Source: Nakazawaea peltata (Eukaryota > Ascomycota > Pichiomycetes > Alaninales > Pachysolenaceae). From it: 64,000 nucleotides of DNA. This document shows positions 1 through 64,000 of this stretch, piece after piece (the stretch's first letter is position 1; each line of letters begins with the position of its first letter). The notes under the pieces are model-generated. The model searched no databases and was not told where the DNA came from. It was given only the letters and a program-made list of their open reading frames with translations. The stretch spans positions 1,315,554 through 1,379,553 of the forward strand of contig BCGQ01000002.1 of NCBI GenBank assembly GCA_001599355.1, read 5' to 3'. A program made the translations under genes and the position numbers.

Positions 1-247
1 GGACTGATGGTTCATTGAAAGGCAAAACTTCTTGATCGGTCTTCATGTCTTCACGGAGTTGGTCCAATTGCTCGATAATCTTTTGCAGCTGATCATATTT
101 GGTTGATCCCAGAGCCAATTTTTCATTAGCTACTTGTTGTTGAAGGTCAGAGATGGCGTTGCCAATGATAATTGGCCAACGTTCCTTGCAAGTAGCGAAG
201 GCAAAAGACGTTTTGTCGTCATTATAGTAAACAGGGGGGACAGACAT
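1..247 (-). CDS. HRT2: DUF89 damage-control phosphatase, HRT2/ARMT1-like (5' part only)
   Basis: Reading the minus strand from an ATG at 247 gives an open frame of about 82 codons that runs off the left edge. The N-terminus includes ERWPIIIGNAISDLQ, which I recognise from the start of the fungal DUF89 proteins (S. cerevisiae Hrt2/YMR027W; related to human ARMT1). The family are metal-dependent phosphatases thought to clear damaged or unwanted sugar phosphates such as fructose-1-phosphate. The catalytic part lies outside the window, so activity cannot be judged. Two CTG codons occur in the fragment and should be read as Ala. The gene is divergent from the aldolase gene, with about 1.35 kb between the two start codons. 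The identification rests on a short stretch and is likely rather than certain. Confidence 0.7.
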   Translation of the reverse strand, partial: MSVPPVYYNDDKTSFAFATCKERWPIIIGNAISDLQQQVANEKLALGSTKYDQLQKIIEQLDQLREDMKTDQEVLPFNEPSV

Positions 248-1595
248 TATGGTATTCAGATAATAATGAATTCAATGATACCTCTGAGCAGAAGAATGAG
301 ATCCCTTTATATGTCACTATCAAAAGAGGCTCCCGAGATTTTTCCAGTACTATCTGAAAATTCGGGGTTGATGTCCAGATTAGAGAGGTGTATGACTAGG
401 TGAGCAAAAATCAGGAAAAGAGGGATCCTGTAGGGGTAAAAATGAGCGAGAATATGCTGATTAGAGAGGTGTTTGAGAGGGATGACCATGATGAAAGAAT
501 TCAGAGAGGACCGAGCTTGTCATTTGCGGGATTATGATAATACCATTGCAAGACTCAAAAAGGAAAGTAGATGGAGTCAATGGGGGTTTTGTCTTTCCGA
601 GAAGTGGAGTACCGTCACTCTACTCCACTCCATACATAGAGATATAGCCTACACACGCAGTTAAGATTTGGGATTTTTTTCCTCGGGCTTCTCTCTCAGT
701 GTGTGCATCAGCCAACGTCACTTTTTTGTGAGTGTAAAAATTTCATCATATAGAGAGGGTGATGAGGGGGGGAACTATTTTTTATGCAGAGATGAAGGTA
801 TTGACTAAATGGATTGACTAGTGCAGCAATGATGAGAATAAGGTTGTAGAAGTTTAAGATGATTGTCGAGATCATTAGTTTTCTCAGAGATCATATATAA
901 AGTATATTTAAACTGCAGCATTATATGTGCCTAAGATAGAAGAAACCCGGAGCTTAAAAGAGCCAAATCTTTCCCGATTGGGAATTTATAGCGATTTATA
1001 CCATCCGACTTCTCCACGTAAACTATTAGGGGAAAGGTGGGAAATGGACCCCGAGAAGGAGATCATGCTTCTGAAAACTGGGGTCTACAAGGTACTAAAT
1101 GAATTAAACACATTCTTATAGGCCAATTCATATAGTAATTGATGTAATGGCAACCAATTTCAAGCAGGCTTTTACAGATTTTTTTTTCCCACCAAAATGA
1201 TCAATATGATGATGGCATTTGACGGCACAACAATCGATTAGAAACCGATGGTGTCACATTATCAAAATTTATATATGTAGTGCAGACCTGAACAAAAAAT
1301 ACCGTCAACCCTCTGACGTCAACCCACCTTCGGTAAGTAAACTCTCCCCCTACCCAAAAACCATGGCGTGCCGTCCCCATCCATGCAATGTTTGTATGTA
1401 CCCTCCTGCTGCCAACAAATGGACAACTGACCAAGACGTGGGATGGTGCTCCTCACACATAATTTTTTTTTTCCCTTCGATTGCGGGAAAAAATTATATA
1501 TAGGCCATTTATTGTCGATCTGAATTAATTTTGTTGTAAATTCCTTACTATTTATTAGTTCAAACTAATTCAATTGAGAAATAACAAAGTATAAA
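248..1595. promoter_or_regulatory. Divergent intergenic region, HRT2 / FBA1
   Basis: About 1.35 kb with no convincing gene; short open frames here lack recognisable similarity and good start contexts. A TATATATA element sits at 1495-1502, about 95 bp upstream of the FBA1 start, just after a T-rich tract at about 1463-1473. This arrangement is typical of a strongly expressed glycolytic gene. No individual transcription factor site could be assigned with confidence. Confidence 0.6.
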
Positions 1596-2678
1596 ATGGG
1601 TGTCCAAGATATCTTATCCAGAAAGAGTGGTGTCATCGTTGGTGATGATGTCAGAAAATTATTCGACTATGCTCAAGAGAAGGGTTTCGCTATCCCAGCC
1701 ATTAACGTCACCTCTTCTTCTACCGTTGTTGCTGCTTTAGAAGCTGCCAGAGACAACAAGTCCCCAATTATTTTGCAAACTTCTAACGGTGGTGCTGCTT
1801 ACTTCGCTGGTAAGGGTGTTGCTAACAAGAACCAAGAGGCTTCCATTGCTGGTTCCATTGCTGCTGCTCACTACATCAGACTGATTGCCCCAACTTACGG
1901 TATTCCAGTTGTTTTACACACCGACCATTGTGCTCTGAAATTGTTGCCATGGTTCGATGGTATGTTGGATGCTGATGAAGCTTACTACAAGGAACACGGT
2001 GAACCATTGTTCTCTTCCCATATGTTGGATTTGTCCGAGGAGACCGACGATGAGAACATTGCTACTTGTGTCAAGTACTTCACCAGAATGAGCAAGATGA
2101 ACCAATGGTTGGAGATGGAAATTGGTATCACCGGTGGTGAGGAAGATGGTGTTAACAACGAGAACGTTGACAAGGAATCCTTGTACACCACTCCAGAGAC
2201 TGTTTTCCTGGTCCACAAGGCTTTGGCTCCAATCTCTCCAAACTTTTCTATTGCTGCCCTGTTCGGTAACGTTCACGGTGTCTACAAGCCAGGTAACGTT
2301 GTCTTGAAGCCATCTATTTTGGGTGAACACCAATCTTATGCTAAGGAGCAACTTTCTTCCTCTGCTAAGCACCCATTGTACTTGGTCTTCCACGGTGGTT
2401 CTGGTTCTACTCAACTGGAGTTCGATGAGGCCATCACCAACGGTGTCGTCAAGGTCAACTTGGACACTGACTGTCAATACCTGTACTTGGAAGGTATCAG
2501 AGACTACTGTTTGAACAAGAAGGATTACATTTCTTCTCAAGTTGGTAACCCAGAGGGTGAAGACAAGCCAAACAAGAAGTACTTTGACCCAAGAGTCTGG
2601 GTTAGAGAGGGTGAGAAGACCATGTCTAAGAGAATTACCGAGGCTTTGGGTATTTTCCACACTGCTGACCAATTGTAA
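1596..2678 (+). CDS. FBA1: Fructose-1,6-bisphosphate aldolase, class II
   Basis: This 360-residue protein is the zinc-dependent class II aldolase that splits fructose-1,6-bisphosphate into DHAP and glyceraldehyde-3-phosphate in cytosolic glycolysis and gluconeogenesis. It matches yeast Fba1 along its whole length, with no gaps at either end. HTDHC (residues 108-112) carries the catalytic Asp and a zinc-binding His, and the FHGGSGS phosphate loop and the NLDTDCQY segment are intact. Codon choice is highly biased, as expected for an abundant protein, and this bias also leaves long spurious frames open on the opposite strand. Six CTG codons are present; four of them lie where relatives have Ala (RAIAP, VFAV, AAAFGN, QYAYL), which is direct evidence for CUG = Ala. 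The start fits the family and has an A-rich leader. Confidence 0.98.
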   Translation: MGVQDILSRKSGVIVGDDVRKLFDYAQEKGFAIPAINVTSSSTVVAALEAARDNKSPIILQTSNGGAAYFAGKGVANKNQEASIAGSIAAAHYIRLIAPTYGIPVVLHTDHCALKLLPWFDGMLDADEAYYKEHGEPLFSSHMLDLSEETDDENIATCVKYFTRMSKMNQWLEMEIGITGGEEDGVNNENVDKESLYTTPETVFLVHKALAPISPNFSIAALFGNVHGVYKPGNVVLKPSILGEHQSYAKEQLSSSAKHPLYLVFHGGSGSTQLEFDEAITNGVVKVNLDTDCQYLYLEGIRDYCLNKKDYISSQVGNPEGEDKPNKKYFDPRVWVREGEKTMSKRITEALGIFHTADQL

Positions 2679-3314
2679 GGTGGAGTAAATAGTATTTAAA
2701 ATAAATGAAGGATAAAGAGGATGTAGACTAGTAAATTGTATTACATGGATCGGCTCAAGTTCCTATGTAGATTTAATTATGTGGGCCCAGTGATTGATCT
2801 ACTCTTCAGCAATTAACTATGCTAAGCAATTATAAGACCGAATTCCTCCTACTATATGTCTCCACTCAATTATCTGAAACCACCCATTTCACAACAACAC
2901 GATCACCACAATCAGAGTATCACATCCTCATACTGCCATACCATTCACATCTCTCCCCCCACTCTCACTCCCACCCCCAGCCCTCAACCCCTCTCCCTCC
3001 CCTTACACTCCCCTCTAACTCAATGCCCCAAAGTCGTGCAAATTTCACCCAATTCCAAATCAAGTTAAACTACCTCCCTCCCACAAAATTCATCGTGTGA
3101 ATTCTACCAAATGTCGTCGAATCAGAGTGGAAAAAAATTTTCCGTTTTGCCTTCAATTGAAGGAGGAAGGTTGAGATAGAAAGCATAAGAAAAGGAAGAG
3201 AGTCTATACGATCATCTTTTGAGATAGCCGATAGTTGAGAACAGAATTCACGGTCAATCGCAAGAACTATCGTCCTTTTTTTTCTAAAAATATCGATTGT
3301 ATATATATAGCAGG
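2679..3314. promoter_or_regulatory. FBA1 3' region and DEF1 promoter
   Basis: No gene seen. The stretch from about 2940 to 3080 is strongly pyrimidine-rich on the plus strand (C and T blocks), a common feature of promoters in this window. An AT-rich segment immediately precedes the DEF1 start. The short open frames here are low-complexity. Confidence 0.5.
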
Positions 3315-5453
3315 ATGTCCGAGACTAGTGTGAAGAGGACTGGAGGAAGATATAGCAATGGTGGTGTACGCCATCATGGGAAGAAATCCAATAAGTCAGG
3401 TAATGGCGCTAACTCTGCTGTGTCTGGTAGTTTGAAGACTTTGTCCGAATTGTTCCCAGATTGGTCCCAAGATGATTTAAGCTTGGTATTACAAGAGCAC
3501 CAAGACGTTGAATTGAACGATATAATTGAGATGATCATTCAAGGCAAGGTCCATAAATGGGAAGATGAGTCCTCTTTTAATAATAAGAAAGATAAGAAGC
3601 TGAAGCTGCTGCAGCAACTGCAACAGCCGCTGCCACTGCCACAGCTGTCACATAACAATAACAATGAGTCTGGTCATAATGAACAGGTGGATAGAAATAG
3701 ATCTAAGGCTAAACGTGTGCCTGTAAAGAAGTCAAAGAGTACAACGGCGAGTGCGCCAGCTGCTAGTGCGCCAGTTGCTGCTGCCGCTGCTGCTACTTCT
3801 GCTGCTCCAGCTCCAGCTCCAGCTGCTGCTTCTTCTAATGGAAAGATCTCATGGGCTTCTGCTTTGGCCGGAAAGCCTAAGGTTGCCCCAGCTGCCCCAG
3901 CTCCAGTTGCCCCAGCTTCTGAACCAGTTGCTGCCCCAGAGGCTGTCGCTGCCCCAGAGGCCGTTGCTGCTGCTAAAGAGGCTGTCGCTGTTGCTGCTGC
4001 CCCAGAACTGACTCTGGTAGTCGAAGAAAAGAAGGAACAAAAACCAGCTCCTACCCCAGCTCCAGCTGCCAAACCAGAAAAGAAGTCATGGGCCTCTATT
4101 GTTGCCCCAAAGAAGAAACCTACCCCTGTTGCTGCCCCTGTTGAAAAGAAGAAACCTGCCCCTGCTGAAGCTGCTGCTGCTGCTGCTCCAGTTGAGGCTG
4201 TTGCTGAAGAGAAGGTCGAAGAATCTGCTCCTGTCGCCTCTGAGGAGAAGGTTGAAGAACCAGCTCCAGTTGCTTCTCAAGCTCAAGCTCCAGTTGCTGC
4301 TACTTCTGCCCCAGTTCAAGAATCTGCTCCTGTAGAACAAGAACGTGTTGTCTTACCATCCTCTGCCCAATCTCAAATGGGTTCTGTTGGAAGTATTGCC
4401 TTTGGTTCTTTGTCCATTGAAGACAAGGAACAACAACAACTGCAACAACAACAAAGAAACTACAACAACTACAACAACAACGGAAACAGTAACAACTTCC
4501 AAACTCAACAATCTTTGCAACAACAGTTACAACAACAACAATTACAACAGCAACAACAACAACAATTGCAACAACAGCAATTGCAACAACAACAACAACA
4601 ACCAACTCAACAGCAACAACAACAACAATCTCAACAACAGCAACAACAAAAGCTGTACCAAGATTACTACGGTGCTTACCCAGGTTACAACAACTACCCA
4701 GATTACAGTTCTGCTTACCAAGGATTCCAATCCCCAAGACTGCAAACTTCTCAGCAACCACAACAAGCTCAACAATCTCAACAAAGAGGTATTGATTACT
4801 CTGGTTTGCAACAATTGAATGGTGGTGATTTGTCTTCTCCAAATGCTAATGGTGCTGCCGCTGGTTCCAACAACACCAACATGCTGGCTCTGCTGGCTCT
4901 GCTGGCCCTGCTGCAACAACAATACCTGCAGTATTTCAACAGTGGAATGTACAACCCATACTACTACTACTACCCACAAACCCAACCACAACAACCATTC
5001 TACAACGGTCAATACCAACAGCAACCAACTGCTACCACTCCAAACTCGATTGGTAACAGTAATATTGCTGCCACTAACAACACTGCTTCTAGTAGTAACA
5101 CTGCCGCTGCTTCTGGAAACAACACTAACAATGCTAATTACCAAAACCAGTTGAAGCAGTTCTACAATGTGCCACCACCACCACACCATCACCCTCAATA
5201 TCCTCACCCATACCCTCCTCAACAAGTTGCTCCTGGTCCAGGTCAACAACTGGCTCCAGCTAACGGTGCCGCTGAGGACAAGGAAGAATCCGGTAAGGAT
5301 CAACAACTGCAACCACAGCAACTGCAACTGCAACCACAACAAGGATACTACCAACACATGCAGCAACAGATCCCTTACGGAGGTGTCTACGGTAATGTCT
5401 ACGGTGGAGCCGGTGCTCAAGCTAGCGCAGATTCTACTAGAGGTTGGTACTAA
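3315..5453 (+). CDS. DEF1: RNA polymerase II degradation factor Def1
   Basis: Def1 promotes ubiquitylation and destruction of RNA polymerase II stalled at DNA damage. The 712-residue product has the family layout: an N-terminal CUE-like ubiquitin-binding domain (about residues 30-80, with LSELFPDWS), two short SWAS motifs (ISWASALAGKPK and KSWASIVAPKKK, like the SWAA motifs of yeast Def1), a long Ala/Pro/Glu region, and a Gln/Asn/Tyr-rich C-terminal half rich in CAA repeats. I start it at ATG 3315; the frame remains open upstream only through a TTG. With CUG = Ala, codons 4884-4913 encode ten alanines in a row, matching an alanine run in the corresponding part of yeast Def1. Yeast Def1 is cut by the proteasome to release its N-terminal part; whether that happens here cannot be seen. 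Confidence 0.9.
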   Translation: MSETSVKRTGGRYSNGGVRHHGKKSNKSGNGANSAVSGSLKTLSELFPDWSQDDLSLVLQEHQDVELNDIIEMIIQGKVHKWEDESSFNNKKDKKLKLLQQLQQPLPLPQLSHNNNNESGHNEQVDRNRSKAKRVPVKKSKSTTASAPAASAPVAAAAAATSAAPAPAPAAASSNGKISWASALAGKPKVAPAAPAPVAPASEPVAAPEAVAAPEAVAAAKEAVAVAAAPELTLVVEEKKEQKPAPTPAPAAKPEKKSWASIVAPKKKPTPVAAPVEKKKPAPAEAAAAAAPVEAVAEEKVEESAPVASEEKVEEPAPVASQAQAPVAATSAPVQESAPVEQERVVLPSSAQSQMGSVGSIAFGSLSIEDKEQQQLQQQQRNYNNYNNNGNSNNFQTQQSLQQQLQQQQLQQQQQQQLQQQQLQQQQQQPTQQQQQQQSQQQQQQKLYQDYYGAYPGYNNYPDYSSAYQGFQSPRLQTSQQPQQAQQSQQRGIDYSGLQQLNGGDLSSPNANGAAAGSNNTNMLALLALLALLQQQYLQYFNSGMYNPYYYYYPQTQPQQPFYNGQYQQQPTATTPNSIGNSNIAATNNTASSSNTAAASGNNTNNANYQNQLKQFYNVPPPPHHHPQYPHPYPPQQVAPGPGQQLAPANGAAEDKEESGKDQQLQPQQLQLQPQQGYYQHMQQQIPYGGVYGNVYGGAGAQASADSTRGWY

Positions 5454-7086
5454 AGCTTTTGGCAAGGGTATACATATATATATGACTTAAAGAATGCGAA
5501 TGAATGATTTTATTCAACGGCTAATGTAGATTTATTTCTATAGATTTGACATTTTTCAACGGTTTGTGGGGAAAAGGTCGTGTACTAATGTCTAAATTTG
5601 ATAGGCCCACTCAAGTTCTGGCCCTCCTTTCTGTCGCCTTATTTTTTCTCCTTCCTCCAAAAATCTTCTCCTTAACGGAGAAGTTTACTGTGAGACAAAA
5701 TAGCGCAGAAAATAATTAGGTGAGTGAGTAAAAACCAGCACACAGTATTGGAATTGCGTGCTACTCTTTTTTTCTCTTTATTGCCCTTTCGTATTGTTTT
5801 AGTAGCGTATAAGTTGCTGTGCTGCAAAAAAAAAGGGCAAGAATGTATAACGCAGAGGTCAATTATATAGTAAGGAGGGTATTATTATTGAAGAGTGTGG
5901 TCTTTTAGTGAGGGATGTTGAAGCCAAAAAATGTTCATGATTAGAGTCAAAGTAAAGCTCTTAACTTGATAAATTCAATTCAACCGATTAAATACATTTA
6001 ATTTACAATTGTGCCTATTCAATTGCTCAAAATACAGTTTCCACGGTTTATTTGGCGTATTCTGGCTTATTATATAGCAGAATTGGGCAAGCTCAAGAAA
6101 AAAAGAGTAAATCTTAGTATATGGGCTCGGTTTCCCTACTTAGTTACTAGGAGAAAAAATTAAAATAATAAACACCCACACAAAAGGCTCCTCTCTCTTA
6201 GTACGCACACACACCGCTCATACAATTTTTGTAAGGAAAAATTTTCATATATAAATTCACCCATGTTAGCAAAATATTCACTTAGTTATAATTAACTATA
6301 GTACTTAGTATTAATTTGTAAGTATGGGATATACCTATATAGTGTGAATATATACGCACACACAAATACTATGGATATAGAAATAGGGGGTGAGGGTCAC
6401 TAAGAAAAAAAAATTTAACACATTCCCATAGACTTTCAGCTCAATTGTACAACTCAATGGAGCTCAATGTCGTCTCTTAGTTGCCACTGTCGATTATAAA
6501 TTAATCTACCAAGTGGGTTGTTACAACGATTTGGATTAAATTTCCAATGTGGAGTGAAGAGGGAAAAAACAATCAGGGGACCAAAAAATAATCCACAGCT
6601 ACATTCAAGGTGACACTTTTACTACTTGAACCATCACCAATTCGGTTGTTTGGAATCGAGTTTTAGCAGTTTCCCGTCCGGGTTTGCTATTATTTTGAAT
6701 TTCCAGCAAAAGAGAGGTGGGGGGAGGCAGTTGAGGTGACTTTTGAAGTTGAGATTTTTTTAGTTTCCCTTTTGTTTTGTTTTCTGTGGAAATTGGACCG
6801 CGCACGACCCCGGTATTTGTTCGCAACTGCGCAGGCTATTACTTGTTTTTTCTCCAGATACTTCCTAATCGGTCTCTAGGCGCACTTATTTTCGCGCGTG
6901 TCTCTCTGTTTAAAGAGGCACAGGGAAAAAGTACAACCTACCACCAAGTTCGTGTTTTGTTTATCCTCACAAAAAAAATAAACAAACAAGAAAAAAGTAT
7001 TTATGCTGCAAGTGATTCCCCTATTTCTAAAATATATTAGTATTATTACTATATATTTCTATATATACTAACAGATATTAGAAAAA
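5454..7086. promoter_or_regulatory. Long AT-rich intergenic region, DEF1 3' side and NHP6 promoter
   Basis: About 1.6 kb with no supported gene on either strand. It contains A/T tracts, a short CA-rich patch near 6195-6215 and 6355-6365, and TATA-like sequence near 7050-7070 just ahead of NHP6. A GC-richer patch with CGCG cores lies at about 6790-6900. A branch-site-like TACTAAT near 5585 has no matching upstream exon. Confidence 0.5.
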
Positions 7087-7356
7087 ATGGCTGAAAGAAG
7101 AAAGACCCACAGAAGAAAGAAGGACCCAAACGCTCCAAAGAGATCTTTGTCTGCTTACATGTTCTTTGCTAACGAGCAAAGAGACATTGTCCGTGCTGAG
7201 AACCCAGGAATCGCCTTCGGTCAAGTCGGTAAGTTGTTGGGTGAGAGATGGAAGCTGTTGACTGAAGAGCAAAAGAAGCCATACGAACTCAAGCTGGAGC
7301 AAGACAAGAAGAGATACGAGTTGGAAAAGGCTGAATACACCAAGTCCCAAGCTTAA
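7087..7356 (+). CDS. NHP6: Non-histone HMG-box protein, NHP6 family
   Basis: This 89-residue protein is almost entirely one HMG box preceded by a basic arm ([12 protein letters not shown]), exactly the design of yeast Nhp6A/B. These proteins bend DNA without sequence specificity and help FACT and other chromatin factors in the nucleus. The [15 protein letters not shown] and [13 protein letters not shown] segments identify the family. Two CTG codons lie where Nhp6 has alanine (GERWKAL and the KAQ position), one at 7255-7257, supporting CUG = Ala. The codon bias is strong, fitting an abundant protein. Only one copy is seen in this window. Confidence 0.96.
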
Positions 7357-7943
7357 GTTTGAAACTTAATCAAATAAAATTTTAAACTTATGGTTTCTGA
7401 GGTTTTTCAGTTCTTTTTTTCAAGTGTACATTATTTGATTTTGGGGTATATGTGATTAGTTGGTGTTTGATCATATCGAATACTATTCTATCCACATCCA
7501 AAGTTTTGTGATTATTATTATATCATCTTTTTAAAAAAATCAAACTTTTTTTTAGATAGTGAATTATAATTAATATGCTTTATTATTCTAATATACAGGA
7601 AAGTAGTCATCAAATAGCGTAAATGTCAAAAGCGTCAAAAGACGCGTGTAGTTAATGAGAAAATGTGTTTAAGTGCGCAAGTGTGCAAGTGCTCGATGGT
7701 GCGCTCAATGATGTGCTCACTGCGTATCAAGTTGTTCTCCGGTGATAAAGATTCTCATATAGTGCTTGTACTAGAATGATGAGTGAGACTGAAACGGTTA
7801 TCCGAGGAGAAGTGTCTCAAAAATTTCGAGAAAACTCACATCGACTTCGATTATGATCTACCGCAATGAAGACCTCTTTAATACTCATCAGCGTTCATCA
7901 CTAAAGCTTAGTCTCTCCCCATACCTAAGTCCTAAGAAAATCT
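7357..7943. other. Convergent 3' region between NHP6 and TIM10
   Basis: About 590 bp of AT-rich DNA between two convergent genes. No open frame or RNA gene could be supported. Confidence 0.5.
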
Positions 7944-8249
7944 TCATTGCCTCACTATATCAGAAGCATAAGTAAATACCCTCTCTGGAGAAAACCGATG
8001 CAGTTGAGCATTCTGTCCCATAATGACATTCAGTTGCATAAACTTCTTAACACATCTATCCACACAAGTCATTTCTCCCTTATTCAACTCATTTTCTCCA
8101 TACTCATCCGGGATACATTTCAGTCTACAATTCTTAGTCATTAAGCTGAATGTAGCCATCATCAGATCGTACTGGATTCTTGCGATTTCTAATTTTTGTT
8201 CATCAACTTCTTGTGATGTCAAGTTATTTGCACTTAAGAACAAAGACAT
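7944..8249 (-). CDS. TIM10: Small Tim chaperone of the mitochondrial intermembrane space, Tim10
   Basis: The 101-residue product carries the twin CX3C signature (CRLKC, then CVDRC 18 residues later) that defines small Tim proteins, oxidised by Mia40 in the intermembrane space. The stretch NELNKGEMTCVDRCVKKF and the following NVIMGQN favour Tim10 over Tim8, Tim9 or Tim13. With Tim9 it chaperones carrier proteins to the TIM22 translocase, so its clients would include the YMC1 and YHM2 carriers encoded elsewhere in this window. The last 20 or so residues do not resemble other Tim10 tails; this may be real divergence or an unrecognised splice. It is divergent from the IBTK-like gene. Confidence 0.85.
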   Translation of the reverse strand: MSLFLSANNLTSQEVDEQKLEIARIQYDLMMATFSLMTKNCRLKCIPDEYGENELNKGEMTCVDRCVKKFMQLNVIMGQNAQLHRFSPERVFTYASDIVRQ

Positions 8250-8657
8250 CTTGAGGGGTTCTTCTAAAGCTTCTTGCTACTACTCTTCCAACTCCTTCTC
8301 TCTCCTCAACTTACTCTTCTCTTTTATCTTCTCGTCCAGCGAAAAAATTTTCCCTCCCTACTTTTAACATCGTAACACCAACACACATGCTCAGCTCATT
8401 TTTGCTCCAGCTCATTTTGCTCTTCCCTCAATCTTTCCTCGTTTTGGCGACGCGCAATCAACTCGGTCAAAAAAAATGATAGCGAAGCTTCAAATTGAAG
8501 CTCTTGAAGAAGAGTAAGGTTTTGTTTTGAGCAGCAATATCGTCATTATTTCACCATTTAAAAGCATCATGTCACTTCCATACTCGATGCCCGTCATGTC
8601 TAACCACAAAATGTTTTAAAATTCGTTGTCCCTACTAATTTCCAGCAAGGCTTGACG
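8250..8657. promoter_or_regulatory. Divergent promoter region, TIM10 / IBTK-like gene
   Basis: No separate gene is supported. A branch-site-like TACTAAT at 8633-8639 followed by TTCCAG at 8640-8645 looks like the end of an intron lying just before the IBTK-like start, so a 5'-UTR intron or a small extra first exon is possible. The short frame ATG 8477 to TAA 8515 does not join in phase through the GTAAGG donor at its end. Confidence 0.4.
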
Positions 8658-11600
8658 ATGCCTTTGCCAACAAAACCTCAAAACAGTTTGTCGTCGTTGC
8701 TCAAGACTTCAACTGCCAACAATATCAACTCATTCCGTGATTGTTTCGGGAATCTGTTCATTCATTTGCTTCTGAGATCTCCTCGTTCCGATTTACTCAA
8801 GCTCACTTTGTCAAAGGCTCCTAATTTGGACCTTACCATCCAGGACTATGAAAATGGATGGAATTGTCTTCATATTGCCATCTTTGATTCCAATTATATT
8901 AACGCCAATATCATTATCCAAGCACTGCGTCAACGTGGAGGTGCCAATGAAGATGTTTTGGAGCTGCTTTTGAAACAAAAAGATCGTGAAGGTTTCACTC
9001 CCTTGGATTTACTCAGCTCCGAGACCGATCTGGCTAGATTTATCAAGATTCCAGTGCTGTTAAGGAGCTCAATTTCACCAGATACGAATATTAAAAAACA
9101 TCACATGAGAGAAGTGAGAACCTCAGACGATTCACTGCTTCTTTTACAGCCTCAAATAGGTTGTGATTTGGAGTTTTTAGTCGAGAATCCATCTCAACAC
9201 CTTCTGACAGCTCTTGATAAAGGTGAAATCACTAAAATGGTACTGCTCACTTCCAAATTTGAGTTAGTACTCACAGAATCTGGCTCAGTTTATTCAACTT
9301 GTTGTATGTCCTCGTCTTTCAACGATCCCAAACCATTACTCATCGATGATGATGATCAAATCACTCATATTCTGGCTTGTGATTCCAGACTGGTTCTCGT
9401 ATCAGAATCTGGGTCTATTTATAATTTCGTAGATAAGCAAGTAGAATATGGACAAAGAGTGGGTAATGCCACTCTGATTCGTGGGGTTAGTTGCTCAAAT
9501 ATTCATTATGTAGTTTATCTGAAGTCCAAGCTTTGGTTTTATGGGATGAATATTGGTCAAATGGGATTTGCAGCCACATCTAACACTACTACGACCCCAT
9601 TCCAAGTAGATTTCAAATATGGAGAAATCAAACAGGTAGTATGTAATGATAAACTGACCTTAGTATTGTCAGCAACAGACGAATTACATATTTATACTGA
9701 GGGAATTCACTTGAAATTTCAATTTCCAGTCTTCCATAACAGTCTTGCCGAGAATGACTTGTATTTATTCAAACCAAAGAGAGCCACTGCTCGTGTTTCC
9801 GTAGTCAAATTACTGACAAGAGATAACAAAAGAGTCGTGGCTTTATACAGTTCTGGAATCTTAGTTGAAATAGATATCAGTAATCCACCTATCGATCCTA
9901 AGAACCAGCAAGTACTTTGGAAACTGTCTAAACTGCATTTAAAATGTGTCGACTTCGATATCTCTTCCGAAGGCTCCGTTTTAATTTGTACTCACGATGG
10001 TTCTGTTTATAGAAGGGTACGTAGACTGCAACTGAAGAAGAAGAAGAAATCTCTCTTCAAGTTTAACAAACTCGGGAAAGTCAATAATGTGCTGAAAGTG
10101 ATTTCTAGTGCTGATTTCAGGAGAATCGTATTAGTCAAGAGATCAATGGGACTGTTACCGTTAGAATTTGAGCCATTGGGGTATTCTCATGAGATGATGA
10201 GGTTATTACAAATTGAACCTACAAAAGTGGGCCCAAATTTCAGTCGAGATTCGGACTCCAATAGTGATATTGACGACAGTTTAGAGCTAGACTCCTCTCT
10301 GTATTCAGATATCATCACTTTAGTCGTAAGTGATTGTACTATTCCTATTCATTCTCTGATTTTATGTGAGGCAAGTGTCCCCTTCAATTCATTGATGGAA
10401 TCAGGATCCCCCATCTCCGGGTCTAACAAAAAGAAATCAATTTCTAAAGATTCAAATTCTTCCATTACCATTTCGGGATTCTCTCCAACTACCGTAAATC
10501 TGTGCTTAAAATACATATTCACCGGGGCCCCACTGGTGGGATTTGAATGCTCCGAATTGCTACAGATGTTAAAGATAAAAGAACCCTTCCAATTCACTCA
10601 AATGATCGATTCCCCGCATCTGGACATGTCGATCAAATTACTGGACTCAGATCAGATCAATATCTACTCTCCCGTATTGGAATTAACTAGCGAATACTTC
10701 TGGAAATTAGTCCACTGGAATAACGGGAAAAAGACCGTACTAGAGTTATCCCATATCGATGGCAGAAATTTCAGACTAATATTAAGATATCTCTACGGAG
10801 AGGACCCAGATACAGTGTTCTCCACCGAGTCTATAGATACCGTATTGGATTGTATCGAGCTCAGTGACGAGTTATTGATTTGGGATTTAAAAGATCGTCT
10901 ACAGAAATATATTTGCACCAATCTCCACGAATCCAATGCTTTGATTTTATTACAGCATGGATTCGATTTAAATTCGCATAAAATCATCGAAAATTGTATC
11001 TGGATCATCTATAACAATCTTGCCCACTTTTTATTGGACGATTCGGATTTTAGTAATTTGATCAATTCGAATGGAAATCATGAATTTTTGAAAAGATTGG
11101 ACTCTGGGTTGAAATTTTTCTGCAATTTGACCCGAAATGTCTATTCGTCATCTTCTTTGTCCTCTGTGTCACAAATTTCAGAGAATATGTTGAAATTGTT
11201 CCTTACAGATATTGAGGAATTTAATAAGATATATCTTGATGGTAGTTTTAGTCCTATTTTAGAATTGGAGAGACAGCAGCAACCACGCCGACAAAGTGTT
11301 GGGCCATCTTCTCCGACTGCTCTGGCTTCTTCTCCTAGACTGACGTCTCCTAGACAGGCTTCGCCTTCTTTATCTGAGGTTCAAGTTGAGCAATTGGAAT
11401 CTGTAGTCACCACCACTGCTACCTTTGAATCTGAATCTGCTATTCTGGCTGATGACGATGAAGGTGAATTCATAGAAGTAGTCAGAGAACGTCGTAGATC
11501 ATCTGCTCTGAGAAGATCAAGTACTCATCAATCTCGGCCTATGGTTGCGCAGTCAGCCCTGTCTGCATCTCTGAGTCGTTCGATTCCTACTCCTAGAAGA

Positions 11601-12191
11601 GTCTCAGCGACCTCTTCGGTTCCTTTACTGTCACCATCACCAGCCGTTCTGGTATCGCCAGCAGGCTCTTCAGTTTCAATTCCAAATTCTGCCCCATCTC
11701 CATCACCTTCTCTTCGTCCAAGAACCGAATCGTTCGAAGGTAAAAGACCAAAAATTAAAATGACTCTGAAAAAGCCTTCTCAACGTGAAAGAATGAAGAG
11801 CATAGCGATGGGATCTTCGCCGAATTCGTCAGTGTCTTCTGTTTCATCTTCGAGATCAGTGACCCCGGCTCCTTCCAGTTGGGGTACTCCTTCCAGATCT
11901 AATAATAATAACATGGCCGGTACCAGTGCAATTGCAAGTTCAACACCCCCATCAGTTGCTGCTCCATCTCTCTCAGAGATCATGTGGGAACAAGAAAGTA
12001 AACAGTTTAGAAACAAATACGTCAAGCCAGAGAAGACTTTACAAGAAATCCAAGAGGAAGAACAGTTTTTGAAATGGTTCCAAGAAGAAAGTGAAAGATA
12101 CCAAAGACAACAACAGAGCCAACAAACAACACCCCCGAATAGATCAAGGAAAACAAATAGACGGAAATCGTCAGTACATGGAAATAAATAG
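8658..12191 (+). CDS. IBTK-like protein with ankyrin, RCC1-type and two BTB domains
   Basis: This protein of 1177 residues combines ankyrin-like repeats (about residues 60-120, with NGWNCLHIAIF), an RCC1/beta-propeller-like region (about 165-500), and two BTB/POZ domains (about 548-620 and 650-720). Its C-terminal half has a Ser/Pro/Arg-rich disordered segment and a conserved Glu-rich end (KTLQEIQEEEQFLKWFQ). That order is the layout of IBTK proteins, which in animals and fission yeast act as Cullin-3 or related substrate adaptors. S. cerevisiae has no clear counterpart that I know of. The start is the first ATG at 8658; an upstream intron cannot be excluded. The role here is inferred from architecture only. 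Confidence 0.7.
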   Translation: MPLPTKPQNSLSSLLKTSTANNINSFRDCFGNLFIHLLLRSPRSDLLKLTLSKAPNLDLTIQDYENGWNCLHIAIFDSNYINANIIIQALRQRGGANEDVLELLLKQKDREGFTPLDLLSSETDLARFIKIPVLLRSSISPDTNIKKHHMREVRTSDDSLLLLQPQIGCDLEFLVENPSQHLLTALDKGEITKMVLLTSKFELVLTESGSVYSTCCMSSSFNDPKPLLIDDDDQITHILACDSRLVLVSESGSIYNFVDKQVEYGQRVGNATLIRGVSCSNIHYVVYLKSKLWFYGMNIGQMGFAATSNTTTTPFQVDFKYGEIKQVVCNDKLTLVLSATDELHIYTEGIHLKFQFPVFHNSLAENDLYLFKPKRATARVSVVKLLTRDNKRVVALYSSGILVEIDISNPPIDPKNQQVLWKLSKLHLKCVDFDISSEGSVLICTHDGSVYRRVRRLQLKKKKKSLFKFNKLGKVNNVLKVISSADFRRIVLVKRSMGLLPLEFEPLGYSHEMMRLLQIEPTKVGPNFSRDSDSNSDIDDSLELDSSLYSDIITLVVSDCTIPIHSLILCEASVPFNSLMESGSPISGSNKKKSISKDSNSSITISGFSPTTVNLCLKYIFTGAPLVGFECSELLQMLKIKEPFQFTQMIDSPHLDMSIKLLDSDQINIYSPVLELTSEYFWKLVHWNNGKKTVLELSHIDGRNFRLILRYLYGEDPDTVFSTESIDTVLDCIELSDELLIWDLKDRLQKYICTNLHESNALILLQHGFDLNSHKIIENCIWIIYNNLAHFLLDDSDFSNLINSNGNHEFLKRLDSGLKFFCNLTRNVYSSSSLSSVSQISENMLKLFLTDIEEFNKIYLDGSFSPILELERQQQPRRQSVGPSSPTALASSPRLTSPRQASPSLSEVQVEQLESVVTTTATFESESAILADDDEGEFIEVVRERRRSSALRRSSTHQSRPMVAQSALSASLSRSIPTPRRVSATSSVPLLSPSPAVLVSPAGSSVSIPNSAPSPSPSLRPRTESFEGKRPKIKMTLKKPSQRERMKSIAMGSSPNSSVSSVSSSRSVTPAPSSWGTPSRSNNNNMAGTSAIASSTPPSVAAPSLSEIMWEQESKQFRNKYVKPEKTLQEIQEEEQFLKWFQEESERYQRQQQSQQTTPPNRSRKTNRRKSSVHGNK

Positions 12192-12235
12192 ATAAAAATA
12201 AGGTAATGTATTTAATGCAGTGTATTTTTCAGTAG

Positions 12236-12607
12236 TTAGTCATCATCATCATCAAATTCGCTCTCAGGGAACCATCCATATCTATCCATATCGACGCCAA
12301 ATGTCCCATCAGTATATTCATTGACCTCTATACCCTCTGCTTCGAGCATCTCCATTTGTCTTTTGACCCCATTACCATTAGCACGAGGAGAGATAATACC
12401 CCGCGCATTAACGACTCTCCACCAAGGTACTTCGCCCATTAATGAAGTGGGCAAATTCTTCAAAGACATCCCCACTTGTCTCGGGAGATCCGGTCTATAA
12501 ATAAGCTTCAGAATATGCCCATAGTTAGTCACGTATCCACGGGGTATAAGTTTGACGTAATCGTATACGGATTGATGGAAGGTTTCTACTTCTTCTGAGC
12601 GGGCCAT
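12236..12607 (-). CDS. Alkyltransferase-like DNA repair protein (Atl1 type)
   Basis: This 123-residue protein matches the DNA-binding domain of O6-alkylguanine DNA alkyltransferase: PRGYVTNYGHI, then RQVGMSLKNLP, then the active-site region. In true transferases that region reads PCHRV; here it is PWWRVVNARG, so the alkyl-accepting Cys is Trp, as in alkyltransferase-like (ATL) proteins. ATLs bind O6-alkylguanine and hand the lesion to nucleotide excision repair rather than repairing it directly. The usual His after the Trp is also replaced by Trp. S. pombe Atl1 is the best studied relative; S. cerevisiae has none. The C-terminus is acidic. The gene ends 45 bp from the convergent IBTK-like gene. 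Confidence 0.88.
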   Translation of the reverse strand: MARSEEVETFHQSVYDYVKLIPRGYVTNYGHILKLIYRPDLPRQVGMSLKNLPTSLMGEVPWWRVVNARGIISPRANGNGVKRQMEMLEAEGIEVNEYTDGTFGVDMDRYGWFPESEFDDDDD

Positions 12608-12951
12608 GATAAAGAACTCAGTAACTTTAGTCTCTCAGTAACCTCAACGGCTTTCACTTCTAAAGAACTTCAGTAACTGTCAGCCTGTAGTAACCTCTTA
12701 GTAAACCTCTTAGTTAACTGCTCCTTCGCCTCTTGACCTCTCTGACCTACTTTTTTGCCTCTAACGCGCGGCGCGCATAAGGCAAGAAAGGGCGCGCGTT
12801 CCCCATCCTTTGCCCTCTTCTCGCCCACGTCATATCAGTCGTGTAAAACCACCCAAAACGCACGCCAAATCTCAAATTTTCATTTCCTCTTTTATTTCTT
12901 AACTTCACAACACCATTCTAATTCGATATCAAAGTATCAGCGGGATACAAA
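12608..12951. promoter_or_regulatory. Divergent promoter, ATL gene / ISW2
   Basis: No gene. Next to the ATL start lie four copies of (C/T)AGTAAC at 12619, 12636, 12671 and 12688, plus two weaker variants up to about 12716. Further on is a GC-rich patch rich in CGCGC at about 12765-12805. These may be regulatory, but no factor can be named. Confidence 0.4.
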
Positions 12952-15900
12952 ATGGTAAGTTAAATTGGTTTATAGTGGTAGAGATGGCTTATGATAGTGA
13001 AAGGTCCGGCAAAACCATCCTTTTTCTGGACTCCCCCCATCAGCGCGCCCCTCCCTGCACTGGCACCCCCCAACGCGAGATCAAATACTAAGACAGACAC
13101 AATGGGTGTGGCGATACTTCTCTCAAGAATTATCCACTACCCATTCTCTATTATAGCCATATCTAAATCCCAAAGAGTCATTGAATCAACGTCGTAGACG
13201 TTTCATCTTGGATACAGACGTGAAAACAGAGCGCCAAAAAGATGGCACCAAAGATGCCGAGCGCCGTTTCAAATTCTTATTGAATCTCACCGATTTATTC
13301 AGTCATTTCATCAAGATCTCGATTAAAAAGAACCCTGAATTGGGTAGGATCGTGCGGAATTTAGAGGCCAAGCAAATTGGATCCAAAGCCTCCTCTTCAG
13401 GACGAAGAAAAAGTGCTACTGGAAGGAGAAGAAAGACAGAGAAAGAGGAAGATCTGGAATTAATGCATGACGAGGAGTTCGAAGAGGAAGAAACCACAGT
13501 ATTAGAAGAAAGTCCCTCGTATATCGACGGTAAATTAAGAGACTATCAGATCCAAGGATTAAATTGGTTAATTTCTTTACACCATAATTGTTTAAGTGGT
13601 ATCTTAGCTGATGAGATGGGTTTAGGTAAGACTTTACAGACGATCTCTTTCTTAGGATATTTACGTTACTATGAGAAGATCGATGGTCCTCATATTGTCA
13701 TAGTCCCTAAGTCCACCTTGGATAATTGGAGAAGAGAGTTCCTGAAATGGACTCCTGAAGTGGATGTGCTTGTATTACAAGGATCTAAAGAGGCTAGAAA
13801 TGATTTGATCAGGGATCGTTTATTAGAGCTGAAGTTCGATGTCTGTATCACCAGTTTCGAAATGGTGATCAGAGAGAAGAGTAAATTCTCCAAAGTTAAA
13901 TGGCAGTACATTATAGTAGATGAACTGCATAGAATCAAGAATGAAGAGAGCTCGTTATCTCAAATCATCAGATTATTCTATTCCAAAAATAGACTCTTGA
14001 TCACCGGTACTCCATTACAGAACAATTTACATGAATTATGGGCATTATTGAATTTTCTTTTACCCGATGTATTTGGAGATTCTCAGCTGTTCGATGAGTG
14101 GTTCGAAAACCAGGATTCCGATCAAGATTTAGTCGTCAAACAATTGCACAAGGTGTTATCTCCATTCCTTTTAAGACGTATCAAACTGGATGTGGAGAAA
14201 TCTTTATTGCCCAAGAAAGAGGTCAATTTATACGTGGGAATGACCGATATGCAAGTTAGATGGTATAAGAATTTGCTCGAGAAGAATATCGATGCTGTCA
14301 ATGGAGCCGTGGGTAAAAGAGAAGGTAAGACAAGGTTATTAAATATTGTGATGCAATTGAGGAAATGTTGTAATCATCCGTACTTATTTGAAGGAGCCGA
14401 GCCTGGTCCTCCATTCACTACCGATGAACATTTGGTATTCAACTCTGGTAAGATGATCATTTTGGATAAATTATTGAAACGTATGAAACTGCAAGGTTCA
14501 AGAGTGTTGATCTTCTCGCAAATGAGTAGATTACTTGATATTTTGGAGGATTATTGTTACTTCAGAGACTACGAGTATTGTCGTATCGATGGATCTACTT
14601 CTCATGAGGATCGTATCCAGCTGATCGATGAGTATAACGCCGAGGATAGTGATAAGTTCATCTTCTTGCTTACCACCAGAGCAGGTGGTTTAGGTATCAA
14701 TTTGACCAGTGCTGATATTGTTGTTCTTTATGATTCTGACTGGAATCCTCAGCTGGATTTACAACTGATGGACAGAGCTCATAGAATTGGACAGAAGAAA
14801 CAAGTCCATGTATATAGATTCGTCACTGAGAATGCCATTGAGGAGAAGGTGTTGGAGAGGGCTCTGCAGAAATTACGTTTAGATCAATTGGTTATCCAAC
14901 AAGGAAGAGCTCAACAGGCAAATAAAAACAGTAACTCTATTGGTAATACCAAAGATGATTTGATTGGAATGATCCAACATGGAGCTCAGAAAGTGTTTGA
15001 GACCAATAATAACACCATGGTCGACGACGATATCGACGAGATCTTGAAGAAAGGTGAAGAGAAGACCAAGAATTTGAACCAGAAATTCTCCAAATTAGGA
15101 TTAGATGATTTACAGAACTTCACCTCGGAACAACTGTCTCTGTACGAATGGAATGGAGAGAATTTTGCTAAGAGACAGCATGATCTGCTGTTTAGTTGGA
15201 TTAATCCTCGTAAAAGAGAGAGAAAGGAACTGACTTACAGTGTTGATGATTATTATAAGGACATGTGGCTGCTGGGAGGAGGTGGAGGTGCTGGGGGATC
15301 GAAACTGGCCGCCGCAAGAGCTCTTAGACCACCAAAGAATCACAATATCTATGACCACCAATTCTATCCTCCTCAATTGGCTGAATTATTAGACAGAGAA
15401 CAGTTGCTGTATAAAAAGAGGATCAGATATAAGGTTTCGTTGAGTGAAGTTGGGGATAGTGATGAGGATTTGATTGTCTCAGATGATGACGATGACGAGT
15501 CAGAGAGTAGAGAGTCTCGTCGTGCTAAAGAGCAACTGAAGATCGATGCCCTGACTGATTTGACCGAAGAAGAGATGCTGTTGAAAGAGCAATACCTTGA
15601 GCAAGGTTTTAGTGATTGGAATAAGAGAGATTTCGGTCAATTCATTCAATTATGTGCTAAATATGGTCGTGATAAGTATGATCTTATTGCTAGTGAAATG
15701 CATACCAAGAGCGAGCTGGACGTTAGACTGTATTCGGCAGTATTTTGGGAAAGATATTCGGAGATCGAAGGCCATGAAAGATACGTACTGCAAATCGAGA
15801 GTGGAGAAGAGAAAATTGCCAGGATGCTTCATCAACAACAAATGTTGGATAGAAAAATCACTATGTATCTGGATCCAATTCGAGAGTTGCAATTGAAATA

Positions 15901-16300
15901 TCCTCCAAATAACTCGAAAAGAGTATTTACCGACCTTGAGGACCGGTTCTTATTGATTCTGCTGCATAAACATGGATTAACTACGGAGAATTTATTCAAG
16001 ATCATCAAACAGGAGATCAATGAGCATGAATATTTCCGTTTTGATTGGTTTTTCAATTCGAGAAGTCCATTAGAATTACATAGACGTTGTCAGACTCTTT
16101 TATTAGGAATAACTAGGGAATTTGAAGGTGCTAACTACAAGAAGAGGAAGATCAATAGAAAGGTTGTTAATTCTAAGGGGGGTCTTAAAGAAGAGGGTGA
16201 GATATCTCTGACGGCTACACCAGATCCTCGACTTAAAGTGGAAGATGATGATGAAGACGATGGGGAAGATGATGGAGAGGAAGAAGAGGATGAAGAGTAG
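12952..16300 (+). CDS. ISW2: ISWI-family chromatin remodelling ATPase, Isw2-type (2 exons)
   Basis: The main frame carries a full ISWI protein: DEMGLGKT Walker A, a DEAH box in which Ala is CTG (13925-13927), helicase C motifs ending [13 protein letters not shown], then HAND, SANT and SLIDE regions, about 1048 residues in all. Wording throughout is closest to yeast Isw2, which slides nucleosomes to repress genes. No ATG opens the frame, so I propose exon 1 as the ATG alone (12952-12954), an intron 12955-13156 (GTAAGT donor, TACTAAG at 13085-13091, TTATAG acceptor), and exon 2 starting CCATATCTA at 13157. An in-frame TAG at 13154-13156 forces the acceptor to lie at or after this point. CTG also falls on Ala in PQAD, LQAMD and ERAAQK. 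The coding identity is secure; the exact splice is moderately so. Confidence 0.88.
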
Positions 16301-16699
16301 ACATTGAAGTGATAGTATGTAATTGTATAGATGAGAACGGTATTAGTTTGATGATAGGTGTAGAAGTAGTGTAAAATGTACTAAATTGGCTGCTGGCTCA
16401 AGAAGATTTTATTTTGATAATGTGCTCAAATGATTTCCGGCCCACACCCTCCTTTTTCCCTTTCATTTTTCGTATCCTTCCCCCTTTTTTCCCCAATTTA
16501 CACTACCTTTCCCTTTCACTCGTTTCTCCGCACAGAGCGGGTTAAAATGTGGAGTAAAAATCGTCTCACAAATTACCAGAGATCCATCAGACTCACTTGA
16601 TTCATTCAACCATCGAACAATTCATCTATAGCTAACTTGTACTGGTGCTAGTGGACATAGTTCCAATTGTGGTATTATTTATTTATTTATTTATTTATT
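16301..16699. promoter_or_regulatory. ISW2 3' region and complex I 75-kDa subunit promoter
   Basis: About 400 bp without a gene. It has a pyrimidine-rich stretch near 16450-16530 and ends in a run of (ATTT) repeats at about 16674-16699 directly abutting the start codon of the next gene. Confidence 0.5.
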
Positions 16700-18925
16700 A
16701 TGCTATCGAGATTCAATAGAGCTCCTCTATTAAAGAGGGGCAAGTTAACCGCCATAGTTGCAATCCCTAGAAATAGGGCCATGGCCACGATGAAACCTGT
16801 CGTCCCTGATGCTCCACAAGTCAACGTAACTATAGATGGTGTCACTGTTCAGATCGAAAAGGGATCCTCCATCATTCAACTGTGTGATAAACTGGGTGTC
16901 ACCGTCCCACGTTATTGTTACCATGACAAATTGGCTATTGCCGGTAACTGTCGTATGTGTTTAGTTGATGTCGAGAAGGCTCCTAAGATCATTGCTTCAT
17001 GTGCTTATCCTGTCCAAGAAGGTATGGTAGTTCATACCGATTCCGAAAGAGTCCGTAATGCTCGTGAAGGTGTCACCGAGATGTTATTACAAAACCACCC
17101 ATTGGATTGTCCTGTTTGTGATCAAGGTGGAGAATGTGATTTACAAGAACAATCTCAACTGTACGGAAGAGATCGTGGTAGATTCAAGGAGGTTAGTGGA
17201 AAGAGAGCCGTAGAGAACAAGAATATTGGTCCTTTGGTCAAGACTTCCATGAACAGATGTATCCATTGTACTAGATGTGTTCGTTTTATGAATGATGTTG
17301 CTGGTGCTCCGGAATTAGGTACTCTGGGAAGAGGAAACGATATGCAAATCGGTACTTATATCGAACGTAATATCAACTCTGAATTATCGGGAAACATCAT
17401 CGATCTTTGTCCCGTCGGTGCTTTGACTTCTAAGCCTTATGCTTTCAGAGCCAGACCTTGGGAATTGAAGAGAGTCGAGTCAATTGATGTTCATGATGCC
17501 GTCGGAAGTAACGTAAGAATTGACGCAAGAGGTCCTGAAGTTATGAGAGTTTTACCTCGTGGTAACGACGAAGTCAATGAAGAGTGGATCTCTGATAAGA
17601 CCAGATTTGCTTGTGATGGGTTGAAGACTCAACGTTTGACTCATCCTTTGATCCGTAACGGAGAAATGTTCATCCCACTGACTTGGGAAGAACTGTTACA
17701 AACTATCGCTACCAACTTGAAGAGTATTGGAACTGGTAATGAGATCAAGGCTATTGCCGGTGCTCTTGCCGATGTAGAATCGATGGTCCTGTTGAAGGAT
17801 TTGGTCAACAGATTGGGATCTGAAAATTTAACCGTCGATATCAAGACCAACGATATCCCTCCTGTTCATGGAGCCGACATTCGTTCCAATTATATCTTCA
17901 ACTCTTCTATTGAAGGTATAGAATATGCCGACCAGATCTTGCTTGTAGGTACTAACCCAAGACACGAAGCAGCCGTCTTGAACCTGCGTATCCGTAAATG
18001 CTGGTTACGTTCTAACCTTGAGATCCATCATGTCGGAGAACAATTCGAAGCCACTTTCGATATGAACCATGTCGGTGATAGTCTCAATGCTCTCAAGAAA
18101 GCTCTTTCCAGTGAGGCTGTAGGAGGTAAACTTAAGGCGGCCAAGAACCCAATGATCATTGTTGGTTCCGCAGTTGTAGAACACCCAGATCTGTCTCTGA
18201 TCTTCCAAACTGTTACCGACTTTGCATTGCTGTCTCTGAGCAACTTCAACACTCCAGAATGGAACGGTTTGAATTTGTTACATCGTGACCTGTCCCGTGT
18301 TGGTGCCTTAGATGTTGGTTTCGTCACTCATTCTCCTTCGATTGCTAACACCAAACCTAAATTCATCTACCTCTTGAATGCTGATGAGGTCGAGAACAAG
18401 GATATTCCTAAAGATCTGTTTGTCGTTTACCAAGGTCATCATGGTGATTTGGGAGCCTCCTTTGCCGACGTCATCTTACCTGGTAGTGCCTACACCGAGA
18501 AAGTGCTGACTTATGTCAACACTGAAGGTCGTGTTCAAACCACTCGTGCTGCTGTTAATGCTCCAGGTGCCGCTCGTGAGGACTGGACTATTATTAGAGC
18601 CTTGTCGGAATATTTGGGTACCCCATTACCTTACGATGATATCTACGAGATGAGATCCCGTTTGGCCGAGGTCTCTCCTCATTTGATCAGACACGATATC
18701 GTAGAACCAGTCAGTGAAACGATGGCTACTTTAGGTTTGCAACTGATCAAGGGCACCAGCAGTTCTTTACTGCTGATTCGTTCATCTTCTGATAAACCGT
18801 TGGTCAATCCTATCGATAATTTCTACTTCACTGACGTTATTTCGAGAAGTTCTCCTACAATGGCTAAATGTGTTGGCCACTTTGGACTGAAGTTAGAGAA
18901 ATTGGATCATCGTGCTTTTGCTTAA
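16700..18925 (+). CDS. Mitochondrial complex I 75-kDa iron-sulfur subunit (NDUFS1/NuoG type)
   Basis: This 741-residue protein is the large Fe-S subunit of the NADH:ubiquinone oxidoreductase N-module. After a short basic, Ser/Arg-rich mitochondrial presequence come the 2Fe-2S ferredoxin domain (YCYHDKLAIAGNCRMC), the HxxxCxxCxxxxxC cluster (HPLDCPVCDQGGECDL), the 4Fe-4S site (NRCIHCTRCVRF), and the molybdopterin-oxidoreductase-like domain that has lost its cofactor in complex I. I start at ATG 16700, since the frame upstream lacks an ATG and is only ATTT repeat. Its presence excludes Saccharomycetaceae, which lost complex I. The codon in CDK-CTG-GVTVP matches Ala in Neurospora and others. Confidence 0.95.
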   Translation: MLSRFNRAPLLKRGKLTAIVAIPRNRAMATMKPVVPDAPQVNVTIDGVTVQIEKGSSIIQLCDKLGVTVPRYCYHDKLAIAGNCRMCLVDVEKAPKIIASCAYPVQEGMVVHTDSERVRNAREGVTEMLLQNHPLDCPVCDQGGECDLQEQSQLYGRDRGRFKEVSGKRAVENKNIGPLVKTSMNRCIHCTRCVRFMNDVAGAPELGTLGRGNDMQIGTYIERNINSELSGNIIDLCPVGALTSKPYAFRARPWELKRVESIDVHDAVGSNVRIDARGPEVMRVLPRGNDEVNEEWISDKTRFACDGLKTQRLTHPLIRNGEMFIPLTWEELLQTIATNLKSIGTGNEIKAIAGALADVESMVLLKDLVNRLGSENLTVDIKTNDIPPVHGADIRSNYIFNSSIEGIEYADQILLVGTNPRHEAAVLNLRIRKCWLRSNLEIHHVGEQFEATFDMNHVGDSLNALKKALSSEAVGGKLKAAKNPMIIVGSAVVEHPDLSLIFQTVTDFALLSLSNFNTPEWNGLNLLHRDLSRVGALDVGFVTHSPSIANTKPKFIYLLNADEVENKDIPKDLFVVYQGHHGDLGASFADVILPGSAYTEKVLTYVNTEGRVQTTRAAVNAPGAAREDWTIIRALSEYLGTPLPYDDIYEMRSRLAEVSPHLIRHDIVEPVSETMATLGLQLIKGTSSSLLLIRSSSDKPLVNPIDNFYFTDVISRSSPTMAKCVGHFGLKLEKLDHRAFA

Positions 18926-19610
18926 GTGACTCCGAGAGATCGTAAGAAAAAGTCTTGAGCGAATTGATTATTATTTATTTATTATTATTTATTTATTATT
19001 TATTATTTATTATTATCTATTTATTATTGATATTTATGAGGGTGTAGTTGATTATTGAGAGGTGGTGATGTTGATTAATTGATAGGGGCTATAGTAATTT
19101 TTGAGTTGATGGATATGATATGGGTGATGGGGATTGAAGTAATGACATGAACGCTGAGTGTATAACGTTGACATACTTCATCGTTCATCGCTTCCCCTTT
19201 CTTTCCCTCATTCCTATTCCCCTCCCCCTTATCACCCCCTTACCCCCATACCTCTTAACTTTTACCCCTTTTAATTTACCCAAATTTACCCCTTTATTTT
19301 CCTGCCCTTTTAAATTTCCCTCCCTCAACACTCAACCCCTTTAGATTTTCACCTCCCCCCTTTAAGTTCACCCCTCACATCTACACACAACCTTTTTATT
19401 TTCTCTCTCCCCCTTCACCTTCCAACCTCAACACCGCATCCTTCCCCTTCCCCGTCCCCTTAAATCACGCACTCCTCCCCGCACCAACATATAAAAACAT
19501 AGTTCCAATCAATTATCCTATTCGCTACAAACCGATCTAGATAAGAATAACGCGCAAAGCACCTCTACAATACTTCCTCACATACTTCCACACAATCCCC
19601 AAAATCTCAT
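18926..19610. other. Convergent intergenic region with TTATT repeats and a pyrimidine-rich strand
   Basis: About 690 bp between two convergent genes. The part from 18965 to 19030 is an irregular TTA/TTTA repeat. From about 19190 to 19480 the plus strand is nearly all C and T with blocks of CCCC and TTTT. No gene or RNA is supported. Confidence 0.5.
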
Positions 19611-21413
19611 TCAATCCAAATTATACAGTTTAAGTAATTGAGGGTTCTCGAGCAAAAATTGAGCTGCCCGATGACCTGCAAGTTTCCCACTTCTTTGACA
19701 AGCTTGTACCAAACAAACATCTCCAATCTTCAACAACACTTCCACCACACCCTCACGCTTAACATTGATCTCATATTCGGGATTCAACTTCTTCTTTGTA
19801 AGTTTCTTGTAAAGCCTTTCCTTGGAAGTATTGTCGATGAGATGGTCCTCAACCGATGGTGCTATGACTGGAAGCAGCAGCTGGAGCAGTAACCCGTGGT
19901 TTGGAATCACCATGTTCTGTAATGGCAGACTGCTGTACAGGAATTGTTGGTTTCTTATCAGTTGAGTGGTTGCCTGCTGAGCGAGTTGACCAAATCCAGT
20001 ATCTGCCTCTTTAGTTTCATCCTTCACTAAACTCACAGATCTAGGCATTTGTCTACGGATAAGACTATACTTCTCGACGAGTTCCTTGTTCTTCAACAGA
20101 ATAGTCGCCAGACGGATACCAGCCTCCTTGATGTTACGGCCAGAACCTCTGCCTAATTCTTCATCTTTGATAAGACATTGGACGATGAATGGGACATGAA
20201 TTCCATCACCAGTTTGTACTACCTCATATCTAGGCAGCATGGCCGCACATCCAATCAAAGAGTAGAGTTCAGCTTTGGCATTCTTATTGATTTCAATCTC
20301 ACTTTCCGCCAGTCTTCTCTTCTGGAATTCGGAGATGATTGGCATGGCCAATTTTTGAAGCCAATCTTTGAGTTCTTCGGTACGATCAACGGTTCCTTGA
20401 GAATCGGTAGCTAACCCTCCTACATACAGCTCGAAAACATCGGCATAAATCTTTAACTTTCCATGCAAAAACAGCTTGTCGCTGATATTCTTGATCAATT
20501 CTTTGTCAAATCCATACATCTTGGCCCATTCGGTCAATGTTGCGTTATTGACTAACTCGGTACGTAATTTAGACATCTCTCCTTCACTGTAATCTGGGAA
20601 ATTCTCATAGATAATCAATGTGACCAAGTTATTGAGCACAGAATCACCAAGAAACTCGAGTCTTTCATTATGACTACTCAACGACTGTTGAGAACTGAGA
20701 TACACTTTGTCATTGACAACAGATTTGTGGATGAATACTCGAGAGAGTGTAGCTTGATCATGAATTTTTGGTAATAGAGGAGGATATGAAGCAGAAGTTC
20801 GGGTTGGAATCTCCAGAGAAGATTCGGAATCTGAGTCGGAATCAGAACTTGAGTCGGAATCAGAATCAGAATCACTGTCAGAATCAGAATCACTACCAGA
20901 GTCACTATCACTCTCCGAGTCACTATCATTATCACTACCACTGTCGTCACTACCAATATCACCACCTTTGCCATAACCAAAATTCCTCTCAAATACATCC
21001 AGAGACTCTGAGCATTTCAAAATATCATCGAATATCTCCAATTTACCATCCTCATACATCTTTCGAAGCAAAGCAGCTGACTCGATGAGCTTACTTCTAG
21101 TCAAGGCCATATAAATCTCACGACTCGTACGGTCGTCTGTGTTATAATTAGACACCGTCTGACGAAGTGTATTGTAATCTGGCAGACTGCTGATTATCTT
21201 TTGGATCGAATTCTGAAGGTTAACCATCGCATGTTCCCAACCTAGCACATCAGTCAAGAGAAAAGGTTCATTATTAGCCAAGTTCTGGGTTGAGACAGTA
21301 TCCATAACATGCCCATTTTCATTATTATCAGTTGAATTATCGTTTCCTTTGACCTCTTTATACTTTTTCAGTGCCTGGCTACTCCCAGTAACTCCCTTTC
21401 TCTTCAATCCCAT
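19611..21413 (-). CDS. RNT1: RNase III (Rnt1/Dcr1 type) with two dsRNA-binding domains
   Basis: The 600-residue product has an N-terminal domain (about 50-145), an acidic Ser-Asp repeat (about 155-200), one RNase III domain (about 215-365, with ERLEFLGDSVL and ADVFEAYVGG, the Ala encoded by CTG), and a dsRBD (about 376-445). After a linker comes a second dsRBD-like domain (about 528-592), with SKERLYKKL at its start and GHRAAQFLLE at its end. Catalytic Glu/Asp residues are present. S. cerevisiae Rnt1 has one dsRBD and processes rRNA, snRNA and snoRNA precursors; budding-yeast Dicers and the dual-function C. albicans Dcr1 carry two. The protein may therefore do Rnt1 work, Dicer work or both. 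The second dsRBD ends the protein and lacks part of the usual middle motif. Confidence 0.9.
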   Translation of the reverse strand: MGLKRKGVTGSSQALKKYKEVKGNDNSTDNNENGHVMDTVSTQNLANNEPFLLTDVLGWEHAMVNLQNSIQKIISSLPDYNTLRQTVSNYNTDDRTSREIYMALTRSKLIESAALLRKMYEDGKLEIFDDILKCSESLDVFERNFGYGKGGDIGSDDSGSDNDSDSESDSDSGSDSDSDSDSDSDSDSSSDSDSDSESSLEIPTRTSASYPPLLPKIHDQATLSRVFIHKSVVNDKVYLSSQQSLSSHNERLEFLGDSVLNNLVTLIIYENFPDYSEGEMSKLRTELVNNATLTEWAKMYGFDKELIKNISDKLFLHGKLKIYADVFELYVGGLATDSQGTVDRTEELKDWLQKLAMPIISEFQKRRLAESEIEINKNAKAELYSLIGCAAMLPRYEVVQTGDGIHVPFIVQCLIKDEELGRGSGRNIKEAGIRLATILLKNKELVEKYSLIRRQMPRSVSLVKDETKEADTGFGQLAQQATTQLIRNQQFLYSSLPLQNMVIPNHGLLLQLLLPVIAPSVEDHLIDNTSKERLYKKLTKKKLNPEYEINVKREGVVEVLLKIGDVCLVQACQRSGKLAGHRAAQFLLENPQLLKLYNLD

Positions 21414-21836
21414 TCTTCAACTAACTATCTAAAAGTTTCTATCGGCCATATACCTGAGCCTATTTTAATTTCAAATGCAAAATAATGACTTCTTTCAAAG
21501 TAAATGCCCTTTAATGGTCCTTATGATCTGATTTATACCCTTAACAGACCCTCTTTCGAACCTCCTGAACTGCTGTCCACACTCTCAACTGCTCCTCTCA
21601 CCTCTTCTCAGCTCTTCTCACAAAAAGAAAGAAAAAAAAAGCGAAAAATTCCCAAAACGGAAAGGCTTCGGAGTCGGTTGGTGTTATGATGTTTGATCCG
21701 ATAAAGAGATCATATCAAGGTGATACCGAGGGGATACCAAGATGATATCCAGGCAGTATCCAGATACTCTGACCATATTAATATCTACAATTACATCACA
21801 TTATCATGCCCTTCATTCATTATAATACATAGTAAT
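21414..21836. other. Intergenic region between CUS1 (3') and RNT1 (5')
   Basis: About 420 bp; it should hold the RNT1 promoter and CUS1 terminator, both on the minus strand. A poly-A/purine tract lies at about 21620-21645. No gene is supported. Confidence 0.5.
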
Positions 21837-23261
21837 TCAAAAATTGAATTTTTCAGGAACCTCTTCTTCATCGCTAGAAACTTCTGCTGGTTCGACTTGC
21901 GATACTGTCAGATCATGTTTTGTAGGGATCGAATATTTGTTCTCTTGCTGTTGCAAAATTTGGTATAATGGTCTATTATCAGGTTGAGAATCAGATTCAG
22001 CAGATAAGTTGGTGGCAGTACTTGGAATACCAACTTCACTGATCGGGATAGCTTCAATATTTTGAGCACCAGAACCATTTTCATTATGTTCTTCGTCTTC
22101 TTCGTCTTCATCACCTTGCCCATCCTCCTCATCTTCATCTTCATCCTCCTCCTCATCGTCTTCACCTTCTAATGAATCTACAAGTACAGCCCAATGACTC
22201 TTATCAATAATCTCTTTAATATGAACTCCACCCAGATTTGTAGCCCCATCCTCTTGTAATCCTGGAATACGTAAATTGGGGTAGCTTGGTGGCATACCAA
22301 ATCTTTTCATATTAACCACCCAAGGAGGCAGGCCATATGGACTATGCATCCCTAAAGCCTGAGCCAACTTATTACTAATTTGTCCTGGTTTGAAATCTTC
22401 TGAGTTGTATTTGGATTTGAACTCTTTTCCCTCGTAATAAACTTCCCCAAATTTGTATAATGGGGGCTTTTTCTGCTTGTTGAAAAAAGCATTATGCAAT
22501 AAGGCATAATCTAAATCCAATTTTCCCATTTGAGGTTGGACTCTATGTCTGGTTTTTTGTTTTAAGGTCTCTTCATCGGGCAGAGTAGTGTCTCTCATTT
22601 CTCCGATACCCGTGTCTGCGATGAATTGAGGCAACTTGAAGGTCTCTCTATCCATGGCTCGCTTATTAGATAAATACTCCTTTTTCGAGGACCAATGCAG
22701 GGGAACAGGTACTACGTTCTTCAAACTTTTCAAATAAACCAAGAATCTGGCATCAGGAGCATCTGCATCGAACCATTCAACCACATCTGGTCTTCTGGAT
22801 TCTGCCTTTAGCACAGCTAATGGGATCTTATTTTTCAAACGCTGCTGTCTTTTACTACTTTTTCCCTCTTCATTTTCATCTTCAGCCCCTATTACACTGA
22901 TAACACCTCCCTCATTCTCAAATACTTCATCACCATTAGTGTTAGCGTCTTCATCCATCACACCGCCATTTTCATCTGTTTCTGGAGGAGCTTGAAATTT
23001 CTCAAAAACCATCTTGAATTGTTCATAGATCGGATCATTTTCATTTATAAGATCCTTGTCAGATACTGCAACAGAGACGAAACCAGATACGGAGTCCATT
23101 GGTTCTGTGGATGGAGCCGCCTTCTCTTTGGGCAGTTTCTTATTTGATTGATGGGCCAGCTTCAGTCCACTTTGGAGGGCTTTACTTGGCTCTCCAGAGC
23201 CGAGAGCCTTCTTCAGTTTAGCCTTCTGTCGTCTTAACAGATTTTTACTTAATCTTGCCAT
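21837..23261 (-). CDS. CUS1: Splicing factor Cus1 (SF3b145/SF3B2)
   Basis: The 474-residue protein is the SF3b subunit that partners Hsh49 in the U2 snRNP. The DUF382 core is clear (RRPDVVEWFDADAPD, LKSLKNVVPVPLHW, KRAMDRETFKLPQFI), followed by the PSP proline-rich motif (PPLYKFGEVYYEGKEF, then GMHSPYGLPPWVVNMKRFGMPPSYP). The N-terminal part is lysine-rich and the C-terminal part has a long acidic Glu/Asp run. Its length is close to that of yeast Cus1. It sits near another splicing gene (SNU66), though such proximity is not normally meaningful in yeasts. Pre-mRNA splicing clearly matters here, since several genes in this window carry introns. Confidence 0.95.
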   Translation of the reverse strand: MARLSKNLLRRQKAKLKKALGSGEPSKALQSGLKLAHQSNKKLPKEKAAPSTEPMDSVSGFVSVAVSDKDLINENDPIYEQFKMVFEKFQAPPETDENGGVMDEDANTNGDEVFENEGGVISVIGAEDENEEGKSSKRQQRLKNKIPLAVLKAESRRPDVVEWFDADAPDARFLVYLKSLKNVVPVPLHWSSKKEYLSNKRAMDRETFKLPQFIADTGIGEMRDTTLPDEETLKQKTRHRVQPQMGKLDLDYALLHNAFFNKQKKPPLYKFGEVYYEGKEFKSKYNSEDFKPGQISNKLAQALGMHSPYGLPPWVVNMKRFGMPPSYPNLRIPGLQEDGATNLGGVHIKEIIDKSHWAVLVDSLEGEDDEEEDEDEDEEDGQGDEDEEDEEHNENGSGAQNIEAIPISEVGIPSTATNLSAESDSQPDNRPLYQILQQQENKYSIPTKHDLTVSQVEPAEVSSDEEEVPEKFNF

Positions 23262-23606
23262 ACCGCGGTTTGTTTTCCAGCCTGGTCTTCTCTCTTCAGC
23301 CTTCTCTTTTACTACGTAAAAAGATAGTAAGGAAAAATTTTCTATGTATATGATAATTGATAAAATGCTGATTGATGGGGGAGGCAGATGAGGACTGGCG
23401 AGGACCGATGGGGACTGACGAGGAATGGTGAGAAGTGGTGCAGGTGGAGGTCAACTATTGAGGAGGTGAAGTCACTCACAGAGAAGAGGTCAGCACGGTC
23501 TAGATTGAACATACTTAACTCCAAGAAATTTAATTTACATCTATTTAATACATAAAGTCTCTTTATTGGCGCTTTAGCACTTTATTAAGTTCATTATAAC
23601 GTTAAT
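23262..23606. promoter_or_regulatory. CUS1 promoter / HSBP1-like 3' region
   Basis: About 345 bp, AT-rich at both ends, with a purine-rich middle (about 23370-23460). No gene is supported; the small open frame on the minus strand here is low-complexity. Confidence 0.45.
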
Positions 23607-24085
23607 TTACAGGGGTGAGGAGGATGAGTTAGTTGAAGAGTCAGCTGAATTATGCAGCAGAGCTTTATTCATCTCATGTTCCAAATCAGTCACTCTTTTG
23701 GAAATCAGATCGACTAAAAGTGATAGTTCAAGTTAGTATTTTGATAGAGATTTTTTGGTGGAGTGATCACGTGAATTGACACTAAAAGAGACCTAGATAA
23801 GAGGAGAAATACGTCACCAGTAGAGCACCCCAATTATATGCCAAATACCTCTTTTCGCCATTATTCCTCATCCGTTCACATATACTTACGCTTAGAATGA
23901 ATTTCCTTCTCAGATTTCGACATATTATCCATCTAAATTCCCGTTAGTATACCCTCGTTACAGTCAAATCAATACTATTTTAGTAAAGAACTCACAAGAG
24001 AGTTGAGCAGTTTCTCCAAACTAGCCGCTATTTCGTAAATTGACACATTTTTCTGTGTTTCCTCTTCTTTCAGTTCCTTATTCAT
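23607..24085 (-). CDS. HSBP1-like small coiled-coil protein (3 exons)
   Basis: I assembled this gene from splice signals. Exon 1 is 24085-23996 (30 codons), intron 1 is 23995-23933 (GTGAGT donor, TACTAAC, TTTAG), exon 2 is 23932-23890, intron 2 is 23889-23714 (GTAAGT donor, TACTAAC, TTTTAG), and exon 3 is 23713-23607. Phases join cleanly to give 79 residues ending in TAA. The core, SLEKALNS, then LDAISKRVTDLEHEM, follows the heptads of heat shock factor binding protein 1, a small trimeric coiled coil that in animals binds the HSF1 oligomerisation domain and also supports WASH complex assembly. CTG codons are read as Ala. The frames and splice sites are strong; the family assignment rests on one short coiled coil and is tentative. 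Confidence 0.65.
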
Positions 24086-24293
24086 GATTGAAGTCTTCTA
24101 TATATCCCCTGATGGTCCTTATACAGCACTACTCCAATCCTGCTCCCTTCAGCCAAACGCCTAAACTTTCACGCATCTTCTAGTTTTTTTTTTTTAACTC
24201 GAGCGCGCCTTTTTTTGTCATTTTCACGTAAAGATTTGAATAACGTGAGATGAGCTGAAGAGACCAAGCTAAAGGTACTGATATACTACAGAC

Positions 24294-25130
24294 ATGCGGG
24301 TGCTATTAGCGAATAATACAATGGGATTGCGATTAATAGGTATGAGAAGACCTATTTTGTATGATATCTCTCATATAAGAGCCTCACCATATACCCTTCT
24401 CCATCCCTTAGGCGCGGTCCTGCATAAGAGCCAGTTGGTCTCGTCCGTCGAACAAGCGGCGAAATATAGGTCATTACAATCATATTTGGATCATACAAAA
24501 GGCAAGAAATTATCTACAGTATCACTGTACTTCACAGGAACATTATATGAGTTAACAGCATTGAAATTCCTCGAGGAACAATTAGGAATAGATAGTATGG
24601 TACATTGTGGAGGAGCGTCCGATAATGGGATTGATCTCCGAGGACCGTGGTCACTTAAGAGGTTCTTTCCTAAATCATTGAAGAAAAGTTATGGAATGTT
24701 GAAAGTCGAATCTACTGGGAATCGATTGAAACCACTTGTACTGAGGAAACTGCCCGATCATCATAAAGTGCAATTGTTAGTACAATGCAAACTGTACTCG
24801 AGTAAATTGGGACCTGCAAAGATACGTGAACTCTCGGGCAGTTTTAAATATAATGTTAAAGATAGCGAGAAAAACAAGTCTATATTAATGATAGTGTCAC
24901 CTGCCTCGCTAACTCCTCGAGCATTGCTGCAATTCGATACCAGTGACTTCCCAATGATAATGATTAACCTCAGTCTTATGAAGTTAGGAGACTTGAAATC
25001 GGATGCATTTCAAATAGACAATTATTCAGGGGGGAAATTGAATGGATTTTACATGAATCCTTACTGTAAGACGTTATTGAAGGATCTTAGCCTTGAAAAG
25101 GAGTTGACTAAGTTAATGAAGCTCAAGTAA
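24294..25130 (+). CDS. RRG7: Mitochondrial Rrg7-like protein with restriction-endonuclease fold
   Basis: The 278-residue protein matches yeast Rrg7, required for respiratory growth and mitochondrial genome maintenance. The core resembles a PD-(D/E)xK nuclease: TLYELTALKFL, then GGASDNGIDLRG with the metal-binding Asp, then LLVQCKLYSSKLGP with the QxK motif, then RELSG. The N-terminal 50 or so residues are basic and poor in acidic residues, consistent with a mitochondrial targeting sequence. A nuclease-type fold suggests a DNA transaction role, but no activity has been shown that I know of. The start is the first ATG of the frame. Confidence 0.85.
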   Translation: MRVLLANNTMGLRLIGMRRPILYDISHIRASPYTLLHPLGAVLHKSQLVSSVEQAAKYRSLQSYLDHTKGKKLSTVSLYFTGTLYELTALKFLEEQLGIDSMVHCGGASDNGIDLRGPWSLKRFFPKSLKKSYGMLKVESTGNRLKPLVLRKLPDHHKVQLLVQCKLYSSKLGPAKIRELSGSFKYNVKDSEKNKSILMIVSPASLTPRALLQFDTSDFPMIMINLSLMKLGDLKSDAFQIDNYSGGKLNGFYMNPYCKTLLKDLSLEKELTKLMKLK

Positions 25131-25306
25131 TGATCATCACCTCGTCGTCGTCATCTCCAAATATATTTGAGCATTTTACGATTTTCATATCACTTTCATT
25201 TATGAGCATTTTACGAATTATCATCACTGCTATCTCAAAATTTTCCCTCTTTAAAAATTCTGAAGGATTAAAGTGAGAGGGAGTTAATTTAAGCTAACAC
25301 AGAGCC

Positions 25307-26893
25307 ATGAGTCAAGAGATTTCGATCAGCTTGGAAGAGACAAACAAGCTCAGAATTTCTTTAGGTTTGAAACCTATTGAAATAGAGACTGGAAATGTGC
25401 GAACCAATGGTCATTCCACCGAGAATAAAAGTCAATCTGTCAGCCTGGTGCAGAAGTCCGATGGTGGTCTGGAACTGACTTTGCCTCTGCCTTCTACTCA
25501 AAACATCGACGATTTAGGTATAGATGACCTGAAATTAGATGATACTGATGATTGGTTACTGGGTTTGTTGAGTAAAAAATCCATGAAACAACCCGTTCAA
25601 GAGCCGGCTCATCTGCCTGAAGAAACTGATCAAGGGATGGAGGGAATAAAAGTGGCTCATTCCATTCAAGATATCGCTGCATTGAAAGATGGTGTGGTAC
25701 TTACATTGAGAGACGATTCCATATTGGAGACAGAGGAGGACGAATTAGTCTCAGATGTCTTACTGACCAAGAAACGTATACAGGAAGATTTGAAACTGAA
25801 AATTGGTCGGAATAAACAAAAACACAAGGGCTATGAAGATGATGATGAGGAGACCGAGACCCTCATAAATGGAGAAAATGCTATAAAAGAGGGGTCATTT
25901 GTACTAGGAAGAGATGGTAGTGCTACTGTTGAGTCGGCTCCAGAGGTCATAGAAGATCAAGAACCATCTAGTTCTACAAATAAATCCAAAAGAAAGATCG
26001 TATTAGATGATGATGAGGATGATTTCAGTGCCCTGAAGAATGATTATCTGGCCGCTAAACCTATCAAGATGAAGAAATTGAAGAGCAGTAAGAAATCAAA
26101 GAAATCAAAATTGGACGATTCCTTGGTAGTTTCAAGTGCTACAGCAATGAGTTATGTGAGCTTGGAAAATGAGGATGACGAAGTTGAGGATGATCTGGAA
26201 TTACAAGCATTGTTAAGAGCCCAAAGGAAGAAGGTTCAGAGAGAAAGAAAATTGATACCGATAATTAGTGAAGTCCTGGCTCCTGAAACAGGTCTTTCAC
26301 ACATCAAAGAAGAGGAATCTGGGTTAGTACTTGATGAGACAACAGAATTCTTGAATACCATCAAGAAAGAAGAACTGCTGCCTTCTATTCCTTCTCTGTT
26401 ACCTAAGATCAAAGAAGAACAAGAACAAGAAGAGGAGACTCCACAAAATCTGTATCTGTTCGTTAAAAAAGAAGAAGAAAAGGTCATTCCTCTGGAGAAA
26501 GATGATGAAGAAGATGTTGGTTCTGGTTTGGGTTCAGCTTTGAAATTACTCCAGCAAAGAAACGTATTGAATAAACAGGATACTGGAGTGAAACAGGTAA
26601 AGCTGGAGCAAAGAGACCTTCTTAAACAAAGAGAGTTGTTAGAATTGGAGAAAATCAAAATCATCCAAGATGAACACTTACCAGAAGAAGACAAGCAAAT
26701 CCAATTGCAAACCTTGAACTTCAAAGAACAACAGCTCTTACAAAACTACAACCCTACAGTGGACATTAAATACCATGATGAAAAGGGTAACACATTGAAC
26801 ACAAAACAAGCCTACAAGCAATTAAGTCACCAATTCCATGGAAAGGCTCCTTCCAACAACAAAATAGACAAGTTGAACAAACGTCGCAACTAA
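25307..26893 (+). CDS. SNU66: U4/U6.U5 tri-snRNP protein Snu66 (SART-1 family)
   Basis: This 528-residue protein opens with SISLEETNKLRISLGLKPIE, the SART-1 signature, followed by a DDLGIDDLKLDDTDDWL segment resembling the Hub1-interaction (HIND) region of Snu66. Next comes VAHSIQDIAALKDGVVLTLRD, equivalent to the HxxDxxxEGxxxILTLKD block, then a long acidic/lysine-rich stretch, and finally the conserved end YHDEKGNTLNTKQAYKQLSHQFHG. Snu66 is a tri-snRNP component needed for activation of the spliceosome. The protein ends soon after the final motif, as in yeast rather than human. Confidence 0.92.
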   Translation: MSQEISISLEETNKLRISLGLKPIEIETGNVRTNGHSTENKSQSVSLVQKSDGGLELTLPLPSTQNIDDLGIDDLKLDDTDDWLLGLLSKKSMKQPVQEPAHLPEETDQGMEGIKVAHSIQDIAALKDGVVLTLRDDSILETEEDELVSDVLLTKKRIQEDLKLKIGRNKQKHKGYEDDDEETETLINGENAIKEGSFVLGRDGSATVESAPEVIEDQEPSSSTNKSKRKIVLDDDEDDFSALKNDYLAAKPIKMKKLKSSKKSKKSKLDDSLVVSSATAMSYVSLENEDDEVEDDLELQALLRAQRKKVQRERKLIPIISEVLAPETGLSHIKEEESGLVLDETTEFLNTIKKEELLPSIPSLLPKIKEEQEQEEETPQNLYLFVKKEEEKVIPLEKDDEEDVGSGLGSALKLLQQRNVLNKQDTGVKQVKLEQRDLLKQRELLELEKIKIIQDEHLPEEDKQIQLQTLNFKEQQLLQNYNPTVDIKYHDEKGNTLNTKQAYKQLSHQFHGKAPSNNKIDKLNKRRN

Positions 26894-27168
26894 TTTGTAC
26901 ATAATAATCAACTAATGGCATTAACATATTCTCTAATGCGATATTGTAGATATTGCCTAAATAGGATAATACAAATATTTCCTAAATGAGAACTCGATGA
27001 TCTCTCACTGAAATTTTTCGTAATCTGATTTCCCAATTAGGGAAGATGTAAACATTCCCAATTTACAGACAATCCTCTCTGTGATAGCAGTGAATTTTAA
27101 GAGAGAGACATGAATTGAAGTTGAAGGGTAGAGAACTAGAAGAGGTTCAGATTGAATATTTTGAGATA

Positions 27169-28986
27169 ATGGCGTTTGGAAGTGTGCTTAGTCCGAGCCG
27201 TGATCGGTATTCTGGGCCTAACAGTCATTTATTTTCACCTAAGTTGGACGTAGTTGCCCGTGATTGGAATACATCGTGTGCTAGTTCAAGTGGTAGAGGT
27301 AGGTCAGGAACCTCTAGAGGCAATAACATTCAAGTGATGCCTGGGTCTAGAATATCATCGACAGCAAGTACAGATTCTAGGTTGGGATCAAGAGTAAGCT
27401 CCAGGATCGAGTCGACTGTCAATTCTAGAGTCAGTTCAAGAGTCAGCTCAAGAATAAGCTCAACCGCCACAATCAAAGACACTTTTGATCGTGCCAATAT
27501 TAGAAATCCGACGTATTCAAATGAGCACCAACGTCATAATAACATTAATAGCATATCTAGCAGCCGCACGTCTAATAATCATAGCACTAATAGTAATAGT
27601 GGAATAGGGGTTGATTCCATTATGTCAATGACCCATAATGATAGGTTTTTGCCGACCATACTGAGAACATCTGCTAAGGCTTCGGGTGGATCTCTTTTAG
27701 CACCTAGTTTTAGTGCTGATGGTACAGCTGTTCATCAACCATTAACATCTGAATCTCCTTCAGTCCATTTAAATGCCCAGAACAATATCATTTATAAGGA
27801 GAGTGTTGCCAGTGCTTGTGGTATTGACTTAAATTCCAGAATTATGAGTTTCCAGCCACCTCTGTTCCCAAATCAACTGCTGCTTTCTGGGGGTCCTGTA
27901 TCTTCGGCCTCATCATCTAATTCCACCATTTCTGCTCCTGTATCATCTCACTCAGCAGTGTTGATGAGTCAGAAACTCAGCGCCGTAAAATCAAGATCAA
28001 GGAGGCTCCCTACAACTCTGGAAAAAGTTTTAGATGCTCCTCTGTTCTCCGATGACTTTTATTTGAATCTTTTGTCGTGGTCTTCCACTGATCTCTTGGC
28101 AATTGCTTTAGAAGACACTGTATATGTTTGGAATTCCAGCACAGGAGCTGTAGAATCATTACCCCAATCAGATCACTTGATCACCTCAGTCAGTTGGTCT
28201 AATGATGGAGTGTACCTTTCAGTTGCTCGTCTGGATGGTGCGATTGAGGTCTGGGATATCGAACAGATGACTAAATTGAGATCCATGAAGGGTGTCGACT
28301 CCAGAGTGGCCGTTCATAAATGGCATCAGCATATTATAACATCTGGATGTCGCAGTGGGTCTATGTACCACCATGATGTGAGAATTCCTGATCATATAAC
28401 TCATACTATGACAGGACACCATCAAGCTGAGGTGTGTGGTCTTGACTGGAGACCCGACGGATTGAAATTCTGCTCCGGAGGAAATGATAATATCGTAAAT
28501 ATTTGGGATCCTCGTAGTAACATTCCTCAATTTACTAAAACTGAACATCAGGCCCTGGTCAAAGCTATAGCTTGGTGTCCTACCCAAAATTCTCTTTTGG
28601 CAACAGGAGGAGGCTCCCTGGACAGACACATTCACTTCTGGAATTCTACAATAGGAGCAAACTTAGGGTCAATTGATACGGGATCACAAATTTCCTCTTT
28701 AAATTGGGGATACGCTAACGGAATTGGTAAAGAAATTAGTGCTACCCATGGTTACCCCGATAACTCAATTACCCTTTGGTCATACTCTACTTTGCAAAAG
28801 ACAGGTTCCATAATGAACGCTCATGACTCTCGTATTTTACAAAGTGCATTATCTCCTGATAACATGACTTTGGCTACCGTCGCTGCAGATGAAAGTTTAA
28901 AGTTCTGGAAGATCTTCGATCTTCAAAAATCCAAGAAAAACCAGCAAAGCACTTCAACTATTGAAGATTTGTTGACTGTAAGATAA
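27169..28986 (+). CDS. CDC20: APC/C activator Cdc20
   Basis: The 605-residue protein has a long Ser/Arg/Asn-rich N-terminal region, a C-box-like NDRFLP near residue 158, the LPTT/EKVLDAP linker, and a seven-bladed WD40 propeller from about 290 to 590. Wording such as CRSGSMYHHDVRI, WCPTQNSLLATGGGS and HGYPDNSITLWSY follows fission yeast Slp1 and other Cdc20 proteins rather than Cdh1. Cdc20 recruits substrates such as securin and mitotic cyclins to the anaphase-promoting complex and is the target of the spindle checkpoint. The C-terminus is TVR rather than the usual IR. CTG in HQ-A-CTG-VKA matches Ala. I use ATG 27169, as the upstream extension begins only at a TTG. Confidence 0.9.
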   Translation: MAFGSVLSPSRDRYSGPNSHLFSPKLDVVARDWNTSCASSSGRGRSGTSRGNNIQVMPGSRISSTASTDSRLGSRVSSRIESTVNSRVSSRVSSRISSTATIKDTFDRANIRNPTYSNEHQRHNNINSISSSRTSNNHSTNSNSGIGVDSIMSMTHNDRFLPTILRTSAKASGGSLLAPSFSADGTAVHQPLTSESPSVHLNAQNNIIYKESVASACGIDLNSRIMSFQPPLFPNQLLLSGGPVSSASSSNSTISAPVSSHSAVLMSQKLSAVKSRSRRLPTTLEKVLDAPLFSDDFYLNLLSWSSTDLLAIALEDTVYVWNSSTGAVESLPQSDHLITSVSWSNDGVYLSVARLDGAIEVWDIEQMTKLRSMKGVDSRVAVHKWHQHIITSGCRSGSMYHHDVRIPDHITHTMTGHHQAEVCGLDWRPDGLKFCSGGNDNIVNIWDPRSNIPQFTKTEHQALVKAIAWCPTQNSLLATGGGSLDRHIHFWNSTIGANLGSIDTGSQISSLNWGYANGIGKEISATHGYPDNSITLWSYSTLQKTGSIMNAHDSRILQSALSPDNMTLATVAADESLKFWKIFDLQKSKKNQQSTSTIEDLLTVR

Positions 28987-29397
28987 AAACCATCACAGGC
29001 ATATGTATCATTAATCCCGCTTTTATTGTTTAGATTAGCATAAAGTATATAACAGTGTGTATACTGAGTCATTAATCCATGAATATTCTTTAATAAAAGC
29101 ATCTCAAGTAGTATTCTGCTAAAGCAGTTTAGTAAAAAATTGGGGGTGTTTGAGTTTATGATAGATCAATTTTAACAGATATATCTCTCATTTCAGAGAA
29201 TGAGATATTAAATTACCCCTCTCTTCACAGATTCTGCAGTGATACTAACAAACTATACCTATTTCTGTCATACTTCGAGTTCTTCAGTTGAAGTGTTAGA
29301 CGACAGATGAGCAAATCCACCCCTAATTTACTTGATTATCTGTAGCAAATTATCAAAAAAGTGAACACAAAATTAAAAAAAAAAAAAACGCAATATA
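28987..29397. other. Intergenic region, CDC20 3' side and tRNA-Pro terminator
   Basis: No gene. The run of A residues at about 29375-29388 is a T-run on the minus strand just downstream of the tRNA and serves as its polymerase III terminator. Confidence 0.6.
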
Positions 29398-29469
29398 GGG
29401 GCATACTGGGAATTGAACCCAGGGCCTCTCACACCCAAAGCGAGAATCATACCACTAGACCACACGCCC
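29398..29469 (-). tRNA. tRNA-Pro (anticodon UGG)
   Basis: Read on the minus strand, the 72-nt sequence begins GGGCGTGTGG and folds as a standard cloverleaf. The acceptor stem pairs GGGCGTG with TATGCCC (two G-U pairs), the D arm contains A-box TGGTCTAGTGG, the anticodon loop reads CTTTGGGTG with anticodon TGG, and the T arm is CTGGG-TTCAATT-CCCAG. The discriminator base is C. There is no intron and no encoded CCA. A poly-T terminator follows. Confidence 0.96.
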
Positions 29470-29612
29470 ATTTTGCGAAAGTACAAACCCAACTTCAACT
29501 ACATGTGCTGATTATTTTATCCAATTTTGGCAATCATGTTCCTTTTGTTTTGGTGAAAGAATCGTACATAGCTGAGGATGAAGACTGGATTGATGTATAC
29601 AAGTTCATACTG

Positions 29613-30912
29613 TTATACTAAGACAGTATGTGGATATTTAGTTTTGGAATCAGCTGTTGCTCTAGATCTGCAATTCTTGAAATCTTTGACTTCATTGTGT
29701 AATACCCATTTCAACTCACTCATATTCTCATAGTAATTTTCAAATGCATAATCAAAAGAAGCGGGCAGTCTAATATGTGTATCCTCCAAATCTGGGTTAA
29801 CCTCATAAATAACATTAAAATACTCATGAGAAAGGCATTGAATGGAATCGAGTCTTTTATGGGGTTCCCAGTCAAGTAATTGTGACAACAACATATGGGC
29901 TTCACATGAAGCATAAGGGTATACACGATTCCATGGAGTTTTCTGATATTGGGGATTCGGGGGCGAAAACAACTTTATTGAAGTGTCAGTCAGATTCCCA
30001 TAAACACCCAAGACTTCTTTTGAAGGAGTGCCTAATATTTTCATAATTTCCATTACTTGATGTAACTGGTCATTTCCTATAAATATAGGTCTTCGTCCAT
30101 AAAATTCCAGTAAAATACAACCGATTGCCCACATATCAACTGCTTTGGAATAATGGCGCTTGGATAACATTAACTCTGGTGCTCTATACCATCTAGTGGC
30201 AACATAGCTGGTAATTTGAGGAATTCTCCTTGAAAGCATTGTTGTTCCAGAAATGAATGCAGGCGAAACGCCTCTTGCCAACCCAAAATCACAAATTTTC
30301 AAGACACCTTGTAGAGAGATCAAGATATTTCCTGGCTTCAAATCTCTATGTATAACATCCAGAGAGTGAATATAATGTAATCCCGAAAGGATTTGAAACA
30401 TGAAATTTTGAATGTGATACTCTGAGAATTGAACATGAGAGTGAATCACTTTAGCTAAATCATAGTCGATAAGTTCTTGAAAACAATAAAGACCTTCATA
30501 TGGTTTAATATATACCAAATCCAAATCAATTAAATCAATCACCTATCTTATAGTTAGTACCACTAATACGAGAATGGTATGATCAGCGTTTACTTACATT
30601 CTTATGTCCTTTGAAGAATCTCATCAACTTCAATTCCCTGATTGCTCTTTTCAATAAAATCTCTTTACTGAAGATACCGTTCACTTTCTTGACCAGTAAT
30701 TGTGTAAATGAATCCGTCTTTATATCGACGACTGAAGCAACAGTACCATAAGACCCCTTACCCAAAATATTTTGGAGCTGATATCTGGAATGAAGATAGA
30801 ATTGAGATTTCTCATAGGCGATATAGTTGAGTTTACCACCTGGAAGGATCAAAGTAGAGTGACCATTGATAATTCCATTCGAAATGGAATGATCTCCAAT
30901 TTGCGTGGCCAT
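29613..30912 (-). CDS. SMK1: Sporulation MAP kinase Smk1 (2 exons)
   Basis: Exon 1 (30912-30598) and exon 2 (30542-29613) join in phase across a 55-bp intron with GTAAGT donor, TACTAAC branch site and GATAG acceptor, giving 414 residues. Features include GKGSYGTV, IHRDLKPGNIL, DFGLARGV and a C-terminal MAPK common region. Sequence such as KRAIRELKLMRFFKGHKN and QELIDYDLAKVIHS matches yeast Smk1, the kinase for spore wall assembly. The activation loop motif is TSY (30204-30212) where yeast Smk1 has TNY and classic MAPKs TEY or TGY. I start at ATG 30912. The frame continues to an ATG at 31026, but that extension contains a perfect Ndt80-type site, so it is more likely promoter. Confidence 0.9.
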
Positions 30913-30975
30913 TACTTCCGTCAGTCGTCTTATTACTTTCACCAAGATGACTAACCCCCAATTTATATTTTTCCT

Positions 30976-30984
30976 TTTTGTGGC
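30976..30984 (-). promoter_or_regulatory. Middle sporulation element (Ndt80-type site) upstream of SMK1
   Basis: On the minus strand this reads GCCACAAAA, a full match to the gNCRCAAAW consensus bound by Ndt80 in S. cerevisiae. It lies 64 bp upstream of the chosen SMK1 start and in the orientation of the gene. In S. cerevisiae SMK1 is a middle-meiosis gene under Ndt80. A 9-bp match is weak alone; position and gene identity raise its value. Confidence 0.55.
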
Positions 30985-31325
30985 CGATGCACCCCTTTTT
31001 AGGTGCATGAGGGAAACGCACGACATAAACTTGGAGATACTGCACTACAAAACAAAACACATAAAGATTAATCATATCTATTAAGAGAGATCATTTATAG
31101 ACTGTTGTCTGTTATAATGCATATTTGTGTATCAATATAAGTTTATATAGATTAATGTGGGTATAATATGGTATCACCGAAGAAGCCGAGTTCCATACAA
31201 AAAAAAAAAGAAAAAAAAAGCAAAAGGGAAAATTTGACACGCGTAGTCAAAAAACGCACAATAAGCCTAAAACTAAGGCAGGCAGAGACCTGTTGCAGCA
31301 GGAGGCCAAATGTATAAACATTAAA
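30985..31325. promoter_or_regulatory. SMK1 upstream region and GID4 3' side
   Basis: Both flanking genes are on the minus strand, so this is SMK1 promoter and GID4... no: GID4 lies at higher coordinates, and its 3' end faces this region. No gene is supported. Purine-rich A/G tracts lie at about 31199-31230 and an ACGCGT core at about 31240. Confidence 0.45.
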
Positions 31326-32288
31326 TCATTGATAATCGTAACAAGGGAAAGAACCTGAATCTGGGACATGACTGAGTTCCAATTGCTGGAATCTCTCAGA
31401 TGATTTGTGGAAGTAAAGTCCAGTAATAGAACCTGTTAATTGATTGAAACAAATGTAGTAGAAACCGGCAAAAGAGGCACCTCTTATATTGGTGACCTTC
31501 AGGTCAGGAACCAAAAACGTCTCCTTCCATCTCATATAAACATATTCCTGATTGAGACAATCATCGTAGATCTTGGCATTCTGGGAGTCGTTGTCCAAAT
31601 CAAAGTTCAAGGATCTCCAGCTAGGGAAACGAGACCAATGTTGGATATCATTTTTGACAGAAGAACCCCAAGAGTCATGGTTTGTATAGAACGAATAACG
31701 AGATCCGACAATCTCCAGCTTGAAAAAGGTGATGATCTCTGGGTAGTCCTCAGTAAGACCTTGAATCTTAAGAAATCCCGATAACTCGGACTTAGCAAGG
31801 TCAACTTCTTTTAACTCTACCAATACTTCGTAAGTGGATCTACCACTCAACTGGGAACCAACGAAAGTTGAACCAGGCTTCAAAAATGATGTGGTCTTAT
31901 AGTCATCAGACCGAGGTTTATGCAGGGGTATTGGAGATGATGGTCTGTTGGTAGAGTAAGTAGTATCTTCGATGAAGAACTCCTTAAATCTGTATTGATT
32001 GTTAACTGTCAAAGACAGAAGTGACGTTGATGATTGAGATCTCGAGCTAAAAGCCAGTTCTTGCTCCTTATATTGTTGTCTCAACTTGTGAATTTCATCC
32101 TTAGGATCCGCAAGTGATGTATTAGTATGTTCTTGTTCGATGCCCGATTTGGCGTTGGCGCCCTCATCCTCATTGGCTCTATAGATTGTCTTGTGAATGT
32201 AGGTAGGACTCAGTTTGCGTTTCAACAGTGAAGCAGAAACATCTGAAGCCATACCAGCAGCATATTTGAGCTCATTTTGTGATGGCAT
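31326..32288 (-). CDS. GID4: GID complex substrate receptor Gid4/Vid24
   Basis: The 320-residue protein matches Gid4, the receptor that binds N-terminal proline degrons and brings gluconeogenic enzymes (Fbp1, Mdh2, Icl1) to the GID E3 ligase on glucose return. The beta-barrel domain runs from about residue 130 to the end, with SFLKPGSTFVGSQLSGRSTY, FLKIQGLTEDYPEI and a W/F-rich second half (HWSRFPSWRSL, RWKETFLVPD, GASFAGFYYICF). The N-terminal 125 residues are polar and likely disordered. FBA1, also in this window, is a glycolytic rather than GID target; co-location is probably chance. Confidence 0.93.
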   Translation of the reverse strand: MPSQNELKYAAGMASDVSASLLKRKLSPTYIHKTIYRANEDEGANAKSGIEQEHTNTSLADPKDEIHKLRQQYKEQELAFSSRSQSSTSLLSLTVNNQYRFKEFFIEDTTYSTNRPSSPIPLHKPRSDDYKTTSFLKPGSTFVGSQLSGRSTYEVLVELKEVDLAKSELSGFLKIQGLTEDYPEIITFFKLEIVGSRYSFYTNHDSWGSSVKNDIQHWSRFPSWRSLNFDLDNDSQNAKIYDDCLNQEYVYMRWKETFLVPDLKVTNIRGASFAGFYYICFNQLTGSITGLYFHKSSERFQQLELSHVPDSGSFPCYDYQ

Positions 32289-33104
32289 AGTCTATCAATC
32301 TATTAATCTATTCCAATACAGAGTTTAACACCCTTGGTCAAACACAAGATGAAGAGGAAATCACACAAAATAATTTATATTTCTAGGTGGATTAGCACAT
32401 TTCTTTTTGCTTCGTTTCTTTTTTTCTTTTCTTTTTATTTAGTAGATAGGAGGGTAAGAAAGAGCAGGGGGAGGGGGGGGGGGGTTGGATCGTGGGATTG
32501 GATAAGGGGNGAGTTCAGTTTAGAATATTGAGTTGTAGACTACGAAATAATCGTCATTATAGTCACCGTAATATGGAGAGTTGGGATTTCAATGTGTTCA
32601 TATCCTGCTCTCTGCATTATCCGTCTCGTCTGCGTGAGCACATCTAAATTGAGCAATTAACGAATTCTTAATGTGGAATCTCACAGTTTCGTTAACTGCT
32701 ATGGTTATCAGAGTGTCGCATGTGAGCGCAAATGGCTGAGAACAGATTTAAGCGCAGGCGACTAAGATGAGGTGATAAGAGACCGAGGGGGGGATGGTTT
32801 GGTGGAGGAGATTAAACTAAATATCACACTTCATGATATTTTTGTATAGTAGAAGTCACCCATTTTATAATTCTCCTCTTCAATTTCCCCAATCTCATCT
32901 AACCACCAACTATCTCACCCTCCTCCTCCGCTCCATCTTCTCCCCGATAAGAGTCAAAATAAGCACGCTCGCGGATGTTTTTCGAGTCAGTGAAAAAATA
33001 AAATTTTTCACGCACTGATAGCGCTAGAGGGGTCTTGTTATATTTAAGCCGATGAAGTAAGCGATTGATTATTGTTTGTGGAACATACAAAGTTTATAGA
33101 AATC
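32289..33104. promoter_or_regulatory. Divergent promoter region, GID4 / YMC1, with an unresolved base
   Basis: About 815 bp with no gene. A G-rich tract with twelve consecutive G (32473-32484) precedes the single N at 32510, which probably marks a sequencing difficulty. A pyrimidine tract lies at about 32400-32440 and another at 32870-32945. TATATTTAA sits near 33040, about 65 bp before the YMC1 start. Confidence 0.5.
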
Positions 33105-34031
33105 ATGTCTGCTGAAGAAGTTGCTACACAGTTGATTGATACTCCTGCCGAAACCGACCCAAACAGAGTCGTCAAGGACTTGGTTGCTGGTACCGTCGGA
33201 GGTATCCTGCAAGTCTTGACCGGTATGCCTTTTGATACTACCAAGGTGCGGTTGGTCGAAGGTAACTACAAGGGTCCTATCGATGTTATTCAACAGTTGG
33301 TTAAAAACGAGGGTTTATTGGGATTCTACAAAGGTGCTATGACTCCTTTGGTCGGTATTGGTGCTTGTGTCTCCATTCAATTTGGTGTCAATGAGTACAT
33401 GAAGCGTTTATTCTCCAATCTTTACGCTGCCAAGGGAATGGATCCAAAGACTCCATTAACTTATTCTCAATTTTATTTATCTGGTGCTGCTGGTGGTTTC
33501 GCCAACGGTTTCTTGCTGTCTCCTATTGAGTTAGTCAGAATCAAGTTGCAAATTCAAAAATCTGACCTGGGTGATCTGCTGTTCAAAGGTCCTGTCGACT
33601 GTTTCAAGAAGATTTATAAACTGGAAGGTTTCCGTGGTGTCACCAAGGGTTTGACTCCTACTTTGATGAGAGAGGGTCATGGTATCGGTATTTACTTCTT
33701 GACTTTCGAACTGCTTGTCAAGAATGAGATGCTGTCCAAGAAGGTTCAAAGATCTGACATCCCAGGTTGGAAATTATGTCTCTTTGGTGCCTCTGCTGGT
33801 TACACTATGTGGTTGAGTATCTACCCAATTGATGTCATCAAGACTAAGTTGCAAACAGATGATATCAAGAATCCAAAATACAACAACTCAATCCAAGTTA
33901 TCAAGGACATTTATAAGACTGCTGGTCCTAAGGGATTCTTCAAGGGATTCTTGCCAACCATGTTAAGAGCTGCCCCAGCTAACGCTGCTACTTTCTACGC
34001 ATTCGAATTGACAATGAGACTGCTTAATTAA
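33105..34031 (+). CDS. YMC1: Mitochondrial carrier of the Ymc1/Ymc2 type
   Basis: The 308-residue protein is a six-helix mitochondrial carrier with three repeats; the signature motifs appear as PFDTTKVRL, SPIELVRIKL and YPIDVIKTKL. It matches yeast Ymc1/Ymc2, inner-membrane carriers linked to glutamate and amino acid metabolism. The first repeat reads GMPFDTTKV where relatives have GQPFD. CTG in GGI-CTG-QV equals Ala in Ymc1. I start at ATG 33105, giving an N-terminus of about 30 residues before the first helix; the upstream extension has no ATG. Substrate is inferred from the family only. Confidence 0.88.
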   Translation: MSAEEVATQLIDTPAETDPNRVVKDLVAGTVGGILQVLTGMPFDTTKVRLVEGNYKGPIDVIQQLVKNEGLLGFYKGAMTPLVGIGACVSIQFGVNEYMKRLFSNLYAAKGMDPKTPLTYSQFYLSGAAGGFANGFLLSPIELVRIKLQIQKSDLGDLLFKGPVDCFKKIYKLEGFRGVTKGLTPTLMREGHGIGIYFLTFELLVKNEMLSKKVQRSDIPGWKLCLFGASAGYTMWLSIYPIDVIKTKLQTDDIKNPKYNNSIQVIKDIYKTAGPKGFFKGFLPTMLRAAPANAATFYAFELTMRLLN

Positions 34032-34070
34032 ATAAAATGATCTAATATATGGTTTATTGTCCTTTGCTGA

Positions 34071-34844
34071 TTAATCTTCTAATCTTCTCAACAAGTAGTC
34101 GACTTCAACTTTCTTAGTCAATGGGATAATCCAGTCTTTGTAGATCTTGGATATTACTTCTGGACTTACTTTGCTTTGAGGGTTTTGGGAATATTTCAAG
34201 GTTGGGTCAGTACCGTACAGCTTTCCCTTCTCAACTAATCTTTGCAAAATCTTCTCTTCAACAGCTGCATTGGTGATTAACAGCTCAATTCCAGAAACGT
34301 CTTTCTCTTTGATAAGTTTAGTATAAGTCTCACGGTCAGATAAGAACTTCAGTTCCGCTACAAACTTTCCAAAATGGATTCTTCTGGACAAACTTTGCAA
34401 ACATTCAATGTCGGCAGTACACAGAGAACCCAAGTTTTCTGGTTGTTCTCCTTCCTTCGCACTGATGAGTGGGATGATCTTGTTAATATAGTAGCTCTTG
34501 ATCTCTGCATTCTCGTTGATCTCATCAGAATACGACAGTAAGACCTTTGGGTAATTGATGGCAGGTAACAATGGATCCAAAATTTGATCTGGGTTGAATG
34601 GAGTCTCATCTGGCAGCTCATATCTTCTCAACTGAGAATGCAACTTTTCAACCTCCAAAAGAGTCCAGTCAAGGAAAGAGCCATGGAACCCTGGAATGTT
34701 GAATTTATCGTCTTCATAAATCGAAGGAGTGTGATAGAACTGAGATCTCTCAATGAAGTTGAAGACAATGGTGTCTTCCATTCTTACTAACAGAGTTCTG
34801 ATATTGTTCAAGTCCAATACGGTCTCTGGTACCATGAAATCCAT
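34071..34844 (-). CDS. ARO7: Chorismate mutase
   Basis: This 257-residue all-helical enzyme converts chorismate to prephenate, the branch towards phenylalanine and tyrosine. It aligns end to end with yeast Aro7: NIRTLLVRMEDTIVF carries an active-site Arg, CLQSLSRRIHFGKFVAE the central Arg/Lys pair, and VEVDYLLRRLED the catalytic Glu region. The yeast enzyme is inhibited by Tyr and activated by Trp at the dimer interface; the allosteric helix is conserved. CTG in VAE-CTG-KF lies on the Ala of yeast VAEAKF. It is convergent with YMC1, only 39 bp apart. Confidence 0.97.
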   Translation of the reverse strand: MDFMVPETVLDLNNIRTLLVRMEDTIVFNFIERSQFYHTPSIYEDDKFNIPGFHGSFLDWTLLEVEKLHSQLRRYELPDETPFNPDQILDPLLPAINYPKVLLSYSDEINENAEIKSYYINKIIPLISAKEGEQPENLGSLCTADIECLQSLSRRIHFGKFVAELKFLSDRETYTKLIKEKDVSGIELLITNAAVEEKILQRLVEKGKLYGTDPTLKYSQNPQSKVSPEVISKIYKDWIIPLTKKVEVDYLLRRLED

Positions 34845-35994
34845 TTTGGCGTCTATTTGATCTATAAATTGGTCAACTGAAGGAGTATCTGAGGGTGTTA
34901 AGATCTCTTCACGGCGGCTATCAAATTAGCACCGCGTCTTCTTTCGCTAGTAGAGGGAAGCTTTTTGCAGTCTGCCGAATTACTGGATTTGGAAAATTGG
35001 GAGTTTGTACACGATAATATGAAGGGGGATACAATTGGGGGAGGGGGAGAAGAGGGGAAGAGGGGTAGAAGACGAGCATAAGAGGGGAGACCGAGCTGGA
35101 AGGCCGAGAATGAAGGAGATGGATATAATCAAGAGAATATTATCAGTATCCTTTAGAAACTGAAACTAAGCTTGTCCTCTCTAAGAGGCTACTAGCCTAT
35201 CTGTTAAGACAGACATAATAAATATTAGACAGTCTTAAGACTAACTATCCAGCTCACAAAACTACACTGCTGTAAAGCACAAATCAAAAAATCGATTGAA
35301 TACAAGCATTTCATGCACATTGAGTTACCCTCGGAACCCAAAAGTCTTGTTCGTTTCCAAATTCAATACCCCTTCTGCTAAGAGTGCAATCGCTCGTAAT
35401 ATGCTCTCAAATCTCCCGCGACCGAAGACGGATCCGTTTCTCGCCTGCGCCGGAGAAACGGCCTGCATAATCGGTTTCTAACACTGAGCGCTCTAATACT
35501 AAAAGCGAAAAAAGACACAAAAAAAGAGGAGAGCAGCTAAGGCGTAAATAAAGACACACAGAAGGAATAATAGTGGGGAAAACACACACTAAGCAAAGAG
35601 GGGTAACCCCGGTCGTTTTAGGGTGAAGCAGCGATGGGCCCGGAGATTTTCGTTACCGAGAAGCCACAACGGCCTTTCTATTGGTGAGGTCTACATACCC
35701 CAAACCAGATAAGGAGACAAACATTTGAGGGGTACTCCCCATACCTAGTATATATAGTAATTCACATCCCAGATAACCGTCAACTGTCTATCAGTAATCA
35801 ACCCCCCAATTAGACTCACCTCTGACTAGTACTCAAAAGATAACTACCTAATCAGGAAATAAGACAAGATCTCGCGAAAAATTTTCTCCTTTCAGTCATT
35901 TTATATAGAGAGGGATACTTTTGCGTTATAGAGAGAAGAGATCGAGATTAGTTTATCCGGCGATTGAGAGCGAGACACAACTTATAGAGAAACC
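34845..35994. promoter_or_regulatory. Divergent promoter region, ARO7 / YHM2
   Basis: About 1.15 kb with no supported gene. A purine-rich G/A stretch lies at about 35020-35110. I could not identify specific sites; a classical Gcn4 TGACTC motif was not evident close to ARO7. Confidence 0.45.
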
Positions 35995-36915
35995 ATGTCT
36001 GCCACTACCATCGAAAAGAAACCAGTCAACTTCAGCAACATCTTGTTGGGTGCAGGTTTGAACTTGTTCGAGGTTACCTCTTTGGGTCAACCTTTAGAAG
36101 TCATCAAGACCACTATGGCTGCCAACAGATCGTTGACTATGTTGGAGCTGGTCAAGACTGTTTGGTCCAGAGGAGGTGTTTTTGGATTCTACCAAGGTTT
36201 GATTCCATGGGCCTGGATTGAGCTGTCCACCAAGGGTGCTGTTTTGTTGTTCGTCAGTGCTGAAGCTGAGTATAGATTCAAGACTTTGGGTGCTAACAAT
36301 TTTGTCAGTGGTATCGGTGGAGGTATCAGTGGTGGTTTAGTCCAACTGTATCTGACTATGGGTTTCTGTACCTGTATGAAGACTGTTGAGATCACCAGAT
36401 CCAAGCAACTGGCTACCGGTGCTGCTCTGCAATCCTCCTGGGCTGTCTTCAAAGACATCTACAAGAAGGAAGGTATCAGAGGTATTAACAAGGGTGTCAA
36501 TCTGGTTCTGATCAGACAAATGACCAATTGGGGATCCAGATTCGGTTTTGCTCGTTTGCTGGAAGAAATTATCCGTAAGACTACCGGTAAGAAAGAAGGA
36601 GAGAAGTTGGGACTGATCGAGAAGATCCTGGCCAGTGCCATTGGTGGTGGTTTAAGTGCTTGGAACCAACCTATTGAAGTCATCAGAGTCGAAATGCAAA
36701 GTAAGACCGCCGATCCAAATAGACCAAAGAACTTGACTGTCGGAAAACTGTTCTCCTACATCTACTCTCAAAACGGTGTCAAGGGATTATACCGTGGTGT
36801 CACTCCAAGAATTGGTTTGGGTATCTGGCAAACCGTATGCATGGTCGGAATGGGTGATATGGCTAGAGAATTTGTTGGTAAGTTGACTGGTGATGTCCCA
36901 ACTGCTAAGCACTAA
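35995..36915 (+). CDS. YHM2: Mitochondrial citrate/oxoglutarate carrier Yhm2
   Basis: The 306-residue carrier matches Yhm2 throughout: KKPVNFSNILLGAGLN, TMGFCTCMKTVEITR, NWGSRFGFARL, LSAWNQPIEVIRVEMQ and a -TAKH end. Yhm2 exchanges citrate for 2-oxoglutarate across the inner membrane, supplying cytosolic NADPH and acetyl units, and it was first found as an mtDNA-associated protein. This may support lipid synthesis, served here by the nearby desaturase and elongase, though that link is inferred. CTG falls on Ala in IE-A-STKG and twice in VN-A-V-A-IRQ. Codon bias suggests good expression. Confidence 0.96.
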   Translation: MSATTIEKKPVNFSNILLGAGLNLFEVTSLGQPLEVIKTTMAANRSLTMLELVKTVWSRGGVFGFYQGLIPWAWIELSTKGAVLLFVSAEAEYRFKTLGANNFVSGIGGGISGGLVQLYLTMGFCTCMKTVEITRSKQLATGAALQSSWAVFKDIYKKEGIRGINKGVNLVLIRQMTNWGSRFGFARLLEEIIRKTTGKKEGEKLGLIEKILASAIGGGLSAWNQPIEVIRVEMQSKTADPNRPKNLTVGKLFSYIYSQNGVKGLYRGVTPRIGLGIWQTVCMVGMGDMAREFVGKLTGDVPTAKH

Positions 36916-36983
36916 ACATATATTAATTTAAGAATATAATAAAAAAAACGATGCAAATGTATTCAGGTGTATTTAATCAGTAC

Positions 36984-37823
36984 CTATGAGAAGATCTTCT
37001 CTTGTAAATCTCTCCACCACAAGAATCTGGAAATACGACTAGATTTGTCATAACCAAATCCATAATTATCGTACAGTCTTTGTAAATCTTTCTTGGATCT
37101 TTGAGTTGCAAATGATCTCAGCAGTACTTCTTGGTCATTCAACTCATTAATCAGTAAAGTTTCCAAAAGAGCCGCGATAACCATCACCAGGACGACACCC
37201 AGAAGTATTTGATACTTGTTTTTTTCCAACTGAAAAGCCTCTTCTTCAGTAGGTCCATTCTTCATATGCTGATAATCTTCCCATGTACCCAGATATTGTT
37301 TACGGTAATATTGATGATAAGGAGGAGCTGTTCCTGCTCCATATGTTCCGGTGCCAGCACCAGCCCCTGCAGCCCCAATACCGTTCCCTGACTCCCATCC
37401 TACTCTAAACTGATCGTACATCATCTTGGATTTCTTGTTCTTCAACAATTTGTACAGCAGTAACACCTTATGGAACCGCTCTTTCCTGTTTTCCAATAAC
37501 GGATGATCAATCAGAAGATCCGGGTGATATAACTTCAGATACTTGTTGAACTGGGACTTCAAAAGTTTGTCATCGGCCTCGGTATGATGATGGTTATGGG
37601 GGATATTTAAGATCTCGTATGGGGTAGCATTTGTATGACTTGGATACATTTTGAGCAGCTCCATCATTTCAGGATCCAAAGGAGTATGAGAACCTGACGT
37701 GGAACTATCAACATGAGCAAATCTGACACTCATTAAGCCTAGTCCTGCCTTACCGCCAAACCGAGGAATCCCACCCAGGCTCATTAGCCTAAATCTATAA
37801 TGTAACACCCCCAGTTTTATCAT
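36984..37823 (-). CDS. JID1: Mitochondrial J-domain protein Jid1-like
   Basis: The 279-residue protein has a basic N-terminus suited to mitochondrial import, then a J domain (about residues 65-145) starting PYEILNIP with YHPDLL in place of the HPD loop (YLKLYHPDLLI), a Gly/Ala stretch, GTWEDYQHMKN, one transmembrane helix (about 205-225, ILLGVVLVMVIAALLETLL), and YDNYGFGYDKSSRISRFLWWR. The last motifs match yeast Jid1, a probable Hsp40 co-chaperone of mitochondria. The HPD triad is intact, so Hsp70 stimulation is plausible. A second Met at about residue 14 is an alternative start. Confidence 0.85.
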   Translation of the reverse strand: MIKLGVLHYRFRLMSLGGIPRFGGKAGLGLMSVRFAHVDSSTSGSHTPLDPEMMELLKMYPSHTNATPYEILNIPHNHHHTEADDKLLKSQFNKYLKLYHPDLLIDHPLLENRKERFHKVLLLYKLLKNKKSKMMYDQFRVGWESGNGIGAAGAGAGTGTYGAGTAPPYHQYYRKQYLGTWEDYQHMKNGPTEEEAFQLEKNKYQILLGVVLVMVIAALLETLLINELNDQEVLLRSFATQRSKKDLQRLYDNYGFGYDKSSRISRFLWWRDLQEKIFS

Positions 37824-38465
37824 ATTTGTAATGTATATTAGCCAAAAATGCTCTCAAATGAATATTAGATCGATACTACAAGTATCATAACACTTTTCAA
37901 AGCTGGTCTTGTTTCACAATATTCCCTCTTGTATCTCCTTGTTCACGCGATGAGTATTGCTTCCTTTTATTTGATTTAGTAATTTTTTTACTTTATAATT
38001 TGATTGCGCGGGCCGTCAGATATCGGGGTTTGTAGGGGGAGGGAGCGGGGGAGGGGTAAGGCTGTAGATCTTGGGGTAAGAGAATGATGGGAAGGAGGGT
38101 GGGGAAAGGAGGATGTGACTGGGGCAAGTTAATAGAGGTGTAAGGGAACGAAATAACTCTTTCTGAGTCACAATCGATGGGATTTTTCCAGATTTGAATT
38201 GTATCACTGTTAACTCAAACGCCCTTTGTAGTTACATCATTACACCAAATTAAACCCCCAGAAAAATTTAATTCTCCCAGTTTTTGCTAGCCGCAGCTAA
38301 CCAGCAGCAGTCGCAGCCTAACCAATGCGCAGCCTAACAAATGCGCAGCCCCAAATAACCCCCCTCACACTACATTTAAATCTCCCTACAAATCATTCCT
38401 ATCTCTTCATGTATTTATAATAAAATATATATTCAACTCTATGAAAACTCGTCAAATCTCACAGC
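37824..38465. promoter_or_regulatory. JID1 promoter / FAD2 3' region
   Basis: About 640 bp with no gene. A G-rich purine patch lies at 38025-38130, and a short tandem repeat (see separate entry) lies near 38312. Confidence 0.45.
38312..38359. repeat. Three-copy 16-bp tandem repeat
   Basis: Units start at 38312, 38328 and 38344. The first two, CGCAGCCTAACCAATG and CGCAGCCTAACAAATG, differ at one base; the third keeps the CGCAGCC start and then drifts. A further relic (CCGCAGCTAACCAGCAG) lies just upstream. It sits in non-coding DNA. Confidence 0.8.
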
Positions 38466-39737
38466 TCATGTTGGCTTAACACCAACATTGTTGACATTTC
38501 TAAACATTCTGACACCATTGTCACCATCAACAAATTGACAAGATCTACCAGCTTTCCATAACAGTTTCCACATATTCTCACCGTTATATCTGTAATGCTC
38601 ACCCATGACTTCCTTAATCAGAGCAGTACCAAGTCTACCATTGTAGAATGGGATTCTAGAGACGTAGTGATGTAAGACGTGAGTCTCAATAATATCGTGG
38701 AAACAGAACCAACCAACAAATCCCATGTCTCTGTCGATAGTAGCGGCAGCACCACGAGCAAAAGTCCAGACCTCTGGGTCGTAATGAGGCATACTAGAAT
38801 CGGTGTGTTGTAAGAAGGTGATGAAAACCAACCAATGGTTGACTAAGACATATGGTACCAGCCAGTAGACAGTGAAGTAGAACCAACCATAAGTCTTAAC
38901 CCATTGACGTAATACCAGGAATTGTAATAAGATACCAATGTCACTAAGAACAACGTACCAGTAATCTTTCTTGTCGAAAATAACAGCAGAAGGGTTGAAG
39001 TGGTTCTTCTTGTATAATGGAGTTTCTGGAGGATGAACATGACCAGTAACATCGGTGAAAAGATACAGGATCCAACCACCTAATTGTTGGATAATTAACT
39101 CGTATAAAGTGAAGATTGGGGCGTCTTCTCCTAATTCGGCAAGAGTATTGACACTTCTGTTTTCAAGGAATTGCTCTTTGGTCAATGGAACAAAGACCAT
39201 ATCTCTGGTCAAATGTCCAGTGGCCTTGTGATGCTTACCGTGACTGAATTTCCAACTGAAGTATGGAACTAACAAATAAGAGTGTAAGACCCAACCGACA
39301 GTGTCGTTGACCCAACCGTAATCACTGAACAGCTGGTGTCCACATTCATGCAGCATAATCCAAAGACCAGTTCCAAACAATCCCAAGATCCAACAATTCA
39401 AAGCCCATCCCAGGAATCTCATCCACAGGTATGGTAACATAGGGATGAAATGGTACAGCAGCATACCGGTCAGAACCATACACAGAATATCTCTGAAAAC
39501 ATAAGAGAAGGATTTCCATAAGACTCTGTTATAACATTCCTTTGGAATTGCATTCAAGATTTCCTTGATAGTGAAATCTGGAACCTTGAAAACATTACCA
39601 TGGGTGTCAATTGCAGTGAGACCCTCGGTTTGTTTGTGATCCAACTGGGTAATCTTACCAGAAGTCTTGGTGGTGGTGGAAACGTTACTGCCGCTGTTCG
39701 ACAATCCGTCGTTACCGGTGACAGTTACTGCAGACAT
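38466..39737 (-). CDS. FAD2: Delta-12 (omega-6) fatty acid desaturase, Fad2 type
   Basis: This 423-residue ER membrane di-iron enzyme has the three histidine boxes of plant and fungal Fad2: HECGHQAFSD (Ala encoded by CTG at 39330-39332), HGKHHKATGH and HVLHHYVSRIPFYNG, with hydrophobic segments between. It would convert oleate to linoleate on membrane lipids. Fungal delta-12 and omega-3 (Fad3) enzymes are very similar and I cannot fully separate them by eye; only one copy is in the window. S. cerevisiae lacks both. The elongase at 58.6 kb acts in the same broad pathway. Confidence 0.88.
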   Translation of the reverse strand: MSAVTVTGNDGLSNSGSNVSTTTKTSGKITQLDHKQTEGLTAIDTHGNVFKVPDFTIKEILNAIPKECYNRVLWKSFSYVFRDILCMVLTGMLLYHFIPMLPYLWMRFLGWALNCWILGLFGTGLWIMLHECGHQLFSDYGWVNDTVGWVLHSYLLVPYFSWKFSHGKHHKATGHLTRDMVFVPLTKEQFLENRSVNTLAELGEDAPIFTLYELIIQQLGGWILYLFTDVTGHVHPPETPLYKKNHFNPSAVIFDKKDYWYVVLSDIGILLQFLVLRQWVKTYGWFYFTVYWLVPYVLVNHWLVFITFLQHTDSSMPHYDPEVWTFARGAAATIDRDMGFVGWFCFHDIIETHVLHHYVSRIPFYNGRLGTALIKEVMGEHYRYNGENMWKLLWKAGRSCQFVDGDNGVRMFRNVNNVGVKPT

Positions 39738-41205
39738 GATAATTTAATCTTGATCTGAATAAAACCAATAGATTTTATGAGTTGATTAATTTATTTAGAT
39801 CTGATGCCTTTAATATTTTTTTATTCCCCCTATGCGCTTAACTAATTTTTCTTTGTTTCTTTTCAAATGAAAAATTTTGTATGGAAAGCCCAACGAAATA
39901 AGGGGAGTCGTACGTTAAAAGCGGTAAATATGGGGTAGGGGGTAATGGTTGGAGAGATATGACTATAAATGGGGAGAAAAGGGGAGTTTTTGAGTTTAGG
40001 TTTGGATTATGAGTTGGTGAAGTGTAGGACTCCACTTTAGGGCGGCAAACAAATCTGACTCTTTAATTTCAAAACCCCCGTGGATCTATCTAATTCTCCC
40101 TATATTAGATTTTCTTGTTGGGTAAAACATTTTTGGTACGAATGCACACTACCTCATCAAACGCAATATTTCCTCTTTATAGCAGAAGCGATCTGGAATG
40201 CATAGTGAAGGGTTCAGAAAAAATTAGTTGTAGTTTTAGAATGAGATTGTGACAGATAGACGAATAGTTAGTGTGGGTTGAAGTTAACTTAAGTAGGTTG
40301 GTTATACTAAGTTAAGCTAAAGCTTATGCGGTATTTCTCATGCTACAAATAATTTAGCCAAGCTCATGAGAATATTCACGTATTTGCGCTCAGATTATTG
40401 AACCCAAGGCAAACTCTCTCAGATTTCCATCCCATTCCGCACTCCCCACTACAATCTTCTACTCCTCCATATCCCTTTTAGGCCTTGTAGGTCTAACAGA
40501 AAACGAAGATAACCAAAAAGAGTTATAATTTTTTCTCTACTAAATACTTTTTTTTTGCTTTCCTCATCACTGCAGATCTATAAGTTGCCCTTCCTACAAT
40601 AGGTATTTTGCTCTTGTATAGATCAGGAATAATTAGATCTATTCAGGTGGTTGTTACGTGCCAAATAAGCATACTTCCTGCGTAAGCACAGGCAAGTACA
40701 AGCAAACTCAAGCAAACAAATTCTGCCCTTTTCTCCCTAATAACCCCTACCTTACATCTCCTTGCCCTTTTCTCTCATATTAAAAGGGTCAAAAGTGGTA
40801 ATTTCTATTTTGTCCCTCCTTTGCACTGCAGCTTATAGAGGACACAGGACCAAACTATACTGCCTTAATAGGCGATCAGATGAGGTATTATTCTAGGCTC
40901 TGATTTTGAAAAATCATCACTACCTCCTCAACTCTCATTTCCTATATATTCTCTCATCTCCCATATCATCACCTTCCCATCATCTCCCGTTACTATTTTT
41001 AATCCCCTTCACCGCCTCGAATTAGATCTCTCTTTGTTTTTGCTGCTTGTTTTCGATTTTCCCGTTTCGAGCTAAACAAAGAAAAGAAACGACGACGCCA
41101 ACTTAGCTGTGAAATTTTTTTTTACTGCTATTTTTTTCAGGTACCGCTTCAGACTTGATAATTTGATGAACTTGGCTTGAGATATCCCCCAGTTATACCA
41201 TCAAG
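39738..41205. promoter_or_regulatory. Divergent promoter region, FAD2 / SLY41
   Basis: About 1.47 kb without a supported gene, the second longest gap in the window. The FAD2-proximal part is AT-rich. From about 40720 to 41000 the plus strand is pyrimidine-rich. No RNA gene was recognised. Confidence 0.45.
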
Positions 41206-42522
41206 ATGATTACTACGTTACACCAACAGCCGTTGGGTGAGCCGTTGATCCCGCAATATCATCATCAATATCACCATCAGTTCAACTCCGAGAAGGAGAA
41301 CGCCAGATTTAGTCTCTACCAAAACAAACAACATGAAACGCAACCTCAGAAGGACCAACAAGAACCAAAGATCGCGTTAAGATCGTTGCCTTCGACTTCC
41401 AAATTGAAACTGAGCTATGATTACAGTATCAGGAACAAGATTTCATCTTCGTCTGAATCGTCGTCTGGTTACTTATCGTTCCTTCCAAGATTCGATCTCA
41501 AAATAATAGGCCTTTGTGCCATATGGTACTTGACCAGTATAGTGTCCAATAACTCGACCAAAGCTATTTTGAAACAGTTCAAATACCCTGTTACTCTCAC
41601 CGAGTTGCAGTTCCTTATAACCCAATTTTTATGCATAGGTACAGTATTATTGGCCCCTCATTTGCAACGTCATTTCCCATCAGGAACTTTACCACCAAAG
41701 AGTCAATCTCCATTGGCCTTTGTCACACCAACAAAAATTGCATTATACACCACCATTCCAATGGGAGCTTTCCAGTTCATTGGTCATATCACTTCACATA
41801 ACGCTACGTCGGTCATCCCGGTATCGTTAGTTCACACAATCAAGCTGCTTTCTCCAATCACCACTGTATTTATTTACAGAGTTCTTTTCAAGAAGAAGTT
41901 CAGCAAAACAACTTATCTTACTTTGATTCCATTAGTTCTTGGTGTTATGTTGTCTTGTTTGAAGCCAAGCTCTGCCAAATCCACCAACAATAATGGTCCA
42001 ACTAACTATGAGAAGGGATGTTTCTTTGCATTCTGTTCTATGATCATCTTTGTGTCGCAGAATATCTTCGCTAAGAAGATCCTCACTAACTCTGATGAGA
42101 ATAAACCAAAATTACCCGTAGTTGAAGAGGATCAAATCCAAGATCACCAAGAACAGAAATTGGACAAATTGACTATTTTATATTGGTGTTCCACCGTTGG
42201 CTTTGTCTTCACTTTACCTATTTTCTTGTTCTCGGAGTTCTCGACTTCGGTGCCTATTTTGATGGAACAAAAAGATTCGATTATCGGTTTATTGGTGTTG
42301 AATGGATTCTCTCATTTCGTACAGAGTTTGATGCTGTTCCAGATCTTGGGTCAAATCTCCACCGTCAATTATTCCATCGTCAACATTTTGAAGAGAATCT
42401 GTGTCATTTTGCTGGCTATCATCTATGAGAAGCAGACTCTCACTACCAGTCAATCGTTAGGTTTGGTGCTTACTTTTGGAGGATTGTATGTATATGATAA
42501 ATGGGGTAAACAGAGAAAATAG
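41206..42522 (+). CDS. SLY41: Triose-phosphate-translocator-like transporter Sly41
   Basis: The 438-residue protein has a hydrophilic His/Gln-rich N-terminal tail (about 100 residues) and about ten membrane segments of the drug/metabolite transporter fold, with YLTSIVSNNSTKAIL, YPVTLTELQF, HTIKALSPITTVFIYR (Ala = CTG) and the final TLTTSQSLGLVLTFGGLYVYD. This is the TPT family; the closest yeast protein is Sly41, an ER/Golgi phosphometabolite transporter able to suppress loss of Ypt1 when overexpressed. A charged loop near residues 300-325 interrupts the middle. Substrate is not evident from sequence. Confidence 0.82.
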   Translation: MITTLHQQPLGEPLIPQYHHQYHHQFNSEKENARFSLYQNKQHETQPQKDQQEPKIALRSLPSTSKLKLSYDYSIRNKISSSSESSSGYLSFLPRFDLKIIGLCAIWYLTSIVSNNSTKAILKQFKYPVTLTELQFLITQFLCIGTVLLAPHLQRHFPSGTLPPKSQSPLAFVTPTKIALYTTIPMGAFQFIGHITSHNATSVIPVSLVHTIKLLSPITTVFIYRVLFKKKFSKTTYLTLIPLVLGVMLSCLKPSSAKSTNNNGPTNYEKGCFFAFCSMIIFVSQNIFAKKILTNSDENKPKLPVVEEDQIQDHQEQKLDKLTILYWCSTVGFVFTLPIFLFSEFSTSVPILMEQKDSIIGLLVLNGFSHFVQSLMLFQILGQISTVNYSIVNILKRICVILLAIIYEKQTLTTSQSLGLVLTFGGLYVYDKWGKQRK

Positions 42523-42598
42523 TTTTTATAGAAGGTTTGAATACATGTTCTTGCCTATTAATTTATTGGCATTTGATATTTATTTTAAGCGTATTTAA

Positions 42599-43345
42599 TT
42601 AGAACGGAAGTTCGGATCCGTCGTAGTTGAGGAATTTCTTACTTTGAGTAGTTGAATCGATGAGACTCAATAATGTCTCCACACTTTGTTGGGGTGTGAA
42701 GACAGTGAATGGAAGAGCCCCTTCAGCCAAAGGATCCTCAATATGGAAACTCTTCATCACTTCAAAGAACAGATCTGTAGAAACTGAACCTGGGTGAACG
42801 GCAAAGATGACCTTCTCTGGTTCTTCTGTGGCAATTTGTTTCATTATGAAATTTAAGGACAGCTTTGAAACTCCATACAGGGAGGTGTGAATATCAAACA
42901 AATCAATGTTAGCTATCGATCCAACGATGGAAGAAACGAACACCAATTTTTCAACACCTGACCAAATTTGATCGTTCTTCTTTAATTCTTGGTACAACAT
43001 CACTGGGCCGACACTGTTGACAATGAAATGCTCATTAAACGACTCTATTGGAACATTGGCAATCGGAAGATATGCCTCTGGTTTAGCAAGACCAGCACTA
43101 AGAATTATTTGATCGACCTTTTTACCCAAGGCTGCCAATTCAGAAACGAACTTGGAGGTACTGTCAGCGTCACCCACATTTAAATGAAGGATAGTAATAT
43201 TTCCCAACTGTTTCTTCAACTCTTCCAAGGGAGAACATTCAGATCTCACCGTTGCAATAACATGGCTTCCTGGTTTAGAAGCAAGTTGTTTGGCAAACTC
43301 AAAACCAATACCTCTGCTTGCGCCGATAACTAAATAGGTAGACAT
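42599..43345 (-). CDS. Short-chain dehydrogenase/reductase, array member 1
   Basis: A 248-residue classical SDR with GASRGIG cofactor loop, VSSIVGS catalytic Ser, YGVSK catalytic Tyr/Lys, HPGSVSTD, and the FLNYDGSELPF tail shared by the whole array. The family (csgA/norsolorinic-reductase-like SDRs of fungi) reduces carbonyls with NAD(P)H; no substrate can be named. The usual NAG motif reads SAG here (Ser codon 43097-43099), unlike the other five copies, so structure or activity may differ. It is the most divergent copy and lies at the 3' end of the array. A six-copy minisatellite sits about 60 bp upstream of the start. Confidence 0.9.
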   Translation of the reverse strand: MSTYLVIGASRGIGFEFAKQLASKPGSHVIATVRSECSPLEELKKQLGNITILHLNVGDADSTSKFVSELAALGKKVDQIILSAGLAKPEAYLPIANVPIESFNEHFIVNSVGPVMLYQELKKNDQIWSGVEKLVFVSSIVGSIANIDLFDIHTSLYGVSKLSLNFIMKQIATEEPEKVIFAVHPGSVSTDLFFEVMKSFHIEDPLAEGALPFTVFTPQQSVETLLSLIDSTTQSKKFLNYDGSELPF

Positions 43346-43805
43346 TTTTAAATAAGCTTTTAATAATTTTTAGGTGTTTTCACTCTCTATATAGGTATGA
43401 TGAGATGGAGGGAGATGGAGGGAGATGGAGGGAGATGGAGGGAGATGGAGGGAGATGGAGGGAGATGCGCTTGTTTATATATCAACTGAAATCATCCCAA
43501 ACTCCGTTAAAACCTTATCGCAATAATTAAATACATATCAAATACGAGGCTAAACGAACGTACATCCCTGGTATGGTGTTAATGACCATGAAGCTTGACT
43601 TGCATTAAGGCCTCGGATATTTAAATTACTAGAGAAAAAATAAACGCACTAAGACGAGACAGGCGAGGGGTAATTTTTTTTTATATAGGGCGATTTTTTA
43701 GGGAAAAACAAGCTTTTGAGCTCGATCTGAAGAGCTCCCTACTTAATTCTACACCCAGTTTGAATTATCTCGAACAATTCTTATGTATATACCTATATAA
43801 CCAGT
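43346..43805. promoter_or_regulatory. Promoter of SDR 1 and 3' side of SDR 2
   Basis: About 460 bp with no gene. A TATATAG element lies at 43387-43393 next to the minisatellite. The rest is AT-rich. Confidence 0.45.
43404..43463. repeat. Minisatellite, six copies of a 10-bp unit
   Basis: Six perfect copies of GATGGAGGGA, followed by a partial GATG. It lies about 60 bp upstream of the SDR 1 start, within its promoter. Copy number is likely to vary between strains, and purine bias makes unusual DNA structure possible. Confidence 0.95.
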
Positions 43806-44558
43806 CTACCATGGAAGTTCTGAGCCGTCATAACTAAGGAATTTACCTGTTGTCTCAAGTGAATCAATGACCTTCAATTGCAGTTCAGCGCTATCATGTG
43901 GACTGATTGCCTCAAATGGAAGATCTTTGAATGTTGCCTTCTCTCCATGGTAATAAGTCAGAGCTAATAAAAGCATTTCTGTGCCGACGGTTCCAGGGTG
44001 AATACCGGCCACAATTGTATTTGGTTCCTCGGCTGCAATTTGTCTGATGGCGTAGTTTAAATACAGTTTGGAAGCTCCATAAGACGCAGTCATGAAGGGG
44101 AAGTCCACAAACCCACTAATAGATCCTACGATGGAAGAAATATAAATCAATTTCTTGATTCCTCCCCATAATTCTTCATGCTTTCTCAATTCTTGGTACA
44201 ATGCAATAGCACCCAATGCATTGACGGTGAAATGTTCAGTGAAAGAAGAAAGAGGGATATCTCTTAACTTATTGTATACTTCCTCTTTGGCAATTCCTGC
44301 ATTGGCAACCACCACATCAACCTTCTTGCCCGAGGATGCTAATTCGGAGGCAAAGCGTGAGATACTTTCAGGTTCACCTGCCTCGAGCTTCATAATTGTG
44401 AGACGGCCAGTCTCCTTCAGAATATCGTTCAAGGCCTTTGAGTCAGATCTTGTGGTAGCAATAACAGATGTCCCTGGTCTAGCCAAAATCTGTTTAACGA
44501 ATTCCAAGCCGATACCCCTGTTGGCACCAGTAACTACGTAAGTTGTTGTAGAAGACAT
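43806..44558 (-). CDS. Short-chain dehydrogenase/reductase, array member 2
   Basis: A 250-residue SDR with GANRGIG, ANAGIA, ISSIVGS, YGASK and HPGTVGTE, ending FLSYDGSELPW (the only copy ending in Trp). All catalytic residues are present. It shares roughly half of its residues with the neighbours by eye. An ATATATAAG element at 44615-44623 lies about 57 bp upstream of the start, so this is likely a TATA promoter. Likely a cytosolic NAD(P)H-dependent carbonyl reductase; the substrate is unknown. Confidence 0.92.
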   Translation of the reverse strand: MSSTTTYVVTGANRGIGLEFVKQILARPGTSVIATTRSDSKALNDILKETGRLTIMKLEAGEPESISRFASELASSGKKVDVVVANAGIAKEEVYNKLRDIPLSSFTEHFTVNALGAIALYQELRKHEELWGGIKKLIYISSIVGSISGFVDFPFMTASYGASKLYLNYAIRQIAAEEPNTIVAGIHPGTVGTEMLLLALTYYHGEKATFKDLPFEAISPHDSAELQLKVIDSLETTGKFLSYDGSELPW

Positions 44559-45186
44559 TTTGGATTCATCAATTTTAAAGAAATTTCAGAGCTGGATCAG
44601 AGATATCAGAGCACCTTATATATCAAACGATACCTCAGAGCTATCGCTTTAATTTAATATCAATTATTCAACCCCTAGCTCGTCAGGCTCCCTTCCTGTG
44701 AACCATTGAAAGATAATTCTAAAAGGGGTCGGATTTAGACTTCTTTTTTCTTAAGATTTTTTCTCTTATGTGCGACTGTTTTCGTGAATTTATGCAAGTT
44801 TCAGCCGCACTTTTAAACGCTAGTGAAGAACGAATAAATAATTAGTAAGCAAAAGGGGGGTTAAGAGTAAAATGATTAGTTGCTAATTAATACAAAGGTT
44901 TAATCGCATTTACAGCACATAGTACTTTTTTTGTGTCCATATCCTTTGACCTCGGCTCCAATGAACTTTTTTCCCATAATAGCTCAAGCTTCCCCTTTCC
45001 TTACAATTTTGTGTTTAAGTACAAAAAAACCCCTTTCTCTACACACTTATACTCATGATGGAGGAGCAAATCATTAGCGAGCTTATACGGTGGATTTGAG
45101 ATTGATGGGGGTGTATATTCTGATTAAACATTTAAAACTTTAGCCTTATCAGCGAGCATTCATCTCCTTTGTAATTTCAATACCAG
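44559..45186. promoter_or_regulatory. SDR 2 promoter and SDR 3 3' side
   Basis: About 630 bp without a gene, AT-rich. GATCAGAG and ATCAGAG sequences near 44595-44612 loosely resemble the repeat found upstream of SDR 5. Confidence 0.4.
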
Positions 45187-45930
45187 TTAAAATGGAATCT
45201 CTGATCCATCATAGCTTAAAAATTTCCCTGTCTCTGTAAGAGAATTAATTACTTGCAATTGCAACCTAGCACTCTCTTCTGGAGTTATCCCTGAAAGTTC
45301 AAAATTCTCCTTGAGTGTTGATTCGAAGTGTTTCTGAGCAGCCGTAAATTGATCAGTAAGCACGACCCCAGGATGAATCGACGCAACAATTTTATCTGGT
45401 TCTTCAACTGAGATTTCTTTCATAATATAGTTCAAGTACAGTTTTGATGATCCATACAGAGAAGTCATGAACGGGAATTGGTCAAATGTGCTTATTGAAG
45501 CCACAATTGATGACACAAATATTAACTTTCGAATCCCATTCCATAACTCAGAGTGATTTCTAAGTTCCTTGTATAACGTCACAGGGCCCAAACAATTAAC
45601 CTTAAAATGCTCACCAAAAGCTTCGAGACTAACATCTCTAATCTTATTGTATGTTTCCGGCTCAGAAATGCCTGCATTCATGATGATAATGTCAATTGCT
45701 CTACCAAGTTTAATCAACTCTGAAACCATCTCTGTAGTACTCTTTGGATCACCAAACTGCAAGTTGATCATAGCAACTCTACCTGTTTCCTGCAGCAATT
45801 CATCTAAAACCTTCGAGTTAGTTCTAGTTGTGACAACTACGAATGTGTCGGCTTTCAAAAGGATTTGTTTCACGAATCCAAGCCCTATACCTCTATTGCC
45901 TCCCACAACCAAGTATGTAGTAGACCCCAT
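45187..45930 (-). CDS. Short-chain dehydrogenase/reductase, array member 3
   Basis: A 247-residue SDR starting MGSTTYLVVGGNRGIG at 45930; an open frame upstream lacks an ATG. It has MNAGIS, VSSIVAS, YGSSK and HPGVVLTD and ends FLSYDGSEIPF. The active site is complete. TATATAAAG on the minus strand at 45979-45987 lies about 50 bp upstream. GGN rather than GAN in the cofactor loop is shared with members 4 and 5, so these three may group together. Confidence 0.92.
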   Translation of the reverse strand: MGSTTYLVVGGNRGIGLGFVKQILLKADTFVVVTTRTNSKVLDELLQETGRVAMINLQFGDPKSTTEMVSELIKLGRAIDIIIMNAGISEPETYNKIRDVSLEAFGEHFKVNCLGPVTLYKELRNHSELWNGIRKLIFVSSIVASISTFDQFPFMTSLYGSSKLYLNYIMKEISVEEPDKIVASIHPGVVLTDQFTAAQKHFESTLKENFELSGITPEESARLQLQVINSLTETGKFLSYDGSEIPF

Positions 45931-46287
45931 GTTCCTTGCCCTCAACCTGTCTTGATAGTCTAACCCAGACGTTGTTATCTTTATATAAGATCTGGCAATG
46001 GCCGCTCAAAGCTTCAAAAACCTTAATTTCTTCTGCGCTTGACGGTCCAAAAACTACAGTGATTGGTCACCTTTAGCAAACCTTAATTTAAAAAGGACCA
46101 CAAAAACTGCACTTTTTATTGTTCGACCTGCAGTTTGACGTATGCCGTGCGCAAGAAAAAGAAAAAAACGGATCAAATTAAATTTCTACGCGAGACGCCA
46201 AGATAAGAAACCATACAGATCATTTATTGGAACCTTGAAGAGTCGCTTGTGGTTCTGATTTTAAATAATATTTATAGGCTTATAAGC
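45931..46287. promoter_or_regulatory. SDR 3 promoter and SDR 4 3' side
   Basis: About 355 bp with no gene. The sequence AAACCTTAATTT occurs near 46078 and in a nearly identical form near 46018, which may mark a repeated regulatory element. Confidence 0.4.
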
Positions 46288-47037
46288 TTAGAATGGAATC
46301 TCAGTGCCATCGAAACTGAGGAATTTACCACTTTCGGTAAGAGCATCAATTACCTTCAATTGCAGCTGAGCACTTTGTTCAGGGGTGAGGTTCTCGAATG
46401 GAATTTGGGAAGGATCGGAAGTGTCCATACCCATTTCCTTCAGGATACCGAAGAACATGTCGGTCAGAACTGTACCAGGGTGGATAGAACCGAAAATCTT
46501 TTCTGGGTTCTCTTTAGCCATTTCCTTCATAGCGTAGTTTAAGTACAGCTTTGAAGCTCCGTACAGAGTGGTCATAACTGGGATCTGATCAAAAGTACTG
46601 ACGGAACCAACATTGGAAGAGGTGAAGATAATCTTCTTAATACCATTCCATAATTCCTCGTGCTTCTTCAACTCTTGGTAGAAGATAATAGGACCCAAAC
46701 TGTTGACAACCCAGTGTTCTTGGTGATTCTCAGGGGTAACAAACTCAAGTGGCTTGAAAACTGATCCCTTAGCAATACCAGCGTTGTAGAGGACAACGTC
46801 AACGGTTTTGACCGTAGAAGCTAACTCCGAGACAAACTTGGCGGTGCTTTCAGCATCTCCGGTGGTAACCTTAAGAATAGTAATGTTACCAGTCTTCTCC
46901 AGCAACTCAGACAACTGCTTGGAATCGGATCTAGTAGTGGCAATGACCTTGGTATTTGGTCTGGCACTGAGTTCCTTGACAACAGCGAAACCGATACCTC
47001 TGTTACCGCCGATAACCAGATAAGTAGTAGTGGACAT
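46288..47037 (-). CDS. Short-chain dehydrogenase/reductase, array member 4
   Basis: A 249-residue SDR with GGNRGIG, YNAGIA, TSSNVGS, YGASK and HPGTVLTD, ending FLSFDGTEIPF. Codons near the N-terminus are identical to member 5 over 198 bp, including silent positions, while the rest differs, so the two exchanged sequence recently. The catalytic Tyr and Lys are intact; the third residue after the catalytic Ser pair is Asn instead of Ile. TATAAAAG on the minus strand at 47137-47144 lies about 100 bp upstream, with one half-site of the SDR 5 inverted repeat next to it. Confidence 0.93.
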   Translation of the reverse strand: MSTTTYLVIGGNRGIGFAVVKELSARPNTKVIATTRSDSKQLSELLEKTGNITILKVTTGDAESTAKFVSELASTVKTVDVVLYNAGIAKGSVFKPLEFVTPENHQEHWVVNSLGPIIFYQELKKHEELWNGIKKIIFTSSNVGSVSTFDQIPVMTTLYGASKLYLNYAMKEMAKENPEKIFGSIHPGTVLTDMFFGILKEMGMDTSDPSQIPFENLTPEQSAQLQLKVIDALTESGKFLSFDGTEIPF

Positions 47038-47597
47038 TTTTAATTTGTGGGAAGTGAAGTGTTTGTTAATAAACTGCTAAAGAGTTTGACTTTAATGATA
47101 TTTATTAATTCAGAAAATAGAAAGGATTTGGATGCTCTTTTATATCGTCATTTCAGATCAGTGGCGAATATATTGGAATCGTGGAATGTTCTAGTTGTCA
47201 TGGTTTAAATTAACATAATTCATCTACGTTTAATTGTCCATCTTGTTATTGGGTTATTCCATGTCCTTGGGCGCTTTTCAAGGTAAAGAGCAGCTCCTTT
47301 TCTTTTAAAGAGACTTCGGCCGTGCCAAAATTTCCTACAACGGAAGGTGGTTTTTTTTCGTATTCGTTATAAATTTAATTAGACTCTTTTTTGTTTCTGC
47401 CGAGCCGAATTCCTTGGTTGCTAAATCCGTGAAATAGAAAAAAAAACTTTGAGAAAGAGTAAGGCTTTAGCAAATAAATAATTTTATATATCTACAAGAT
47501 CTCTAATAAATAAGCCATCCCAAAAAGGGGGTTAGTGTATTTTTTTTTGAAAAAATCACGAGTGTCTAAGGACATCGAGTAATTTACTAAGGCTTGT
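47038..47597. promoter_or_regulatory. SDR 4 promoter and SDR 5 3' side
   Basis: About 560 bp with no gene. A TATAAAAG box at 47137-47144 (minus strand) and TCAGATCAGTGG at 47153-47164 are shared in order and spacing with the SDR 5 promoter. Confidence 0.55.
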
Positions 47598-48350
47598 TTA
47601 GAAAGGAATCTCAGATCCGTCATAACTGAGGAATTTACCAGTGTCAGTCTCAGTTAAACTATCAATAACCTTCAATTGCAGCTCAGCACTTTCCTCCGGA
47701 GTGATGTGCTCGAAAACTTGGGATGGATCGGAAATATCCACACCAATTTCCTTCAGAATACCAAAGAACATATCGGTTCCTACTGTACCAGGGTGAATAG
47801 AAGAGATTATCTTTTCGGAATTCTCCTTAGCCATTTGCTTCATGGCATAGTTTAAGTACAGCTTTGAAGCTCCGTACAGAGAAGTCAAGAATGGGAGACT
47901 ATCGAAGGTGCTGATAGAACCGACAATAGAGGATGTGAAAACCATCTTCTTGACACCTTTCCACAATTCCTCGTGTTTCTTCAACTGTTGATAGAAAAGA
48001 ATAGGGCCCAAACTGTTTACAACCCAAAGCTCTTGTTGATCTTCAGGTGGGACGATCTCAAGAGGTCCGAAAGTTGAGCTTTTACTGATACCAGCATTGT
48101 AGATGATGATATCAACTGTCTTAACTGCAGAAGCTAGCTCCGAGACAAACTTGGCGGTGCTTTCAGCATCTCCGGTGGTAACCTTAAGAATAGTAATGTT
48201 ACCAGTCTTCTCCAGCAACTCAGACAACTGCTTGGAATCGGATCTAGTAGTGGCAATGACCTTGGTATTTGGTCTGGCACTGAGTTCCTTGACAACAGCG
48301 AAACCGATACCTCTGTTACCGCCGATAACCAGATATGTAGTGGTAGACAT
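47598..48350 (-). CDS. Short-chain dehydrogenase/reductase, array member 5
   Basis: A 250-residue SDR with GGNRGIG, YNAGIS, TSSIVGS, YGASK and HPGTVGTD, ending FLSYDGSEIPF. It is the closest sister of member 4 and shares with it the 198-bp identical block and parts of the promoter. All catalytic residues are present. TATATAAAAG on the minus strand at 48449-48458 lies about 100 bp upstream, next to a perfect inverted repeat. This looks like an inducible carbonyl reductase gene; the substrate is unknown. Confidence 0.93.
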   Translation of the reverse strand: MSTTTYLVIGGNRGIGFAVVKELSARPNTKVIATTRSDSKQLSELLEKTGNITILKVTTGDAESTAKFVSELASAVKTVDIIIYNAGISKSSTFGPLEIVPPEDQQELWVVNSLGPILFYQQLKKHEELWKGVKKMVFTSSIVGSISTFDSLPFLTSLYGASKLYLNYAMKQMAKENSEKIISSIHPGTVGTDMFFGILKEIGVDISDPSQVFEHITPEESAELQLKVIDSLTETDTGKFLSYDGSEIPF

Positions 48351-49037
48351 TTTTAATTGGTTGGAGTGAAGTGTTTGTTGTTTAATCTGTTAAAGCGTTG
48401 AACTTTAATGATGTTCAACAACCTTGGGAACCAGGGATTTATGGTACTCTTTTATATAGTCATTTCAGATCAGTGGCAAATATGATCTCCACTGATCTGA
48501 CAAAGGATATTAGCTTACATAGAGAGTTCCAGATACAGTTCTCCAACTTTTCTTATTCCGCCTACTCCGGCTTCTAAATCTCAAGGGGTTAATCTTATTC
48601 TCGGATAATCCTCTTTTTCGCTGTGATCTCGCCCCGCCTAAATAAGAGCCACATTAGAGTATTTCCCAAAAAGGGAGGTTTCTCTTTTACGTTCGTAGAT
48701 TACATTAGCTGCTGTCGTTGGAATGTGGGAAGAGCATCTCAACCGAATTCCAGATCGTCGATAACAGTACGAAACCTCACTTCTAGGATCTAGCCAGCCT
48801 CTTTGCTTTATAATACTAACTGTCACAACCTTGACAATTCTACATGTATAGTTCCGCTTACGTAATCTCGTTCTCGCAACGATAACTTCTACGAGGACAA
48901 AAGGGCTCGCGGAAGAGGTAGTGTACAGATGACTACAGACAAGTCTAACGAACTTAGAGGGGGTGTTCATTAATAGAGGCGGAGGAAGTCGATATGAATC
49001 TGCCCAGAATAATCCTAAATTTATACAATTGACAAAA
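48351..49037. promoter_or_regulatory. SDR 5 promoter and SDR 6 3' side
   Basis: About 690 bp with no supported gene. It contains the TATA box and inverted repeat listed separately. A minus-strand open frame of about 140 codons at 48638-49063 has no recognisable domain and overlaps the end of SDR 6, so I leave it out. Confidence 0.45.
48465..48500. promoter_or_regulatory. Perfect 12-bp inverted repeat upstream of SDR 5
   Basis: TCAGATCAGTGG at 48465-48476 is matched by CCACTGATCTGA at 48489-48500, a perfect inverted repeat with a 12-bp gap. It starts 7 bp beyond the TATA box of SDR 5. The left arm recurs at the matching place in the SDR 4 promoter (47153-47164). It is probably a binding site for a dimeric regulator. 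Confidence 0.6.
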
Positions 49038-49778
49038 TCAGAATGGGATCTCACTTCCATCATAACTGAGGAACTTACCAGTCTCAGTCAAACTGTCAAT
49101 GACCTTCAATTGCAGCTCAGCACTCTCATCAGGGGTAAGAGACTTCAAGAAATCATGCTTGGAGTCATCGATACCCAAATGGTCCAAGACGTTATCCCAC
49201 ATATCAGTCTTAACTGGGCCTGGGTGAATAGCGGCGACAATAACGTCTGGCTCTTCCAAAGAAATAAGCTTCATATAATAGTTCAAAATCAGCTTTGAAG
49301 CACCGTACAGGGAGGTGCTCATTGGGATTTCGTGGAAAGTGGAGACCGATCCTACAATAGATGAGGTGAAGAACATCTTCTTGACGGTCTTCCACAACCC
49401 ATCGTACTTCTTCAATTCGACGTAGAACAGAAGTGGACCCAAAGCGTTGACGTTGAAGTGGTTAGAGAATTGCTCGAATGGAACTTGAGTAAGCGTGGTG
49501 TATGCGCTTGGGTCGGCGATACCAGCATTGAAAAGGATGACATCAATCTTCTTCACAGAAGAAGCCAACTCGGCGACAAACTTGGTAGTGCTCTCCTTGT
49601 TAGCAACCTCATACTTGAAGATGGTGATATTACCAGCCTTCTTCAGAAGTTCGCTCAAGTCAGATGAATCCGATCTGGTTGTAGCAAGAACTGTGGTGTC
49701 AGGTCTGGCGCTGAGTTGCTTAACAAGAGAAAGACCAATACCTCTGTTGGCTCCGATAACTAAGTAAGTAGTAGACAT
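49038..49778 (-). CDS. Short-chain dehydrogenase/reductase, array member 6
   Basis: A 246-residue SDR starting MSTTYLVIGANRGIG at 49778; the frame upstream opens only with TTG. It has FNAGIA, TSSIVGS, YGASK and HPGPVKTD and ends FLSYDGSEIPF. The codon use is more biased than in members 2 and 3, suggesting higher expression. TATAAAAG on the minus strand at 49849-49856 lies about 70 bp upstream, and CGG-N9-CCG at 49867-49881 could be a Zn2Cys6-type site. It is the 5'-most copy of the array, followed by a tRNA gene. Confidence 0.93.
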   Translation of the reverse strand: MSTTYLVIGANRGIGLSLVKQLSARPDTTVLATTRSDSSDLSELLKKAGNITIFKYEVANKESTTKFVAELASSVKKIDVILFNAGIADPSAYTTLTQVPFEQFSNHFNVNALGPLLFYVELKKYDGLWKTVKKMFFTSSIVGSVSTFHEIPMSTSLYGASKLILNYYMKLISLEEPDVIVAAIHPGPVKTDMWDNVLDHLGIDDSKHDFLKSLTPDESAELQLKVIDSLTETGKFLSYDGSEIPF

Positions 49779-50177
49779 TGTGTTCAATTAGTAAGTGTTC
49801 AAGTGATCTATCTGACCAAACATCCGATTATGACAACCATGGCTGGCCCTTTTATATTGTAGCCCTCGGAACTAAAGTCCGGCGAAAGTGGAGCTAAGAT
49901 TTTAAACTGCGCTATCTCCAGAAGTGTTCCAGTCGATTTATAATAATCCGAGGCTATTGTGAGCACCTGAGGTGTTCTTTGGAGAGGAGGTGTGAGTTAT
50001 AGAACCAGTGATCTTCTTGGCATGCTGTTGTTAGAACCTCGTAGAAAGTTGTTCGTAACATGCAGTTGTTCATTTGTCAGCAGACAACGCTACCATCTTT
50101 GACTAGTCAGCCTTACCTACAGTTAGTGGGCTTAGCGAAAACTAAAGAAAACAAAAAAAAAAAAAAAAAGCAAATGA
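49779..50177. promoter_or_regulatory. SDR 6 promoter and tRNA-Ser terminator
   Basis: About 400 bp with no protein gene. The A-run at about 50149-50169 is the poly-T polymerase III terminator of the adjacent tRNA on the minus strand. Confidence 0.55.
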
Positions 50178-50259
50178 CGTCACAGACAGGATTCGAACCT
50201 GCGCATGCAGAGCACAACGCCTTAGCAGGGCGTCGCCTTAACCACTCGGCCACTGGGAC
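50178..50259 (-). tRNA. tRNA-Ser (anticodon GCU), no intron
   Basis: The minus strand folds as an 82-nt class II tRNA. The D arm contains TGGCCGAGTGG (A box), the anticodon stem ACGCC/GGCGT encloses CTGCTAA with anticodon GCT, a long variable arm follows, and the T arm is GCAGG-TTCGAAT-CCTGT (B box). The discriminator is G, as expected for Ser. One acceptor pair (fourth) is C-U, a mismatch. There is no intron, whereas S. cerevisiae tRNA-Ser(GCU) genes have one. It reads AGC/AGU, so it has no part in decoding CUG. Confidence 0.94.
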
Positions 50260-50426
50260 AATACTCTATAATCAAAAAGATAAAGCTTTAGTACATATGT
50301 GGAGCTTATTATTGAATGAAGTTTCTCCAAATGAATAAAATTATAGTGCACGACTCTTTCGTGTATCCCTTTTTTTTGAAAGAAATATATTACTACAACA
50401 CGGCCTAAAAGAGACATTTGGATAAA

Positions 50427-53400
50427 CTACCTATATACGTGAATACAGCCACTTCTATCGGTAACGATTATCATTTCGTATGGGTGTTTGATGAATCTGA
50501 CGTCAGTTATCAAATCGGTTGGCTTGTTCTTAATTTGCATCTTCAGTGATGAGATCTTCTCGGTCCTTGGTTTTGACTCCAGCATCGAATTCTTCATCGA
50601 AGCTTTGTAACTATACCTGACAATTCCCGGCTCCATAGTCGGAACCTCACTACATGCCAACTCAGAGTCCAGATCAAGCAAGAATTTCAAATCCATGTTT
50701 CGTAGATTCCAGAAAACCAATTCATTCTCAGGTTGTTCAGTGGTAGTTGAAACCAGGTATGTACAGAACTTTTGACTACCAAATTGGGCAAAGCACAACT
50801 GAGTGCAGCCTGATAAACCTAAATGATTGTCAGGAAGTTTTGTCGAGGCCGGTGGGATCTGAGTTAGGTTAGAGATATCCAAGATCAAGAATTCAGAGTC
50901 ATTTACAAACAGGACGTTTTTGTTCCGTTTGGTGTTCCTGAAATCTGCTGGTAATTTCAGGAGTCTTCCTACTCTGTTGAAATTTAACAGTTTTAATTGA
51001 ACCTGGAATCTCAAATCCCACAAATCCAAATATCCATGACTAGTCAAACACAAACACCAAGAACCATTCTGATCTAATACAAAGGAGGTAATTAGACCAT
51101 GACTAGGGTCATTTTGGAGTACAAATTTGTCTGTCATCGTTTTGATATCTACTCCTATCAAGCGACTAGAAGTGGTAGCCAGAACTAATAAGCCATCCTC
51201 AGAGGTTATTTCCATCGCCAAAGTGTATTCGCCCAGCAAAAGCTGATATTCTCGAATCAACAACATTCTGAATTGTTGATGGATCGATACTCTCTGCGGT
51301 CTACTCGAAGGAGACCTCTCCACGACTACTTTATATATCTGAATGAGACCATTTTTCATACTGACACAGATACAATCTCTGTTGGGAACAAAGCACATCA
51401 GTTTAATAGGAGATCCCAAATTCAAACTTACGGCACTGAGTCCAGTTACATTACGCTCTAATCTTGACAGATCCCACAATTTAAGAAGTCCGTCATTATC
51501 ACCAGTAATGAAATAGCCATGATCCGGAGACACACAAACACAGTTACAACTTGATTTATGTTCGGTTAAGTTCAGAACCATTGTGCCCTTAGGATTCCAT
51601 GTCTTCGATTGTCGCTGCTGTTGTTGTTGCTGTTGTGAAACAGAATCATTTTCGACATTGGGGGCGGATATCAGTGGGCCAAACTCAATATAATCATCCA
51701 ACCGAGGTTCGAATTTAAAATCAGATAAATACTTCAATATATAAGGGTTCCTTCCTCTGTAGTTATGCAGAACATTGGTCACTAAATCTCCTACACCATC
51801 AAGTAATGTCTGTGCATCATCATGGGACTCTCCTCCTACACTTTCTTCGTCGACGGTCATCTCTTCCATATCATGTTCTTCAGGTATATGCAGAGAAATT
51901 GCAAAAGCATTACCGTGGTCTTCGTGGATTGAAGGCAGCAGTTTGGTCATCGATCCACCTAAGAGTAATTGTTGCAGAAGCAGTGGAGGTGGTGGAGTTG
52001 AGAAAGAATTTGCTGGAGAAACAGAGCGTGATATCTGAGTCTTCAATGGCCATCTGGACACATTTCCAGCGGCGTCATTTCCCTCGACAATCAGGGCATT
52101 AAATGAAGAATTAGAAATATTAGACCGGTGACTGACTTCAAAGAATAAGGTCTTAGGTAAAACTCCAATTTTTTGTAAATCTACATGGAGGGACTCTACA
52201 TTGCCCATACTTTTGGAAGTAGAAGCAACACTACTCAACCGGGAGATTCTGAAAATATAATCTCTCATTGTAGCCAACTTCCAGAAATCCTGTTCATGTA
52301 ATCCTGAATTATTCAATTTTGTCAACCATTGTTTATCGTCAGGAGAGACAGGTATTTCTTCATTGGTAGTTACAATATAACTATTTTGGAATCTGAAATT
52401 ATTAGTCTTTGTCTTGACCATAAAAGACATTGCAGTATTACCAAAGGAATCTATCTGTTGATTACCCTCCCGTTGCCAGAATAACGATTTCTCACTATGC
52501 AGTTGGCGAGCCCAAGTGATTAATAAACGATACACAGAACGACTCAATGGTTTAGTAAGACACGGATATAAAGAGTCATAATCGAAAACTGTGACATCAT
52601 ACTGGAAAAAAGGACGGATAATTGGGTACAGAATACAATAAAGATCCAGCAAGGATAAACGATCACATATGCTGATGATCAAGATTAAAGTATGTTTACG
52701 AATCCACTCATTTGGATGAAGGAGTAATTTTACAACGGTGCGGACTAAATCCCAAATCTTTCTTTTGGAGATGAATTGCAATTTAATCAACTCGACAAAG
52801 ACTTGGAGGATCTTGAATACCACCAATTCATCAGGATCACTTATTGTTTGTACAAGTAATGGGAGAATATACTGGTCAAAAGACAGGATTCCTGTGAACA
52901 TAGACAATGGTAAGATGGAATCGATAAAGCTAACCCGTAATTGCAGATCCTTATCATTTAAGTAGGTGATTAAATGAGATAAAATCAAGTCATTGGTCTT
53001 ATCTTTACCAAAAAACTCACATATTTCGGTGATGTTTTGAAGTAATGCAATTTTAACCTTGGAATCCGGGTCTGTTAATAACATAAGTACGAAATTTTCG
53101 AAATCATTCAGTTGCGGAGTGAATGAATTGCCAGAAGGAGCCACTGGAGCCTCAGTGTACAGATCTAAAATCAGTCCGAAATCCTCGAATTTAGATGCCA
53201 GTTGCATTAAATAAGGCAAATAAGCAGCAAATTGTAACTTGACATCTCTTTGGCCAGATTGCAGAAAAGCCGATAAACGAGGCAAGATATATTCAGGCCA
53301 TATCGAAAGGTTGACTACGGTTATAGAATCACACATATATAGTAACTGCAGAATTGCTCTCAACAGGGCAACTTTCACATCAGAACATGGGTCTTCCAAT

Positions 53401-54734
53401 AAATACATGAGGTAAGGAAGACATCTATCTAGCTTCATTTCATCACTGATAAACTCCAGGAGCAGAATTATCAAATCACAACTCTTGATACGGAAAGAAG
53501 AGTGTGTCGTATTACGAACCAGCGATAAAACGACACTCAATAAAATAAGCAGTTGGGGGTTAAGAGTCAGTCTAAGAGTAGAGACCGGTTTATACTGACC
53601 CCATTCGGGAATGTCCAAGGTCAATGGTATGAGAGATTTCTGCGCAGATAAAGGATCTGTGTCTTGGACTAAATTTGGTCGTGTCAATATCTCTCCGATC
53701 GAGTTATAAATTGTGTCAATTTTATAGTCAGATTCCTGGAATCGATCACGATAAGACCGTGAATCTGGGGCTCTATAAATACTCAATTTTCTTACTAAAG
53801 GATAGATTTTTTCGGAGAATTGGGGTACAAATAAGCGGCCAGAATATTTTTTCAGTAGTTGAGCCAGGGACAATCTTTGATCGGGGTTTAGTTGGATCAT
53901 ATCTTGAATTAATTCTCTGACATTATGATCTGTTATAGTACCCAAATTAGGCAGATATTCTCCAGTTTTATACTTGAACATCTGGGATAAAGTGAAGATG
54001 GAGGATCCGTCCATATAGAGTTCGGCAATTGCACATCCAGCACTAAATATGTCCATCTGCCATGTTAAGTTACGATTCAGAAGATCAGGGCTCATGGTAT
54101 CTGAGTCGACAAATCTCTCGGGCAGCACGTAACATGCATTTCTTTTAGATATATCGAAGTAAAATGAGAATTGTGAAGAGTTCTGAGGTAACATTGTAGG
54201 TTTGAAATTTTGGAAGTCCAGGAGTAAACACCAATTCCATGATGTGATCAAGATATTCTCTGTCTTAATATCACCATGATAAATATTTTGGGCGTGTAGT
54301 TCAGTTAAGGTGTTTATTAATTGGAAGGTGATCCAGTTCTTCTCAAAAGGTTCCAAGAATGGACGAATCGATAATCTGTCGAACAAGTTGGTCTTGACAA
54401 ACGGTCTCAATAAGTATGTAGCCCTATCGGTCTCGATCAACTTGGTGAAGGCTAATACATTGTCTGAGGTCTGGATCAATTTTTGCATTTCCAGCTCCAA
54501 TCTTCGGAGTATCGCAGTATAATCGATTCCTGTCTCAATAGGGTTCAGCAGAGACTCTGGTTTGATGAAAACTTTGATAACAACCATACCATTGGCGTCT
54601 AGTCCTTTGATGGTCTTGAGGAACCGTGAAGATGAGATGGTAGAGGAGTATTGCACCCCGGGTACCACATCGATATACGATTGTAACAGAACTATAGGCA
54701 GTGTCGGAGTCAAAAATGATAATTGAGCTCCCAT
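50427..54734 (-). CDS. VPS15: Vps15 protein kinase-like subunit of the Vps34 PI3-kinase complex
   Basis: This 1435-residue protein starts MGAQLSF, giving the Gly2 needed for N-myristoylation; the frame upstream lacks an ATG. The order is an atypical kinase domain (about 25-300, with HGDIKTENILITSWNW and the SSRFLKT/VIKVFIKP strands), HEAT repeats (about 390-720, including ILSHLITYLNDKD and ILYPIIRPFF), a variable linker with a Gln run, and a C-terminal WD40 propeller (about 1090-1435). Vps15 anchors and activates Vps34 in complexes I (autophagy) and II (endosomes). Its length is near that of yeast Vps15. Confidence 0.97.
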   Translation of the reverse strand: MGAQLSFLTPTLPIVLLQSYIDVVPGVQYSSTISSSRFLKTIKGLDANGMVVIKVFIKPESLLNPIETGIDYTAILRRLELEMQKLIQTSDNVLAFTKLIETDRATYLLRPFVKTNLFDRLSIRPFLEPFEKNWITFQLINTLTELHAQNIYHGDIKTENILITSWNWCLLLDFQNFKPTMLPQNSSQFSFYFDISKRNACYVLPERFVDSDTMSPDLLNRNLTWQMDIFSAGCAIAELYMDGSSIFTLSQMFKYKTGEYLPNLGTITDHNVRELIQDMIQLNPDQRLSLAQLLKKYSGRLFVPQFSEKIYPLVRKLSIYRAPDSRSYRDRFQESDYKIDTIYNSIGEILTRPNLVQDTDPLSAQKSLIPLTLDIPEWGQYKPVSTLRLTLNPQLLILLSVVLSLVRNTTHSSFRIKSCDLIILLLEFISDEMKLDRCLPYLMYLLEDPCSDVKVALLRAILQLLYMCDSITVVNLSIWPEYILPRLSAFLQSGQRDVKLQFAAYLPYLMQLASKFEDFGLILDLYTEAPVAPSGNSFTPQLNDFENFVLMLLTDPDSKVKIALLQNITEICEFFGKDKTNDLILSHLITYLNDKDLQLRVSFIDSILPLSMFTGILSFDQYILPLLVQTISDPDELVVFKILQVFVELIKLQFISKRKIWDLVRTVVKLLLHPNEWIRKHTLILIISICDRLSLLDLYCILYPIIRPFFQYDVTVFDYDSLYPCLTKPLSRSVYRLLITWARQLHSEKSLFWQREGNQQIDSFGNTAMSFMVKTKTNNFRFQNSYIVTTNEEIPVSPDDKQWLTKLNNSGLHEQDFWKLATMRDYIFRISRLSSVASTSKSMGNVESLHVDLQKIGVLPKTLFFEVSHRSNISNSSFNALIVEGNDAAGNVSRWPLKTQISRSVSPANSFSTPPPPLLLQQLLLGGSMTKLLPSIHEDHGNAFAISLHIPEEHDMEEMTVDEESVGGESHDDAQTLLDGVGDLVTNVLHNYRGRNPYILKYLSDFKFEPRLDDYIEFGPLISAPNVENDSVSQQQQQQQRQSKTWNPKGTMVLNLTEHKSSCNCVCVSPDHGYFITGDNDGLLKLWDLSRLERNVTGLSAVSLNLGSPIKLMCFVPNRDCICVSMKNGLIQIYKVVVERSPSSRPQRVSIHQQFRMLLIREYQLLLGEYTLAMEITSEDGLLVLATTSSRLIGVDIKTMTDKFVLQNDPSHGLITSFVLDQNGSWCLCLTSHGYLDLWDLRFQVQLKLLNFNRVGRLLKLPADFRNTKRNKNVLFVNDSEFLILDISNLTQIPPASTKLPDNHLGLSGCTQLCFAQFGSQKFCTYLVSTTTEQPENELVFWNLRNMDLKFLLDLDSELACSEVPTMEPGIVRYSYKASMKNSMLESKPRTEKISSLKMQIKNKPTDLITDVRFIKHPYEMIIVTDRSGCIHVYR

Positions 54735-55060
54735 CTTAGCCAACTAACCTAGTGAGGTGCCTTTGTCTCGAGATGACCTCCTGATATGTGTTAGATGTAT
54801 TTGGTAGAGTAGATTTTGCTGTGTATTTACGAATTTTTAATAAATTGATATTATGCTGTGGATAGTTGCCAGCGGTTTGCTTGCGCTTGGTTGGAGGGCA
54901 AACGCCGGATCGCTCAGCTGGTTATTGGAGCTCAGTTAGCAGATCTGCAAATAGAGACAGAAATCCTGAAATCTCGAAATAGTGAGCTTAGTTATAAAAA
55001 AAGTTTTGAATTCTTCATCATCTTGACGATAGTTAACTAAGTTAATTGAGATAAACAATA
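54735..55060. promoter_or_regulatory. Divergent promoter, VPS15 / TMH11
   Basis: About 325 bp with no supported gene, AT-rich next to both start codons. Confidence 0.5.
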
Positions 55061-55505
55061 ATGGTGAGTGGGATTAGGAGGGGATTGTGAAACCCTGGAA
55101 AGAATGCTTGGTAGAGCACTTACTAACAATGATAGGATCATTTACTGTTCACTTACTCTGCCTTAGCCGCTGTTGGCGGTACCGCCGGATTCTTGTAAGT
55201 AAAGTCATCACACCAATAGACTGGAACTATTACTAACATTGCTTGATAGGAGAAAGAAGTCGAAGCCTTCTTTGATTGCCGGCTTATCAATTGCTGGTAT
55301 TTTTGCCGGTGCCGGTTACTTGTTACACCATAACATGGAATATGGTATCCATACTGCTTTAGTTGGAACTGTTTTAATGATGACCGGAGGTGCTATGAGA
55401 GGTGCCTCTCTGGGTTTCACTAAGCCTATCCCACTGTTGTTGCTCACTTTGGGTGGTGTTGGTACTGCTTACTATGCTAAGAAGTACACCGAATTCTACA
55501 TGTAA
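55061..55505 (+). CDS. TMH11: TMEM14-family membrane protein Tmh11 (3 exons)
   Basis: I assembled three exons: 55061-55063 (ATG alone), 55136-55194 and 55250-55505. Intron 1 (72 bp) has GTGAGT, TACTAAC, GATAG; intron 2 (55 bp) has GTAAGT, TACTAAC, GATAG. The 105-residue product has the length of yeast Tmh11 (YJR085C) and aligns with it throughout, including RKKSKPSLIAGLS, GYLLHHNMEYG, GGAMRGASLGFTKPIP and KYTEFYM. It has about four membrane helices. TMEM14 proteins are mitochondrial; animal TMEM14C moves porphyrin intermediates. A CTG in exon 2 lies on the Ala of yeast HPAYT. Confidence 0.93.
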
Positions 55506-55553
55506 ATAATTTAGGAAACATATATATCTATTTGATCATATGTAGCTTTATCA

Positions 55554-56243
55554 TCATAATTTTGACGACCTGGCCTTTTGAATTTCTTTAGATTCATCGA
55601 GATAATGCAGAATCCATTTGTATCTGTCCTTATTACACAGTTCCAATTCCTCATTCCAATATCCACAATCCTTGAACATCTGGATAGGAGTGATAGTGTA
55701 TGATTTTTCCTTCAGTACCATCTTGAAGATCAATTTTGAAATTGCAAGACAGCATAATCTACCAGAAGAATCGACAAAGCGACTCACCATAAAGACATAT
55801 TTATCGCTCCAGGCGAAGAATTCAGTGTATATGGTATATTTTACAAATGGTTTGATCTGACGATGGAAATGCAGCAGCACCGACAGTACCGGGATCAAAA
55901 TTTGCAGGTCCTTATACTTCTTCTTCAGGTCGAAAAAGACTTGAGGCAACTTATTACACATCATCTGGGTCCTCAGCAGATCCAAATCCATGAAATAAGT
56001 GGAATTGGACTTGTGCATATAGAAGTCACATTCGAGCGGTGAGCAATATGTCTTGTAAACATACGGTCTGAAAAGCAGAAGCTTGTCGTTCAGCTTGTCA
56101 TCGGTATTGGTTGGGAAGTATAACCCTTTTAAAGTGAGGTAGTAAAACTTCAATGCATGAGAAAATGGAAGGGATTTGTATGTGGACAAGACAAAAGCGG
56201 CCAGCAAGATCTTTGCCAACTTATTCAGGTTCGTTTGATCCAT
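55554..56243 (-). CDS. 4HBT_2/THEM6-like hot-dog fold protein
   Basis: The 229-residue protein has a hydrophobic N-terminal helix (about 8-25) and a region with ECDFYMHKSNSTYFMDLDLLRTQ, which fits the D-x-x-x-H-x-N/S-x-x-Y core of 4HBT_2 thioesterase-like proteins. Later segments (YTEFFAWSDKYVFMVSRFVD, GRLCCLAISKLIF) fit the beta strands of the same fold as seen in THEM6. An acyl-CoA thioesterase role is possible, but the catalytic residues of this branch are not settled and the fold call rests on a short motif. It ends 48 bp from TMH11. Confidence 0.55.
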   Translation of the reverse strand: MDQTNLNKLAKILLAAFVLSTYKSLPFSHALKFYYLTLKGLYFPTNTDDKLNDKLLLFRPYVYKTYCSPLECDFYMHKSNSTYFMDLDLLRTQMMCNKLPQVFFDLKKKYKDLQILIPVLSVLLHFHRQIKPFVKYTIYTEFFAWSDKYVFMVSRFVDSSGRLCCLAISKLIFKMVLKEKSYTITPIQMFKDCGYWNEELELCNKDRYKWILHYLDESKEIQKARSSKL

Positions 56244-56950
56244 TTTGACTCAATTTCAAGCTGAAGTCTTCTCTAAAACGAAGCCTAAAAAATTAAACAC
56301 TAAAACGCAAGATCGCACCAAATAAGCCGCCCCTATTTGTCCTTCTTTTATAAAGGTTAAATTTTAGCATATGCTTTAGTTATTTGCTTGCGGCGGGGAA
56401 TTTATGTGAGCAAGATACAAAAAGAGCTTAATTTTCAAAACTAGAGACGGACGCATGAGAGGGGTAAAACGGAGCACCGAACTATTACAATAAAGGGACC
56501 AGTTTTTTTAGTTTTCTCGGCAAGCTGCTCGGAATTAAGGATAACGATATATAATGCGAGACAGACGAGCCACAAAAACTCGGCCCAAATGGTTGGAAGC
56601 AATTAATTTTCAGACAAACAGTTTTGCACCTGCCAAGCAGCAAGAACACAACTTTGCTTCCATCGGAGACTGACCTTACTACACCGAGAGAGCACTCTGT
56701 AGAGCACCCCGTTTCGGGCCCTTATGATCATGCCACACACACTAAAGTGTGTTCAGCCGAACGTGCCGAGCGATATTTCTGCTAGCGACATACCCGAGGT
56801 GCGCATTTAAGGAAAATAAACCAAACCGATCCGTTGCAGCCGTGCTAGGAAAAAAGTGGAGAAAAACGAGGTAAGGCCTACTTTTTGGGGGGTTAGTAAT
56901 AAATATATCGTAGGGTTATCGTATCATTAGTATAGTAGTATATATATAAT
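56244..56950. promoter_or_regulatory. Promoter of the THEM6-like gene and 3' side of the zinc-finger gene
   Basis: About 705 bp with no gene. A perfect inverted repeat ACACACT-AA-AGTGTGT lies at 56738-56753. Its function is unknown. Confidence 0.45.
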
Positions 56951-57925
56951 TTACTCGAAATATCCACCGGAACACTTCTTCGTATCTATATGGTCTCTGA
57001 TCCAGTCTTCGACAGTGGCAAAGTGATGTCCACACAGCTTACAATTACCTCCGACACTATTTCTCTCTTTCTTCTTTGTGCCTTGGGGGTAGCTAAAATG
57101 TAACAGTTTCAAATGATTTTTGTAAGTGTCACATCTACTGAAGCAACCGTTCAGATGACATGACCTCAGTGAAGCGTTGTCTGGAGCATTGGTGTTGTGG
57201 AAATATGGACATTTGTAGAGGAAACGCCCCTCATCTTTCAAATGACTATTCTCATGTCTAATTAAATCATTAATTCTAGCGAAACCACGGTTACATTTCG
57301 AACAGATATGTGGTCTCAAATCTACTGACAAATGGGTCTGTTTATGGGTGGCCAAGTTGCTGAAAAACAAGTGGCAGTCTGGACATTGCTTCTTCTTACG
57401 TTTTCTGTTTTTCTTAACTGAAGACGGCTGTGGTTGAAGGACAGCCGGAATAGATGAAGTAGAACCCGAAGCTGGGATATTCGATGCTTGAGTCTTCTCA
57501 ATTTGATCATTAATCACCTGCGACCCTTCTTCATGGATTAAGTTCCTGATAGAGGGGAGTTTAATTTCTGAGGTTGGACTTCTTACGGCCATTGGTGGGG
57601 ATGAAGAGGGCGAGATCGGCCTCTGCTGACTAAAAGATGACGAAGGTGTAGCGATGGGAGTGTAATGCAAACTTGGTAACATTGTATGGTGATAATTTCT
57701 GTTATTCACCGGCGACTGAAATGAAGGTGTATTTCTTTGATCGACCTCATTCGAAACCCCATGATTATTAGTAATAACCCCGGTTAAATTCTGAAGCGAC
57801 GAGTTTGGGCTATTTGATCTTGAACGAGCGGCTTCTTCCGCAGAACCCGAGGCTGTGATGGGAGGGAGGGATATCGGAACAGGTAGCATTCTATTTGCTG
57901 TATTATTTTCAAACATAGTATACAT
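56951..57925 (-). CDS. C2H2 zinc-finger transcription factor, STP family-like
   Basis: The 324-residue protein has a Ser/Pro/Asn-rich N-terminal half and a basic stretch (KKNRKRKKK) before a zinc-finger block. Fingers are CPDC-x9-H-x3-H, CSKC-x12-H-x4-H, a longer Cys/His segment ending CFSRCDTYKNHLKALHF (Ala = CTG), and CKLC-x12-H-x5-C. The SRCDTYKNHLK...HF.YP.GTKK wording recalls the Stp1-Stp4 group of yeast regulators. I see no clear RI/RII processing motifs of the amino-acid sensors Stp1/Stp2, so Stp3/Stp4-like is likelier. Targets are unknown. Confidence 0.6.
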   Translation of the reverse strand: MYTMFENNTANRMLPVPISLPPITASGSAEEAARSRSNSPNSSLQNLTGVITNNHGVSNEVDQRNTPSFQSPVNNRNYHHTMLPSLHYTPIATPSSSFSQQRPISPSSSPPMAVRSPTSEIKLPSIRNLIHEEGSQVINDQIEKTQASNIPASGSTSSIPAVLQPQPSSVKKNRKRKKKQCPDCHLFFSNLATHKQTHLSVDLRPHICSKCNRGFARINDLIRHENSHLKDEGRFLYKCPYFHNTNAPDNASLRSCHLNGCFSRCDTYKNHLKLLHFSYPQGTKKKERNSVGGNCKLCGHHFATVEDWIRDHIDTKKCSGGYFE

Positions 57926-58627
57926 CTCGAATAATTAATATTGACAGCTGACAATATTTGACTTTTTTTTAAAAAAGATGAGCTCTATATATATATCTAT
58001 AAGCAGATCGGTTCTTACGTAATTATCACTCATCATCTGTCTCCGCTCTTAACGTTAAATCCTGCACGCTCGGGAAAAAATAGCTCGGAAATTTAAAGTC
58101 AAAGGATAGGGAAGGAACGGCTTTTCACACAAGAAGAAAAAAAACGGAAATAGCTTAGTAAACATGGGAAAAAAAAAACGAGCTGAGCCAAGGTTAGGAG
58201 CCGGTTTAACACAGTAAAACCCTCGTTTCATAACTAAGATTCGAGGCTCCGAAATTACGTAATGTGCACTGATTTCTAATGATTGCATATTATTGATAAT
58301 TCTAATATATACGATTGCGATTAATAATGATTTGGGGTGGACCCTTTTTTTTTGGGAGATGGAAAATTTTGATATTATTGCCACCTTCAATGATATGTTG
58401 GATGACAGCTTCAGTGGTAGCTTCAGTCACATCCCAGTAACATCCCAGCGCCACCTCAGCGCCACCTTCACACATTGCCCCCTCTCCCGCTTCCCATACA
58501 CACGGCCATGAAATAGCTCCGAAATTACGAGATATCCGAGCAAGTGAGGCTTGCGCTCTTGGCTCTCGGTTGTAAAAATTTCGGATCAAAAAGAGACGGA
58601 ATGAGTGCAGGATGGGCAGCGAGAAAT
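57926..58627. promoter_or_regulatory. Zinc-finger gene promoter and elongase 3' region
   Basis: About 700 bp. TATATATATA lies near 57988-57997, about 65 bp upstream of the zinc-finger start. Several small open frames on both strands have no recognisable similarity. A repeated ACATCCCAG/CAGCGCCACC pattern occurs at about 58428-58465. Confidence 0.4.
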
Positions 58628-59608
58628 CTAAGCCTTTCTGGATCTGACTCTGCTAGCTACAGGAGTACCTGGTTTAGAAGATGGGGGAGCAGCGGAGGTA
58701 GAAGCAGACTTTGAAGATGGCTTACTCTTGTAAACCTTAATGTAGAAACTGATAAATAATACCAAGTAACTAGTCAAGATCAAGTAACCGTACAGCAGCA
58801 GACCTGGGGTACCGTAACAAGTACCGTAGTGAGGTAAAGTCTCACGGAAATACTTCTCCAGGTAGAAAGTATAAGTACTGAAGTAGACGAAACCCAAATC
58901 CAAGACGAATTGTAAAATTTGGAATCTGGTAACCCATTCCTTCCACCAAACTCTAATACCGCAGGAGGACAAGAAGTAGTACCAGTACATAACGACATGG
59001 ACGGCCAAATTCAAAGTGATTGGAATCCATTCGACAGTGGTGTGACCACATAATTGGGTGAAACACAACATCAGAGTCAGACCATGATGGTAGGTGTGCA
59101 AGAACAACAACTTCTTCTTTCTCAAGACCAAGAAAACAGTGTCCAACAATTCGACAAACTTGGTCAAGTAGTTGAGATAGTACAAGACAACCAAGTTCGA
59201 AGTGTACAGATGTTCAGAACAGATCAGATGGAAGATACCGTTATGGTATAAAATTGGGAAGATTTGCTCGACAATCAATACCAACAAGATCAAACTGATG
59301 ATGGTCAAGTTCAAGTTGTGTAATTGGAAAAGGAAGTTCAACTTCTTTGGAGAGAAGGATTTCATCAAAGATTGACCTCCCAAGATGACAGTATAATAGA
59401 TGACAATACTCAGGAAAACCTCTGGCCAAGTACTCATCATGGTCTTGCCACGAACAAACTCAAACTTTTCGATTCCAGTCACCTTGGTGAAGAAGTGCTG
59501 GAAGATAGGGAACAAATGCAACCCAAAGATGTTCTCTGGAGTTGGCTTACCATATTCGATTGGGATCTCGGAGAGATAATGAGCAGCTAAGCTTTGGATA
59601 GTCGACAT
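58628..59608 (-). CDS. Very-long-chain fatty acid elongase (Elo2/Elo3 type)
   Basis: This 326-residue ER protein is a 3-ketoacyl-CoA synthase of the ELO family. It has about seven membrane helices, [15 protein letters not shown], the catalytic HxxHH box (HTYHHG), [24 protein letters not shown], and a basic C-terminal tail (RVRSRKA) suited to ER retrieval. The two CTG codons after the box give HHGATAML, matching HHGATALL of yeast Elo3. It probably makes C20-C26 acyl chains for sphingolipids; I cannot separate Elo2 from Elo3. ATG 59608 is the start, as the upstream frame has only TTG. TATATAA on the minus strand near 59667 lies about 60 bp upstream. Confidence 0.93.
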
Positions 59609-60136
59609 GATTATGAAGAAAGCTAGTGACAGCAAAGATCTGTCTCGACGCTCGGTTTGGCTCGGTTATATAAAAAGAGGTGGAAAATTCCATCCAACGC
59701 GCGTTGGAGGGGGGAAAATTTTTTTGTAAACAAATCAAATCAAAGGAGACAGAGTTCGAGACAGGTGGTTGAGAATAGAAAAATTAATATATTGAATACA
59801 TAGACGGGATGAAACGGGGAGGGGTTAGGGGGAGCGATGAAGTAGTAATGAAGTGAGGGGGGTAGATGCAGAGGGATGAGAATGATGAGGAAAGAATGAT
59901 CCAGAGAAAGTGAATCAATCAAGTCAATCCCTTAGGAAGATTCTTAATAACTCCTCACTTCCTCACAACCCAACACTTTCTCCACATGCTTTTCAGCTCT
60001 TCAGCTTTTCACTTTTCATACATTTCATCCCTTCCATACTTTTCATCTTTCACTTAAACGAGCTAGCCAAGAAAATTCTAAAAGAATACGAGTTGCTGCT
60101 TAATTTTCATATTTTGCTCATATTCATTCAGCATAC
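59609..60136. promoter_or_regulatory. Elongase promoter and ROM2 3' region
   Basis: About 530 bp with no gene. There is a purine-rich stretch at 59810-59900 and a pyrimidine-rich one at 59945-60060. Confidence 0.45.
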
Positions 60137-63100
60137 CTACGCTTCTTGCTTAGCATTCCCTCCAGGCATCGATTTATCCCAGAAATCTAAACTAGCAACA
60201 ACGTCATATCCACGCTCATCTTCATACAGATACAATATCTCCTGAGAAGACGAATGAAGTAACCTGATATTCTCTCCATTTATAATTCTTATCAATTCCC
60301 CAGTCTCCACATGACGAATCTCAATAAAGTTCAAATCAAACAGAAGTAAATATGGATACCAAATAGCAAAACTCTGAGGTAAACCTTCCCAAGTAATCAA
60401 GAAATTGGATCTGGATCTCCATCCGTTTCTGTTCACGTAGAAAGAGAAATCAGAATAACTCAACAAGAAGTCACTATTAATTCTGTCGATCTCCAAAGGT
60501 TTCAATCCTTCTTTGTTGGTGACGAAATCCAATGAAGTGTCCAGAGGATCCAACAAAGACTCCATAGAGTTGGTTTCCATGCTGACAATCTCGAATCCTT
60601 TAGTACATCCCACACATAATTTAGTCTTGAGGAAACTAATAGACACTGGTTCACTGTTGAAATATAATTCTTTGGTCTCATTCTTAAACTTCTTCTTGTT
60701 CAATTTCTTCTGTTGAATAGGGTCGATTGGTTCGAATACTCTGATCAAATGATTAGATCCATTCTTCAGCAGACATACCAACATACGTCCGCTACAAATA
60801 CCCACACGGAAGAAAGACACATGAGTCATTAATTCCTTACCAACCTTAGCATTCTTATTTGAGTCTGGTTGTTGTTGTAAAATATCCAATGGCCAAGACA
60901 TCAATTTTTTGTCAGTCAATACTAAGAAGGTTTGGTACTCTTCCAATACTTCCAATTGGATCACATTGACCTTATTAATAACCTTAACAGGAACGCTGAC
61001 AACACGTTCGCCCAGCTCGCTGCGACGAATGTTGCTCACATACACACCTGAATCAGTTCCGTACAATAATCTTCTTCCTCCATCAAATGGAACTACACAG
61101 TTGATCTTATTATTGGAATCGAAGAATTTCTGCATCAATGGTGTTAAGGTGAATATATCATTCTGTTCGATCAACTTACGATGTTGCTCTTCTATCTTGT
61201 CCAATAATGTCCGTTGAGCAGTGAAGTTCGACAGGTATAAGGTGAGCTCATAACCTTTACGTCCAATATATAAAAATGTGAACGGGAACTTAGTCGAGTT
61301 GACGTTCATAGAAGATGAGATCGAGTTGGTGTACTGCAAAGTATTGATCAGTGAACTAGACGAGGTGAAATTGGTCGATCCATTTCTACTATGAGCACCA
61401 AACCCAGAGGTATGAGACGAAGTGAGAGTTAAAGATGACTGAGCACCAGACCCAGCTCCAGAAACACTCGTCTGGAATGTAGGTCTTCTTGTCAACTGTC
61501 TTAATGGAGTGCTGTCCTCATCTGTAGTGACAAATAACAATTGTAAAGGTATTGGCCTCTGATAAACCTTGTGTTGCTCACGCTTATTCACAATCTTAAT
61601 ACGTACAAATACCAAAGCATGGTCAAACAAATACACTTGGACTTCACCTTGGTTGTCCTTGTCGTCCTTCCTCTTCTTCAATATTCCATTGTACAATAAC
61701 CTTCTTTGTGGCAGAGTCAATTTCAAATCGACGTATTCTCTAGGACGGAATTGCAACTTCTGTTTCAACACGATCAACTCATGTCTGTCAGCCAGTTTAC
61801 CGGTCTCCAGATTAATTCTATTCAATACTTTCTCCAACAGCTCGATACATTTGTCCAAATTTTCATAGTCAGGATTCGAAGGCTCAGTGTTATGTTTGAT
61901 TGTCTTCAATAATAAGATATATTTTGGCATTCTTGTGGTTGGTTTGGAAAGGAAAGACGAGATATCCAATCTACGAGATTCTTTCAACCTTTCTGTTTCT
62001 TCGACAAAACGGGCAAATAACGGATTGGTGGTCTTTTGACGTTCGTATTCATACTTTCCGAACACTTGACCAGCTCCATAATAAACAAATGGCTCGAAAT
62101 GAGGGATATATTGTAACATGATATCGGAGATTTGATCTACAATTGGTTTTTGGTTCTGTCTACGAGTAAGCAGCTCGGCAAACTTGGAGTTCACCAGCAA
62201 AATCTCTTGGATCCCACTGAAAACAGTACGAATGAACTTCTCACGTTCACGTTCCGGAATGATATTACTTTCACGTAATGGTCTTATCCAGAAATCACGA
62301 ATGTATTCCAAATCCTTGACGAAATCACGTTCTGTGTAAATCAGTTCGAAGATCAGTTCTTGTCTCTTCAGTTCCTTCTTTCCTACGCTCTCCAATACAT
62401 CTTTAGGAACACTGTAGGACCACAAATGTTTGGATTCATCAGGCTCCATCAATGAAGTTAAATGGTTGTCATTACGTAAACCTCCTTGTGGTTTCAAATT
62501 CAATCTCAGTTGTTGTTCCAATCTACGAGGACATGCAATACTGTAACATAACCTATCTTTAGTACAAGTAGGCGAGTAACATTCGGTCAACAAAGTAAAG
62601 ACACCGTTGACTGGGATTGGCACGAGCTGTTGCAGTTGCAGCAGCTGCATGTTTCCAGCACCTGAGGGGGATCTTTGCTGTGGTTGTTGCAATTGAAGCT
62701 GGCCAGCAGAACTTGGTAAGAATTGAGATGGTTGTCCCATGACGGGAGAAGGAGAAGTAAGACTGTTATGACGACTCTCTTGATCTTCAAAGAAGGTAGT
62801 GACCGTATTGAATTGATACACTTCATTCTGGGTGTCTCTTAAACGATGTTCATAAGTAACATCATGGAAGAACCGCTGCAGATCTAAGGCACGACCCAAT
62901 AAAAGCAGTAAATTTCTATCGGAAGTACGAATTATGTGCAGAATCACATCCACCAGCTCGGCACCGGTGAAACAGTCTCTATATTCCAATCCATTTTTGA
63001 ATCTGGAGCCAAGCACGATACTGTCTTGGAACATTTGGGCCACACGGGATAAGAGGGCCGGGTAAATAGCTGGTCTCCGACTGGTGGTCATTATCAGTTT

Positions 63101-64000
63101 GGACAGGATGGAAGAGTTACTGACACTACGATCCATGTTCTTTAAAGTCAGTGAAGACGAGGATTTACGTTTGGAGAGTGAACCTTTCAGCAAGGAAGTG
63201 AAGCTTCGAGATTTTGAGCCCAAGCTTGGACTCACATTCCCAGTGGACGAGATATTAGATCCGCTTCCATTGGAATTCCCATAAGTATCTACCGAACCAG
63301 ATCCGTTCATATCTACTTTCTGTGGGATGATCCTACCACTAAGAGTAGTATTTGGTTTCATTGACTGCTGGTGATACTTGTCGTGAGATGCATTGAGAGA
63401 CATTGTCCTGGTCTGTTGGACTGGTGGTTGGTGGTAAAGCTCCTGATGGACGGCACCTGTCGATACTGAACGTAAACCTTGACCGTTCGCACCACCTTGT
63501 CTTCCGAAGAACCCGAGTCCTTGTTTTAGTATAGGACTACGTTGGTTATTTGGAGGGAAGTTTGCTTGTTGAGGGGAGTTTCTGAATCTCTCTGGGACAG
63601 CTTCTGGAAGGGAGGAAAGGTTTGTTTTGAGCAGTGGGAGCTGTTGGGGAGGTTGTTGGTGGTGCTGTGGTTGGTGGGGATGCTGATGGTGCTGTGGTTG
63701 GTGAGGGTGCTGTGGCTGATGCTGATGGTGAGCTTGCTGATGGTGAGGATGTGGACGCATTGAAGGAGCGGAAGCCACTCTTTGTTGGGGTTGGTAGTTT
63801 GAACGGGGTACCCCTGGGGCCATTTGATGATACAGATGGGAATTGGGGTGCGGCAGGTGCTGAGTCAGGTGATGAGGCAGGTGCTGATGATGCAGTTGAA
63901 CCTGATGATGCTGATCCATAGGACTTCTATGATTCTGTGGAATATGCTGTTGAGCCTGTGGTTGTTGAGCCTGGGGCTGGACCTGAGACTGCTGGATCGG
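60137..64000 (-). CDS. ROM2: Rho1 guanine nucleotide exchange factor, Rom2-type (5' end beyond the window)
   Basis: The minus-strand frame is open from 60137 to the right edge, so at least 1287 residues are present and the start is outside; ATG 63919 is internal. The order is a His/Gln/Pro-rich disordered region, a DEP domain (VFHDV-type, about 62810-63070), the Dbl-homology domain (YTERDFVKDLEYIRDFW through KPTTRMPKYILLLKTI, about 61780-62370), a PH domain with VQVYLFDHALVFVRIK, and a CNH domain at the C-terminus. This is the architecture of Rom1/Rom2, which activate Rho1 in the cell wall integrity pathway from Wsc/Mid sensors. Tus1 is the less likely alternative. Confidence 0.93.
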   Translation of the reverse strand, partial: PIQQSQVQPQAQQPQAQQHIPQNHRSPMDQHHQVQLHHQHLPHHLTQHLPHPNSHLYHQMAPGVPRSNYQPQQRVASAPSMRPHPHHQQAHHQHQPQHPHQPQHHQHPHQPQHHQQPPQQLPLLKTNLSSLPEAVPERFRNSPQQANFPPNNQRSPILKQGLGFFGRQGGANGQGLRSVSTGAVHQELYHQPPVQQTRTMSLNASHDKYHQQSMKPNTTLSGRIIPQKVDMNGSGSVDTYGNSNGSGSNISSTGNVSPSLGSKSRSFTSLLKGSLSKRKSSSSLTLKNMDRSVSNSSILSKLIMTTSRRPAIYPALLSRVAQMFQDSIVLGSRFKNGLEYRDCFTGAELVDVILHIIRTSDRNLLLLLGRALDLQRFFHDVTYEHRLRDTQNEVYQFNTVTTFFEDQESRHNSLTSPSPVMGQPSQFLPSSAGQLQLQQPQQRSPSGAGNMQLLQLQQLVPIPVNGVFTLLTECYSPTCTKDRLCYSIACPRRLEQQLRLNLKPQGGLRNDNHLTSLMEPDESKHLWSYSVPKDVLESVGKKELKRQELIFELIYTERDFVKDLEYIRDFWIRPLRESNIIPEREREKFIRTVFSGIQEILLVNSKFAELLTRRQNQKPIVDQISDIMLQYIPHFEPFVYYGAGQVFGKYEYERQKTTNPLFARFVEETERLKESRRLDISSFLSKPTTRMPKYILLLKTIKHNTEPSNPDYENLDKCIELLEKVLNRINLETGKLADRHELIVLKQKLQFRPREYVDLKLTLPQRRLLYNGILKKRKDDKDNQGEVQVYLFDHALVFVRIKIVNKREQHKVYQRPIPLQLLFVTTDEDSTPLRQLTRRPTFQTSVSGAGSGAQSSLTLTSSHTSGFGAHSRNGSTNFTSSSSLINTLQYTNSISSSMNVNSTKFPFTFLYIGRKGYELTLYLSNFTAQRTLLDKIEEQHRKLIEQNDIFTLTPLMQKFFDSNNKINCVVPFDGGRRLLYGTDSGVYVSNIRRSELGERVVSVPVKVINKVNVIQLEVLEEYQTFLVLTDKKLMSWPLDILQQQPDSNKNAKVGKELMTHVSFFRVGICSGRMLVCLLKNGSNHLIRVFEPIDPIQQKKLNKKKFKNETKELYFNSEPVSISFLKTKLCVGCTKGFEIVSMETNSMESLLDPLDTSLDFVTNKEGLKPLEIDRINSDFLLSYSDFSFYVNRNGWRSRSNFLITWEGLPQSFAIWYPYLLLFDLNFIEIRHVETGELIRIINGENIRLLHSSSQEILYLYEDERGYDVVASLDFWDKSMPGGNAKQEA

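Follow-up and report, generated by a model that had tools for sequence, protein, structure and literature searches.

Evidence for CUG as a frequent alanine codon in 64 kb of nuclear DNA from a yeast of the CUG-Ala group

Results and discussion

We are nearly certain that the window (the whole stretch of 64,000 nucleotides analysed here) comes from the nuclear genome of a budding yeast of the CUG-Ala group (code 26), placed in the Alaninales by its code, and that CUG is decoded mainly or wholly as alanine, presumably following capture of the codon by a tRNA-Ala(CAG). The code itself, though rare, is not new, as the first-pass annotation had already stated. It has been described as NCBI table 26 and is known from Pachysolen, Nakazawaea and Peterozyma, which NCBI taxonomy places in a single family of the Alaninales. 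As in that code, nuclear budding-yeast genes read CUG as alanine while the other testable codons are standard.

CTG usage

CTG makes up 384 of the 14,106 codons (stops included) in 29 open reading frames, or 27 per 1000, and every one of these frames holds at least three. This is 2.3 times the 164 that the nucleotide frequencies at each of the three codon positions would predict. Read as alanine, CTG supplies 384 of the 1072 alanine codons (36%) and is the commonest of the five, which bears out the earlier remark that CTG is common here. Its share shows no link with codon optimality over 28 frames (Spearman -0.05, p = 0.81); FBA1, with CTG in 6 of its 36 alanine codons, was kept out of this test because it had defined the preferred codons.

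Comparison with solved relatives

Solved relatives were recruited with CTG translated as leucine and then realigned with CTG as X, giving 17 alignments for 10 of the 29 frames and a total of 137 CTG columns. From the relatives listed we used one of 52 for ISWI, two of 10 each for RNase III and FBA1, two of 9 for chorismate mutase, one of 7 for VPS15 (two of three matched stretches), two of 4 for CUS1, two of 7 for YMC1, one of 7 for SDR, two of 12 for the CDC20/CDH1-type protein and the single one for the elongase. Five near-copies of used alignments were kept out, and YHM2, FAD2, SLY41 and NHP6 lie outside the tally. A first tally held 14 alignments and 121 CTG columns; the full tally adds three solved relatives, Cus1, UCP1 and CDC20, whose 16 columns contain 2 alanines, 3 serines and 1 leucine.

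Alanine stands opposite CTG in 41 of the 137 columns, followed by serine (12), glutamate and leucine (9 each) and other residues in smaller numbers. The first-pass annotation had held that columns aligning mainly with leucine or serine would overturn its reading, and the outcome is the opposite. At columns with at least 7 of 10 identical neighbours, alanine takes 24 of 45, serine 4 and leucine 1. Since CTG columns hold alanine in relatives more often than any other residue, CUG is read mainly or wholly as alanine. Scored as one of 20 possible assignments, alanine comes out on top, with serine 56.1 bits behind, threonine 78.0 and leucine 269.7 over the 17 alignments (57.5, 63.1 and 238.3 bits, respectively, over the first 14). 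The margin stayed positive in each of 1000 resamplings of the proteins, its minimum being 3.9 bits for serine and 88.2 bits for leucine. The reading proposed in the first-pass annotation is thereby the best of 20 against solved relatives, and it also tops the NuoG scores and the Pfam totals described below.

When codons with at least 10 columns were left out one by one, 51 of 51 were assigned correctly over the 17 alignments; the first tally placed 50 of 51, the one error being GCA, which went to serine. A control with BLOSUM scoring gave 59/60 for the combined data, 58/60 for the solved relatives and 46/55 for NuoG alone. The non-CTG codons tested keep their standard meaning, those with few columns being weakly tested. 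Alanine occurs less often at CTG columns (39 of 121) than at GCN columns (107 of 218; p = 0.003, first tally), and the Cus1 relative carries serine, glycine, leucine and lysine at its four CTG columns and alanine at none. The six residues one mutational step from CTG are found at 28 of 82 non-alanine CTG columns and 31 of 111 non-alanine GCN columns, without a significant excess (p = 0.43), so that an account of the non-alanine columns by mutational neighbours is neither supported nor excluded.

Motif sites

The first-pass annotation had placed CTG inside a series of family motifs. In-frame CTG was found at 16 such codons in nine genes and at a 17th in NHP6, so that all 17 are present, and the eight positions it had given are right. 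Whether these sites are alanine in FBA1, RNase III, chorismate mutase and ISWI was judged from one or two relatives each. The ISWI ATPase gene (13463-16300), for which ISW1 chains are the top solved matches and whose naming covers either ISW1 or ISW2, has CTG at the alanine of the DEAH box (13925..13927, plus strand; alanine in ISW1, 6jyl, with 9/10 neighbours identical) and twice in PQ-X-DLQ-X-MD (14753..14767, codons 14753 and 14765, plus strand; alanine in ISW1 at both). At ERA-X-QK (14864..14866, plus strand) the alanine claimed earlier does not hold: solved ISW1 has threonine, which leaves this site without diagnostic value. FBA1 (1596-2678) carries CTG in AA-X-FGN (2259..2261, plus strand), where 7rgn and 7yva both have alanine and 10/10 neighbours are identical, and in QY-X-YL (2481..2483, plus strand), alanine in both solved relatives shown. 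Both relatives used also have alanine at DVFE-X-YVGG of RNase III (19611-21413; CTG at 20427..20429, minus strand) and at VAE-X-KF of chorismate mutase/ARO7 (34071-34844; CTG at 34350..34352, minus strand).

The FAD2-type desaturase (38466-39737) has CTG in its histidine box HECGHQ-X-FS (39330..39332, minus strand), a position that we take to be alanine in the family; its Pfam score is 79.6 with alanine, 79.6 with serine and 76.9 with leucine, so that alanine and serine are not separated. An HMG protein, presumably of the NHP6 type as named in the first-pass annotation, has CTG in GERWK-X-L (7255..7257, plus strand; ERWK starts at 7243), where we likewise assume alanine. Further CTG codons lie at 36223, 36502 and 36508 in YHM2, at 33207 in YMC1, at 59078 and 59072 in the elongase and at 41845 in SLY41; in the last case CTG is present as noted before, and the residues preceding it are IK (IK-CTG-LSP), not VK. 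The VPS15-type gene (50427..54734, minus strand) contains 48 CTG by frame count. Its alignment with the solved relative includes matches of CTG to alanine alongside the best-conserved match to leucine, at codon 702 (YCI-X-YPIIR, 8/10 neighbours identical).

NDUFS1, protein domains and SDR paralogues

The NDUFS1-type complex I subunit (16700..18925, plus strand) is the only family that was compared with many relatives, namely 80 bacterial NuoG genes, the best-ranked of 159 confirmed loci. Of its 19 CTG codons, 18 fall in columns that the NuoG genes cover, and at 11 of these 18 the modal residue is alanine among the best 80 of the 159 loci. At columns conserved to at least 90% in this same best 80 of 159, CTG is used in 6 of 30 alanine columns, in 0 of 21 leucine columns and in 0 of 6 serine columns. 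The corresponding assignment scores (again for the best 80 of 159 loci) are 20.7 bits for alanine, 6.1 for glycine as the second and 2.8 for serine.

A Pfam scan scored the alanine, leucine and serine readings only, and covered 20 of the 29 frames. Over 39 domains in these 20 proteins alanine gains 186 bits over leucine and 88 bits over serine, sums for which one family per region was chosen by hand and overlapping rows, some of them favouring serine or leucine, were removed. Domain by domain, alanine scores above leucine in 35 of 39 and above serine in 32 of 39; five domains favour serine and two leucine. The RCC1-like domain, which was kept in the sum, is a large loss to serine (45.4 against 34.7 for alanine). 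Among the overlapping rows left out are VPS15 HEAT (serine 43.5, alanine 41.7), ISWI HDA2-3 (serine 29.2, alanine 27.7), SLY41 UAA (serine 31.0, leucine 27.6, alanine 26.8), SLY41 EamA (leucine 53.0, alanine 51.2) and SDR4 KR (leucine 33.7, alanine 32.0), together with others.

Six tandem SDR genes (42599..49778, minus strand) were compared with each other and with a solved relative. CTG directly follows the YGxSK motif in 6/6 copies and directly precedes the motif tyrosine in 5/6, and the relative 7xwh has alanine at both flanking columns. Comparison among the paralogues (9 CTG columns, 26 partner residues) lends no support to alanine, which occurs once, and counts as a result against this reading: the partners are leucine (7), methionine (6), two each of lysine, threonine, serine, glycine and glutamine, and one each of valine, alanine and isoleucine. 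As the columns flanking YxxxK are CTG in 6/6 and 5/6 copies, they contribute almost no partner residues.

Mechanism and alternative readings of CUG

We infer that CUG would be decoded by a tRNA-Ala body with its anticodon mutated to CAG, that the alanyl-tRNA synthetase, being independent of the anticodon, would charge this tRNA, and that the ancestral tRNA-Leu(CAG) would have been lost. A tRNA search of the 64-kb window found no tRNA with a CAG anticodon; the tRNAs it contains are tRNA-Pro(TGG) (29398..29469, minus strand) and tRNA-Ser(GCT) (50176..50260, minus strand), neither of which decodes CUG.

If the standard code applied, CUG would be leucine and the alanine columns would be coincidental substitutions, a reading to which we give practically no credence. 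Leucine does occur in a relative at 9 of the 137 CTG columns, one of them well conserved (VPS15 codon 702), and in 7 of the 26 SDR partner residues; against this stand the deficit of 269.7 bits on solved relatives, the 35 of 39 Pfam domains in which alanine scores higher, the lack of CTG in all 21 near-invariant leucine columns of NuoG (best 80 of 159 loci) and the fact that leucine codons other than CTG already reach 86.9 per 1000 codons in the 29 frames. A serine code, of the Candida type or that of Ascoidea/Saccharomycopsis, is extremely improbable. Its 56.1-bit deficit on solved relatives, with serine at 12/137 columns, comes with second place among the assignments there, and it wins five of 39 Pfam domains; on NuoG it falls 17.9 bits short (2.8 against 20.7), with no CTG in the six near-invariant serine columns (both for the best 80 of 159 loci). 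Serine is moreover rarer opposite CTG (9 of 82) than opposite GCN (31 of 111 non-alanine columns; p = 0.004, first tally).

Ambiguous decoding, in which a second CAG tRNA is retained and CUG is mostly alanine with a sizeable fraction of leucine (or serine), seems very unlikely, though less so than the two pure readings. A mixture of alanine, leucine and serine at 0.77/0.13/0.10 beats pure alanine by 12.6 bits (121 columns, first tally). However, CTG sites are less conserved overall than GCN sites, and lower conservation alone is enough to improve the fit of a mixture. The few CTG codons at leucine columns, such as VPS15 702 and ISWI 834, would point the same way as the mixture, but the leucine excess relative to GCN is not significant (9 of 96 against 11 of 146 non-alanine columns, p = 0.64, 17 alignments), relic leucine columns are expected since leucine codons are one mutation from CTG, and no near-invariant leucine column of NuoG has CTG (best 80 of 159 loci). 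A precedent for two such tRNAs is reported in PMC5951914, where leucine- and serine-type CAG tRNA genes occur together in 4/5 Ser2-clade species examined.

Relation to known codes

The CUG-Ser codes of the Candida group and of Ascoidea/Saccharomycopsis concern the same codon and share the proposed capture by a tRNA that is charged without regard to its anticodon (PMC5951914). In the window, by contrast, CUG is alanine, and CTG is not scarce, whereas PMC11540330 reports CTG avoidance for Serinales and Ascoideales. In the mitochondria of Ashbya other codons of the leucine box, CUU and CUA, have likewise been captured as alanine (PMC3874161), while the window concerns nuclear CUG. According to PMC5951914, CUG is relatively rare in clades with a changed code, and its occurrences tend to lie in orphan genes or in stretches that align poorly. 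PMC4986446, which predates the alanine finding and treats Pachysolen as a serine-code yeast, describes two to three CUGs in its class I myosin, none at conserved positions, and in the set of that study no CUG at the most conserved leucine or serine positions.

Unlike this published picture, CUG in the window reaches 27 per 1000 and 36% of alanine codons, and is found at near-invariant alanine columns of NuoG (best 80 of 159 loci) and at alanine positions of the compared relatives of ISWI, FBA1, RNase III and chorismate mutase. Among titles and abstract openings we found none that states high CTG use in Alaninales; PMC11540330, whose codon-usage calculations on 1,154 strains allow for the code of the Alaninales, may contain a figure for the species.

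Conclusions

We suggest tentatively, as a possibility that we lean slightly against, that the window represents an end state of reassignment that the publications considered here do not describe, with CTG as the leading alanine codon and inside near-invariant alanine sites. CTG is two nucleotides away from GCG and three from GCA, GCC and GCT. Being at least two changes from any GCN codon, it would have reached alanine sites either through a non-alanine intermediate (for example GTG for valine or CCG for proline) or by multiple simultaneous substitution. A comparable debate concerns the TCN and AGY codon blocks of serine. As no GCN codon lies within a single mutation of CTG, the presence of CTG at near-invariant alanine positions would allow a direct test of crossing between disconnected synonymous blocks. 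Annotation with the standard code would give leucine for 384 residues in the 29 frames, and several of these lie within functional motifs, among them the DEAH box. Overall, it is clear from the window that a sense codon does not have to remain rare once captured.

Comparison with solved relatives and Pfam profiles

Ten query proteins from the window were compared with PDB sequences: the ISWI ATPase, RNase III, chorismate mutase, FBA1, VPS15, CUS1/SF3B2, a YMC1-type carrier, one short-chain dehydrogenase (SDR), a CDC20/CDH1-type WD40 protein and an elongase. The search was run with CTG translated as Leu, any bias being toward the standard code, and the alignments were then redone with CTG masked as X. 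In the first tally (14 alignments, 121 CTG columns) Ala was the most frequent residue with 39 columns, followed by Ser (9), Glu and Leu (8 each), Asn and Val (7 each), Ile and Lys (6 each) and Thr (5), other residues being fewer. These columns correspond to 102 different codons of the window, and 30 of the codons face Ala in at least one relative. Emission tables derived from the remaining codons of those alignments put Ala first among 20 assignments, with Ser behind by 57.5 bits, Thr by 63.1 and Leu by 238.3. Using a single relative per protein, Ala leads Ser by 38.8 bits and Leu by 188.5. As a control, 50 of 51 codons were correctly placed (GCA was mistaken for Ser). The ranking is unchanged after adding three other distinct relatives: in this fuller tally Ala accounts for 41 of 137 CTG columns, Ser for 12, and Glu and Leu for 9 each. 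Relative to Ala, the scores are -56.1 bits for Ser, -78.0 for Thr and -269.7 for Leu, and all 51 control codons are correct. Among its columns with at least 7 of 10 matching neighbours, Ala occupies 24 of 45, Ser 4 and Leu 1.

Similar tendencies are observed for Pfam profiles. The scan covered 20 of the 29 ORFs, each translated with code table 26 (CTG as Ala), table 1 (CTG as Leu) and table 12 (CTG as Ser). Summed over 39 domains (one per region), the scores are 4693.2 bits for Ala, 4605.0 for Ser and 4507.7 for Leu; the Ala reading wins 35 domains against Leu (2 ties, 2 losses) and 32 against Ser (2 ties, 5 losses).

Independent test on complex I

The protein of the NDUFS1-type complex I gene (16700-18925, plus strand) was aligned with 80 bacterial NuoG genes, the best 80 of 159 confirmed loci. 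Over this set the modal residue at the 18 covered CTG codons is Ala in 11 cases, Gly in 4, and Val, Gln and Thr in one each, giving 20.7 bits for Ala, 6.1 for Gly, 2.8 for Ser and -14.1 for Leu. On this one gene the same scoring correctly placed 46 of 55 other codons. Of the columns conserved at 90% or more, 30 are Ala, 21 Leu and 6 Ser; CTG stands at 6 of these Ala columns and at none of the Leu or Ser columns. Ala comes first on solved relatives, NuoG and Pfam totals alike, and the first-pass annotation, which read CUG as Ala throughout, was right; its coordinates also hold, and the exceptions found on checking its motifs are IK for VK in SLY41 and Thr in solved ISW1 at 14864.

Deviating sites and possible decoding ambiguity

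Some sites fit poorly. Mainly Leu and Met are found opposite CTG in six tandem SDR paralogues (42599-49778, minus strand), and the Cus1 relative has Ala at none of its four CTG columns. Conservation is on the whole lower at CTG than at the four standard Ala codons (GCN), with Ala matched at 39/121 against 107/218 sites (p = 0.003). It might be argued that CUG is, at a low level, decoded ambiguously: in the first tally a model in which 13% of sites are Leu-like and 10% Ser-like beats pure Ala by 12.6 bits. However, in the fuller tally the excess of Leu opposite CTG over GCN is not significant (9/96 against 11/146 non-Ala columns, p = 0.64), and such ambiguity is best kept as a conceivable addition to the Ala reading. 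In the route proposed by PMC5951914, CUG falls to a tRNA that is charged independently of its anticodon, here probably a tRNA-Ala with anticodon CAG. Ala identity in a tRNA is signalled by the G3-U70 pair; no CUG-decoding tRNA of this kind lies within the 64-kb window.

Abundance of CTG

The window (64,000 bases, one N) has a G+C content of 40.4%; that of Pachysolen is much lower, which would point to Nakazawaea, Peterozyma or a relative not yet sampled rather than to Pachysolen. Across 29 ORFs (14,106 codons, stops included) CTG occurs 384 times (27.2 per 1000), at least three times in every ORF and 2.3 times the 164 expected from codon-position base composition. Read as Ala it leads the 1072 Ala codons, followed by GCT (369), GCC (185), GCA (102) and GCG (32). 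Leu codons without CTG amount to 86.9 per 1000. Relative to base composition, GCG (182 expected) and CTA (28 against 192) are under-used, GCG strongly so, and TTG (527 against 203) is over-used.

The highest load of the 29 is seen in the ORF at 55554-56243 (minus strand; 229 aa), with 14 CTG or 61 per 1000. A Gln/Ala-rich protein, presumably DEF1-like (3315-5453, plus strand), has 24, some within Gln runs and an A-X-X repeat; CAG/CTG interchange in such repeats may have fed the gain. Names of ORFs lacking a Pfam or PDB match (for instance NHP6, DEF1, RRG7 and SNU66) are our assumption or that of the first-pass annotation.

Other genes in the window

A MAP-kinase-like ORF (29613-30401, minus strand) matches the C-terminal part only of the Pfam kinase profile, and upstream lies an ORF resembling a kinase N-lobe (30583-31026, minus strand). 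Together with GTAAGT (starting at 30597) and TACTAAC (at 30559) between them, this suggests that 29613-31026 is probably a single intron-bearing kinase gene. Two SDR copies (46288-47037 and 47598-48350, minus strand) are very similar to each other; the SDR searched has 7xwh-type short-chain dehydrogenases as best solved relatives. Outside the 29-ORF count, a small ORF resembling alkyltransferase-like/MGMT-type proteins (12236-12607, minus strand) carries CTG at X of GHI-X-KLI, where Ala would be expected.

Comparison with known codes

The CUG-Ala code is already known, as the first-pass annotation remarked: PMC5951914 gives the reassignment for Pachysolen, Nakazawaea and Peterozyma, now family Pachysolenaceae, order Alaninales (NCBI taxonomy). 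For Ascoidea rubescens, a 2017 review (PMC5499181) enters CUG as Ala, which is contradicted by the Ser found by mass spectrometry (PMC5951914, 2018); annotation based on the former would be wrong.

What differs here is the quantity and placement of CUG. According to PMC5951914, clades with an altered code make comparatively little use of CUG, which tends to lie away from well-conserved sites, and the lower conservation of CTG sites observed here goes in the same direction. In PMC4986446 (which predates the Ala finding), the class I myosin of Pachysolen is described as having two to three CUGs, none at a conserved position. Avoidance of CTG is reported for Serinales and Ascoideales in the accessible text of PMC11540330, in which no discussion of Alaninales levels was found; its tables may give this species' number. 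In contrast to the picture in PMC5951914, CUG is here the leading Ala codon. It occupies six near-invariant Ala columns of complex I (best 80 of 159 NuoG loci) and Ala common to relatives in the ISWI DEAH box, FBA1, RNase III and chorismate mutase. It is this heavy use of the reassigned codon that is worth following.
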